DNA of 64,000 bases. Origin: Plumapathes pennacea (Eukaryota > Cnidaria > Anthozoa > Antipatharia > Myriopathidae). Location of the stretch: the NCBI GenBank assembly GCA_964036295.1, contig OZ038464.1:22890008-22954007 (forward strand), read 5' to 3'. Positions within the stretch are counted from its first letter, which is position 1. Each line of letters begins with the position of its first letter. The notes below the pieces were generated by a model, which saw nothing but the letters and a program-made list of their open reading frames with translations, did not search any database and was not told the DNA's origin. The translations under genes and the position numbers were made by a program. Below, piece after piece: positions 1 to 64,000 of the stretch.

Positions 1-1026
1 AAGGAAGAGAAAGGAGAAAAAACCGTAAGTGAAGAACAAAAGAAAACTTTGAAAGAAAAGGGAGACGATACGGGCAAAGAGAAGGTACAAGGGAACAAGA
101 AAAATGAGAAAGGAGAAGAAAGCGTGAGTGAAGAAAAAAAGAAAACTTTGAAAGAAAAGGGAGACGATACGGGCAAAGAGAAGGTACAAGGGAACAAGAA
201 AAAAGAGAAAGGAGAAGAAAGCGTGAGTGAAGAAAAAAAGAAAACTTTGAAAGAAAAGGGAGACGATACGGGCAAAGAGAAGGTACAAGGAAACAAGAAA
301 AAAGAGAAAGGAGAAGAAAGCGTGAGTGAAGAAAAAAAGAAAACTTTGAAAGAAGAGGGAGACGATACGGGCAAAGATAACGCTGAACAAGAGAAGACGG
401 AGGAAGAGGAAACAGCAGAAGAAAGCGTTAAGAGAAAGAACAAAGCTGTTCAGGAAGAATGTGATGTGGCCAACGCGAACGGAGGTAAGGATGGAAGAAA
501 AGGGGATGCAGATACACACGACGGGAAAGCCGAGAGAGGAAAAAAAAAGAAGCTGCTGGAAGAACAAAGTAAGAGGAAAGTTAACGAAGAAGAGATGGGA
601 GAACAGAAAGGTAGCAAAGTGGATGGAAAAAAGAAAGATGAAGAGGAAAGTACGGAAGGGGTGGTAGAAGGAGGCAAAAAGGAAGGGAAAGACAATGAAC
701 GAGAAGGTAAGAAGAAAGACGAGGAGCAAAAGAACAAGAAAGAGAAGACAAAAGAACAAGGGAAGAAGAAAAGGAAGAGTGATGAGCAGAAGACGAGCTC
801 GAACATAGAAACGCAGACAAAAGGCGCAGGTAAATTAAAAGACAAAGACAACAAGACCGAAACGGAAGGAAGCACCAAGGATACGGAAAAGAAGACCGAC
901 AAAGAAAAACAAGAGGGAAAAAAGAAGGGGAAATCCGACAAAACAAAAGGAAAGAGTCCAAAGGAAAAATGCGAAGCAGAGGACAAGCCCAAAGAAAAAA
1001 GAGACAACGCAAAGAGATCCAGATGA
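1..1026 (+). CDS. Lys/Glu-rich tandem-repeat protein, 3' end (partial)
   Basis: The frame is open from the first base of the window to a TGA at 1024-1026, so the start lies upstream. The visible part is 341 residues. The first third is a tandem repeat of a 33-residue (99-bp) unit containing the pieces EKGDDTGKEKV and EKGEESVSEEKKKTL; about three and a half near-identical copies run from 1 to about 375. The rest is non-repeated but almost entirely K, E, D, G and T, ending in a basic tail (NAKRSR). No hydrophobic segment, cysteine pattern or known domain is visible. It is probably intrinsically disordered. The near-identity of the units points to recent unequal crossing-over. Long reverse-strand frames here are shadows of the purine-rich strand. 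Function unknown. It could be a terminal exon of a larger gene. Confidence 0.5.
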   Translation, partial: KEEKGEKTVSEEQKKTLKEKGDDTGKEKVQGNKKNEKGEESVSEEKKKTLKEKGDDTGKEKVQGNKKKEKGEESVSEEKKKTLKEKGDDTGKEKVQGNKKKEKGEESVSEEKKKTLKEEGDDTGKDNAEQEKTEEEETAEESVKRKNKAVQEECDVANANGGKDGRKGDADTHDGKAERGKKKKLLEEQSKRKVNEEEMGEQKGSKVDGKKKDEEESTEGVVEGGKKEGKDNEREGKKKDEEQKNKKEKTKEQGKKKRKSDEQKTSSNIETQTKGAGKLKDKDNKTETEGSTKDTEKKTDKEKQEGKKKGKSDKTKGKSPKEKCEAEDKPKEKRDNAKRSR

Positions 1027-2198
1027 ATTGGCTGATCTTTGGGAGCCAAACAGACACTATTTTTCGTTAAAGAAAACAGTATAAATTAAAGAACTTTGAG
1101 CCAAGCAAATGATCAGATCAACACTGGTGTCTTTTTTTATCAAGTTATTCTCCCATGTTTGCTGGCGACTAAATCTGTAACATTTTGTATCGCGAAAGGA
1201 CTGCTCATTCTATTCCAACGCAGCAGTACAAGCTCACCAACCTATCTGCCGCCTTTGGACCTGGTTGATTACCGAGTTGATTACTTCGAAATGGTGCAAC
1301 AGTCTCCTTGTGGAGCAGGCAAACCTGCCGCGAGACCTTGTATGTGAATGGCTTCTCGTTCTACGAAGAGTGATCTAGTGTACGCGGAGACCGATTCATG
1401 TTGATTTGTTAATGTTAATTCGAGCTCCAAGTACTTTTTTGTACTTTCTTCGTCTATTTTCCTGATGCCAGACCTCGTAGTTACTCAACAGTTTGTATAC
1501 TCACGCTTTCAGCTCTGGCGAACGAGTAGACACGAACTTCTTGTGTTCATAGGCTTTGTATTGCACAATACAAGAAAATATACATGGTGAGAAAACAGAA
1601 TTAAAGCATCAGTTTTTAATTCTTGTCGAGGGAATGGGAATATATGCGCGTTCCATCCCTTACACATGTGCACATCGGTGTCGCACGAGTAAACGGATAG
1701 TGCAAAATACGCGCATACACCCGATGAACACGTAATATGTGCATCACTCGCAGCATTCAGGTCACATGCGCACCATTTTTATATGTGAAACGGGTGAATT
1801 TTTGTCGGTGATAAAATTGTGGAGATCCACTTGAATTGTTCTTTTTTTTTTTTCGAAAATTTCGGGACTGACCGAATTATATTCTGTACCATAATTCGCT
1901 ATTCCCTTTTGGGAATCATTGGAACCTCCATTTCTTTCCGCCATCAAGGTGATGCCATATTAGCACCATGGTATCATGCACGTGTTTTGCAGGGGAGCAA
2001 TCCTTTCACCCGTGTGACGCAGGTGTATGCACGTGACCTATCCATGTCACACGTGCATGCACGTGATGCGCATGTGATTACTATTAGGCAATATACGCGC
2101 TACCACGGCAGTTGCCACGTTAGTCTCACACCAACCGTGAGGAGGTACACACGTCTACGAGTTCCACTGTTTAGCTGCTGAGAAAGGTTTTACCCAGA
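1027..2198. other. Intergenic: 3' flank of Lys/Glu-rich gene and upstream region of ZP gene A
   Basis: I see no coding exon here. It should hold the 3' UTR of the left gene and the promoter and 5' UTR of ZP gene A. The most notable content is a cluster of CACGTG sites at 1979-2065, listed separately. Confidence 0.5.
1979..2065. promoter_or_regulatory. Cluster of four CACGTG E-boxes upstream of ZP gene A
   Basis: Exact CACGTG hexamers lie at 1979-1984, 2030-2035, 2050-2055 and 2060-2065, the last two only 10 bp apart, about 135-220 bp before the proposed ATG at 2199. CACGTG is the canonical core for bHLH-Zip factors (Myc/Max, USF, MITF/TFE). Density this high is unlikely by chance, though the stretch is rich in alternating purine-pyrimidine CA/TG/CG steps, which raises the odds. 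The transcription start is not known. A regulatory role is inferred. Confidence 0.4.
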
Positions 2199-5100
2199 AT
2201 GAGGAGTGGACTTTTGCTTGTGTTTGGTGCGGCCTTGCTCTCGGCCACGCTTGGTTTGAAGGTACGTAAAGCGACGTTTATGTGATACTCGCAGGTTTTT
2301 CTATTCGCTTTTACTGTAGGTTTGTTTGGAATGTCGACATTTACAACTTTTCAACTGTAAGCGGCTCTTTGTCGCCAACACTAATACTTAGCTATCAAAC
2401 TTCAAAGAAATTGTTGTTTTTCCTATGAATGCTTGTTATTAGCTATCCAGTCATCCCTCAGTTTCTGTGCACATGGCAGAACACGTGACCCAAGCTTTCG
2501 CTGTTTAAACCAAATTCTTTTGAACCATGCATGAAGATGTAAGGATGGTGCAGTGCGAGTTAACCGTTCTGTCAGGTTTCTTTGGGGAATGTTATCCCTA
2601 CAGTATGGCGGTGTCTGAAACAATGAAGGAGGAAATTATAGTTGCTAAATTTTGAAAATATCTACATGAACTCCGCCTCGTGCGACTGCAAACTAACACA
2701 ACTGAAATACATTTTAATTTGTTTCATTCGTTTCAAGGCCGTTTTCTACTTTTAATCAAGTTTGCAATCTAAATTGTTAAATGTTTAGCAATGCGGGCTA
2801 AAACCAGTAAACGTTAGAAACAATGCAATTTTTGGATAACACTTGCATTTTGTCTCCAGTTGTCGGCGCGTGAAGAGAACTGGGAACACATCAAATTGAC
2901 TGATGGTATCTCCAAAAAAGAAACTGTCCGTATGTATCATTTGCTCTTCGGAGCCTTGTGGACGTGAGAGCCAATTCACCAACCACCAAACCTGAGTGAA
3001 AGTTGTACAATTTCTAGTGACGTAGCTTTACGCGTTAATATTGTTCCAGTTATAATTTTGGGCTAAAATTATATTGATAGAGAATTACGATTCTTCTGTT
3101 CAATCTCCCTGTCTTTATTTCTTTAAAAGAACACGATGACAATAAGAAATGGATCAACTTGGTTGGAGAATGGAAAGATTCGGGAAGTTCTTACTCGGTC
3201 GTCACACCAAGCGGTGGGTGGCATTATGGACCATCCCGAATATGGAGCAAACCTGTGCAGTCCGACAAATATGGTGAGCGTCTTTTTAGACTGAATTGAA
3301 TGTTGTGTCCCGTCGAGCTTGGATGTGAGCTAAGTTTATTCCAACGGTCTGCCGGGGGGTCTGGGCTCCAATCGGTCGAGAGGCAGAGCTCTGGGGGTGG
3401 GGGTGGTGGGAAATGGGTCAGGTGAAATTTACAGCTCTATCAAACTTTTGACAGAACCTTGCTATGTAATGTTATTATAACGTATGTGTGGGTGTTGGTG
3501 CATGAGTGTTTCGCTTCGTGTGTGTATGTGGGTGGGGAGTTCCGTGCGTATGCGTGTACTTTTATTCGGTCTTGCACAGCTTAGCGCATGCTTTATTTTG
3601 TTGTTTCCTTTATTTTGTTGTGTCCACTCTGATTTTCGTTGCGTTTTCCCTTATGCAGTGATAACAAGTCGTGGGAAAACTTCAGGTGGAAAAGGTTGCG
3701 GCCACGTGTTTAAATATCGAACTGGAAGCGTTTCATCAAACAGGTAGTTGCAACATTTGCATGTTAACCTGCATCCCGGTTTTACCCATTCTCGTTCTTA
3801 CACTTGACACATGTATAGTGCATGCATACACATACAGCATTTATTTGTCGAGTTACAGTGTCTCACTTGTAAGTGTGAGAGAAACAATACCAACTCACCG
3901 TTTACATTGTTATTTCGGCTTGGTCACCAAAGCTTGGGGTTACTTCCTATGGTCCAATTCTTTGTACATCTCCAGCTCAGGCAAAGAGGCAGCTCCAAGG
4001 ATTTCTTCTAATCACCAGGATAAATGGTACACTCTAAAATCTGTAGTCAATGGGACCAACGTGAAGATGTACATCGATGATGAGTTAGTCTACACTTTGG
4101 ACATGAAGGGAGAGGGAGCAGACGCCAAGAATGACAACTACGTGGGGCTGTGGTGTCATTCTTCAACGCAATGGGAGGGTGATAACTTCTCTGTGGGTCC
4201 GTCTGGTATGCCACGTCGTAGTTAGTGTGCGCTTGTGTGTGCAGGGGATTATTAATGGTTGAGTCGTATTTTTTACCAAGTAAACAGATGTTTCTCTCGT
4301 GAAACGAAGTTGCAACTTTTTGACGCAAACAAAAAACAAAAAACAAAAAAGTTGAGATGGGGCGGAGACATAAGGGGGATGGCCCAAAATACCTGACAGA
4401 AAAAACCGACATTGACAGGAAATTTATTAGGTTTAATAAGGTTTCTGTATTATTTTTTTCCAGGCTTGTCGGCTTGAATCTTTTTGTTAATAGATCACTG
4501 TCATTGATTTTAGATAACAAAAATTTCCTCTCATACATAATTACCTTTTTCTGTCAAACTCCTGGATTTCAGATCATTCAATTAAAAGAGAACTGATGAC
4601 CTCAACTGAAATCTGACAAAATGTATTTAGATTTTTCCCCTTGTGACAACTTCGAGCTGTAGACTTCAATAGCAGTCATTTTGTAGTTAATATATTTTAG
4701 ATACTGTATATACTAACACGAGTATTGAGTTACATGGCTTTGCATGCACAATTGATGGAACATGGGAAAAAAAGTCGCTGTTTCTGTCTGTCTCTGTTAG
4801 GTTCGTCAAAGGTGTGCCCGCGACTGTCGCTGTCCAGCGGTGTATACGTAGGCCCCAGCAGTTGCGCGCAAAGCAACAGTTCTATTGGTGCAATGTGCTC
4901 CTTCTCGTGCGCACGTGGTTATCGTCTTATTGGTCCACCGTCTATCAACTGCACCGGAAATGGCGCCTGGACTGACCAATCAGCTAACGTTACATGTGAA
5001 GGTAGGTTGAACACATGTGCAACGAAGTTGACAAAGCATCTGCAGGCAGTTAAAGTTTCAATGGATATTAAACAAGCTATTAGATAAAGATCTTCGAAGA

Positions 5101-8065
5101 GAGTAACTAATGAAAGCATCCTCGGCAACGGAATTGAGAAATGTAACTAAGATCAGCTGGATTTGTAGTTAGGTACGTACAAAGGATGTCATGTTGCTTC
5201 TTTGCGTTTGTATTTTCTTAAAACCGGATTATTTTTCAATCCTAGACATCAACGAATGTGAGCTGAATAACGGTGGTTGTTCGCATAAATGTCTCAACGT
5301 TCCTGGCAATTTTACCTGCTCCTGTCCTGATCCGGGGCTGAATCTGTCAAAAGATGGACGGACATGTGCTGGTAATAAAAAAAGAAAAAAAAAAAAGAAG
5401 AAAGAAAATGAATATTATTTTACTTTTTTGCTGCACAGTTTAGCTCAGATGTATGTGATGGTGTAGATGTATTATGTAGGTATGCAGGTATGTTGGTAGG
5501 TTGGTATGTAAGTAGGTAGAAGTCGGTATGTAAGTAGGTTTGTTGGTATGTAAGTAGGTGGGCGAGTGGTTCGAACCTAGGAATATCAGCTTCTTATCCA
5601 GTGTGATTTCCAGGTTGAGAGCAGGTTGGTAATCATAAATGGTTTTCTCAACAATTGCTTTTGTAACATTTTATAACAACTAAATTGGTATTTTTAATCC
5701 TAGACATCAACGAATGTGAGCTGAACAACGGGGGCTGTACTCATAAATGTGATAACGTTCGTGGCAGTTTCACCTGCTCCTGTCCTGATCCAGGGCTGAG
5801 TCTGGCAGATGATAGGCGCACGTGTGTTGGTATGTAAATATCTTTATTGTTATTTCTGTACTTTAACCCTTTCATTCCCAAGTTCAAAATGCAGACTCTC
5901 CCATCCTTTTAAGAGAAAACTGTAAGAGTGATGTAGTGAGAATTTATAGTTTAATCAACTATCATCTGAGCAAGGCATCAAAAACTAAGTTCTCCTTACT
6001 GTATGATATATTTGTGCTGCCGAAACTGAAGGAGAAAATTGAACTTGATCACTCTTGGGAGTGAAGGGGTTAAGAATAAAGTTTGAAATTGGAGATTGTG
6101 ATCAATTTAACGGCTTTCAGGTAGAACAAAGAGAGAATAACGGTACTGTTAAGGTATCCTTGATGTAATGACCATTGTTAAGTAAAGATTTAGAATGTAT
6201 GTGTACGTGTGAATGCACGAAGTAAGATGCAAGACATTCATTACCAAGGAGATTTGCTACATTCTCTCCTTGTTTTCTGAAAACGGTGTGCCACTATTTT
6301 CCTGCTGCTGTAGCTGCTGGCGTGACGGTCAGTTGTGGTAAAAATGACATGTCAATCACTCTGCCCAAGTCCCTCCTGCGCGGTCTGGACCGTCGTCATC
6401 TTCGTCTCCTGAACACCTCGTGCCAGGCCACCGAAACCGCCTCCCACTTTATACTCAAGACACCGCTGACCAGCTGTGGCACTACCACCAGCCATAAGAA
6501 TGGAGTGATTGTATTTAACAACAAGGTACTGGAGATCCCAGTCCCTAGCGGTAGACTTGTCACTGACGTACGGAAGGTAGAGGTTCCTTTTCACTGCTAC
6601 TACTCGGACCGTGGACTGGTAACTGGTGTAGGCGTCCAACCAAGCAGTAGAAAGCTTGTGTTTTCTGAGTCGGGACAAGGAAAATTTACTTTATCCTTGG
6701 ATATATTCTCATCAGACAGCTTCCAGGAAAAGTTCAATCGAGAAGACTTCCCTATCAGTGTCACCTTGCGAGCTCCGCTTTATATTGAGCTTGCAGTGCA
6801 CAATAGAGACAAAGAACTGTCGATTCTGGCGGAGACCTGCTTTGCTACTCCATCAGCAAATCCGTACACTGGGCCGCGATATGAGCTGATCACGGACGGG
6901 TGAGGTGTTTCCCTTAAAATACAGCGTGTTATAATATTTCTCGCCGTGTCAATAACTATCCTTTAGGCCTGTTTCAAACGTCGAACTTCACATGCGTCGA
7001 ATACAATGCATGAATGAAAATGGATGAAAATGGATAAAAATGGATTGTATACTCCAAGACTTGCAATAGAGTTATGTATTAAGTTATATCGAGTGACCAG
7101 TGCCCAGTTGTTCAAAGCACGATTAGGACAACCTTTGGTTAGGTATGAACTTTGTTGACATTTTTAGATGAGCCTGAAAAAATAGAAGTTTTTATTCACT
7201 AAACGACTTCTATGTTTTGAGCAAGAACAACTCTTTAGTTTGTCTTTAATTGAAACCTTGTAGCTTGTTAGCCACGGATTTGGCTAATCCTAAGTATTGA
7301 ACAACCAGGCCTAGATTATTTTATAAGATCACAAAGAACCAGGTCTTGGCCCACCCTCGATAACATTTCTTATCTTTTAGATGTGCAGCGGTAAACACAG
7401 TCAAGATTCTCAAGGCGCCCACTGTACAACAACAGCGGTTTAGCTCGGAATTATTTAAGTTTATGTCGGATCACCCATTTGTCTTCATTCATTGTCAAGT
7501 GAGAATCTGCATCACCGCTGACGGCCCCAATTCAAGGTGCGCGCAGGGATGCCGCAACAAAGCGGGCCTTGTCAGGCGTGACGTCAGCAGTGACATGAGG
7601 GGTGGTGGCATGTACTCGCTGGCTGAAGGCCCCGTCCTTCTGGAAGATAGACTGATGAAGACCCCAGACGTTGATCAGCTACGAGGATCAGGTTAGGCAT
7701 CGTTTCCTTCAAGCCCTTTTAGCCAATGGACATTCCATTTGACCAACAATATAGACTATGCAACCTCAATACACAGACCTAAAGTTAATGAAGCCGGACA
7801 TGTGCCACGAGGACCGCCTGTAGCATTGTAAATGTCTTTGGTTGATAATTTATTCACATTAACCGGGCGCATAGTTGCCCAAATAAATTACAAAGAGAAA
7901 TAAAATGTAGTAAACTGGATTTTTACGTTTTCAGGAATAAAGGCCCCCCTGCTCATAGTGATGGTGGTCGTGGGCGCACTGTACATCATGGGAGTGTCGT
8001 ACACGATCTTCGGGAAGACTGGCCGGTGCTCCAAGATTTTCGGCACCAATGGCTGCCGAAAATGA
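2199..8065 (+). CDS. ZP gene A: jelly-roll/sushi/EGF/EGF/ZP/TM matrix protein
   Basis: Eleven exons: 2199-2261, 2860-2929, 3130-3273, 3659-3743, 3919-4205, 4801-5001, 5246-5371, 5704-5829, 6314-6899, 7381-7691, 7935-8065; frames join to 709 aa. Order: signal peptide (1-20); a region of about 170 residues ending in a LamG/concanavalin-like jelly-roll signature ([30 protein letters not shown]); sushi (about 217-283; [15 protein letters not shown]); two calcium-type EGFs opening DINEC (284-367); ZP domain (368 to about 640) with the expected ZP-N and ZP-C cysteines; hydrophobic TM in the last exon; short Cys-containing tail. Unlike A' and B2 it has no R-x-K/R-R site, only LVRRD. ZP proteins polymerise into extracellular matrix; that role here is inferred. 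Exon 5 lacks an AG acceptor (separate entry). Exon 2 has no counterpart in A'. Closest paralogue: A' at 44962. Confidence 0.85.
3858..3919 (+). other. Non-canonical splice acceptor (GG for AG) before exon 5 of ZP gene A
   Basis: By homology with A' (acceptor TTTTGCAG before 47911), exon 5 of gene A should begin at 3919, but the two bases before it (3917-3918) are GG. The tract TTATTTCGG otherwise looks like an acceptor. Two upstream AGs keep the frame: AG at 3857-3858 would add 20 residues and AG at 3878-3879 would add 13, with no stop in either case. So the gene may use a GG acceptor, an exonised upstream acceptor, or carry a base error in the assembly. Confidence 0.6.
5460..5570. repeat. 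GTATGTAAGTAGGT-type microsatellite in intron of ZP gene A
   Basis: Imperfect tandem copies of a 12-16 bp unit around GGTATGTAAGTAGGT lie in the intron between the two EGF exons. The units resemble splice-donor sequences (GGTATGTAAGT), a curiosity without evident consequence. Confidence 0.6.
5863..6073. mobile_element. MITE-like element, family 1 (TTAACCC terminal inverted repeats)
   Basis: A 211-bp element with about 20-bp imperfect terminal inverted repeats, starting TTAACCCTTTCATTCCCAAG and ending as the near-complement CTTGGGAGTGAAGGGGTTAA, lies in the intron before the ZP exon of gene A. A second copy at about 32160-32488 shares internal sequence and is interrupted by another element. 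No coding capacity, so non-autonomous. Confidence 0.6.
7102..7311. mobile_element. MITE-like element, family 2 (GGGCCCGGTTGTTCAAAG ends), degenerate copy
   Basis: The ends read GCCCAGTTGTTCAAAGCACG and, in complement, GGCCTGGTTGTTCAATAC, matching the family seen at 32285-32431, 45397-45636 and 50401-50619. It lies in the intron after the ZP exon of gene A. No coding sequence. Confidence 0.5.
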
Positions 8066-11000
8066 AAGCACGGAACTGGATATTAATAACCCAGAGCACA
8101 TATTAGGGCCTGATTTATCAGGAAGCTGTCAGCTTGTTGAGGGCTTTTAATTTAAAAGTCGAAATAGGGGTTACTATTAATTTTAAAGTTGAAGAGTTGA
8201 GGGAACTTTTTGAAATACGTCAATTGTCTGCGCTCTTTAGGTAAGACGCCATTGAAACTTTAGAAGTGTTACGTTTTTTTGAGTGACGCTTGGTTATTTT
8301 CAGGTTTAGTAATTTTAAAAAGCACCGACACGAGAAATGGTCACATCGCTGACGGATTATGATAATCAATATAATAATTGATTATCAATGGTAAACCTTG
8401 ATTGTAACTTTTTAAATCTTTTCGTAGGGTTTCGCTGTGACGCACCAGAGGTGTGTTTAAAGTTTTTTCTCGTATGTGTGAGTATCTTTTTGGTGGTTGA
8501 TGCGGTTATTGGGGGTGGGGGGTGCGCTTCAAAGAGGGTGGGGAGGATAGAAAAGACGCAGATGAGTCTGAGAGGGAAAGACACGGACAGATGGGGAGAC
8601 GAGACAGCAGATAAGGAGACGGTGAGACGAAAATATACAGAGACAGAAGGGGAGACGGAGGCGGGAAACAAAGAGATTAAGTTGGCAGGAATTTACTCTT
8701 TGTTTTAAGTTACATATAGCAGCATAAAGGGCCAGGACGATGCTCCACTGACAAAAAGTGCTGACCAATTAAAAAAAAACTGATTTTGAAGCTGTGACAG
8801 CCTGATTTGGATTAATAAAGTAACGTGATTCAACTTTTGCCGTTTGCACGAAAAAAGCTCAGTTGTTAAATCTTTAATTCGTTGAACCGATTTTCACAAA
8901 ACCATGCTTAGCCTTCCGGAACACTGTATGAGCCGGAAGGCGAGAAGGTAGAGTATTTTGTTCTTTAAACGACTGAAACCAGCCACACACGCAAAAGACA
9001 AGCTTTTAGAGGAAGTTGTCCGAATTTGTTTCATGAGAAAAGAAAATTCTCAGACCTTCCCGGACATCTATCATTGTTTGCCGACTTTATTCTATACGGA
9101 CCGCTGTTGTAATAAATGTACGTCACTGTCTGCTGCATTGTACGCCGGATCTTACTCCGGATCCACGAGTGATGTACGTGATAAAACCGTGTTCGTGTAT
9201 CTAAAATGTTATTGTCAGTGGAAGTACTAGAGGGTAATTGGAGTATTGTTATAACGGAGGGCCACGCATGTTGAGGCCGTTCGACTTTGATCATTTTTGT
9301 TTGTTTGTTTGTAGCAGGTTACTCGACGTTTGACCACCCAAGTAGAAGTACGGACGAAACGAACCGGCGTAGAGGACGCGCCAACAATGGGGGCTCCGCT
9401 TATGAGGGCGCGTCAGGATCATCAACCGATTCGCTGGATTTTCACTCGTACGTCTTTTCCATTCACTTCCTCTTCTTATTATTTTACACCCGTTTCTCCT
9501 CTCCGACTTATTTACTCTTTATTTGACCTTCTCGAATGATCTCCTCAGATTAGTCCCAAATATTTTGTATACTACGTTTATATATAGATACAAAACGACA
9601 AAACAACACTAAATACACTGTTCGGATTGGTCAAAAGGAAGCCAAAACTTTATCCGCTGGCTAAACCATCAGTTGAATGTGTAAAATTGAGTTGAGTTGA
9701 GAGTAAAGTTAAACGAGAGGTCTGTTCTCCCCAGATCCGAAGTGAACGCCGGAGCTTTAGTTGTCCACTACGAAACTGGGTTTTCATAAGGTAAGGCGGG
9801 TCATTTTTTTTATCCCTCATAGACTTGCACTGATTTTTTGTACTTTAGAGCGGCTTTAGCTGGCAGAAAAAATCAACAAACTAAGCTTGCCGGAGTCCAT
9901 AGTTAAAAGATAAGGCGAAAGAATTTGTCCCGAGTCAAAGAAAGAAAAAATGAAGCAGTGTTATCCCTCCGAGATAGGCTTTTCGCCATATCTTACCCGA
10001 ACAGTCACTCAGTACAGTAAACCGTCTTGTTGCCATGTTTCTTTGTTCAAATTAGAAATTAATCCTAAAATGCTTGCAAGAGAGCAACGTGCACTTTGAC
10101 AACGTGAACGTATTTGTGTATCGAAGTTCGGGAGTTAAAGATCGTTTTCTCGCTGTGGTTTCTGGCTGTCAAAAGGGTCGTAACAAGTTGCCCCAGGAGA
10201 GCGGAAGAACTTCCTTCCTGTCTCGCGCTAGTATGCTCTGCACCGTCATGTTCATCCATGAATTTATTTTTAGTACGAGGTAAGTCGCATAATCAGTTCA
10301 CAGTTTGTTGAATTTATATAGATATGTTTTGGAACAGAGATACTCCAGGTGCTTTGCGCCGTCTCGCCTGTATGACTACACTGTGCAGTTTAGACCCCAG
10401 TTTATAGAAACAATAACATACCGAGCAAACTGCCAGATCACCAAGGCCATAACTAGATTTCATGGAAAATCAATCCGTCTAAGCTCAAAGCCAAACCACA
10501 GAAAGAAGATCAAAAGGAAGTGCGGTCGCACGTAGTCGTAACTTCCTTGTTGGTCAGTACCATGTTAAAGACGTGCCGGAAGATAGCTGAAAAGCCCTAT
10601 ACGTAATGAAGCAGAGGCCCGGGGGAGGTACTCCTCAAAATTTTAGATGGGAGTGTGCCGCCCGGGATTGAAAACCCTTACCCTATTTCAGACCAAAATT
10701 TGTGATTTTCGACCCTATTTCAGACCAAAATGTGCAGTTTTCGACCCTAGTTCAGACCAAATATCAAAATCTCCGACCCTATTCCAGACCAAAGGCTAAA
10801 ATCGATACCCTATTTAAGACTAAAATGCTGAAAATGATACCCTTTGGGGTTGGGGTAGCACATACCTATATGGCTCATATATGGGAGTCCTTTTGTAGAG
10901 GGGGGCTTATTAGAGCATTTACGGTAAGTTCGGGTAAACTGCGATACTGTAACGCAAGGTTGGCCGTGGAATGCCATCAATTGAACGATGCTCCAAAGTT

Positions 11001-13738
11001 ACATAGCTGCTCAGTGATCGTCGAAATTCACCGTTAAACTCTGCGTGTCTTTCACATCAACGACCCCAAGTGCCTTGACTGATCAATCATTCGTGGACTG
11101 ACTTTGCAAATATCTGCACGTACATAGTCATAGCTTGTGATGACGTTAAAGACATCCGTTTGTCTGATCCGTTTTATACGCATATCATTTTGGTCAAAGT
11201 GCTTTATTATTCACTCCAAGCTGTGGTGAAGAATTCAGCCGATATAGCGCGGCCACAGAAGAAGAAAACTGGCACTCCCAGGTGAGAGAGAAAGTGAAGA
11301 GATAAGAAAAACGAATAGAAAAGAAATGGATAGACAGTCTCGCAACAGCTATATTTCCAGTCTTACTTTATTTACAAATGAGGAACTTCGAAAGCGAGGG
11401 GGAAAAGAGGGCTACTGTTTGCATGGCAGCCATGTTGGTTTTCTAAAAACGATACAGTTTTTGAACTAACAGCTTTTATTTCTCAGACGATTGAAATAAC
11501 TTCTTGCACACCAACATGGCAAACTCTCTGTAGACAAACTGATAGGATAAAAAAAACTAGATGCAAAATAAGGAGGGAAGGCTAACAAAAACCACGAACT
11601 CGGAAAAGTAAACCAAACAGAAAACTAAACAGACGGCGAAGTGGCCACCGAACGTTTCCGCAACTAATCTGTCACATTCATGAGTATTGTGTTTCGTAAA
11701 CTGAGATTCCTGTCCGAAGGAATCAAAGTGAAACTGTACTCGAGTCCGATATATAATACTGTTTTCAGAGTTTACGTCCGTCGATCGTGTCTGGGCATGC
11801 ATGAGGTACCAGCTGAAGTTACGATTCAAGGTTGAATTCCTGTAACCATGCCGGAAACAGGTGGGAGTTAAAAGTCTTCGCAGAGCCACAAACTGCGAAC
11901 CGCACGACTGACGCACTAATTAGTAAGACGGAAGCTTTCTGGCAACACTGGAGTGGAAAAAACACGAACTGTTGCCAAACACCTTATTTATTACAATGTG
12001 GCTTAGTTGGAAAACGAAATAATTTACTAAAACCCTTTCATTGTCCTGGGTTTGTATTTTGTCATTCGGTGACGTCTTAATAGGCACAGTAGACTTTGCT
12101 TGTCCAGGACTGCATCGGTTTGGTTCAGCCATGTCGTTCCGCATGTCGCTATCGCAGAAAGACCCAGAAAAGCAGAAGGATGATTGTCGCGTGACTTCAA
12201 ACCGCAAAAAAAAAAAAAAAAAAAAAAAAGATTGCTGCAATTTGATATAGTTATTCTTTGTGATAGGCTAATCCGCAAAAGATTTTATATTTTAAAAGTT
12301 TGCATAACATTTCATGTCTTGAATAGTTGTGAAGAAACACTTGGAAAACAACCCGCTTCGGCATGTGATCGACTGAATGAAAGATCTGGAATTAAAAAAA
12401 AAGAGCAATACATTAATCATCTGCAAGTAATAAGGTCTGGGACGGAAGTGGCATGTTCAATGGGGCTCACATCAAAGTAACCGCACCTGTTTTGAGAGCA
12501 ACGTTTGATGCCTTGATGAGTCAGGCTGACCTGCATGGGAACAGTGTTTTGTTTCACACGCTGAGATCTGCTTTGTTGACTTTCTAGAGAGTTGCGTAAA
12601 TAGAAAATATAACCTACACAAATTCCTGTCATATATATACTGTATATGACGAGGACGTATATTTGGGCAATCGTCGCGGTGGTGCATGGCGCATGTTCCT
12701 GCCGAAAAGCTTCGCACCTCGCGAAGAATTTTCAATTATACGTTGCGGCTTTCGAAATGACCGAAATCGGAAGGCCATCCGATTTCCGAAATTGAAACTG
12801 CCCTACCGGATCACGAGCAGAAACGTAAACAATGCGAGTTGAAGTTCATGTCTATGATGAGAGTATTTATGACGGCACAAAATTCCATCTTTTCCGTGGT
12901 TAAACTTTTCACTTTGTTACCCATATTTATTTCGATAAACATCTTGTTGATTGTCGGTGTAATTGACTGCTGCCAAAGCGAACGCGAGAACCGATTGGTT
13001 AACCTTGTTTAATTTGCGCCAATGAGGAAAATGTAAGACCTGTCATTACCCTTGGATCCTGTGGTGTTGCATACCATACCCCATGGTCGAGTGCAAGATG
13101 ATATGGCTTGCGAGGAGTGTTGATTTTAGAGGTGTTGCGCTACGGTTTCTTGTTATTAGTTTTCTTCGCAAACAGACATACAGTATTATAATCGGAACGG
13201 TCTTTCGTTGGACGACTAAACCGACACCGCAGTTTCAACCCTCTGGCACTTTAAAGCGCACATGTTGATTGTGGACTGATTGCTGCGCAAAGATCGATCC
13301 GCCCGGCGCCCGCCATCCGAAACAATGATGTGGTTTGGAGACCAACCCCTTCGGTATTGACCGCGCTTTTAATTCATTCACCGTCAATGATTTATATGCA
13401 TTCTGTTGTTTTGGTATATGTAAGTGCCCGGTGGTTGTACGTATTCACGCGAACTTCTCTTTATTCTTTAGGCTTCGCTCAAGTGTATCAAACCGCGAGC
13501 GATAACTGCCAGTGACACACGACTCGATTCGGCGGTCACTGAATTACCACGAAACGTCTTCACGGATCATAACTTGGATTTATCGAAAAGACTTTATAGT
13601 GGTATACCTCTTTTTCGGCATACTGTACTTGTGACTTTGTATGAGAATCACGAAAATCAAACGTGGTGCAGCGACGGACGACTGAGACCTTAAAAAAGGG
13701 AGTCAGCCATTGTTAAAGCAAAACACTCTCTGGTCGAC
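8066..13738. other. Intergenic region between ZP gene A and Gli
   Basis: No convincing exon is visible; open frames here lack splice context or recognisable motifs. It holds a probable poly(A) signal for gene A (AATAAA at 8814-8819), a purine-rich stretch at about 8530-8680, a 9-bp-arm hairpin at 8911-8941, an exact GACCACCCA at 9332-9340, a dispersed repeat at 10672-10895 and a poly-A run at about 12206-12229. The 3' part should contain the Gli promoter and perhaps non-coding 5' exons. Confidence 0.5.
10672..10895. repeat. Dispersed repeat with internal ACCCTATTTCAGACCAAAA units, copy 1
   Basis: Five or so degenerate copies of an about 35-bp unit built on CCCTATTTCAGACCAAAAT are followed by ATACCCTTTGGGGT and GGCTCATATATGGGAGTCC. 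The same order recurs at 16616-16885 in a Gli intron. The frame through it reads as a pseudo-protein (repeated Gln/Lys/Pro pieces) and should not be taken as a gene. Confidence 0.6.
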
Positions 13739-16700
13739 ATGGATAGTGTTAAAACAGAGGCAAACTCTTCGAGTCGCGCTCACGATCAAGAAACGCAAAC
13801 CAATTTTGAGCCGAACTCAGAAATTCCCAACGGGACTTTGATGCCTCATCGACCCACTCCACCTGTGGAGAGAAGGGGAGGGATTTCGTTTAGAAATCCG
13901 GCTTCGTGGGGTCGAAGGCACCCTCTTAATCTCCTTAATACATATCCAGATTATTACCCTTATGATGCCCGCTATGCAAGTATGCTACCCCTGCCTCCTG
14001 CAGCCCCTCATGGAAGTGATTATTTTCCCAGCAGAAGCTCTCCCTGGTGTCACTATAACAGTTCTCTGTCACTTCATTCCCCTCGTATGATGTCACATTC
14101 ATCACTGCATCGTTATGGTGGGTACCCACATATGTCCATGGTTCCTCCAGGGATTGCAAGTCCTCACAACCCAATCAGGCACATGGATGTGGACATAGCC
14201 CGTCCCAAACCTGAATGGCCCCCTGGTTACCGGCCTGTGTCCAAACCACCAGTGCCATCAGAGTACCTTGCTGCCATGCACAGAGGAAATAGCTGTGAAT
14301 TTAGTGGGCCTCCCTCCACAGCTACATCCTTGCGGTCTACAGTGCTGGATTTTCCCATGCCACAAAGTTTCCGCAGTCCAAGAGGTTCTGCTCAGTTGAG
14401 CCGTAAGAGGGCACTGTCCAACACCCCATCTTCTGTTGAGTCTATAGACCTAAATGCTTTAATTAGAACCTCTCCGGATTCCCTGTTGGGGTATCTCAAT
14501 GGCATGAGGTCTTCATCTGCAGGATCATTTGGTCATTTGAGTCCAGTTCCATTTTGCACATCACCAGGAACCAGGCCGGGTGTTCCACATCCACACTGTG
14601 ATATACACCCTCCATTTATAACCCCACCTCCTATACCATCCCTAGAATTGCCAACACATCCCCGTGTGAAAGACACTCTCCCAAGCTCTACAACAGAACC
14701 AGACAGTGCCAAAGAGGAGCTTGCCACAAAACTGGGGATCAAGGATGGTAAGTCCCCTCAGGAATCCAGCAGTAAGCTGGAAGCAGACACATCAAAAGAT
14801 GTTGCTATAGATGTGTGTCCACTTGATTCAACTACATCGCCTGGGGCGTCAGATTCAAAGGTACAGTAATTTATACAGAACTGATCTTATGTAGATATTT
14901 TTATTGCCATTCTTGTCTGAGTCAGCAGAGAGATTATAATTTTAACATATGTTCTCTTTCGGTTTTGTTGGGGGGGGGGGGGTACTATACATTATATTTA
15001 TATTATGGAGTTGCATATCACATCAGCTCATTTGATTCTGATTGTTAAGCACTTTTGATTTTTTTCTTGGAATCTGCATGTATGACAGTTTGTAGTTCTC
15101 CTTAAGCCCCAGAAATATATTTGGTCAGAGTTTTGACCGGGCCCACTTGATCAAAGGGCGTGGCCCTGGGGTGGCATGGGGTTGGGAAGGTTTGTAGTTC
15201 TCCTTAACCCCCAGAAATATATTTGGTCAGAGTTTTGACTGGGCCCACTTGATCAAAGGGCGTGGCCCTGGGGTGGCATGGGGTCGGGAAGGTGGGGTGG
15301 AGTTGAGCTTAGTGAACTTATAAGCCCCCTTCAGAACTGAAGAACTGCTCTGTTGAATGAAAGAAGATTCAGCAAAACATGTTCTTGATTGTTGGAAGCA
15401 AGAAATTTCAGTTGTGGGAGATTGATGGGAGTTTGCAGGTGAAGAGGAGATTAGGGTACTCATGCTGGAGTTGGCAGGTCTGGATTAGGGTTTGTGGTTT
15501 TGAAATAAACAAATGCATTTCTTTTCTGAAAGACCGTCCAGGGTGCGTCAGACAATGAAGTAGAGGAAGGAGATGAACAAGACCTTGCCTGCCACTGGAA
15601 GGACTGCAGTGAGTGCACAGAGAATCAGGAAGAATTGGTCAGACATGTCAATGTGGACCACATCAAAAAGGAAAAGAAAGATTTCACATGTTACTGGCAA
15701 GGTTGCTCCAGAGGACAGAAACCCTTCAAAGCACAGTACATGTTGGTAGTACACATGCGGCGACATACGGGAGAGAAGCCTCACAAATGCTCGGTATGCT
15801 TTATGATCGCCAAGAGTTGTGAACAAATAATGATTGTAATTTTTTTTTAATACAAAGTAGATCACATGAGTATGGTAATCTTGGTCATGTAGAAAAATGC
15901 AATTCTATTTTGGCAGGATATTGTCTTGCAAAGTATTGCAGTCTAAAGTTGAATGTTTGTATTTCTTAGTATAAAGATTGCTCTAAAGCCTACTCCAGAC
16001 TAGAGAACCTCAAGACTCATCTGAGATCACACACAGGAGAGAGGCCATATGTGTGCGAGGTGGAAGGCTGCACGAAGGCATTCTCTAATGCATCAGACAG
16101 AGCCAAACATCAGAACAGGACACATTCCTCTGTGGTATGGTATTCAGTGCTCTAACAATGTATACCTGCACTTTTTTCAAAAGTGCCAGGATGTTCGAAG
16201 ATGACCCAACCATTTCCAAAGATTTTCCAAATATTTCCGAAGTTCCAGTTTATAAACACAACTGCACTCCAGTGCGGTTGTGTTTCAAAAATTGGAGAAT
16301 TGGGGAAAGTACCATTATATTATTTACATGGACTTTTCCTCTTACAATGCCATATTTTTCAAATGTGTCAGTTAAGGCAGGTATAGCCTGAATTTTTCAG
16401 CCAGGTATTAGAAGTTTTTGACCCGCAGGCATGAGATTTGCATGAGAGTTGGCAGGTGTGACAATGTAAATATCTGGGAGTGGGGGAGGGGCAGGCTCAA
16501 TAGCAAGCTCACCAAATTTTCAGGCAGGGATCTGGGCTCCACTCAGACAAAGGGTAATCAGCTCTCTGGGGGGAGGAGGGGTGGGGGTAGATTGGTGGGG
16601 AAGGGGACTTCTAAAAATCCTTACCCTATTTCAGACCCAAAAATAAAATATGTATTTCAACCCTATTTTAGACCTGTATCCTAAAATTTCCCCGCTTTTC

Positions 16701-19103
16701 AGACCCATGTACCAAGAATGTTACCCTCTTTCAGACCAAAATATTAAAATAATCAAAATCTACTACCTTACTCCAGACCAACTGACAAAATCTATACCCT
16801 ATTACAGACTAGAATGCTTGAAAACGATACTCTTTGGGGTGGTACAAGCAGACCTGTATGGCTTATGTATGGGAGTTCCCCTCCACTTCCCAGGAGATAT
16901 GTAATTTGATATGCAGACTGTGGCTTGAATTGTCTGATTTTACTGTGTTCATATCATCTTTGTACACAGAAACCATATGTTTGCAAAGTACCCAACTGTC
17001 CCAAGCGATACACTGATCCAAGCTCCCTCAGAAAGCACACAAAAACTGTCCATGGTGAACAAGGAATTAAAAAGGTATGCAACATGTTTTAGCCATTAAT
17101 TTTATCATTACAATGTGGAGAACTTTGCAATTGTTTCTGTATCACTCATGATAAATTTTCTTCTTGAATGACAGAGAAATAAAAAAAGTATTTGTCTGAA
17201 CTGTCATTTTTTGTGGATTCTATTTTAGCTCAAGTCAGAAGGCAGCAAGCCAAGTAATAACCAGGAGAGGAAGCAGCCTGCACCACCAGAAAAGGCCCCA
17301 AATCATCAACTATCAAACACATCACAAAATGCAAACAACCCCATGATTTATGGGCAGTCAGGAGGAAAATCACCTGGAAGAGAATCAGTGAATTCAAGTG
17401 GGGCACATCTCACCCACGGCACTGTCAGCTGCGAGTCAGAACTTGTTTCGTCAAGCTGTGATACAGCATCATTCCCCTTGGATATCCCAGGAAATCAAGA
17501 TACTTTGGGAGGCTTGTCACTGAGTGCAAGTCACCCAACCCTCTCCCCAAGAAGCCCCTCTCCATTCATTAAAAACCTCCCTGACATACTGGAAAGTGAT
17601 TGGGAGCCGGGAAGTGGAGGAAATGTGATGGCAGAGCAAGTTGTGGCTATCAGGCCACAGACACAGAGTGTTACCTTGCCGAAGATTGAAACTTATTCCA
17701 GGGACGTCGCAAAATGGGTCAGTGATGTGCATCGCCGAATGAGTGAAGAAACACGCCGATCAAGTGAGGCAAGCCATCTTTCTGCAGATACAGTTGAGAA
17801 CAATGCAAGCCGACGTTCCAGTGAGAGTGGTTGGGCATCATACAACGACAGCAGGCGTTCAAGTCAGGCAAGCCCTTTTCCACAGAAGAATATTCAACCT
17901 GTGATTGTGCCGCACCCTCCAAATACACATCCATCTCAGTATGGAGTGTCACCACTAGCAAACTGGCCAAATGTGCATCCTCTTGATAGAACTGACACCT
18001 CCTTGCGTCGTGGCAGTGACATCAGCACTGGCAGTTACCTCAGTTCAAATTACAACCGGCCGAGTCGAACCAGTAGTGGCTATGGAAGCCAATCAAATTT
18101 GGCACTGATAAGAGGAAATCAAATCTTCCACAAGTGTTCTCCCCCTGCAAGAAGTCCCGCTCCTATGAGGGGCTGCAACCGACGACAAAGTGACACAGTC
18201 ATCTGTGAAGCTGACAGCTCTAGTGGTTACTTATCAAATGGTGGGAAAAAGGAACTGCGTCGGAGCAGTGAGCCAGCCCGGCACTTAGGCAGCATTTCCC
18301 CACGACACAAGCCTACTGTCAATCAGAGTCTACCTGTGGACAACTTGAATGCATCTGGGTTACAAGAGAGGGAACTAATTTCCAACGACTTTGATCCTGC
18401 TGTAGATCCTGATGAACTAGATGCCTACCTAAGTCCCCAACAACCTGAAGAACTTGACCTCAACTCTGAAGTCCAACCAGCCTCCATGCAGGTTCCCCAG
18501 CAGACACAGAGACTACGGCACTACCCATATGCAGCTGAAGGAAGGCAGTATAACCAGCATCAGCCAAGACTGGAGGCTGCATCACAGACAATCCACCACC
18601 GACCCTCAACCCAAAGGCAGCCCTTACCAAGTGCCCATGTACCCCATCAGCACATGCAGCATCAGGAAATGAGCCCTGTGAGGAATCCAGTCCAGGAGCC
18701 AGTGCAGCCTAGCTTGTGGCACCAACAAGACCAACTTCAACAGAAGCTGTGTTCATATCAGCAGCAGCAGGAGCAGCAGGAAGAGCCTCAGCAACAGCAC
18801 CCTCAGCAGGGCATGTATCCTGAACAAGGCTACATGGATCCTGGCTACAATGTTCAACTTGAGGGCTACAGGGGGAACTCTAGAGATGCCTCACATCCAA
18901 GTTATGAAGAATTAATGGTCAGTGGCATGGGTGCACTCTCCACAGAGAATGACAGAGCTGCTGCACAAGACTTTCTGGGAAATGGGAACATGGTGGTGAG
19001 TGACATGAACTCATTGTTGACATCTTTGCTGGAAGAGGATAAGTATCTAGAGATGAAACAAACTGCATCCAGAGTGTCAGGCAGTGCAATGTCCATATTT
19101 TAA
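13739..19103 (+). CDS. Gli: Gli/Ci-family five-zinc-finger transcription factor
   Basis: Five exons, 13739-14860, 15533-15793, 15970-16134, 16970-17074 and 17229-19103, give 1175 aa with every boundary in phase 0. Exons 2-4 encode the five tandem C2H2 fingers (about residues 392-545) with family hallmarks: [52 protein letters not shown] and [10 protein letters not shown]. The N-terminal part carries [21 protein letters not shown] and SFGHLS (residues 263-268), matching the Gli N-terminal conserved region and its Sufu-binding SYGHL motif. After the fingers, RRxS-type PKA sites recur at residues 720, 727, 746, 760, 811, 869 and 895, as in the Gli processing region. An acidic [14 protein letters not shown] stretch, a Gln-rich stretch, and a C-terminal [17 protein letters not shown] follow. 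Gli factors act in the nucleus as Hedgehog-regulated activators or, after processing, repressors. The exon 2 start could be 15542. Confidence 0.93.
15089..15485. repeat. Dispersed repeat with 100-bp tandem duplication in Gli intron 1
   Basis: A roughly 100-bp block (TTTGTAGTTCTCCTTAA... to GGGGTGGCATGGGGT) occurs twice in tandem with very few differences (about 15089-15188 and 15189-15290). The unit and the following GTTTGCAGGTGAAGAGGAGAT region are related to 24700-25005, where GGGCCCACT, GCGTGGCCCTG and GATGAGGCCCTCATGC recur in the same order. Non-coding dispersed element. Confidence 0.55.
16616..16885. repeat. Dispersed repeat with internal ACCCTATTTCAGACC units, copy 2
   Basis: Same arrangement as 10672-10895: repeated CCCTATTTCAGACC-like units, then ACTCTTTGGGGTGG and GGCTTATGTATGGGAGTTCC. 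It lies in the Gli intron before the finger-5 exon. No function evident. Confidence 0.6.
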
Positions 19104-21536
19104 GTTCAATATAATGGAGACAGTGATCAATATAGTTGACTACTGTATTGTGCCACAAAGAATGTGGGTTCTAGAGTACGAAGAAAGAGTTGTAATATGT
19201 GCTTAGTTGTATTCATTCCTGGGTACAACAGATGTGTAAAATTTGAGATAAGGCCCAGCCTGGTGGAAGATTAAATCAAAATCAAAATCAATAAATCCCA
19301 GATTTATGCAGATGATTTTCAGGTTTGGAGGATGATCGAATGACTGAGTGAGGCAATTGACCATGAGTACCAGTACTGTAATCCTAATAGTAATATTGCT
19401 GACAATATTTTGCTACATTAGATAGATATACAATTTATTTAGCAGCAGTGATTTCACTCAAGCCAAGGAGGCTGATCAGAAACAAACTTCTCCTTTCAAT
19501 AATATTCAGCATTGACTGACTGTGCAATGAAGTAAGGGGAAATTGACAGATGATCTCTTGCTTTGGTTTAGGAGCTAGTTGTTCGAGGAGTTAATGTTAT
19601 AGTAAATAATGTAAGGGTTCATGTAGGTATATGGGGCAGCAAAAGTACTAAAGTCAAGAATACACACATAGGACCTACCCATTTTCAAATAGGCTGGGTG
19701 CTTACAAATTATAGTTATTATTACAGTTCACTTTCTATTACAGAAACTTAAACACATTATGAAAGCATTATCCAAATTTTAATGAAAATCAACTGACCTG
19801 TTTGTCTACTTTGTACTACATACATTTTACAGCTTCAAAGCACAAGCCATAGATTTCACTTTACATGTCATTGCATTTGAGATATTATCTGCCTTGGAGT
19901 GAAACTACATGTATGCAAGTCAACTATGACTTCTCATGATTTAATTTTATCTTATTGAAAAATAAGATATGTGCACATTCTTGTTGTAAATTAGAAATGT
20001 GGGCATACCATGATTAAATAATACTATTGGACACAGTATATTTTACAGTGTGAGCTGGGTTAGATCTTATATACATTAAGGCATTTTAAGGCTTAAAAAG
20101 CTTGGAATCCTTGGTCTGTTAGTACACAGAGTATGCACTAAATACCAATGACAGATTGCTACATGCAACTTCAGATCTTTATAGACAAAACCGTCACTGA
20201 TTATTTTAGAGGTTTAGGTAGGTATCAATATTTAATTTTTACTGCCCACCCTTTCAGGGCCCCCAATCATTACAAAAATTAAGGGCTATATTGTCTACTG
20301 TAAATGCACTGCAAAATCGTACATGTAAATGCCAAGCCCATGCAATGTTATAGTTACTTTCAAATCAAGCTTTTGCAAATATATTATTGAGTACAGCAGC
20401 TATGGAAATAAACTGTTCTAAAATACTCTTTGTCCAATTGATGTGTGTGTACTATAAAACAAGGAAATGCATGACATGTAATTCAATGTAATGTAAAAAT
20501 ATGTATTAGCTCTGACTGCCAGTTAAGGTACACATTGTTTCTAGCATTTGCACATTGTGCCCCCCCCCCCCCCCCCCTTTTTTTATAGACTGTGCATGCT
20601 AATATTATTTTCAATAAGATTGGTCATGATGATCAAGAAGTCATTTATTACTAGTCCAACAGTTTATGCCAGATGACACTGGAATTCTACATTCTGTATG
20701 TCCCTGTGAGTTTATCTGTGTTAGCATATTGAGATAAAGTGTATATAATGTGTCAACCTTAGATTAATGTGGTGTACTGTACTAATGCCATAAGATACTG
20801 ATGTCCTAACATTCACTCTAAGGCAATGCACTGCTGCAGGTTTTTAGTATGACTTCAATCCTTTATTGGTGGAATCCTTGTCAAGTCTTCACACTATATC
20901 CTTTGTTGCAATGTACAGTAATTTCACACTATTTTGCAATATAGTAATTTAATAAATATTGCTTTCACAAGTGGCACACCAACACATCTTCACACATTTG
21001 CTTCATAAAACAGTGCATTTGAATCTATCGTCGAATTTGTTCCTGCTAATTTCTTCCAGATGTATATGTTGTGTTAATAAATAGAGTAACAGAGTACAGT
21101 AAGTTTCTACTCAAACCTTGCCAGCTTATTTCAGGCAACTCAACCTCGTACTCAATCACAGTAGTATTGCTTGGTTATTTTCAATTTGCTTTGTTTTCAA
21201 CTTGCTATTACAGTGTAGTTGATAACTCGATACCTCATAGAGTTCGTGTTCATTGTTTTGTGCTGATCAGATAAGTTATTGCAAGATTTACAATGTAAAA
21301 ATGTTCCTGACCAAGAGTAGGGGTAGCAAAATACTTTACAGTCAATCTTCCGCAGGTCATGATAAGTGCTTGTCTGAGTAAGACTGCACTGTGTAGTTGA
21401 ACATCAAATGAGAATATATCTTGGCTTGTGGATTGACTGCCTTACCACCACCGATGTATGCATTTTAAAAACTTTGTTGCACTCATTCTTTCGTATTAGG
21501 CGGCCGTTTTGACTGTACCTTCCATTCAGTGGTCCA
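19104..21536. other. 3' region of Gli, convergent with the SPMAP1-like gene
   Basis: A 2.4-kb AT-rich stretch without coding exons. Candidate Gli poly(A) signals are AATAAA at 19290-19295 and further copies near 20405, 20949 and 21077. A poly-C run lies at about 20561-20577. The two genes are convergent, so their 3' UTRs may meet or overlap. Confidence 0.55.
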
Positions 21537-23343
21537 TCAAGGAACAAGTGATCGACTGTCAATTTTCCCTGAATGAGGAGACAAGCACAATGGGATAAGG
21601 AAAAGTAATGTCAGTGCTAGCTTTGTCTGAGGAATATCTTGGGTGCATGTAGCCTTTTAATTTTATATGTACATTATATGATACGATATATACAGTACTA
21701 ACAATTGTTGTCATGTTAGTTTTGTGGGCCTGCACTTCTCCTTCAATTCCCCTCTCCACAACCTTGCAGGATACAGTATAGAATCAACAGCTGCCAGACA
21801 TACAAAGTACATAATAATCCTTTCACTCCTGAGTTCAAAATAGCTTAATTATATAGCAAACATATAATGAGTATACTGACCTGCAAACACAGATGGCTGT
21901 TTTCGAAGCCATGGTGTGTTGCGTCTGAACCCAAATGCCCCATTATACCCATTTATGGGACTAATCTTTTCCATAAAAAGATCATGGCCTCCCACTTGTG
22001 AAGTGGAGTGTCCTGAGAAGGCAAGTAAAAAATAATGGTCAAACTAAGCTACTGTAAGTAAAAATACATGGTCCTTTGTTTTCCTTAGGATTGAGGATAC
22101 CAATGATGACTAATTTGAATTTGATTTTTCAAGATTTCTTGCAAAAGAGACTCTTTTGTATGTTGCTTGTTTTGATAAAGAGTGACAAATAGTTTAAAAG
22201 CTGACTTTAGAAACATCGACCAGCACAGATTTATTCATGAGAATCAGTGTATCCACTGGTACATTATATATTTTACTGCTAGTTGCTGAGACAGACTGTT
22301 TTTACAGGGACTAAAGTAATACCAGTACCTGCTCCAGCCGAATTGCGATATGTCAAATATGTGCCCATAAGTCCTCTGTCAAAGAATTTATCCATCTGTT
22401 TTCCCAGTATAGAGTCCCCTGGTGGTTTCTGGAAAGATTAAGTGCAATGCATCAACCATACTGTGGCAGCAAACTGTTTTGGCAGCTTTTGTTTCCATGG
22501 AAACAGAAAAGTAGTCTCCTTTTTGTGGATACCTCACATAATGACATGCATCAGTAATATGTATGTATAGTAGCTTGTTGATCCCATGGTAACATGCATG
22601 GTGAGAAACAAGACATTTTCTTTGAAGAATTCTCGTTCAGCTAAGAAAAATGGTATGAAAAATTTTCTAAATTATATATTTAAGCGAAAAATCCGTTGAC
22701 AGATATAGTTATATTCTGAAATAAAATGCCTAAATATACATGTACGTTATCCCCTCTAATATTCTGTTTGTTTATCGCAATATTTGAACTTAATGGTAGC
22801 GTATCTTCCATTGTTTAAAACAAGACTGTCTTTAGAAACAAATCAAAGGCAAATGAGGGTAACAAATCAATTACATGTAACCTGCGAAAAGTTCTGTCCG
22901 ACTTCTGCATGTGCATGTGCCCAGCGACACGTTTGACAAATGCTTACAACACATGCAGTTTTTGTACCGTGCTTTCACATAGAAAATTCAGTTTACTTCA
23001 TTAGATGTTCTGGCGAATCAAACAGAACTTCTAATTATGTTTATGCGATTAAATACCGAACATGTCGACAACACTGACAGACACTGACCTGCTCTGTTTT
23101 CTTCAGCAAGTTCTTCGTGACTCCCTTTTGGAAATATTCATTGGCATGCTTGTCCTTCTGTGCGTTGTATGGTGGAATGGCAGTGGCCATCTTCGGATTA
23201 GCACGTCCAGAATCGTCCGACAAAGTACTAACTGCCACACAGTCCAACACAAATTCGCGTTCGAGTTTCTTCAGCTCTTCCGGCGATCTCTCTGGTGGTC
23301 CATACTTATTGCAGCGCGCAGACTTCTGCTTCGGTTGAGGCAT
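21537..23343 (-). CDS. SPMAP1: C17orf98/SPMAP1-like sperm/ciliary microtubule-associated protein
   Basis: Four exons on the minus strand, 23343-23089, 22428-22329, 22012-21881 and 21568-21537, give 172 aa with matching phases (0, 1, 1). Recognition rests on motifs I recall from the C17orf98 (SPMAP1) family: FVLDCVAVST, IPPYNAQKDKHANEYF, LLKKTEQ, YRNSAGAGHS, GYNGAFGFRRNTP and SVFAG near the C terminus. The vertebrate protein is a small sperm microtubule-associated protein of unknown biochemical role. There is no signal peptide or TM; the N terminus is Lys/Pro-rich. The ATG at 23343 is chosen because the longer frame upstream begins at GTG and has no other ATG. A perfect RFX X-box lies in intron 1 (22491-22504), which fits a ciliary gene. 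The last exon is very short (10 codons plus stop) and is the least certain part. Confidence 0.75.
22491..22504. promoter_or_regulatory. Perfect palindromic RFX X-box in intron 1 of the SPMAP1-like gene
   Basis: GTTTCCATGGAAAC is an exact inverted-repeat match to the X-box bound by RFX factors (GTTNCCATGGNAAC form) and sits within a 16-bp palindrome (22490-22505). RFX factors drive ciliary and sperm-flagellar genes across animals. Its place inside a presumed axonemal gene makes a functional site plausible. A weaker half-match (GTTGCC, then GGGAAT) lies at about 23438-23451, about 95 bp before the ATG, beside a CACGTG. Confidence 0.5.
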
Positions 23344-25811
23344 CTTACTCTTGCCTGGAGCTTGTTTAGCGTCGAAGCAAATAGTTATCTTTGTTCTGAA
23401 ATTTTTGTTGTCAAGAACTGCTTTTAGCCCGCGGCGTGTTGCCACGGGAATCACGTGACTGTCTCATTTCCATGCAAATTCCAGGAGAGAAGAAAAGATG
23501 GAAGAACAGAGCGAGAGCAAGTGGGGGTATAAAGAAGGAAGATTTCAAGGAACGAAAGAGGCTAATAGAAAGTGAAGAAACAATTGTACGTGAAGAAACC
23601 GGAATAAGATTCCTTCGAAGAAAAGAAGCGCAGTAATTTTAAATCATACTTAGATTTGTTTGGATCTTCTGTAGTCTGTTCCTCTGTAGCCTCTGCAGCC
23701 TCTGTAGGAAGCTCTGTAGTCTCTTTATTTACCTCCATTGAAAGTTTCTTACTAACAGGAAGAACTCAAAGCAGTTATGATACCGCTATGACGTCACAAG
23801 CTCATTGACATTCTAATAAATTTTGAATTACTACTGAATTACCCCATTGTTCGTAAATTTCATGCTGCGGACTTTTAACGGTCTATCCGAACTATCTTTC
23901 CCTTTAAATTACCAAGATTGGTCGACTAATGGCCGGCAAGGCTTCCCCTTTATCTATTTTGTTAAAAAGGAGTATTAATCTTAGTAAGGCCACAGTCAAG
24001 GAGGGGTGGACGGTAAAACGTTTTATATAGAGATTTATCAAAGGGTTGTGAGGATATGCTGAACGCGGTATTAACGGCCATTAGGGCAGTCACGGCTGTG
24101 GCTCAGAGCACACAGGGGAAGGTATTTGCGTCAGAGTCTGGTAGTCGCGAGACTTTCCGGCCGCAAAATTAAACTGCGGTTGAATCGGTCACAGGTGACG
24201 TTGCCATAATGGTATTCAGCTGATTGTTTGGCTGAGGTAGCGTCATCTGAAAGACACAAAATCGACTCAAACTCTGCAACTACTTATTCTTTTGATCTCA
24301 TTATCGTCAGAGTATCTCAGAATCCATCCATGTCACACGCCTTTCATGTCTTTCATTATGAAAACGCAATGATGACTAAGATGCGTTTTCGCCTTCCGGC
24401 CACCAAAACGCCTAGAATATGGTTCCCATAGAGACTTGTTGAGAAAACGCCGGATCACTGCCGTGGGGTAATGTCTTCGATGGAACCGGATTCTTCGGGG
24501 CGGGGGGGGGGGGTTTGACAAGTGAACTAACTTCTCTTCAAGCGGAAGAACTTTGGCCAACAGCACGACAAGCCAAATGATGCCCTTTGGCGGCACACGT
24601 TTAGAATACCTCGTACTATTGTCAGTTTTCAGAGCTCTTTGTCGAACAAGTAAAATGACAAAAGCTTTCATATTGTTATTTTGAAGTAAGATGTGGCCCA
24701 AAAATTTTTAGGCAAGAGATTTTGGCCGGAAGTCCGGGGCCCACTCAGTAAAATAGCGTGGCCCTGTAGTCCGTTTCAGGGCCGAGGAACTTTAGCCAAC
24801 ATGGTCAGCCAAGAGTTTGCCTCAGTGCAGCTTCATACAATACTTTCTGTTGCATTCAGTTTTTGATTTAAAGGAAAGAAGATTTGCCAAAATATGTTTT
24901 AGATCATAGGAAGCAGGTTTCAGATTCATGAGGGAGATCGACGCTAGTTTGTGGGTGAGTGGAAGATGAGGCCCTCATGCGAGAGAGTTGGTATCTCTGC
25001 TTTCACTGCCAAGATGACTTTTACTAAATGTATAGAAATCTCCAATTTCCAAGAGAAACCCACTGTAAGGTGTAATAATCACTTTAATTACTGACAGTAG
25101 TGGAGAGTACAGTAATTACATTCTAATAGCAGTGCTCATATCACTGTTGAGGAAACATGACAGCAAAAGGGTTTAGAATCAGGAGTGGGAAACATGTACT
25201 ATGTTGATAAAGGTCAATACAGTGATGTTCATGCATCTTCACTCATGTCCAGTGCACCAAATGTCTGCATCAGTTTCAACCTCCTTCCCAGGCTCATTCA
25301 TCTCCTGGCCCTGAGGTTGCATCATATTCATGGTTCGCGCAAGACCTTCTATACTTCGCCGTGATCCCAAAACATTAGAAAAAATCAACAAACAAACACT
25401 CAAGTCCAAAGATCCGTTCCTTTCAGGCCTAGTTAACTTCTTCCATATGATCAGTGTTATCGTTATACGTCTGTCCAGACTCTACTCCAAAGGTGGATCC
25501 AGTGCAATTCTCCTCTGTAGTCGCAGATTTCAGATGATCCGCAATAGTCTTGTTATAACATTATCCATTCGGTCCCACCTAAGCGATCACAGTGTCAACA
25601 AGATTTCAGTGCCGATGTTCAGCCCTGTTTCTGCTTGTGAGTTCCTTTCTTTTTACAAACAACTCGTAGCCGACCTTTCCTCCGAACGAACTTGCAGCTT
25701 GGACACATGAGCTTCAGAGCCGAACGCACCTTGTATGTACGTAGAGTTAGCAAAGAATAAGCCAGGCCAGCCTGACGAAATCGCCCAAACAGTTCCATTC
25801 CAAAGGCAAAC
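23344..25811. other. Intergenic region between two divergent genes
   Basis: It should contain the promoters of the SPMAP1-like gene (minus) and of the CxxC gene (plus). It includes a CACGTG at 23453-23458, a CTCTGTAG-rich stretch at about 23670-23725, a poly-G run at about 24499-24513, and a dispersed repeat at 24700-25005 related to 15089-15485. I see no exon with splice context. Confidence 0.45.
24700..25005. repeat. Dispersed repeat related to 15089-15485
   Basis: Shared order of short matches: TTTTGGCCGGAAGTCCGGGGCCCACT versus GAGTTTTGACCGGGCCCACT in sense though not length, then GCGTGGCCCTG, GCCAAAATATG versus GCAAAACATG, GGAAGCA, and a shared TTTGTGGGTGA/TTTGCAGGTGA stretch with GAGTTGG at the end. 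More diverged than the duplicated copy in Gli intron 1. Confidence 0.4.
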
Positions 25812-28800
25812 ATGGCGTCCTTCGAATTTGAGAGTGCGTGGAAGCCTGGAACTAGATTTCTCAGACCTAGTCCTTCTGGGTTTCTATACATCAAGATGGC
25901 CGACAAAAGCTCGTTCACGGTGCTGTCTCGGTGTTTGGACCATCTCTGTCCGAAACTCGCGCCGCAGATTATTCCAGCGGGAGACATCAACGCAAGACAA
26001 GTAAGTACAATAAAATCCTTTTGTAGTTTTGCAGGTAGTGCCTGCGATCAATGGAAACCATTTGCCTAAGGACACACGTGGTTAAATATATTGCAGTATT
26101 TTATGCTTGTTTGTTGTACTTTGTTTTCAACAGATTATCGAAAGTATCCAGCATGAAGTCATGAAGTCAAAGAAATCGACAACAAAGGTCCTTATTTTGT
26201 ATATTGGCAGAAAAATATCGACAGACGACATGTGGGGCATGCATGCATGCATCATGTGTTGTTCGACACTTCTTTTATGTGTGCTGTTTTTAAATATGGT
26301 TTCTCTGTTTAAAAGTATGAATAGAGTATGAAAATCTTACTAAATCATTTCCCTTTCAGGCATCCTTCTGTGAGTTGTGTGGAAGAGCCACAAGAGATGA
26401 AGATGGCGAAGACTATGGAAACGTACAGGAGATATATTTATTTAATTTTCCAATTTAACTTTATAGTTATGTTGTTGCTAAATTCATAATAAAACGAGTG
26501 GGGCACATGAAATGTCTGTCAAATAACTGCAGGTTGGGATGGTAACACGATAGGCTAATGTCTGTTCATCAACATTTTATCTTTAGGTGCTTGCAAGGAG
26601 CATACTAAAATGGGATATTGACTTGGTCAAGAAGTGTTTAAAGGTCTTAAGATTTCAGGTACAGTACAAAACTATTATTCAAATCATTTAGGGTGGTGTC
26701 ATGATTAGGAGCAATTGTAAGAAAAGTAACACTTTAAAAGATAATGCCTTAAATTGTAGACATATCACACTTACCAGCCAGTATAAAGTACCCCTAACCC
26801 CAACACAGTTTATTCTTAAAATTAATTTTACATCAATTAAATTGTTGACTAGTAAGAATATATCCAAATCCAGACCAAAGAAATATTCTACTAGTCAATT
26901 ATTTACTTGACGTACAATAATAAGGACAAATATAGATAATTGGGATTGGAGGCAGTATTGTTTACCAACATTTTATTTCTCACTTGCCTACAAACATTTA
27001 TAACTGATTAGCCCAGTTTTTTCTTCTTTAGCTTGCCTGCCAAGATTGTCAAGTTTTGTTGAACTTGAAAAAGCTTCTCACATTCTTTGCCAGTCCAGAG
27101 GAGGAGTTTGACCAAGCCAAGGTGCAGTCCACTTGTACAATACATATGGAATCGATGGATAACACTGCTACAATACTTGGCATGTCTCTTGTTCAATCAA
27201 CAATATCATCAATGTGGTAAATTCACATGTACAGTTCAGTACTGTACATGTGGATAGATAATTGCTACTAATACTTGGCTTTCTAGGTTTAGGATCTTAG
27301 AGATGATTAGCAAGATCTTGCAAGATCTTACCCAAGATCTTGCCAAGATCTTAACTAAGATCCTGCAAGATCCTGCAGGGTCTTGCAGGATCTTGCAGGA
27401 TCTTGTGAGGAAGATCTTACAGGATCCTGGAAAGATTGCAGGATCTTGCCAAGATGTTCAACCTGGGAATTGTCCCTTGTCCAGTCAACAATTGACTGCC
27501 GGGGCCTGAACTCATCAGGATATTCTTTTGCAGCTTTACCTTTTGGCATGTCATTTTTCACAAATCAATGGTCATAACTCTGAGTCTGAGGAGGGAGACA
27601 TCACTTTACTACAGCAAGCTGTGGCTGCTGCTCATGCACTCCATGTGCTTACAAAGTAAGTTGCACTTAATAGAACTCTTGTGAACTTTTCTGGTGTAGA
27701 CAATAGGATGTTCCTGATCGTGAATTATACTGAAAGTCACATGAAACCTGTTTAACTGGCTGGCCTTTCTCTCCCACAAGTGATCAAATTCAATTTTTAT
27801 TATTTCAGTGTTTCACTAGATATACCATCCAAGAACTTTAAAGTATCAATATTCTTAGGCGGGATGAACGGAATGATAAATGGGCTGAACGGATGGCGGT
27901 TTATTCAAACTAGACAGAATACCCGGGAGCCATGTTGTTTTGGTATCATCACATCACCATGTGACAATTCTGTGACATCCAACTTAGCCCATTACTGGTA
28001 TCCCAAATTCTGTTCTTTTAGGAAGTGGTATTCTGTGCATTCTGTTATTCTGTTGATATAGGCAGTCCCAAAAGAATGTACATTCTTATATGACTGATTT
28101 CCTGATATGACTGATTCCCTGATATGACTGATTTCATGTATCTCTCTTTTTGCTGTAGAAATGTCTCAGATATCACAGTCCAAGGTCCAGATGAGCAGCC
28201 GATCAGTTTAGATATTTGTCACAAGGTTGCCATGTCTTTGCTGGAAAAGGAATGCACCGCTATGCCCCAGAGCACCAAAAAGAGCAAAAAGACGAAACGC
28301 GGCAAAGAAGCAACTGGTGCGGGTCAAATTGATGCCGTGAATGCTTTCGGTGGTGGGAACAACGAAACGCCCAAAAAATCGAAAAAAGCAAAGAGGAACA
28401 GAAATCTGGAAAACGGTCATCACCCTGTGGAAAGTAACAATGAAGACACAATAGAGTTGGATACAGTTCAGGTACGGTTTTCCAACTACTCTTAGCGTTT
28501 CCTTTTGTTTTGTCCTCGAATGCGAAGCAATGAATGAGTTATTGTGAGTGGGGGGAATTCACTCGCTCAGTCGGTCGGACGTTCCATGGGTGTAAATTTC
28601 CGCCGGAACCGGGTTCCGCTGACCAGTGCAAAACTCTGGCGCAGGCCTTGCCATACAAAATGGCGGCCTTTGCGACTGAGAATACTCGACCGCCGAAACA
28701 GAGGTAAGGAAGTTGAGAATCGCAAAAGCGATGAAGCGCCGGCTGAAATTACAGTACTTGTATGGCTTCAATGCTTTTATTTTCAAATGCTATATACAAG

Positions 28801-29246
28801 GATAGATCTATAGCGTTTCTTATTCACGAGTTGGCTCACAGGAGCTTTGATTTTGACTTGCAGTTAATTTGATTTGGCGTGTATAGTCACTTCCCCTCCT
28901 CATTTGATTTTACGAAGGGCTATTGTTCGAAGCATTTTCTTTACATTGCTTGGAATATTCACATCGACTTATTGCTGGTACAGCTTATTTTTCAATGTTT
29001 CGCCTCTGCTCTTTATTGTGTTTGTGTCCGTTTGCACATGCCCACCATGGCCTGGTTACTGCATTTTAATCTTTTCCTTTTCGCCAGGTTTCCAAAACTG
29101 TGACTCCCGATACGAAGCCTAAGAAGAACCGTCATGTCTTGTCCGAAAAGAAACCAAAGAAAGTTTCCTCGGCAGTGAAACAGAAGAACAGAAAACGGCG
29201 ACGATCAGCCCCAGGCATGACCAGCGGACTGGGCCATGAAGACTGA
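25812..29246 (+). CDS. Unrecognised protein with paired CxxC motifs and a basic C-terminal tail
   Basis: Eight exons, 25812-26000, 26134-26187, 26360-26422, 26587-26658, 27032-27121, 27534-27655, 28159-28471 and 29088-29246, give 353 aa with phases matching throughout. I do not recognise the family. Visible: a CELCGR knuckle encoded by exon 3 and an ACQDCQ knuckle by exon 5, about 50 residues apart, which could form one split zinc site (treble-clef or HNH-like) with helical sequence between; a predicted helical stretch (LLQQAVAAAHALHVL); then a long Lys/Arg-rich, low-complexity tail with several nuclear-localisation-like clusters (KKSKKTKRGK, KKSKKAKRNR, KNRKRRRS). No signal peptide or TM. 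A nuclear nucleic-acid-associated role is a guess from composition only. Two in-frame ATGs (25812 and 25896) both have good context; the first is used. Intron 5 holds an AGATCTTGC repeat. Confidence 0.75.
27298..27455. repeat. AAGATCTTGC-type minisatellite in an intron
   Basis: Imperfect tandem copies of about 10-12 bp units (AGATCTTGCA, AGATCCTGCA) fill most of this stretch of intron 5 of the CxxC gene. The unit is nearly self-complementary, so the transcript could fold into many short hairpins. Confidence 0.65.
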
Positions 29247-30162
29247 ATGCTTAGGGTGCGTATACAAAAAGCGTCTGCGATAATACAGTACGTTCCCACA
29301 TACTGTACAGGCGGAAATGGCCGATCACCTTATTTTGCAAATCAATGGTCACTGGGCAAAAATTAGAAACGACAGCAATTCAAGTTCAATTTTCATAGTT
29401 CATGCATCGCTTTGTAAACCTCAAGACTTTGCCAAGAAACTTGTATTTCTGCAGTGCCTGCCACAAGTATGTAGGTAACAGCTTCTACGTAGCGCTGCTT
29501 CATCAAATCGTCCATTATATTTCTACAGATACTCCCTGCCTGTTTGCAACTGTACCCCTAAAATTGCTTTTCCGAGTTACAGTCATCAAAAGGGACACGC
29601 AGGATGTTTGTTTTTGTCTACCTTTATTTCGTATCATAGAAAGTACAATCGTAAAATCCGTCACTCCATTGAAAAACCTTGTTGGAGACACTAGCTCCAT
29701 TCTCGAAGGTAGTCCTAGCCTACATCTACTTAATAAATTTCCACTGGTTTGCCGTGGTGTGGACTCTTATTTACCACGATTTACGTCATCACATGGTCAA
29801 AATGTTGTGGACTCACGAGGCGCTTAGCCGAGTGAGTCCACAACAAATTTTGACCATGTGATGACGTAAATCGTGGTAAATAAGAGTCCACACCACGGCA
29901 AACCAGTGGAAATTTGTTTTTTACCACAACATTTAGAAATATACAGGAAACTTTCGTTGTATTTCGCTGCAAAACGTGACATGCTGGCGTCAGCATCGTT
30001 GTCTGGACTCTTATTTACCACGGTAAATCGACTAATCAGAGAGCGAGAAACTAGTGTGTTGTGGTAAAAAATGAATTCCTTATCTACTGACTCGCCATTA
30101 TGAGATATCAATGGGCGCGGAAAAAAAAACATTTGCTAACAGGAGCTGACAGACTTATTCGC
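29247..30162. other. Intergenic between convergent CxxC gene and ZP gene B1
   Basis: No exon visible. It contains a large inverted repeat (29735-29915) and a second overlapping inverted arrangement extending to about 30070. Both flanking genes end here. Confidence 0.55.
29735..29915. mobile_element. Foldback element with about 80-bp near-perfect arms
   Basis: The left arm begins AAATTTCCACTGGTTTGCCG and the right arm ends as its complement; the arms run through CTCTTATTTACCACGATTTACGTCATC and meet around a short GCGCTTAGCCGAG centre near 29825. A partial further copy of TGGACTCTTATTTACCACG follows at about 30003, and CCACAACA/TGTTGTGG pieces flank this at about 29925 and 30057. Typical of non-autonomous foldback DNA elements. 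Confidence 0.65.
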
Positions 30163-33100
30163 CTAGCTTGTCTTGACAGTGAGTGGAGTGTACTCGTATG
30201 GGTTGATTCGCTTGGTGACTTGTCGGCCCAGGTAGATCACACCGACAAGAGCCATCACTGAAGCCACTGTCATGACAGCCAGGACAGCGTCGGTTGTACT
30301 CACAGAAAGTGAAGACCCTGAAGGAGACAAGTAACGGAGAATATGAGTAATTATGCCGAGGTGTAGGGCACGCACACAGAGAAAGAGAGATGTACAGGAC
30401 AGTAATGGAAAGGACTAAGACGATAAGCAACAACGGGAAAAGGTGAAAAAGGATGATGGAGAACGAATAGGAGAACAAAGAGATTATGAAGATGATAAGA
30501 ATGGCGCTGACAGCGATGCCGCGAGAGAACACGCACACAGAGAGAAAGAGGAAAAATACCAGCAAGAGGAGAAACAACAACAAAAAAAGAAGGCAAGGAA
30601 TGGAGGAGATGGGAGAGGAACAAGAGCAAGGGTAAGAAGAAAGAGAAAGTGATGAATATTTTAATGTTGTTGGCTAAGACGATGACAACGACGCTGCTGG
30701 AGAGAATACTGCTTAGCTGCTGCTGAAAATGGTGATGAAGATAGCTATTTATGACTGCTGATGCTACTGCTGCTAATGATGACGATGGTAATGAGGAGGA
30801 CGACGACGAGGACGACGACGAGGAGGAGTAGGAGGACGATGATGATCATGGTGATGATGGTGATGATGATGATAATGGTGATGATGATGATGATGGTGGT
30901 GGTGATGATGGTGGTGATGATGATGATGGTGGTGATGATGATGAGGATGATGATGATGATGATGGTGATGGTGATAATGATGACGATTGTGATTATGATG
31001 TAATTATGAGAAGAGGAGCAATAAGAATAACAGAACGAAAAAGAAAAGGTTGAAGTCGAAGGAAACTGCGAGGCAACCTTCACCTGTTTTAGTTTCATCC
31101 TCCTTGACGTCCTCCCTGATCTCGTTTTTCTTCGCTTTGGCCGCCTCGGCGTCATTGCTTCTGGAGTTCACTCTTCGTTTCTCGCTGACGACAAATGGAC
31201 CCTTGGAGATTTCCACGAAACCGCTGGTCGTATCTTTCTTCACGTGACTCACGTCGCGCTTCATCACGTGACTGAAGAGATCGGCAAACATTTGATTGAT
31301 GTCCTTTGTCTCTGATTTGTCCTTCTTGGCGTCTGATTGGTCCTTCACCACGGGCTTGACTTCCGGTTCTTTCTTGGTTTCTTTCTTCTTGAGTTCGACG
31401 TTTTTATTCACTGGATGTACTGCTTTCTTGTCTTTTGCGCTTGTGAGAGGACTGTGGATCTTCTTCACCGTCTTCTTGAGTGGGTGTACCTTGACATTGC
31501 TGGATTTCTTCTGCATCGGATGTGGAGCGGATTTTGTCTCTTTCTTCTGTTGGTGTTGAGTGGCAAGCTTCTTTTCTTGTTTTGCAATGTGATGAGCTGC
31601 CATCTTCTTATTGGCGTGAAGTTTCTCTGGTGTACTTTGCTTTTCGTCACCTCCTTCCTGTTTGTGCTTTTCGTCTCGGTGTGCACCTGAAAATGGAAAA
31701 AAAAAACACTTCTAGCCAACTATTTTATATTTGTTGTTCGTTTAAAGTTGTCGTGCCAAGTACAGGCGACTTTTTTAGCGTTAGAGAGATTAAAAGCAGG
31801 TCTCGAAGTTTCAACATTGAACAACGTGATGATCAAAGGTTGTCGGCACTCAGGCGCTCTCGGAACATAGGGATAAGTTAAAGCAAGGTCCGAAACCCGA
31901 CCTATTTGCCTAATGATGTCTTTCTTACCTTGCCCTCCTCCCTTAGGACGCTTGCATTCTTGCTTACATCGGGAGTTTGGGTCATTGGCGTCGCACACAT
32001 AAATTCGGCAGTGAATGTAGACAAAGGGGTGGCTACTAAGGAACTTAAAGGCTTGCACGCTGAAGCGCTGTACCGTGGGCGATGGAGACGAATGGAACTG
32101 GACGCTTGGATCCACGGGACACCTGTAACCAGTTGGATTATTAGTTAGCTCGCTTATGATGCAAATTCTCCCAACCATTTAAGAAGAAATCGTGCGAATG
32201 ATGTGGTGAGAAGTGATAGTTAATCAGCTCTTATGGGAACAAGGTATCAAAAGGCAAGTTCTCCGAACTGTATGGTATATATCTGGGCCCGGTTGTTCAA
32301 AGAGTGTATAACGCTATTCGCCGGATAAATCGCTATCCAGTGGATAGAATTAACCATTAACCTTAATTCAGTCAAGAGGATAAGGATTTATCCTGTGGAT
32401 AGCGCTATCCACTCTTTGAACAACCGGGCCCTGGTGTATAATTGAAAGAGAAAATTAAAGTTGATCACTTCTGAGAGTGAAAGAGTTAATAACGTTCTAC
32501 TTGTCCGTCTATATGTAGCACCACCCACCCTTCCCCTGTCTAATTTGTAAATACTGGTTTAAACGGTGCGATTTTTCTTACGACTGTCCAGTGCAACTTT
32601 CTCTCAATAGGCCATTTACCAATAAAGTCTGGCAGCACTTTGGGTACCGAGATATCAAATTTTGGGCTGTGAAACAGACGGTTTGCATGCGACAGACTTA
32701 AGCTAAAATCGCGCTCAGGTGTAGATGAGCCTTAGTAGCCCCTTACCCTTCGACTATAAGCGCGTGTCTGAACTTGTGCGTCGCCTCGTGGTCTTCTGTG
32801 GGAGTAGAGCAGCAGTTTGACGCAAACACTCGCAGGTCTTTCTCACGCGTGTCCAGCGACGCCTCGAAATACAAGCGCTCACGCAGTTTGACCGACACGG
32901 GAAAGTCGTCTTCACTGTACATGTTGGAAAGACCTTTACCCTGGTCGTACGAGCCGCTTTTGTAGAAGTTCAGATTGAGTTTATAGTTTCCTCTCCCTTT
33001 AACATTGACGTATAGCTTCTTGGCTGTTGGCTTGAAGCCGACGGCAGTCACGATCTCTCGATCGAGGTAGTAACACGAGAACGGTACTTTGACTTCTTCC

Positions 33101-35600
33101 TTGCCAACGGTGGTTACGACTGCTGAGCCCTTGTTGGGCATCTCCATCACTTTGTTGGTATACACGATGTATCCCCCGATCACTTTGGACTTGGTACCGC
33201 ATTCGGTGTGTGACGTGGACAGACTGAAGAAGGACTTGTTGGACTGGGCACCGCAGTTTGGATCAATCAGCCGAAGGTGCTCGTCCCGCATCTCGTGGAA
33301 GAGCTCGCGCGGTAAATCGATCTGCATGCTGTTGGTGTCACATGTGAGTTGAAGTCCTTCAGCTGAAAAGGTAGGAGAAAGACGTCATTCTTGGTCCACA
33401 CGGCTGGGGTTGCTAAAGTGGAATTGATCTAAGATAATTAAAATGTTGATCGGTAAAATCTGATTGCAATGTCAGGATGAAGATATTCAAAATCAAAATC
33501 CTTCGCCAAAACAAAAAACTGTTTTGGCTCTTCAAGTTATCCCTATTCTGGAGCTTTTGAGACTTATCATACAAATGATACACTCTTGCTCAGCCAAAAC
33601 ACGCGTCCAACAGTCCCGAAATGTAGAGGTTTCCGGATGCCTGTCGAAAATTTGTGATTCCTTTGGTCTTTTGCATTTTCTGTAAACTTTTTGACTGGTT
33701 CAAACGATTTGACAGAGCATTCTTGACCAATCGGGAAAAAACCCGATTGCGATCTGTTCACGCAAGCAAGCGATGGCATTTTCGCACACTGCTCATTTGT
33801 TGAAAGTCTCTTTGTGATTGAGGCTGTAATTACTTTTGGTTTTGGTTGCCGACAGTCATTTGTTTTATTCAGTTAAAATGGTTTACAATTACCTCCGCAG
33901 TGTCGTCCATCATCCTTGAGCTTCAGGGGATCGGGACATGCACACTTGTGGCCTCCCGCGTTTGGTACACAATAATGGCTACATCCGCCGTTTTCATTAT
34001 CGCATGGATTTCCTACAGCAGAAACCAAAAAATTAAAAGCCTTTAGGAATGTTCTCTCTACCTCTCAGAAGATATGTATCCGAGATGTTAAAGCTGGCAC
34101 GAGAGTATGGCATAAGGCTGACTGAGAGTTTGCTAGTAAGCATAAAACTGAGTTATTTGAACTATCATGTATTTTCTTCTCAAATGGTTGGGACAGTTTA
34201 TATTATGAACTCGGAGTAAAAGAGTTATCACCTAGATCACAAATCAAGACAAGACATAAGAAGTTCCCGTCCCCCTCCCTACCACCCACCCCCACCCCCC
34301 CACCACCCCCCCCCCCCCCCACCCCCCGCCCATCCCATTGCGCCACTTTTGCGCATGTCAAGGATTTTTGTTCATCACTTTAACTTGTGTTGGTGTCCGT
34401 AGGCGATGGCTTAACTTGCCACACTTTTACACCGCAGGAATGTGTGTGTTGTGTATATTAATGGCTGTGGAGCGATTTATTTTGTCAACGTTTTAACGTG
34501 GCAGCGCAGATTAGGAAAAGAATATCAAAAGTCAATAATAAAAAATTCCACCCCCGTCAATATGTCCCGGGCAACCCTCTTTTTTTCTTTTTTTTTTCTT
34601 CAACCCGCACCTTCATCAGAAACATATAAAAGAATGTAGTAATAAATACATCAACTAAAATCAATATCCTCGGATAGCCATTGGAAATTTTTTGGGATAT
34701 CGTGTAATGACTGCAGCCGAGGTGTGATAAGTCTTGGTTGTTGACCTTCAGAAGCTTGTAGCTTGTTGTCCCTTATTTGTTGCGAACCTGAAGGGCATGC
34801 CGTCGCACTCGTGCTGGAAAATCATTTCTTGCATGGCTTGATCATAACCGTATTTCAGACGAAAACTGCTTATATGGACACAGGTTGAATTCTTGCATCG
34901 ATTTTTTTTTTTTTTTTTTTTTTTTTTTGCAGAGCCTCAAGTATGTGCGTGCTTTTGTCACTGGGTAAACAATTTCATGATTGTAGAATGAACTTTGGTT
35001 GGGACAAAATTTGCGGCTTAAAATGCTATAGCCCTACAAGGGTACTGAAGAAACTGTATCAGTCTCAAAATCGTACGTTGTAATGATAACGGACATTACA
35101 GAACCGCTTGACGATTTACAGGGCTTAGACTTTGAGCATCGAGAAAAAACCGAATGAGATGGAAAAACTTAAATCGCACACGTTTAACCATAACGTAACG
35201 TTGGGGCTCGCCGAAAAGAACTGCGTAACATTCGATATTTTTCTGGTCAAAATATAAATCTCAAAAAATCTGGTTCTTAGTGCAACATATAATTATATGC
35301 CGTGCATATTGGCTTAAATAGTTCAGAGTTTCTTATCAATATGGAACTATGCCTTCCAAAAGACGTACAAAACATTATCGCCCTTTGCACGCGATAAAAT
35401 TCTGCGCTGCTTGTATGTAATAGTACTTTTGCAAAAAGAGAAAAACGTTTGACGCTGAAACTATATTTGATGACCTTTAGACATTCCATCAGTACACGCT
35501 ATCTAAAAAAGCGAATAAATTTTCATGTTTCCTTACCTTGTCCAACGGCAAAAGTAACCATGAGAAGAGAAAAACAGAATATCATAAGAAAATGAGACAT
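30163..35600 (-). CDS. ZP gene B1: EGF/ZP/Lys-rich spacer/TM protein
   Basis: Six exons on the minus strand: 35600-35537, 34012-33893, 33362-32747, 32122-31929, 31686-31084, 30317-30163; 583 aa, phases matching those of the other family members. Order: signal peptide (1-18; FCFSLLMVTFAVG); one EGF (about 22-61); ZP domain (62 to about 331), with ZP-N beginning LQLTCDTNSM and ZP-C ending DPNSRCKQEC; a Lys-rich spacer of about 200 residues (332-532) on a single exon, unique in the family; then a TM segment (AVLAVMTVASVMALVGVIYL) and a short tail. The sushi and jelly-roll modules of A and A' are absent. The spacer ends with the family motif SKGPFVV; nearby basic sites are MKRD and SEKRRV rather than R-x-K/R-R. 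Family role in polymerised extracellular matrix is inferred. Confidence 0.85.
30760..31010. repeat. GAT/GGT trinucleotide microsatellite in intron of B1
   Basis: A stretch of GATGATGATGGTGATGATG-type repeats of about 240 bp lies in the intron before the TM exon of B1. It creates artificial open frames on both strands. Confidence 0.8.
32160..32488. mobile_element. Family 1 MITE copy interrupted by a family 2 MITE
   Basis: Left part shares GTGAGAA...TAGTTAATCA, CAAGGTATCAAAA and AAGTTCTCCGAACTGTATGGTATATA with the element at 5863-6073; right part shares GAGAAAATTAAAGTTGATCACT and GAGTGAAAGAGTTAA. The two halves are separated by the 147-bp element at 32285-32431. It lies in the intron between the ZP-encoding exons of B1. 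Confidence 0.55.
32285..32431. mobile_element. MITE-like element, family 2, intact 147-bp copy
   Basis: The ends are perfect inverted repeats of 21 bp starting GGGCCCGGTTGTTCAAAGAG. Subterminal GGATAAATCGCTATCCAGTGGATA and its partner add to the pairing. It is inserted in a family 1 element. Other copies: 7102-7311, 45397-45636 and 50401-50619. Confidence 0.7.
34013..35536. other. Large first intron of ZP gene B1
   Basis: No coding exon seen. Contains a C-rich run (34265-34330), T-rich runs at about 34580-34600 and 34899-34928, and otherwise unremarkable AT-rich sequence. An undetected small exon cannot be excluded, but the flanking exons already join in phase. Confidence 0.5.
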
Positions 35601-37403
35601 TCTGGATTTTGAGAGAGGGAAAATTGATTCCCCACACCCTCGTCCTTGGAGCGAACTTAAAATCAACAAACTTTAAAGAATAGTTTTTCTCTGGGAGATT
35701 TAACTCCATTCATTACCATAACAATTACCACCCACGTAAAATGAATACATTAAATGAAAAGCAGAATGAATGTTATTAAAGCATTCTTGTGTACTCCGGT
35801 GTCTATTGAAGTTTGTGACAAGGTACACAAGATCGGCCACAACGTCAGATAGTGCAAACAATTTAGACACCCACTCTGAAAAAAACTAAAATTCTTCAGT
35901 AGCCACAGGGAGTAACTTTGGTGCCTTTTGCATTATTTGTTAACTTGTGCTCCAGCGGACCTTTTTTGATAGTGCAGGTCTGAAACCAACGCAAAGGAAA
36001 ACGAAATTTCTTCGCTGCAAGTGTTATTCTATCTGGTGTGACATCAATTCAAAATTTAAAGCGTCCTTACGCACCAACAATGAGTGGTTTGTAAAGCAGA
36101 GGTATTTGTAAAGTATTCCTAGCTTTCTCTAGTACTTCTCACTTAATTAAATTTCACCACTGGTGACCATTAACGGAAAAAAAAGATATATTTGATTGAC
36201 TTGCTGTAGAAAATTTTAAGAGGTCGGTCAAACAAGTAAACACCCTTTGATTTAGTTTCTGTCGGCAATTTGGCCTTAAGTCCAAATACCCAAAGTGAAC
36301 ACAGAATTACCTACTGTGGTGGGGTGGGGAGGGGATGCGTTGTACACTTGGGGGGAGATGGGAGTGTTAGCTGTTTGTTGCTGCCTTGTTTAGGTTTTGT
36401 AAGGGGGGAGGGGTGGGGTAGAGAGCACAAGAATACCGCAGACAGTGGTTTGTTGATTTTAAAGTTTGCGTCTTTCAAGAGAAGTTAGTTTCGCCTAAAG
36501 CCAAGCGTTCACCTATTCACGTCCCGTCTGACAATAACTTGGGAGTACAAGGAATTTATTTAGTAAGGATAAGTATCTAAAGCTTTACAGTTTTACAATT
36601 AATGCGGGCTTGTTTTCTGTTGTTGTTGTTGTTGCTCTTCTTCTTTTTACATGTTTTTAGGTTTTGAGTGTGTTTTTACGCGGGTAAGGCTCCTGTACCC
36701 GTGGCTGTGTTTATGCATTTTTTTTTTTTTTTTTTTTTTTTTTTTGGCCAGTGTCTCAGTCTACGATCCAGTTCAGATGCTCTGCAGGACAAAACCAACT
36801 CTTCATTTCAAGGACGTCTGCTTTCGCCTGTATGTATGTTTATATGTATGTATGTATGTGTGTGTATGTGTGTATATAAATTTGCCTCTGATGAGCGAGT
36901 GAGTGTGTAAATGGGGAGGGTTAAAAATCAGATATCTTTTATCTAGATAATCATGTCTGATCCTTTTGTCGTAAAGCCTAAAATCTAAAGTCCGCAAAAC
37001 AGTTGGACAAAAGAAACGACCAAAATACAAGAAAAGGTAGCACGTTTTATTGAAGTTCCCAAACTACAGTGTGCAAAAAAGGGGCGATAAGCGAAAAGAG
37101 AACCTATTGACTCTCTAAAGACACCAGTCTTGAGTGTATTTTGCACAAAATGCACCAACTCGCGAACACTTCCGAGAAACAAGTGGTACCTAATCTCTTC
37201 ATAAAATAAGAAGACACCGATGAAGAAGGAAAAAAGAAAGTCATCATTTGAAAAGATTGAAATTGGACTCGACATAACAGATGATAAAACTACTCGTGTT
37301 AGAGGGAAAAAAACCGCCCTTATTTGAAAAAGATTGAAATTGGACATTACAGTGGTTCACCTAAAGCTAAAGTCCCAGTGCAGGTGGTGAAGCGCTTGTA
37401 GCC
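35601..37403. other. Intergenic between tandem ZP genes B2 and B1
   Basis: It should hold the B1 promoter (right to left) and the B2 3' UTR. A minus-strand AATAAA (TTTATT at 37046-37051) about 350 bp beyond the B2 stop is a plausible poly(A) signal. A poly-T run lies at 36719-36745 and a TATG/TGTG microsatellite at about 36828-36880. No exon seen. Confidence 0.5.
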
Positions 37404-40400
37404 TTAGCTTGTCATGAGTTGATAGGATGGCGGTGCACGTTTCATCAGCTTCCTCACGCGCATGAGGCCAACAAGGGCGAGCACAGTAGAAACAGCCATG
37501 ACCACCAACAAGACGCTATGGACTGGGTTCCAATCTGTAGTAAAATGGAGTTGAACACTGTAAGAGTCACGTTCAAATTTGTTGGCCATTGTTTTACTTC
37601 AATGGCTCCTCTACGCCTGACATTCGTCTAGTTTGTCTTATTTTTCACACTTGTACCTGCTTGTCGTTTTGTATTGCCGCTTGTCTGTTCGGCCATCAAT
37701 CTGCTTATCCTTGCTTGCCAAGTATGTATGTTTTATTATCTGCAAGTTTCCGTCTGTCCTTCTGTCCATTGTCTGCTAAGCATGACTGTCTTCCAGTCTG
37801 TCTGCTTGTCCGTGTCTCTTTCTTTCTCGCTCTACTTGTCTGTCTGTCAAGTACAGTATGTCTGCCCTCCTCTCTGGTGGTGTCTGTTTTTCTGTCTGAC
37901 TATCTTTTCGTCTGTCCACTGCTGTGTCTACTGGTCTGTCAATTGTGTTTTTCGTTTAGTTGACTTGATATGAACCTGTGTAATTTTCATTTGCCTGCAT
38001 GTTAGTTTGAACTTGACCAGCTGTTTGTCTGTCAACCCATTGCTTATTTGTTCCTACCTGTGCTGGACCCCTCTTTCTTGACCTCATGCACTTTCTCCTC
38101 TTTATTGTCCTCGCCTTCAGCCTGATCCTCCTGTGACTCTTCCAAGGAAATCGTGTTGTCATCACTGGAACTCAGCGCAAACGGACCACGTGACAACATG
38201 TAGGTGTGAAGCACTGCGTCCGTCTCATCCCGTTTGCCCCTAGAGGGTGACTTCTTGGCTTCAACGTCCGAGCTCACCGGAGGGTTAACATTAAGACCCG
38301 GGACACAGCCTTTGGCGCAGCGCGAGTAGGGGTCGTCTGCCTTGCATACGATGACGCTGCAGTGGATGTAGACAAACGGAAAGTCGCCGACAAACTTGAA
38401 CGCCTCCACGCTAAATCGCTGCCTCTGGCCGGAATAGGGTTCTTCCATTTTTGTCGTAGAGTCCACAGCACACCTGAATAGAAAGGGCGGTACATTGGTC
38501 AGGTTAATTTGCTTAACACAACAATTTTGTGTGTATGCATATGTGTAATTATGTATATATGTATTTGTGCTTATTTCTGTGTCGTATGTTTGTATGTGTG
38601 TTCCTGTTTTGTGTGTGCATTTCATATATACCAGGAGATGTGTCCATATATCGATCAGCGGAATGCTACTACTTGTAAAAACTAGTTAGAGACTGCGTCG
38701 GTGTGGAGATTAAACAGCTAAAAGTCGATGTAGGAAAGCTAAAACGTTTTAAAAGCTGACTTCTCGAGCGTGGGTTGACGTAGACTGCACAACAGGCGTT
38801 TTTCTTTACGGGAAGCGCGCGCGAATGGCGAGGCGAGCCGAGAAAAAAACAAGCCGCGCGGACAAATACTAGGGTCTTTTGCGCAGGCTAGGGTTTACGG
38901 CGCTGTACTTGTGGGACCGACAAAGGGTTAACGCTCGAAATGTCAGCTTAAATTTAATAACGGGGTTTAGCTTTCGCACGTCTACCTTTAGTTGGTTTAT
39001 CATACGTTTTATCAATCAACCAGTAGGTGTACGTGTACCTGCCCTCCAAAGCAAACATATTCTACAGCAATTGAGCTGGACCTCGTCAGGAGGAAGTGAA
39101 CGATTAAAATCAATAATGACATTTAAAATTGCCAGATGTTCTCTTAATAGCTTTTGTGTGTATAATATTTCCCCTGTACCTCTACACGGTGTGACGTAAT
39201 GAATCCTGTTAATGTTTAACAGCTTACCCCTCATGAATGAGCTCATGTCTGAACCTGCCCGCTTTGTCGTGGTCCGCCATTGGAGTAGAGCAACAGTTCC
39301 CGGCCTGCACCACAAGCCCCTGGTCCAGGGTTGCGATGTTCACTTCAAAGTAAAGACGTTGTCTATACGACACCTCCACCGGAAAGTCGTTTTGTGTGTA
39401 CGCGGACTTGAATAAACCGCCATCATTTAAAAAGTCCAACTTGACTTTAAATCGGCCATACCTGTGAGTGGAGAGGGAACGGTGTTAAGGTCAGTGGCGT
39501 CTTTGTCGTTCTATTTTATTGTTGTTTTTGTTGTTGTTGTTGTTTTGCTTCCATTGTATTTCTTGAAAAGACTGGACAGTAATAGTTCTAAATAAATGAG
39601 TTTGGATTCAAGTAAAATATACAAGGAAGAAATATAGGGAGCAAGACTGGTGGCAAACAAACCTTGCGAAAAAACTAGTTTCAGCTAAGCAAAATGGCAA
39701 TAAAAGCTATGGAATCCGTGGTAGGTTGTTTGCAGTTGAGTGGGCTCAAAAATGATACTGATACCATGCTACTTTTAAGCTAATGGATCGTTTAACGAAA
39801 GCAGCGGAAGTTGCTGTTGCAACTTTTGTTTACTTCTGTTCCGCCGCATACGTTCTCTCCACCACATGTCTCTCAAAACTACTCAACTGCGCTTGCGCGA
39901 CAACAACGGCAGCATAAAAAAAGAAACAATTGCCGTACAGTTGCCTACCCTTGTTCTTTTAAAAACAGGTTGCTGCTCTCTGGTTCATAACCAACAGCTG
40001 TGATGATGCCATTGTTGAGGTAGTAACAACAGAAAGGAATGTTGAACTCGTCCTTCCCAACACGAGTGATGAGTCCGCTCTGCTTCACCGATTTCTCCTG
40101 CACTTTGTTGCTGTACACCAGGAAGTCCTTGGTGCTGCGTCTCGTGGTGCCACACCCATCCAGAGCGGTGCTAAACGAGTAGTGGGTTTCGTTCTCGGAC
40201 GCTTTGCATGACGGGTCCAACAAACGAAGGTAATCCCCCTGCAGGTCACGCAGAGCCTTCTTGGGAATAGTGACTTCCATTGAGTGTTCATCGCAGTTCA
40301 GAATCAGGCCGACGGCTGGTTAGGAAAGAAAGATACAGTTCTCTGGTGTAAGTTCTCTGTTACTTTAAAAAGCGATTTTCAGGTGACCGTCAAACTACCA

Positions 40401-43400
40401 AAAGAGCAATTACAGTGACAATTACAAAGGCTGCCAGAAAACACGTTTAACTAACCAGGAGCCAATTAAGCAATTTACAATTGGTTTTACTTGAACAGTA
40501 GCCCAATTAGCATTGAACTTATGGTTTACCTCTGCAGTTGTGGTTGTCGTCCGACAGCACCAGAGGATCAGGACAAGTGCACTCGTAGCTTCCCTCTGTA
40601 TTAACGCACTGGTGACTGCAGCCTCCTTTATCCTTTTTGCACTCGTTGATATCTGAGAGTAAAAACGGCGAGTTAGAAATATTTTAAATAAGCGTACTTA
40701 AACACACACGCAGTTTGTATTTGGTGACTTGAATGCGGGGACTTGTCATTATTTCAAAGTGCTTTTCACTGAGTCTCCACAATGTAATTCATAACACCTG
40801 AGGCTGTTGGTTGAAAGTTACCGCAAGAAGCCAGCGGCCCATACACTCGTACAAATTCTTCCTATTTGTCTCTACTGTATGCATGTTTTCTACTTCTGTG
40901 CCTCTATTTGTATCTCTGTTTCATTCTGTTAGTCTTTCTTTATGTCTGTTTGCATGTATGAGTTCTTTCCGCTTCTGTCTTTGTTCGTTTGTCAGCTCTG
41001 GTTTTGTATCTCTGTTTCATTTTGCTAGCCTGTATCTGTATGGCTGTGGTTTTCGATAGTCATTCGAAGACCGACCTATGACACAACGGCACACACTATT
41101 TTTGCAGTTTGCCTGGTTACCTTTGCAGGTCACAGGAGCGTGAGGGATAGACCATATGCCGCCATCCAAACACTTTTTGGACGGCGGCCCCACAATGTGC
41201 TGTCCCGCCGGGCAATCAAAGCTGCATACAGTCTCGGAGGGGACACTGACATTGGACGCACACACTGGCGGGGACACTATGACGGCAGGTCCAACTCTAG
41301 GAGGTTTAAGAGGAAGACACGGGCTTTCTGAAAAGACAAGGATTGGAGTTTGTTATCTGATCTAAAGACGATAAGTCTGCTCAAGGAGTTGGACTGAAAA
41401 CACTGCAGAGGTAAGAAGCAGATTATAATTTTTTGTATATCTCGTGTTCTTCTTTGAGTTAATGAGTGTAAAGGTCTTCGAAATACAACTGGATTGAGCT
41501 TTTCCGAAACCGTTTGTGAGCATGTTTAACGTCGTAAAGATAGTGTAAGCATTTGCTACGACGAAGGGGTTAAAACATATCCATATATCAACCGTATAGG
41601 GTTCACACATTAAACAGAGCAAACTAGTTCTCATGGGGACTAGAATTTCACTTTTGATTGAGTAATTCTCTTGGGTTTTGTTTTGACCTGTGGCGTGTTC
41701 ATTACCAATGAAAGGAGCCGGTCTTCGAGCGTGTCTTGGGCATACCAGAAGTTGAAACAATTATTAACCCAGCGACCAAACAAACACGCTGGCTAAAGTT
41801 AAAGTGCTGCCTTAGAACAACATTTAACATTTTTCTGGGGGAGGGGGTGAGTGAATATGTAAACGTCAGCAAGAATTTAGTAGGATAGGGTGAGGGAGAA
41901 GTCAAAACCCCCCACCTAACCCATGTGATAGAGCCCCCTTTTGTCTATTAATTATTTAAACGCTAAGCTCTCCGATCGGTAAAGATCAACAAATCGCACT
42001 TTAAATTTTTGACGTGATTCTGCGGCTGTCAAACGGTCATAATTTGTGGGAGTCTTGTTCCAATAGAGGATTTAATAACTATAACTCAGTATTACTTTGA
42101 TGTTTAAAAGCCGGCAGAGGGATTTAAACCAAACATACTACAACTGATATGTATAGTCAAAAACCAAAGTTTGCGCTAGCAAATTAAAACTATTTTTCGA
42201 AAACAGTTCATGTATTTTCAGAAATTTGCGTGCTACTTTTCGACACTGCAATAGGAGCTCGTCGGCCGCACAGTGTTATCTTGCGCAAATTAATGGCTTC
42301 TTAATCACACGCGCTAAAGTCGTGCACCTACCGAACGGGTTTAGTTACCACATCAGACAGTTTGATACATAGGTCAACCGGATTTTCGCAGTAATACAGC
42401 TATACATTTGTGTTAGGTGGAGTAGACACATTTTTGCGCATACAGTCGCTTTGCTCTGTTATTGATGCAAGCAAACAGCGAATATAAGAGTTGAAAAAAT
42501 ATATATATGTGATAAAGAGTTGAAGCAGTTTACAGGTCGAACAACATGCTTATAGGCCTCAGCAATCAATGGGCATTGGGAAGGACTTTGAACAAGCAAA
42601 TGTTTTGGAGGTTAACTACATTTAGAAGGTAAAGGGAATTTATCAAAGCTGGCGAACCTATATTTTGATTTATAGTTTCGCTATCTATCTTTACTGTAAT
42701 CGTAAGTTGTAATGGACGATAGTTGGAAAATAAATTTCCTAGGGTCTCTATTGATATTACACCTCATGAAGTCACCACAATTGCAACCTCACGCAGTGGC
42801 TTAAAAATTCTTTATGCGGATCTAAAGCTCTCCATGCTATGATGTTGAAAAATTTAAAGTTGCAAAGAAAAGTCATTGAAGCATTTTTTGCCAAAAGAGA
42901 AAAAAAGAATGTCTTGCGTGGGATTTTCGTTTGAGCTTTGTCTTATTCAAACAACAATTTAAAGGTACTATAATTTCACACACAGTATATATACTTGGAA
43001 ACACAGCTTCGTTTCGGCGTTACGACAGCCATTATAAGGCTTACACGGGATTTAATGCTTCTCCAGTATCTTCTCCAGTGAAAAGTACAATATTTTGGAC
43101 ATATATTTCTTATGCATATAAGGGATATGATGGGACAACAATTTCAGTCTCTCAGTTTATAATTTGAAACTTGCAACTTAGTGTTGTCAACTTTGTGGCG
43201 AACTAAGAGAGTTTAACTTTGGTCATATAGCACATCATTTTGGAGAAATTCAAGATATTAAGTTCCTGTAGTCCGGTACTAAGTTAAGTTGGAATAAAGT
43301 TTGCAGTGCTTTTAAAGCAGCTTGCATGCACTAGCTGTTGAAAGTGCTATTGTGCTGAGAATTTACCTGTATCTCCCTGATCCACGTCTTGTCCTCTTAC

Positions 43401-43439
43401 CACAAGAAATACCGAAACCAACAGAATTACACGAAACAT
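37404..43439 (-). CDS. ZP gene B2: sushi/EGF/ZP/TM protein
   Basis: Seven exons on the minus strand: 43439-43367, 41327-41121, 40652-40530, 40315-39949, 39461-39228, 38473-38058, 37534-37404; 516 aa. Order: signal peptide (1-17; [14 protein letters not shown]), sushi (about 25-93; [23 protein letters not shown]), calcium-type EGF opening DINEC (94-134), ZP domain (135 to about 400) with CGTT, FCCYY, NCCSTP and HCSVIVC landmarks, a canonical furin site RGKR (413-416), the family motif LSRGPFAL, an acidic linker, then a TM ([18 protein letters not shown]) and a short tail. The jelly-roll region is absent. Unlike its three relatives, the ZP domain is split by an extra phase-2 intron (39462-39948). 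Matrix role inferred from the family. Confidence 0.85.
37740..37950. repeat. TCTGTC-rich low-complexity stretch in intron of B2
   Basis: Degenerate CTGTCTGT repeats fill much of the intron upstream of the TM exon. They create Cys/Val/Ser-rich pseudo-frames on the plus strand. A similar stretch is at about 40850-41030 in another B2 intron. Confidence 0.6.
41328..43366. other. Large first intron of ZP gene B2
   Basis: About 2 kb with no coding exon seen. This is where a jelly-roll region would lie if B2 had one. I searched for the family motifs (LWCHS, AWGYY, SGxGCGHxFKY) on the minus strand and found none. Confidence 0.5.
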
Positions 43440-44961
43440 TTTTTGCGGGAAAGACTTTTCCTTTCCCACAAAACACAAGATGTCACGGACACGCAACGCT
43501 CTGCAGGAATTTATCAGCCTGAAATTTTAACTCCAGGAATATTAACATAACAACACTCCCACGCAAGGTAAGTAAAAGTTAAACTGAATAATTTATGCTT
43601 GCGTGTAATTGACACATTCCTCTGCACTTTTGATGTGTAAAGAAGATTCGGAAAAGTAAAGACAATCTCACAAATGCGTCAACAAAATCAAATAAAGAGG
43701 AGTCACTTTTTTATGATCAAATTCCTTCGTCGCTAGTATGCAAGTGAATTTTTATCTAAGCCCACCAGTTCTTCTAACCTCCATGAAATAAACTGTGAAT
43801 GATCTGGACTGACTTTACTCAACTTTTATGAGAGATTGATACCTCCACAACAGAAAGATTTTGCAAAATTATGCCTAGCATCGAATATCCCATGCAAGCA
43901 CAAAATGCACTGTTTGCCAGTTGACGTCACCACAGAATCTATTATGCAGGAATAATTCAAGAACTTTACAAATGAAACTTAGTAAAGTCATGCCCATCAG
44001 AAATAAACCGTTTATGAAAGACAGCACAAGTGAACAACAGACTGAGGCAGGAAAGAGTCTCACTGCATTGAGTTCACCAAAAGTATTAATGTTTATCTAT
44101 TTTGTATGGTCCCTGTTGTTGCTCTTGTTTTGAATTTCATTCCTCGGTTTGCTGGTTTGTATATATTATCTTAATTTTTCTTTTAATCGTTTCTTGATCT
44201 ACGTTCCCAGTGTTGGGCCAGAAGCAACTTATATAACAACAAATATTTTATACAATCCACACACTACTGTCGATCTTGTGGTGAAAAGCCAAGCCTTGAG
44301 GACTCCGGAATGTGTTCGCTAACGAAATGGCAGCTATTAATTAAGCCATATGTATCAAGGGCCTGCTTTTATTAACCTTTCCTTAACAAAACGCATGAGA
44401 AGTGTTTAGAGAATTGATACCTGAACTTATTGATACTAAGCAAGCCGAGATGAATTGTTTTTTTCTCCTTACTTGACTGCATATGGCTGATTGTATATTA
44501 TAAGGAGAACATTGCCTTTGATCACTCGGGGTTCCCGCGACATGGAATTATGAGTCTGTCATGACTAAATTCTAAAAAGGATTCAGCTGCTTGGCTTTGA
44601 AAATATTAACTATTAGCTGTGAATAAATAAAATAGAACATTGAGAAGAGCGGATACTAAGGATAGTACGTACTATTTTACTTTCTATACTTTTTTGTAAA
44701 TGAAGACAACGAAATGAGATAAGATTGGATAATTTAATTTCATAATTATTATTTTGTTCTTGGCGAGAAGAGGATAATCAATTTATGTTTATTACATTTA
44801 GTTCAAAACCTGTCAGAAACTCTGACACGCGTTGAGTTCAAGATGCCAATACCCATCGTATAACACGAAAAAACTTGTTACCTGTACGGCCCCAGATAAC
44901 TCGTCACATCTTACACCTCTGCTCACTTCAGTAACATACTGTGCCCGAGCCATTCATCATC
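43440..44961. other. Intergenic between divergent ZP genes B2 and A'
   Basis: AT-rich, no exon seen. It should contain the promoters of both genes, since B2 starts at 43439 on the minus strand and A' at 44962 on the plus strand. No E-box cluster like that of gene A is present. Confidence 0.5.
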
Positions 44962-47900
44962 ATGAGAAACGTTTGTGATAACTGCATTTTTCTTTTCGCC
45001 GTTCTGTTTATCTCGATCATACCAGCTGAGGGTAAGTGTATGGCGCAGCAAGCATTGTCTTAGACCGTGTTTCTAAGCCACATTTTTTACCATAATAATT
45101 TGGTGAACAATTGAATGATTCAAAGACTTATACAGTCACAAAATGTGGAGCAAATACTCTTCCTTAGGCCCTGTATATATGGAGAAAAGTTGTCCCGCCA
45201 CTCAGGGTCACCCTGTGTTATCAACCGAGTATCCCTGCCCCCAGGTTCACCCTGTCTCCCGAGGCAAGTTCTGATTTGTCATGTAAACGCCCCCTTTGAT
45301 TTATAAATTTGTTGGCGCGTCCAGGGTGAAAGAAAATTAGGTATCACTGTTACGTTCTGTAGATTTGTTGCTTCAGCTTAGGGTTCTTAAACTTCAGGGC
45401 CCGGTTTTTCAAAGCACGATTAGGCTAATCCTGGATTAGGTCTAAACTTTCTTGTCATTTATAAGCCTGAAAGTGTGAAGGTTTTGTCCACAACGACTTC
45501 TTAGATACGTTTTAAGCTGGAACAAGCTCTTAAATCCTTCTTTGAACAAAACCATGCAGTTTATTAGCAGAGAGGTTGAGAGAAATAATTTCGGTAGTCC
45601 TACATTAGCTTAATCGGCGTACGAACAACCGGGCCCAGGGAAACAGTAGGGGAGGGATACAAGAAACAAAACTACGAATTGGATAGTCATTTTTCGCGTA
45701 GGTCCTTGTGAAGGCGGTGTGCGGTAATTGATCTCAACCAACATGCTTTCATCATTCATTGATTGAATTTTTGCTTGAATCTGGTGCTTTTGAAGCCAGT
45801 GTCCGTTTTTCTGAAAGCCGCACGTGTGGTTCAATAACCTGAATTAAAACAGCAGTGAGTAAATCAGACTGAATTTTTCCCAAATTCCTTGGGTTTTGTG
45901 GCAAACACTTCGTAGAGTGACAAACACACTGTATCAAGACGCTTGTCAGTAATTCAGCTGCTTGTGTTTGCCCCGTTTTTATTATTTGTCACAGCTATAT
46001 CTACAAGCAAAATATATAAACATTAAACTACTTTTGGCGAGGAAATATGCACGGATAATTGTTCGAGGATATTATCTGTTCCGAGAAGCGAACAGTTGCC
46101 CGAGAGCGAAGCTCGAGGGCAACTGTGAGCTTCGAGGAACAGATAATGTCCAAGGACAATTATCTGTGCATATTTCCGAAGCCAAAAGTAGTTTATTGTC
46201 TTTATTATCCTTCAAATGTTTCCTCTCGCAGTGCAAATAACGGCGCGGAAACTGTGAAGCTTTTTAGTGCTCTCTGGAACTGCTTTTTGACCAATAAATT
46301 GATGTCCTCCTCAGTAGTCATCTTGTAATGATTTTTGTGACTAAAAAAATAGAACTGTGTTCGGATATTGTCAACAAACAGCGTTAGTTCGCCAGGCGGG
46401 GGTTATTCGCTGATAACGTCCGCTCACGAGCGGACGTTATTCGGTCACGTGTCACGATTCTACCAATCACGCGCGGGAGGAAATATTTGATGGGTCATAA
46501 ATATAAATAAAACGATGGTGTACGCAACCGAGGATTCTTGCGTTTGTCCTTTGTCAAAGAGATTATCATGTCGAAGCAGTTAACGCTGGTTTTTACACGA
46601 ACATAGCAATTAATTAACACAGTGCATTTCTTCTCTCTCTTCTTTTAGCCTCATGGAAGGATCTGGCGGGAACCTGGACTGATCAGGGGAATGCGTGGGA
46701 AGGTACTTCTCCCCAGGTGGGGAACAGCGTGTGGCATTTCGGTCCTGCAAGACTTTGGTCCATTCCTGTGAACTCAGGAAGCTATGGTTAGTCCCTACGA
46801 GTTCATCAGTGTCCAAACTTTTCTTAATCGTTAATTCTGAAAACGGACCGATTTTCGCTACAACATTTTTTCTTTGGTACGAGCTGTAACCAGCCATGCA
46901 AAAGGTTATATATTGGAAGGGATTATTTTTTCGAATTTTAACAACTAAAACAACAGAGATCCGCGGCCAAATAAGAAAGGATGTTTGTTTATTTTTATGC
47001 GTATTACATTTTACGTTAGTAAGTAAATAGTCTTAAAAGTGTCTTGAATTACTGATGATGCTGCTCAACCCATCGCAGTACTTTTTCAAAGTGACTGATG
47101 ATGTGTGCAGGTCGGTTGCTCTAAGTGAATACACCAGTCATATTGTGCCAATAACATTTATTATCATTCGATACTTTTTTCCTCTCTTTCGATTGGCCGA
47201 GAGACTGCTACGTCACCTGCAAATAACTGTTACAAATACGTATCTGCTCATGCGCCCTACTGTTTTCGGCGTGTCAACTGCAAATAACATTCAGCTTATG
47301 TGCAGTTTTCTCCACCTGTTTAAACATGGCAGCTCGTTTTCGCTACAACGCGCGCTTCCCAACACATTTTACGCCAGATAATTTGTGAAATGCAAGCTCA
47401 CGCGAATAGTAAAATAATTATTGAACTCGGTTATCGCAAAATATCGTGATTTGCCAGTGTCTCGCAAATCAATTATTTGCCTCTGCTTACCGCATCTGCT
47501 CGCCACTGGCAAATCACAGTATGTTGCTCAACCTCGTCCAATTATTGCTTATTAGTTACACTCTTTGTCTCGTATGCGTACCATTACTCTCTCTGCTTGT
47601 GTTTGTCTTATCAAGTGGTCACCAGTCGTTTATACATGCGGGGAACAGCTGGATGCGGTCACATGTTCAAGTATAAGAAGGGAAGCGTTCGCACGCCATC
47701 GTAAGTACTTTGCGGTGATGTACAAGTTGTATTCATAAACTTAGATACTTTAGTAAACCGTCACCAACAAGTCTTGTGTGATTGTTTGATAGTGATTATT
47801 GGTGGCTAAAAATGTGTCCGCTTCGCTTCACACTCTAGGCCTCGTTTTGAAATACAGGCAACATGCTTATGGCTAATCACTGGATTAATTCTGTGACTAC

Positions 47901-50900
47901 TGTTTTGCAGCCGAGTCACCAAAGCATGGGGATATTATCTGTGGTCACACCGTTACATGTACATAACTTCTTCTGGCGCAGAATCATCTCCCAGAATCAG
48001 TTTTTCTTTCTCTTCTGGCAAATGGTACACGCAAAAGAGTGTTGTGAACGGGAAAAATGTGAAAATTTACATTGATGACAAACTGGTGAAAGAAATAACA
48101 ATGTCAGGAGAAGAAGCTGATTCGAAAACTGACAACTATGTTGGGTTGTGGTGCCATAATACAATGCGCACTAGAGGAGACAATTTTAAGGTCACTGCAG
48201 GTATAGTGAAAATGTTGTGTGTGTATATATCTGTGTGCGTGGGTTTTTGTAAGTGCGTACTTGTATGACTGTCAGTGCATCTATGACCGTACTGTACGTA
48301 CGTGTGCGCTAGTGTATGCAAGTTTGTATGCGTGCGTTTTGTGTGTGTATGTCACACTATGTAAAACTTTTTCCCAGCTACACATGTTCATCCACTACAG
48401 CTGCCTATTTTGTTCCATCAGTAACTTGTCCTCAGCTGTCCCTATCCGGCGGTGTGCACGTAGGCCCCAGCAATTGTGCTCAAAGCGACAGTCGTATTGG
48501 TACAATGTGCTCCTTCTCATGCGCACGTGGCTATCGTCTGATTGGTCCACCTTCTTTAAACTGCACCGGTAACGGCGCCTGGACTGACCAATCAGCTAAC
48601 GTTACCTGCAGAGGTAGGTTCAAAGATTATTTCAGTTTCATTAGGTGTTGTCATGCAATAACTCCTTTCTTTCAACTGTGTTCTGGCACGAAGGACTACG
48701 GTATGAGGCAAGTCGCTGAGATAAGTGTACTGTAAAGATTAATGGGACTCAAACCAACTACAAGTTTGCATTTATCTTAGGCAATTATAATTTTGATAAG
48801 AATACGCTAGAACCTTCCGTAAGCGACCACCCTTCGTTCGGTATTTAGTAGTCGCTAACGGGAATTTCTCACCATGAAGGCCTGAGTGAGATCCAGCTTT
48901 GAGTCACAACCAGTGTCAAATAATGGAGTTTTCTTGAGTGAATAACACCTGGAGTTTTAAGAAATCAACCTTGTGTCCTGTTGCAATTTATATTACACAT
49001 GTTATTTGTCTGGTCCGGTTTCTGCAAGGAAGTTAGTCTTTTCTGCGAAAATTGCTCTTTGGAAGCATAGGGTGGTCGCATAATACCGGAGGCGAAAAGC
49101 AATAGAAAAAATCAAACGGTGGTCGCGGTCGCTTACGAGAGGTTTCACTAATAGTAATTTGACTGAGAAACCAATCGGTAATTTGGTTACTGGTCGCTTA
49201 CAGAAGGTGGTCTCTCAGGCAGGCATGTCAATTTATTTGTTTTGTGCATAAGAAGGATTTTATAAGGTCGCCATTATACCCATTTTATTCTTTTTTTTTT
49301 TCTCCTCAGATATTGACGAATGTTTGGCAGACAACGGAGGCTGTAGCCACTTGTGCACCAACACTCCTGGGGCATACCGCTGTACATGTCCAGACCCAGA
49401 ACTCGGTCTTGCTGCTGATAATCACACGTGTAAAGGTAAACGTTTTATTTCGTCAGCATTACCAAATTGCAGGTAACCAGTGCTCGAATGTTCTCTTGGA
49501 CGACTTCAAATATTAGTCTGATCGTCCGGGACAAAATTATCGGGCAACCCAAGAAGAATCCTGATATAATTTTTGTCTTCAGGTATTCGTCGGAATACTG
49601 AGCAAAAATAAAACGTCCCCATATGGAAACATTTCCTGTATCTGTCGAGTCAAATGTACATGTTCTCACGCATGCTTCGTTCGGTCATGATAGTAAATCT
49701 GAAAATAGTGTCAATTAATTTTTACTGTCCGTGATGGTTCCATTGGATACGATGACCTTTTTGTGTAGGTTGACACGTTCATCTGTTTTAGCTGACGGAG
49801 TGACAGTCAATTGTGGAAAGGACGACATGTCAATCACTCTGCCCAAGTCCCTCCTCCGCGGTCTGGACCGTCATCATCTTCGTCTCCTGAACACCTCTTG
49901 CCAGACCACCGAAACTGCCTCTCACTACACACTCGAAACACCGCTGACTGGTTGTGGCACCACCAGCAGGCACACTAACGCAGCAGTAGTCTACAGCAAT
50001 AAAGTCGTCGAAATGCCAGTCTCCCAGGAAGATATTATCACACGCGTGCGAGAGATCGAGATTCCTTTCCATTGTTACTATGGTAACGATGGAGTCGTAT
50101 CAGCTGTGGGTTTTAAACCGAGCAACAAGAAACTCGTGTTCTTAGAGAACGGACAAGGAAACTTCTCGCTATCCCTTGATATTTTCCCTGATAAGCGATT
50201 CGTAGTTTCTTACAAAAACGCCGACTTCCCCGTTGATGTTGTGTTGAGACAGCGGTTGTACTTCCAAGTGTCTGTGTCGTCAGCAGACAAACGACTGTCC
50301 ATCATGGCGGACAGATGCTTTGCGACCCCAACTCAGGACAGCAATGGACCCACAAAATACGTGCTCATTAGCGGCGGGTGAGTTTAACTGTAATAGGTCT
50401 GGGCCCGATTGTTCAAAACTTGCTTAAGCAAGCCCAGGATTAACCAAACCAGCACACTACAGAGTTATGACCAAAGATTCACTGAAAAGTATGTTTTACA
50501 TTCCGACGATGCTGTGTTATTAGCATAACTTCTCATTTTCAGACACAAATATGCCACAAAAGTTTAGATCTAATTCATGATTAACCGGCTAAGTAATCTA
50601 ACTTTGAAAAACCGGGCCTAGAACTGTACCCCAACGGACAGGAGCAGGCGTTTCGAATTTGCCTGGTTTCGTGCGCGAAAATTAGTTGGTCTCATTGGTC
50701 TCACTACAAATGGATTTAAAATGCACTGTTGAGCAGGTTATTTGATAATTAACAGCCATCATCATCAAATCGAGTGTTATCATAAAATACCCTTAATATT
50801 CTGTCCGCTTTTGTCGTGAAACATCATCTACATAAATTCCATCAGATCAGGTGTTCACCTCAGAAAAGGCGATCTCCCGGATGTAAATGTAAACATGAGC

Positions 50901-51841
50901 TCATTTAATTTCCACATTCAGTCTGTTTTTTTTTTTTTTTTTTTTTTTCCTAACTTGTGACTTACCGTACATGTTATGTGAATACTTTTTGTTGTTTCAC
51001 TTTAGCTGTTCCAGAGATGACACCCTCAAGTTTCATTCACCGCCTTCTACCAACAAACAACGCTTTAGTGTGGAGGCCTTCAAGTTCATCGCCGATCATT
51101 CCCTGGTCTTCGTTCATTGTCACGTTAAAATCTGCAACGCTACTGACCCCAACTCCGGATGCGTCAGGAGATGCCCATCACGTGGTAAACGTGCCGCTGA
51201 TCACATGCTACGTGATGAAAAGCCGCTGTACTCACTATCTGAAGGACCTTTTTTCCTGAACCAAGAGGATAGTGAAGACGAACCAGCATTCAACCTCGTC
51301 AGCAATGGTAAGTTGTCAAGGGAGAACTCATTTTGAACACCCTTTCGAATGTTTATCAATGCCTAAAGAAAAGTGTGTTTAAGTTTAGTAAAATGTGCTG
51401 CGACGACGAATGTTTGAACTCATGGCGACCGTGTTTTGGGGTTGCCTCAAATTTACTTTAATCTCGACCATTCGACCTTCTCACAAAGAAACAACTGCTC
51501 ACTGAACCAGAACGTATCATTTTCTTTAACTGTTACATTTGAAAAGTAGTATGTTGTACATACGCAATTCCTTCGCATTTCCCCATTAAGTTCTCTCTCT
51601 CTCTCTACACACACACAACCCACCGCGACAAAACGTGGCTTGCAGTTTTTAAGGCAGGCAACATTATTACAAATATTTTCGTTGCTAAAATCTATTCTGT
51701 GCCTTCCTACCATGCACAGGGTCCTCCACTGCCCTCCTGCTGGTTGCGCTGTGTGTGATTTGTTTGGCCGGGGTGGCCATCATGGTGCGCAACATGAAAC
51801 TGCGCAAGAAAAACGAAGGTTACACCTTACTTCATGAGTGA
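44962..51841 (+). CDS. ZP gene A': jelly-roll/sushi/EGF/ZP/TM matrix protein
   Basis: Nine exons: 44962-45031, 46649-46786, 47616-47700, 47911-48200, 48422-48613, 49310-49435, 49792-50377, 51006-51307, 51720-51841; 636 aa, all phases consistent. Order: signal peptide (1-23), about 170-residue region ending in the jelly-roll signature ([30 protein letters not shown]), sushi (about 195-258), one EGF (259-300), ZP domain (301 to about 550), furin site RGKR (555-558), family motif [10 protein letters not shown] ([17 protein letters not shown]) and a cytoplasmic tail ending GYTLLHE, which contains a YxxL-type sorting motif. Closest relative is gene A; their ZP exons are the same length (586 nt). 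A' has one EGF where A has two and lacks the exon 2 of A. All acceptors are AG, including the one altered in A. Confidence 0.88.
45397..45636. mobile_element. MITE-like element, family 2
   Basis: Begins GGGCCCGGTTTTTCAAAGCA and ends as near-complement GAACAACCGGGCCC; internal GATTAGGCTAATCCTGGATTAG. In the first intron of A'. Same family as 32285-32431. Confidence 0.6.
46025..46194. mobile_element. Foldback inverted-repeat element in intron 1 of A'
   Basis: Arms begin AAACTACTTTTGGC and end GCCAAAAGTAGTTT, and continue through GAAATATGCACGGATAATTG and GATAATATCTGTTCC-type pairs to a GAGAGCGAAGCTC centre. About 80 bp per arm with a few mismatches. No coding capacity. Confidence 0.65.
46413..46440. 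repeat. Perfect 12-bp-arm hairpin
   Basis: ATAACGTCCGCT, a CACG loop, then AGCGGACGTTAT. It stands alone between a foldback element and exon 2 of A'. Could be a relic of a mobile-element end. Confidence 0.6.
47412..47547. mobile_element. Imperfect inverted-repeat element in intron 2 of A'
   Basis: The outer arms AATAATTATTG...CTCGGTT and the matching CAACCTCGTCCAATTATT, and inner arms GTGATTTGCCAGTG and CACTGGCAAATCAC (exact 14-bp complement), give a 136-bp foldback-like element next to exon 3. Confidence 0.5.
48808..49210. mobile_element. Dispersed element with GTAAGCGACCACC / GGTCGCTTAC inverted ends
   Basis: ACCTTCCGTAAGCGACCACC on the left is repeated inverted as GGTCGCGGTCGCTTACGAGAGGTTT near 49120-49145 and again as GGTCGCTTACAGAAGGTGGTC near 49192-49212. 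It lies in the intron between the sushi and EGF exons of A'. No coding sequence. Confidence 0.45.
50401..50619. mobile_element. MITE-like element, family 2
   Basis: Begins GGGCCCGATTGTTCAAAAC and ends CTTTGAAAAACCGGGCC. Located immediately after the ZP exon of A', the same relative intron as the 7102-7311 copy in A, although the internal sequences differ. Confidence 0.55.
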
Positions 51842-53200
51842 AGTTAAAGAAACAAGTGTGAGCCTCTACGTTTTGAGTGATCTTTACAGCAAGAACGGTT
51901 TTCCGATAGTTTCAGTAGAGTGTAATTGCTGTGTGATTTTGCATGATCTGCATTTTGACATCACTAAAAGTTAATTGTTATTCAACAAATACAAATTCTT
52001 ACCCGCACCCCCCTCCCCCCGCTCCCACTTCCGATCCCGCTCCTGCTTCCCGCTCAAGTTGCCACCTCCACTCGCAAACCCGCACCCGCTCTTGTCCCGG
52101 CCCCGCTGGCGCTTCCACCCCACTCGCACTCCCGAACTCACATCCCTGCAAGTATACCGCTCCTACTCCCACCCGCGCCGCTCATACTCACACCTATGTA
52201 TCTAGTATACATACAGGGATGAGTGCGATTGGTATACCCACTCGCGCACTCACATTCTTGTAAGTAAACTGAGTTCAGGAGTGGGAGTAGGGGGGGGGGT
52301 AGTGGGAGTAGGAGGAGGTGAGGGGGGGGGGGGGGGGGGTCCCACGGCCGCTCCCGCTTCCGTACCCACACCTCTTCCGCGTAAAGCTCCCGCACACTCG
52401 CACATAATCCACAGCAATTCACAAAATAGTCGCGTTTGATACTGATACACACTAGGAAATATTTCGCTTTTAGTTGAATTTAATTTGGCCACGATATAGC
52501 CAAACAAAATCATTCCAATGCAAATCCCTTATAGCTATGATTATGAGATAATTTGTTGAGGTCAGCGTTTTTACCACTGTGCAGCGCTGTTCAGAGGAAA
52601 CCTCAAGAACGGACTTTCAGGAAGAACACCACTCAGATGATTAATGAATGATAAAAGCTGTACATGATATGCATATAATGAATATCAACATAAATGTGCG
52701 ATCTCTTAACAAAACCTCGATCATGTCCTAAGTTATGTTGAAAAAAGAATACTAAAAACGTCTAGATCAAGCACGAAATTTGTAATTTTGTGTTCAGGTG
52801 CGAGAATTTTTGTAAAAGAAAACTAGTGAATTTAATGATGGTGATGTTCTTCCCTGAAAGTCTACGTTCTTGAAACTTCCTCTGGACGGCGCTGCATACC
52901 AGTAAAAACGCGGACCTTGACAATTAGCTCACCATTGTCAATTCTAAGTTATAACAGCTTAGTATAAATAGGAATAGTTTTGACATATCTTAGTTAACAT
53001 TGGACAATTTTAATTGCGGATTATTAGCTAGAAGTGTTTATCATTAAGAAACGCAATTTTCCTGTGAAGCATTGCGGGACAGGTTTTCTGTTGACTGTAA
53101 AACCTTGGCGAGTTTGTAGAAACAATGCCCATTTGGAGCGCTATCAAACGGCATTAAATTCAACGGACAACTGACATTTTTCGACCAACTGCAGGACTCT
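51842..53200. other. Intergenic region 3' of A' with GC-rich inverted low-complexity blocks
   Basis: No exon seen. A CCGCTCCCACTCC-type stretch (about 52005-52190) is followed by its loose complement GTGGGAGTAGG (about 52279-52320) and a poly-G run (52322-52339), giving an imperfect foldback. Beyond it is AT-rich unique-looking sequence leading into satellite-related DNA. Confidence 0.5.
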
Positions 53201-53219
53201 CAAGCTATGCGATGTCTTC

Positions 53220-53905
53220 AGGCTAAAACTCAGCTGAAGATAAATAAGACCCATGAATGCTCCCAGGAGCATTTCCTGAAAGTTTTGATAGTTTCTGGTT
53301 TAAATGTTTGCTCAAAATTGGCCAAAGTTTCGAAAAATGACCACTTTTGGGCGAATCTCAGGATCGCATGAAACGTCCAGGAAACGTTCCTTGGAAGTAT
53401 AGAAGTGATATTTTATACAGCAGTTCGTAAGCAATTAGAGAAAATTATCGACAAAAAGATCCCAATTTTTTAACAAAGGAGCCTCGAGTTTTACGTTGTT
53501 TTCTTCTCTATCTCGTCAACAGCTGAAATTAAATATATGTGATATTTCATGCAGCAATTTGTGAGAAATTAGTGCAAATCATCGACCAAAAGATCGCAAT
53601 TTTTGAACAAAGTAACCTCGAGTTTTACGTGGTGTTTCTTCTATATCTCAACAACAGCTACAAATACTAAAGCAACTGTATGCAAAAAGTCTCTTCCTAG
53701 TCCCAGGAAATTTTCCTGAAAGTTTTAAGAGTCTTACAATTTTTTCGAAAATTGGCCATTTTTGGCTGAATCTCAAAATCGCATGAAACTTTCAGAAAGG
53801 TTCCTTGGAGTATGGAGAAGGTTTTGATATGATACACGAGATATTTATTGCAGTAGTTTGTGAAAAAATGGAGCAAATAATCGACAAAAAGATCCCACTT
53901 TTTAA
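53220..53905. repeat. Diverged satellite monomers, left flank
   Basis: About two degenerate monomers share TTTCCTGAAAGTTTTA, CTCAGGATCGCATGAAAC, GGAAACGTTCCTTGGA and ATCGACAAAAAGATCCCA with the 62334-63740 region and, more distantly, with the homogeneous array. The last monomer breaks off at AAGATCCCACTTTTTAA. Confidence 0.6.
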
Positions 53906-54613
53906 GGTCGCCCCACAAAGTGGGGCGAGCTTAAAGGAGCCGCGGTGTCCCCCCAGCCTTCTGTGTCAACAATGATTTTCCAAATAAGGATTTTGTCAAT
54001 TACAAATTTGGGCATGATCGTGTTACGTGTTATAATAGCAGTTCTCCAAGTAGGTTTTGTGCGGGAGTTTTTCTGGAACTCGTTGTCATTCTGGTGGTCA
54101 AGCATTCGAAGTTTGTTTGGTCACTGAGCCTAAAAGTTTCCGCGAATGTAGATTACATTGTAATTATTAAGGCACGAAAATATAACGCCGTTAAACGCTG
54201 AAGACACTGAAATTAATAGTCAAACTGCCATAGCTATACTGTTATCATGAAGTGCAGCCATTTCATTGTTTTTAAACGAAAACGAGCCGCTGAATGAGGG
54301 TACAACAGCAGCTTGTGAACTTGAAATGTTTGACGAACGCTCGCGTTACTATTTAAACGGAGTGGTAAGGGTAATAAAAGTCGATTTATATTCACAAGCG
54401 ACTCGACCAGAGAACTGTCGCATATTCTTTTACGCAAACTTCGAAGATTCTTGGGGAAAAAAAACAACGTCGCTGTCATTTGTTCAAATTGTCATATTCC
54501 ACAGCAATAAAAACTGTACACAAATGGAAGAAGCATAATGCGTGGCCGAACCCGCAGCTTATGTCCTTGAACTTGAAACTCAGCCAAAAGAAGAACGGCA
54601 CAGTTTTCTCTAC
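53906..54613. other. Non-satellite segment between diverged and homogeneous satellite
   Basis: Starts AAGGTCGCCCCAC with a perfect hairpin (CGCCCCAC, AAA, GTGGGGCG; 53909-53927) and runs to the edge of the 334-bp array. The open frames here have no recognisable content. It may be the left part of an inserted element whose right end lies near 62311. Confidence 0.4.
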
Positions 54614-57600
54614 AAAATCGGCAAAAAACCCTGTGCTATAGCCTTAGTATTTTGTCAAAATTCCAAGATTTTTCGACCATCTCAGAATAGCAAGAAACTT
54701 TCAGGAAACGTTCCCGGGACTATGCCGACGGAGTTTGCATAGTTTTTGTAAACTTTTAGCACGCGCGTCGTGAGAAATTAGAGCAAATTACAGCAAATCA
54801 TGCACTAATTAATTCATCACACCTTTCGAGTTAAGCTGTTATATCTCGGCAACGGATAAAGATAGATAAGGAAAATGTATTGCAAAAAGTCTTCTTATAG
54901 TCCAAGGAAGGTTTCCTGAAAGTTTCAAGAGTTTCCAGTTTTTGGCCAAAATCGGCAAAAGAACCCTGTGCTATAGCCTTAGAATTTTGTCAAAATTCCA
55001 AGATTTTTCGACCATCTCAGAATCGCATGAAACTTTCAGGAAACGTTCCTGGGACTATGCCGACGGATTTCGCATAATTTGTGTAAACTTTTAGCACGCG
55101 CGTCGTGAGAAATTAGAGCAAATTACAGCAAATCATGCACTAATTATTTCATCACACCTTTCGAGTTAAGCTGTTATATCTCGGCAACGGATAAAGATAG
55201 ATAAGGAAAATGTATTGCAAAAAGTCTTCTTATAGTCCAAGGAAGGTTTCCTGAAAGTTTCAAGAGTTTCCAGTTTTTGGCCAAAATCGGCAAAAAACCC
55301 TGTGCTATAGCCTTAGTATTTTGTCAAAATTCCAAGATTTTTCGACCATCTCAGAATCGCATGAAACTTTCAGGAAACGTTCCTGGGACTATGCCGACGG
55401 AGTTTGCATAGTTTTTGTAAACTTTTAACCCGCGCGTCGTGAGGAATTAGAGCAAATTACAGCAAATCATGCACTAATTAATTCATCACACCTTTCGAGT
55501 TAAGCTATTTTATCTCGGCAACGGATAAAGATAGATAAGGAAAATGTATTGCAAAAAGTCTTCTTATAGTCCAAGGAAGGTTTCCTGAAAGTTTCAAGAG
55601 TTTCCAGTTTTTGGCCAAAATCGGCAAAAAACCCTGTGCTATAGCCTTAGTATTTTGTCAAAATTCCAAGATTTTTCGACCATCTCAGAATCGCATGAAA
55701 CTTTCGGGAAACGTTCCTGGGACTATGACGACGGAGTTTGCATAGTTTTTGTAAACTTTTAGCACGCGCGTCGTGAGGAATTAGAGCAAAGTACAGCAAA
55801 TCATGCACTAATTAATTCATCACACCTTTCGAGTTAAGCTGTTATATCTCGGCAACGGATAAAGATAAATAAGGAAAATGTATTGCAAAAAGTCTTCTTA
55901 TAGTCCAAGGAAGGTTTCCTGAAAGTTTCAAGAGTTTCCAGTTTTTGGCCAAAATCATCAAAAAACCCTGTGCTATAGCCTTAGTATTTTGTCAAAATTC
56001 CAAGATTTTTCGACCATCTCAGAATCGCATGAAACTTTCAGGAAACGTTCCTGGGACTATGACGACGGAGTTTGCATAGTTTTTGTAAACTTTTAACCCG
56101 CGCGTCGTGAGGAATTAGAGCAAAGTACAGCAAATCATGCACTAATTAATTCATCACACCTTTCGGATTAAGCTGTTATATCTCGGCAACGGATAAAGAT
56201 AGATAAGGAAAATGTATTACAAAAAGTCTTGTTATAGTCCAAGGAAGGTTTCCTGAAAGTTTCAAGAGTTTCCAGTTTTTGGCCGAAATCGGCAAAAAAC
56301 CCTGTGCTATAGCCTTAGTATTTTGTCAAAATTCCAAGATTTTTCGACCATCTCAGAATCGCATGAAACTTTCAGGAAACGTTCCTGGGACTATGTCGAC
56401 GGAGTTTGCATAGTTTTTGTAAACTTTTAGCACGCGCGTCGTGAGGAATTAGAGCAAAGTACAGCAAATCATGCACTAATTAATTCATCATACCTTTCGA
56501 GTTAAGCTGTTATATCTCGGCAACGGATGAACATAGATAAGGAAAATGTATTGCAAAAAGTCTTCTTATAGTCCAAGGAAGGTTTCCTGAAAGTTTCAAG
56601 AGTTTCCAGTTTTTGGCCAAAATCGGCAAAAAACCCTGTGCTAAAGCCTTAGTATTATGTCAAAATTCCAGGATTTTTCGACCATCTCAGAATCGCATGA
56701 AACTTTCAGGAAACGTTTCTGGGACTATGCCGACGGAGATTGCATAGTTTTTGTAAACATTTAGCACGCGCGTCGTGAGAAATTAGAGCAAATTACAGCA
56801 AATCATGCACTAATTAATTCATCACACCTTTCGAGTTAAGCTGTTATATCTCGGCAACGGATAAAGATAGATAAGGAAAATGTATTGCAAAAAGTCTTCT
56901 TATAGTCCAAGGAAGGTTTCCTGAAAGTTTCAAGAGTTTCCAGTTTTTGGCCAAAATCAGCAAAAAACCCTGTGCTATAGCCTTAGTATTTTGTCAAAAT
57001 TCCAAGATTTTTCGACCATCTCAGAATCGCATGAAACTTTCAGGAAACGTTCCTGGGACTATGACGACGGAGTTTGCATAGTTTTTGTAAACTTTTAACC
57101 CACGCGTCGTGAGGAATTAGAGCGAAGTACAGCAATTCATACAGTAATTAATTCATCACACCTTTCGAGTTAAGCTGTTATATCTCGGCAACGGATAAAG
57201 ATAGATAAGGAAAATGTATTGCAAAAAGTCTTCTTATAGTCCAAGGAAGGTTTCCTGAAAGTTTCAAGAGTTTCCAGTTTTTGGCAGAAATCGGCAAAAA
57301 ACCCTGTGCTATAGCCTTAGTATTTTGTCAAAATTCCAGGATTTTTCGACCATCTCAGAATCGCATGAAACTTTCAGGAAACGTTCCTGGGACTATGCCG
57401 ACGGAGTTTGCATAGTTTTTGTAAACTTTTAGCACGCGCGTCGTGAGGAATTAGAGCAAATTACAGCAAATCATGCACTAATTAATTCATCACACCTTTC
57501 GAGTTAAGCTGTTATATCTCGGCAACGGATGAACATAGATAAGGAAAATGTATTGCAAAAAGTCTTCTTATAGTCCAAGGAAGGTTTCCTGAAAGTTTCA

Positions 57601-60600
57601 AGAGTTTCCAGTTTTTGGCCAAAATCGGCAAAAAACCCTGTGCTATAGCCTTAGTATTTTGTCAAAATTCCAAGATTTTTCGACCATCTCAGAATCGCAT
57701 GAAACTTTCAGGAAACGTTCCTGGGACTATGCCGACGGAGTTTGCATAATTTTTGTAAACTTTTAGCGCGCGCGTCGTGAGAAATTAGAGCAAATTACAG
57801 CAAATCATGCACTAATTAATTCATCACACCTTTCGAGTTAAGCTGTTATATCTCGGCAACGGATGAACATAGATAAGGAAAATGTATTGCAAAAAGTCTT
57901 CTTATAGTCCAAGGAAGGTTTCCTGAAAGTTTCAAGAGTTTCCAGTTTTTGGCCAAAATCGGCAAAAAAAACCCTGTGCTATAGCCTTAGTATTTTGTCA
58001 AAATTCCAAGATTTTTCGACCATCTCAGAATCGCATGAAACTTTCAGGAAATGTTTCTGGGACTATGCTGACGGAGTTTGCATAGTTTTTGTAAACTTTT
58101 AACCCGCGCGTCGTGAGAAATTAAAGCAAAGTACAGCAAATCATGCACTAATTAATTCATCACACCTTTCGAGTTAAGCTGTTATATCTCGGCAACGGAT
58201 GAAGATAGATAAGGAAAATGTATTGCAAAAAGTCTTCTTATAGTCCAAGGAAGGTTTCCTGAAAGTTTCAAGAGTTTCCAGTTTTTGGCCAAAATCGGCA
58301 AAAAACCCTGCACTATAGCCTTAGTATTTTGTCATAATTCCAAGATTTTTCGACCATCTCAGAATCGCATGAAACTTTCAGGAAACGTTCCTGGGACAAT
58401 GCCGACGGAGTTTGCATAGTTTTTGTAAACTTTTAACCCGCGCGTCGTGAGAAATTAGAGCAAATTACAGCAAATCATGCACTAATTAGTTCCTCACACC
58501 TTTCGAGTTAAGCTGTTATATCTCGGCAACGGATGAAGATAGATAAGGAAAATGTACTTCAAAAAGTCTTCTTATAGTCCAAGGAAGGTTTCCTGAAAGT
58601 TTCAAGAGTTTCCAGTTTTTGGCCAAAATCGGCAAAAAACCCTGTACTATAGCCTTAGTATTTTGTCATAATTCCAAGATTTTTCGACCATCTCAGAATC
58701 GCATGAAACTTTCAGGAAACGTTCCTGGGACTATGCCGACGGAGTTTGCATAGTTTTTGTAAACTTTTAGCCCGCGCGTCGTGAGGAATTAGAGCAAATT
58801 ACAGCAAATCATGCACTAATTAATTCATCACACCTTTCGAGTTAAGCTGTTATATCTCGGCAACGGATAAAGATAGATAAGGAAAATGTATTGCAAAAAG
58901 TCTTCTTATAGTCCAAGGAAGGTTTCCTGAAAGTTTCAAGAGTTTCCAGTTTTTGGCCAAAATCAGCAAAAAACCCTGTGCTATAGCCTTAGTATTTTGT
59001 CAAAATTCCAAGATTTTTCGACCATCTCAGAATCGCATGAAACTTTTAGGAAACGTTCCTGGGACTATGCCGACGGAGTTTGCATAGCTTTTGTAAACTT
59101 TTAGCCCGCGCGTCGTGAGGATTTAGAGCAAATTACAGCAAATCATGCACTAGATAATTCATCACACCTTTCGAGTTAAGCTGTTATATCTCGGCAACGG
59201 ATAAACATAGATAAGGAAAATGTATTGCAAAAAGTCTTCTTATAGTCCAAGGAAGGTTTCCTGAAAGTTTCAAGAGTTTCCAGTTTTTGGCCAAAATCAG
59301 CAAAAAACCCTGTGCTATAGCCTTAGTATTTTGTCAAAATTCCAAGATTTTTCGACCATCTCAGAATCGCATGAAACTTTCAGGAAACGTTCCTACGACT
59401 ATGCCGACGAAGTTTGCATAATTTTTGTAAACTTTTAGCACGCGCGTCGTGAGAAATTAGAGCAAATTACAGCAAATCATGCACTAATTAATTCATCACA
59501 CCTTTCGAGTTAAGCTGTTATATCTCGGCAACGGATAAAGATAGATAAGGAAAATGTATTGCAAAAAGTCTTCTTATAGTCCAAGGAAGGTTTCCTGAAA
59601 GTTTCAAGAGTTTCCAGTTTTTGGCCAAAATCAGCAAAAAACCCTGTGCTATATATAGCCTTAGTATTTTGTCAAAATTCCAAGATTTTTCGACCATCTC
59701 AGAATCGCATGAAACTTTCAGGAAACGTTCCTACGACTATGCCGACGGAGTTTGCATAGTTTTTGTAAACTCTTAGCACGCGCGTCGTGAGAAATTAGAG
59801 CAAATTACAGCAAATCATGCACTAATTAATTCATCACACCTTTCGAGTTAAGCTGTTATATCTCGGCAACGGATAAAGATAGATAAGGAAAATGTATTGC
59901 AAAAAGTCTTCTTATAGTCCAAGGAAGGTTTCCTGAAAGTTTCAAGAGTTTCCAGTTTTTGGCCAAAATCAGCAAAAAACCCTGTGCTATATATAGCCTT
60001 AGTATTTTGTCAAAATTCCAAGATTTTTCGACCATCTCAGAATCGCATGAAACTTTCAGGAAACGTTCCTGGGACTATGCCGACGGAGTTTGCATAGTTT
60101 TTGTAAACTTTTAACCCGCGCGTCGTGAGGAATTAGAGCAAAGTACAGCAAATCATGCACTAATTAATTCATCACACCTTTCGAGTTACGCTGTTATATC
60201 TCGGCAACGGATGAACATAGATAAGGAAAATGTATTGCAAAAAGTCTTCTTATAGTCCAAGGAAGGTTTCCTGAAAGTTTCAAGAGTTTCCAGTTTTTGG
60301 CCAAAATCAGCAAAAAACCCTGTGCTATAGCCTTAGTATTTTGTCAAAATTCCAAGATTTTTCGACCATCTCAGAATCACATGAAACTTTCAGGAAACGT
60401 TCCTTGGACTATGCCGACGGAGTTTGCATAGTTTTTGTAAACTTTTAGCACGCGCGTCGTGAAGAATTAGAGCAAATTACAGCAAATCATGCACTAATTA
60501 ATTCATCACACCTTTCGAGTTAAGCTGTTATATCTCGGCAACGGATAAAGATAGATAAGGAAAATGTATTGCAAAAAGTCTTCTTATAGTCCTAGGAAGG

Positions 60601-61985
60601 CTTCCTGAAAGTTTCAAGAGTTTCCAGTTTTTGGCCAAAATCGGCAAAAAACCCTGTGCTATAGCCTTAGTATTTTGTCAAAATTCCAAGATTTTTCGAC
60701 CATCTCAGAATCGCATGAAACTTTCAGGAAACGTTCCTGGGACTATGCCGACGGAGTTTGCATAGTTTTTGTAAACTTTTAGCCCGCGCGTCGTGAGAAA
60801 TTAGAGCAAATTACAGCAAATCATGCACTAATTAATTCATCACACCTTTCGAGTTAAGCTGTTCTATCTCGGCAACGGATAAAGATAGATAAGGAAAATG
60901 TATTGCAAAAAGTCTTCTTATAGTCCAAGGAATGTTTCCTGAAAGTTTCAAGAGTTTCCAGTTTTTGGCCAAAATCAGCAAAAAACCCTGTGCTATAGCC
61001 TTAGTATTTTGTCAAAATTCCAAGATTTTTCGACCATCTCAGAATCGCATGAAACTTTCAGGAAACGTTCCTGGGACTTTGCCGATGGAGTTTGCATAGT
61101 TTTTGTAAACTTTTAGCACGCGCGTCGTGAGAAATTAGAGCAAATTACAGCAAATCATGCACTAATTAATTCATCACACCTTTCGAGTTAAGCTGTTATA
61201 TCTCGGCAATGGATAAAGATAGATAAGGAAAATGTATTGCAAAAAGTCTTCTTATAGTCCAAGGAAGGTTTCCTGAAAGTTTCAAGAGTTTCCAGTTTTT
61301 GGCCAAAATCGGCAAAAAACCCTGTGCTATAGCCTTAGTATTTTGTCAAAATTCCAAGATTTTTTGACCATCTCAGAATCGCAAGAAACTTTCAGGAAAC
61401 GTTCCTGGGACTATGCCGACGGATTTTGCATAGTTTTTGTAAACTTTTAGCACGCGCGTCGTGAGAAATTAGAGCAAATTACAGCAAATCATGCACTAAT
61501 TAATTCATCACACCTTTCGAGTTACGCTGTTATATCTCGGCAACGGATAAAGATAGATAAGGAAAATGTACTGCAAAAAGTCTTCTTATAGTCCAAGGAA
61601 GGTTTCCTGAAAGTTTCAAGAGTTTCCAGTTTTTGGCCAAAATCATCAAAAAACCCTGTGCTATAGCCTTAGTATTTTGTCAAAATTCCAAGATTTTTCG
61701 ACCATCTCAGAATCGCATAAAACTTTCAGGAAACGTTCCTGGGACTATGCCGACGGAGTTTGCATAGTTTTTGTAAACTTTTAACCCGCGCGTCGTGAGA
61801 AATTAGAGCAAAGTACAGCAAATCATGCACTAATTAATTCATCACACCTTTCGAGTTAAGCTGTTATATTTTGGCAACGGATAAAGATATATAAGGAAAA
61901 TGTATTGCAAAAAGTCTTCTTATAGTCCAAGGAAGGTTTCCTGAAAGTTTCGAGAGTTTTCAATTTTTGACAAAAATTTCTGTGC
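54614..61985. repeat. Homogeneous 334-bp satellite array, about 22 monomers
   Basis: The landmark TGCAAAAAGTCTTCTTATAG recurs at 54881, 55216, 55550 and 55884 and onward to about 61906, with a period of 334-335 bp. Monomers also share GGTTTCCTGAAAGTTTC, CTCAGAATCGCATGAAAC, GCGCGTCGTGAG and ATATCTCGGCAACGGAT. Copies differ at only a few per cent of bases. Variant features are shared by neighbours (for example CTATATATAGCC near 59650 and 59990), as expected from local unequal exchange. No open frame of note occurs in 7.3 kb. No coding or RNA function is evident. Confidence 0.9.
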
Positions 61986-62333
61986 TATATATAGCCTTGA
62001 GGGTTTTTAAAACTAAGACTTATTAGCAAAAGTGGAGGCCCGCGGAAACGGTTCCGAACTTCCAAATACCAAATTTTGAGCAAATTATAAAATGTGACCT
62101 TAAGCCGGAAATTAACTTTCTCAAATTCGCTAGCTTAGAGCTGTCTTGCTGCTTTGATTTGTTGTTTTCAGTTCTTTTTAAATAATATTCGAAAAAATTG
62201 TTTCTTTGTGAAATAATTATCGAATTTGTCTGTGCCTCATTAAATAGTAGAAAAGTGTACACGAGCTAGCAAGTGCGACGAAACCTGTCGATTGACAGGA
62301 AATGGGCGACCTTTCAGCGGCGACGCTGCTTTG
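61986..62333. other. Non-satellite segment on the right of the homogeneous array
   Basis: Unique-looking AT-rich sequence ending GAAATGGGCGACCTTTCAGC; GGGCGACCT is the complement of AGGTCGCCC at 53906-53914. After it, satellite-type sequence resumes at TGAACAAAGGAGCC. No gene seen. Confidence 0.4.
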
Positions 62334-63740
62334 ATTGAACAAAGGAGCCTAGAGTTGTACGTGTTTTTTTTTCTATATCCCGTAAACAGCTAAAATAAAA
62401 TATAACAAATTTATTGCAAAAAGTCTCTCCATAGTCCCAGAAATGTTTTCTGAAAGTTTCAAGAGTTTTGACATTTTTCTCAAATTCGGTCATTTTTGAC
62501 AGAAAGCGTGGCTCGGCCATTTTTGGCCGAATCTCAGAATCGCATGAAACGTTCAGGAAACGTTCCTTGGAGTAAAGCAAAGGTTTTGATATAATACACG
62601 AAACATTTATTGTGGCAGTTCGTGAGAAATAAGAGCAATTTTTTCGACTAAAAAATTCCACTTCTTGAACAAGAGCCTCTACTTTTACGTGGTTTTACTG
62701 CTATATTTTGTCAACAGCTGGAATAAAATATTGCAAATTTATTGCCAGAAGTCTTGTCATAGTCCCAGTAAAGTTTCATGAAAATTTCACGAGTCTTAAT
62801 TTCTTTCTCAAAATCGGCCATTTTTGGCAATAATACTTTGGCTATTAGCCTTGCCATTTTTAGAAAATCGGCCATTTTTGGCTGAATTTCAAAATTGCAT
62901 GAAACGTTCGGGAAACGTGCCTTGGAGTATAGCAAAGGTTTTGATATAATATATGTGACATTTAATTTATTGCAGCAGTTTGTGAAAAATTAGAGCAAAT
63001 CATCGATCAAAAGATTGCACTTTTCGAACAAAGGAGCCTCAAGTTTTACGTGGTTTTTCTTCTATATCTCGTCAACAGCTGAGAAAAAAGTAAAGCAAAT
63101 GGCATGTAAGCAGAAAGTCTCTTCTTAGTCCCAGGAAACTTTCCTGAGAGTTTTAAGAGTTTTAAATTTTTTCTTAAAATCGGCCAATTTTGGCAAAAAC
63201 GTGGGCTATAGCCTGAAACCGCATGAAACTTTCAGGAAAGGTTCCTTGGAGTACAACAAAGGTTTTAATATAATTGTATGTGGTATTTTATACCAGTTCG
63301 TGAGAATATAAAGCAAATCATCGAAAAAAAGGTTTGTGTATCAAGAAAAAGTTGATCAAGGTACTGGAACGCCGTAAGAGTAACAGTAGCTGACGTTTCA
63401 AACGTTAGCCCTTCGTCAGAGCGAATTTAATCTATTGCAGTTCGAAAGACCTAGAGCAAATTATCGACTAAGGCACCCTCAAATTTTACGTGGTTTTGCT
63501 GCTATATCTCGTCAACGGCTGGAATAAAATAAATCAAAATGTATTGCAAAAGGTCTTTTCTTAGTCTCAGGAAAGTTTTCTGAAAGTTTTAGAGTTTTAA
63601 CATTTTCTCAAAATTTTTTGACAAAAAGCGGGGGCAAAAATCGGCCATTTTTAGCCGAATCTCAGAATTGTTAGAAATTTTCAGAAAACGTTCCTTGGAG
63701 AATAGCAAAATTATTTATACAGTATTTGTGATATTTTATG
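62334..63740. repeat. Diverged satellite monomers, right flank
   Basis: About four degenerate monomers carry ACAAAGGAGCCTCAAGTTTTACGTGG, CTCGTCAACAGCTG, GAAACGTTCAGGAAACGTTCCTTGG and GCAGTTCGTGAGAAAT-type segments, the same family as 53220-53905. Near 63395-63425 a short foreign-looking segment (GCTGACGTTTCAAACGTTAG, then CCCTTCGTCAGAGCG) is embedded. Confidence 0.6.
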
Positions 63741-64000
63741 CAGCAGAGAATTGCCACAAGTGCTCACGGCGATCTGTCGCTTTTCAGCCAGTGAAGTTTC
63801 TTAAATTTTGCCATTAATCAAATAGCGAGAAAAGTTAATTTGTAAAAAAATAATTTGGTGAGATCGAATAAAGTGCAGTTTTCTTGCGTGTTTCTTCTCC
63901 ACTTTGACGTCAGTCTTTTTACGTGTCTGTCCTCTTATTCACATTTTCAAAAAGCTGTGGATTCTGAAAAAAATTGAGTATTTTCTGTCAAAATACATAG

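Follow-up and report, generated by a model that had tools for sequence, protein, structure and literature searches.

Four neighbouring genes in the window (the whole 64,000-nucleotide stretch of Plumapathes pennacea DNA analysed here) raise the question of whether they form one family grown by local duplication, and of what their products might do. The initial annotation described them as a four-member cluster of ZP-domain matrix genes with stepwise module loss and a possible link to biomineralisation. Spliced models of A (709 aa), A' (636 aa), B2 (516 aa) and B1 (583 aa) were built by hand, guided by the likeness among the four genes and predicted from DNA alone. Their spliced reading frames run without interruption, and the starts and stops coincide with the gene limits given below. 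The models comprise 33 exons and 29 introns, with GT donors at 29/29 and AG acceptors at 28/29 introns. The genes are indeed neighbours, but the array is interrupted between A and B1, where GLI-type fingers, L36 and an SPMAP1-like reading frame are found.

Pfam scans placed a complete ZP module in all four proteins, with both ZP-N (PF23344, E 4e-13 to 1e-16) and ZP-C (PF00100, E 5e-26 to 3e-33) above cut-off, and an FXa-type EGF above cut-off in each. Hydropathy predicted a signal peptide at the N-terminus and a transmembrane segment (TM) at the C-terminus of each protein, and by hydropathy and sequence the TM is followed by a cytosolic-type tail, with no GPI anchor. FKF, the FxF motif of ZP-C, is present in all four, as is a GP-containing hydrophobic motif located after the ZP module, with a basic site before it and the TM behind. 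By its position, where an external hydrophobic patch would be expected ahead of the anchor, this GP motif may be a counterpart of the uromodulin patch; a search of PMC7486124 for EHP terms gave no match. The basic site is RGKR in A' and B2, matching the consensus R-X-K/R-R, while A and B1 have dibasic sites and lack the full consensus. No match to D8C was listed for the four proteins at E<=0.1, a result that is meaningful only if Pfam includes a D8C model. Thus, the common set of signal peptide, EGF, ZP, post-ZP hydrophobic motif and TM proposed at the outset was recovered in every member by Pfam, hydropathy and motifs. Modules, module order, common phases, motifs and family membership all come directly from these tools.

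The intron phases had been described as the same throughout, and this holds around the sushi, EGF, ZP and TM exons: phase 1 introns flank the sushi and EGF exons and precede ZP, a phase 2 intron follows the main ZP exon, and a phase 1 intron precedes the TM exon. It does not hold elsewhere: in A the signal exon has a phase 0 end and an additional exon comes after it, the ZP of B2 is cut by one more phase-2 intron, and B1 has an extra phase-1 intron together with a private Lys-rich exon.

Gene A' (44962..51841, + strand; hand-built model, Pfam, motifs) has 9 exons, and encodes, in order, a signal peptide, a lectin-like region, sushi, EGF, ZP, the RGKR site, the GP motif, TM and a tail with YTLL. 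The lectin-like region is spread over exons 2-4 (46649-46786, 47616-47700 and 47911-48200, +), and sushi and EGF, both by model and Pfam, occupy exon 5 (48422..48613, +) and exon 6 (49310..49435, +), respectively. Exon 7 (49792..50377, +) holds ZP-N and most of ZP-C, as found by Pfam, PDB sequence search and AF2/Foldseek, and exons 8-9 (51006-51307 and 51720-51841, +) supply the end of ZP-C, RGKR, the ten-residue GP motif, TM and the cytosolic tail. The AF2 model of the ZP exon had a mean pLDDT of 46, with moderate confidence in the ZP-N half only; searched with Foldseek, this low-confidence model gave 24 hits at E<=0.001, all 24 of them ZP proteins.

Gene A (2199..8065, + strand; hand-built model, Pfam, motifs) has 11 exons and the module order signal peptide, extra exon, lectin-like region, sushi, EGF, EGF, ZP-N/ZP-C, dibasic site, GP motif and TM. 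Its lectin-like region is again split over three exons, 3-5 (3130-3273, 3659-3743 and 3919-4205, +). The six-cysteine sushi of exon 6 (4801..5001, +; Pfam, alignment) is 83% identical in amino acids and 82% in nucleotides to the A' sushi exon, and the sushi of both genes, already named in the initial annotation, lies above the Pfam cut-off. Two EGF modules, encoded by exons 7 and 8 (5246-5371 and 5704-5829, +; model, Pfam), are 79% identical to each other. Exon 9 (6314..6899, +; model, Pfam) holds ZP-N and most of ZP-C, and exons 10-11 (7381-7691 and 7935-8065, +) contain the end of ZP-C with FKF, the LVRR dibasic site, the ten-residue GP motif and TM.

One splice site in A deviates from the rule. 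The conserved acceptor of exon 5 (3917-3918) is GG, the sole non-AG acceptor among 29, and the lectin-like region of A may therefore be spliced otherwise or hold a substitution or sequence error. Such a site could also be a sign of decay in at least one of the genes, most of all in A, which would make the working family smaller than four; the absence of a full furin consensus in A and a C-terminal tail unlike those of A', B1 and B2 point in the same direction. Yet no stop or frameshift occurs across the 709 codons of A, AG stands at 9 of its 10 acceptors, and exon 5 could use other in-frame AG sites, with exon starts at 3976 (score 6.0, the best) and 3859 (score 0.7). We consider decay very unlikely.

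Gene B2 (37404..43439, - strand; model, Pfam, alignment, motifs) has 7 exons, with the signal peptide at 43367-43439, sushi at 41121-41327 and EGF at 40530-40652 (all -). ZP extends over two exons (39949-40315 and 39228-39461, -), followed by the end of ZP-C, the RGKR site and the GP motif at 38058-38473 (-) and by TM and a tail with YQLM at 37404-37534 (-). Its sushi match is below the Pfam cut-off (E 0.024), but the module is 44% and 41% identical to those of A and A', respectively, with six cysteines in the same columns, which bears out the claim that B2 keeps sushi.

Gene B1 (30163..35600, - strand; model, Pfam, motifs) has 6 exons, with the signal peptide at 35537-35600, EGF at 33893-34012, ZP at 32747-33362, the end of ZP-C at 31929-32122 and TM plus a tail with YTPL at 30163-30317 (all -). 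In agreement with the initial description, B1 has neither sushi nor the jelly-roll-like region, its modelled arm being EGF only. Exon 5 (31084..31686, -), absent from the other three models, encodes a Lys-rich stretch and the GP motif VEISKGPFVV. Up to VMKR, the closest dibasic site on the N-terminal side of the GP motif, the stretch is 144 aa long, with 35 Lys, a net charge of +18 and a pI of 9.97; a further dibasic site, CKRPK, precedes it. The whole B1 precursor has a pI of 9.21.

The region of A and A' first described as jelly-roll-like is present in both genes, but its profile matches are sub-threshold only. Pfam matches ranged from E 0.002 to 0.04, all below cut-off: 3-keto-disaccharide hydrolase (0.002), GH59 lectin (0.002-0.007) and laminin G (0.03-0.04). 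In A', NusG_II (0.056) and DUF1977 (0.1) also appeared below threshold, and in the whole-protein A' scan the unrelated NusG_II (E 0.0051) came ahead of the lectin families. A PDB sequence search with the region listed 8 sequences at E<=10, the best being Pikachurin (E 0.012), then neurexin chains. Two bacterial effector sequences were also listed, at E 0.43-0.47. An AF2 model of one contiguous A' lectin-like exon, with A as partner, had a mean pLDDT of 44, too low for interpretation. A lectin-like ("jelly-roll") identity for this part of A and A' is thus weakly supported by sequence.

To relate the four genes, their ZP modules were compared with one another and with three outgroups only, uromodulin, GP2 and a vertebrate egg-coat chain. 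Identity is 41-56% within the family and 19-28% to the outgroups, which supports a local family that expanded through duplications while modules were gained or lost. In the tree, the split of A, A', B1 and B2 from the three outgroups had support of 100/100, and placement of the four modules in unrelated families was not obtained, as they are far closer to one another than to the outgroups. Support inside the family was 32/57 for A+A' and 70/72 for B1+B2. Given this weak branching and only three outgroups, we propose no direction for the module changes. Stepwise module loss, as first proposed, is not shown, since B1 carries an exon missing from the other three genes. Remnants of sushi or lectin exons that a gene had lost were not found in the window: tblastn gave 104 hits at E<=10, of which eight fell off exons. 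These eight, the best at E 0.91, were rejected as chance, both as relics and as a fifth copy. Searching the window for a fifth copy with the four models gave 93 tblastn hits at E<=1, all within the four genes. When genome contigs were scanned with the ZP exon alignment, 33 stretches matched a pattern and none was confirmed as a relative; the dispersed-repeat pattern had no match in viral contigs. In a permutation test for conversion, 31 of 10,000 permutations reached the value observed for A and A' (a raw value, for one of six pairs), and the common patches in these two genes suggest gene conversion. For the other five pairs conversion was not supported, as more than 2,700 of 10,000 permutations reached the observed value. 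A, A', B1 and B2 are a real, fairly ordinary local gene family.

A PDB sequence search with the A' and B1 ZP regions returned uromodulin-named chains and GP2 as the best matches, and one uromodulin-named chain, 28yj, comes by its title from a vertebrate egg-coat filament. Evidence is reported that uromodulin is added to filaments as membrane-bound monomers, its FxF motif is found important for polymerisation, and it is cleaved by hepsin (PMC7737619). Probably, the products of the four genes are precursors of the uromodulin type, anchored as type I membrane proteins, from which an extracellular ZP-module filament is made, a proposal in which we infer cleavage, polymerisation, partners, site and use. 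The precursor would be held at the cell surface by its C-terminal TM, with the GP motif as a C-terminal hydrophobic strand that blocks polymerisation of the ZP module. A protease would cut at the basic site that lies after ZP-C and before the GP motif, the strand would then be released, and the freed ZP-N/ZP-C modules would join head to tail into filaments. From these the N-terminal arms would project, namely lectin-like region, sushi and EGF in A and A', sushi and EGF in B2, and EGF only in B1. Such filaments would likely make up a coat on the cell surface or apical side whose diverse binding arms could serve to adhere, protect or capture. In favour of the filament are the complete ZP-N/ZP-C, the FKF, the TM and the placing of the GP motif in all four proteins, RGKR in A' and B2, the PDB matches and the exclusively ZP Foldseek hits of the low-confidence A' model. 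Observations that speak against it are the dibasic sites of A and B1, the GG acceptor in A and the mean pLDDT of 46 for the A' ZP exon; R-X-K/R-R need not be a strict consensus, since uromodulin itself is cut by hepsin.

If B1 were cut at VMKR, mature B1 would keep a strongly basic tail; a cut at CKRPK instead would remove the Lys-rich stretch, and the presence of this site makes a retained tail less sure. With such a tail, the four products might build one mixed filament, in which A/A' ZP-N conversion would have kept the module compatible among four subunits with different arms and the cleavage-exposed tail of B1 would bind acidic glycans, mineral or microbes. We regard this as speculative and unlikely; if true, it would be a single-locus counterpart of heteropolymeric egg coats. 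The arms might alternatively serve to handle microbes or symbionts, with lectin-like region, sushi and EGF binding algae or bacteria at the epithelium of the gut or body surface. A shared filament module with varied arms would suit the capture of several targets, uromodulin filaments bind uropathogens (PMC7737619), and a uromodulin-domain gene and a ZP gene belong to a gene subset with positive expression values for symbiotic Anemonia, in table rows taken without their column headings (PMC3141003). Against this, the lectin-like region falls below Pfam cut-offs, and the proposal overlaps the filament itself, concerning use and not mechanism; we hold it to be possible, though on the improbable side.

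Expression in other cnidarians bears on two further uses. A role as egg coat or in gamete recognition, with the cluster expressed in oocytes and the arms binding sperm, has parallels in nemertean ovaries, where ZP proteins occur that combine CFCS and TM with a single EGF or a pair (PMC11673550), in a transcript with Notch-like EGF, ZP and TM that is up in premature and mature Euphyllia ovaries (PMC7579821) and in the binding of antibodies to the ZP protein mesoglein to A. aurita oocyte contact plates (PMC3504029). However, two reports place EGF + ZP transcripts in Acropora larval stages (PMC3204972; PMC5755313), and the present sequence holds no pointer to gametes, leaving this role quite unlikely. 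The skeletal organic matrix, where the proteins would be secreted by skeleton-forming cells and help to build the coral skeleton, is favoured by a ZP protein among the core scleractinian skeletal matrix proteins (PMC8382919; PMC4890752) and by the Acropora ZP transcript B26, whose expression lies in tissue close to the septa as these develop (PMC3204972). But in the skeletal ZP protein G8HTB6 (414 aa, TM 366-388) there is hardly space for arms such as A or A' carries, and its table row, which may omit domains, names no EGF or sushi (PMC4043741); furthermore, skeleton-less anemones have counterparts, Nematostella and Aiptasia being named in a supplementary alignment legend (PMC4890752). This use therefore appears improbable, and with EGF+ZP transcripts reported in larvae and ovary, the specific link to biomineralisation first suggested is not supported: no finding here ties the four-gene family to skeleton building.

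Possible counterparts in other anthozoans also favour the filament: egf2ZPm is an exploratory candidate for larval competence in Acropora (PMC5755313), a uromodulin-like gene is reported in Nematostella aboral and wound ectoderm, and in anemones the pedal disc and the mesoglea have genes named after uromodulin. 'Zona pellucida' has no occurrence in the Nematostella and Exaiptasia papers on uromodulin-named genes, and their excerpts do not show a ZP module. Within open-licence PMC, we found no paper on ZP + sushi + EGF in Nematostella or on ZP + sushi + EGF-like + lectin in coral. What has been published on ZP genes, or genes named after uromodulin, in corals and anemones would suggest the skeleton as one site, and likewise larvae, epithelia, wounds, the ovary and the mesoglea; any tissue assignment for the four genes draws on these papers about other species. 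As known now, the locus exemplifies, in well-formed shape, a gene family of familiar kind; if the four genes are co-expressed, this compact locus would show how arms are exchanged around a polymerisation module that stays constant, and would provide defined subunits for asking which coral and anemone ZP proteins go into the mesoglea, the matrix of the skeleton, the surface of larvae or the coat of wounds.

Among known systems, uromodulin and GP2 resemble the family in EGF before a complete ZP-N/ZP-C, FxF, a membrane anchor and, putatively, a basic cleavage region and a hydrophobic strand (uromodulin plan from PMC7737619). They differ in having a GPI anchor instead of TM and, apparently, D8C instead of sushi and lectin-like arms, with ZP identity of 19-28%, and uromodulin is cut by hepsin, whereas 2/4 genes here have an RGKR-type site (PMC7737619). 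Near systems in Acropora millepora, compared by description, are ZPm (PMC5755313), transcript A2 with EGF + ZP (PMC3204972) and egf2ZPm, which like gene A combines two EGF with ZP and a membrane anchor, and which its authors liken to uromodulin (PMC5755313); the sushi and lectin-like parts of A and A' are unmentioned in the excerpts describing all three (PMC5755313; PMC3204972). Acropora G8HTB6 shares a signal peptide and TM (PMC4043741) and ZP, with a cleavage site between (PMC4890752), but at 414 aa it is shorter than the products of all four genes (PMC4043741). Aurelia mesoglein is likewise a cnidarian ZP matrix protein of basic pI (9.03, versus 9.21 for the B1 precursor), but it has a DSL-like domain before ZP, and its excerpted description mentions no Lys-rich stretch (PMC3504029).

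Modelling exon by exon from sequence, with splice joins verified by script, yielded four genes predicted to encode uromodulin-like, membrane-anchored ZP-module proteins: A (2199-8065; 11 exons, 709 codons) and A' (44962-51841; 9 exons, 636 codons) on the + strand, and B2 (43439-37404; 7 exons, 516 codons) and B1 (35600-30163; 6 exons, 583 codons) on the - strand. The rebuilt models start and stop at the coordinates of the initial annotation; since they rest on genomic sequence and on likeness among the four, they are predictions. Every one of the 29 introns has a GT donor, and 28 have an AG acceptor. At the third lectin-like exon of A, the conserved acceptor (3917-3918) reads GG within surroundings that otherwise score well (5.8), which could be a sequence error or an allele; in-frame AG options include exon starts at 3976 (score 6.0, dropping 19 codons) and 3859 (score 0.7, gaining 20 codons).

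B1, B2 and A' are consecutive and separated by about 1.8 and 1.5 kb, and tblastn scans with the four models, which covered these gaps, found no further copy of the ZP genes within the window. Together with A they form an array interrupted by other reading frames between A and B1, and an inversion within the cluster is plausible. The intervening frames include GLI-type zinc-finger exons recognized by Pfam (15530-17092, + strand; best PDB match a five-finger GLI, E = 5e-34), an SPMAP1-like (sperm microtubule associated protein 1) frame (23041-23463, - strand; E = 1.6e-11) and a frame whose last part encodes a ribosomal protein L36 domain (25619-26047, - strand; Pfam E = 1.3e-16), presumably of the mitochondrial type. 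The gene content marks the window as animal DNA. Long open frames at 13694-14869, with no Pfam match over the 296 residues scanned, and at 17229-19103 may belong to the same gene as the GLI-type fingers. At the left window edge, the end of a Lys/Glu-rich frame read by eye (1-1026, + strand) runs off the window and contains a 99-bp tandem repeat (5-377, 3.8 copies), and downstream of A' a 334-bp unit is arrayed in 22 copies with 96% matches (54613-61977). A long GAT/ATC microsatellite (30838-31000) shortly follows the Lys-rich exon of B1. A dispersed repeat is 72% identical between introns of A (7098-7272) and A' (45395-45568); on visual inspection, a GGGCCCGGTTGTTCAAA-like core is present again in introns of B1 and A', and a pattern search for it gave no match in viral contigs.

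The common plan proposed initially (signal peptide, EGF, ZP, post-ZP hydrophobic motif and TM) was recovered in all four genes by Pfam, hydropathy and motifs. ZP-N (E = 1e-16 to 4e-13), ZP-C (3e-33 to 5e-26) and an FXa-type EGF each exceeded the Pfam cut-off in every gene, A having two EGF exons with 79% mutual identity, and each protein has a hydrophobic N terminus and a single C-terminal TM. The module sets assigned at first reading held for sushi: it exceeds the cut-off in A and A', and the B2 copy, below it (E = 0.024), aligns to A at 44% and to A' at 41% and shares the column positions of six cysteines with them. The jelly-roll-like region, about 170 residues across three exons and confined to A and A' among the four, obtained sub-cut-off matches only, to 3-keto-disaccharide hydrolase (E = 0.002), the GH59 lectin domain (0.002-0.007) and laminin G (0.03-0.04), families sharing a concanavalin-like fold. 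In A' it also matches the unrelated families NusG_II (0.056) and DUF1977 (0.1), and NusG_II (0.0051) precedes the lectin families in the whole-protein scan. Given a poor AF2 model for the largest of its exons (pLDDT 44) and a weak PDB sequence search (best E = 0.012), we call this region lectin-like and claim nothing further.

ZP identity is 56% for A-A', 46% for A'-B2, 45% for B1-B2 and about 41% for the remaining pairs, versus 19-28% to uromodulin, GP2 and the vertebrate egg-coat chain 28yj. In a tree with these three outgroups, the four genes group together with support of 100/100 (B1+B2, 70/72; A+A', only 32/57); the placement in unrelated families that the initial annotation named as refuting did not arise. 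Judged by these ZP modules, the four are one family. For the ZP exon of A', AF2 gave a model of mean pLDDT 46, moderate in the ZP-N half, and all 24 of that model's Foldseek matches at E ≤ 0.001 were ZP proteins.

Likeness between A and A' is uneven. In 25-codon windows, DNA identity is mostly about 45-70%, falling towards the C terminus, outside two patches: the sushi exon (A 4801-5001, A' 48422-48613; 82%) and the ZP-N start (exons 6314-6899 and 49792-50377), where one window reaches 96%. Codons for identical residues, Met and Trp left out, were then compared for six pairs with 10000 permutations. The best 20-codon window of A-A' held 19 identical codons, reached in 31 permutations, versus more than 2700 for the observed value of each of the other five pairs; these counts are uncorrected for the number of pairs. 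Strong constraint on the DNA could possibly account for the patches; gene conversion is their simplest reading.

Possible relatives of the four genes include Acropora egf2ZPm, an exploratory larval-competence candidate with two EGFs, ZP and a membrane anchor (PMC5755313); coral transcript A2, with EGF and ZP, from pool A (presumably that of planulae), together with a ZP transcript seen at the oral surface and, at a later stage, close to septa (both PMC3204972); a transcript of coral ovary that combines Notch-like EGF with ZP (PMC7579821); and a uromodulin-domain gene and a ZP gene in a symbiotic Anemonia gene subset (PMC3141003). Others are likened by name, the portions consulted describing no ZP module: a uromodulin-like gene of Nematostella, in the aboral pole and wound ectoderm (PMC4229989), and uromodulin in adult Nematostella mesoglea (PMC12549020) and anemone pedal disc (PMC6626399). 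On the biomineralisation role first suggested, a ZP protein counts among core skeletal matrix proteins (PMC8382919), the Acropora one having 414 residues (PMC4043741). Because the reports span larva, surface, ovary, wound, mesoglea, pedal disc, symbiosis and skeleton, a skeletal-matrix role is one of several readings and not the best supported.

Exon 5 of B1 (31084-31686), which the other three lack, carries 201 extra codons, of which the 144 residues as far as VMKR include 35 lysines (net charge +18, pI 9.97). Cleavage at VMKR is predicted to keep this stretch on the mature subunit, and cleavage at a second dibasic site preceding it, CKRPK, to remove it. Mesoglein, too, is described as basic (pI 9.03; PMC3504029).

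Short C-terminal tails of A' (YTLL, end 51841), B2 (YQLM, 37404) and B1 (YTPL, 30163) carry a Y-x-x-hydrophobic motif, which we take to be a possible sorting signal; the sole such motif of A, YTIF, adjoins the TM. Between ZP-C and TM, all four proteins have a basic site followed by a motif with an invariant GP. RGKR in A' and B2 matches R-X-K/R-R; A (LVRR) and B1 (VMKR) have dibasic sites only. The FxF motif, described as important in uromodulin (PMC7737619), is FKF in all four. By analogy with uromodulin, the precursor would be anchored in the membrane and cut, releasing the blocking strand, and the cut ZP subunits would join head-to-tail into a filament with their arms, the N-terminal parts before the ZP module, projecting. 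The order of basic site and hydrophobic motif is that described for uromodulin, where a cleavage site precedes a hydrophobic strand and this strand prevents polymerisation as long as the site is uncut (PMC7737619).
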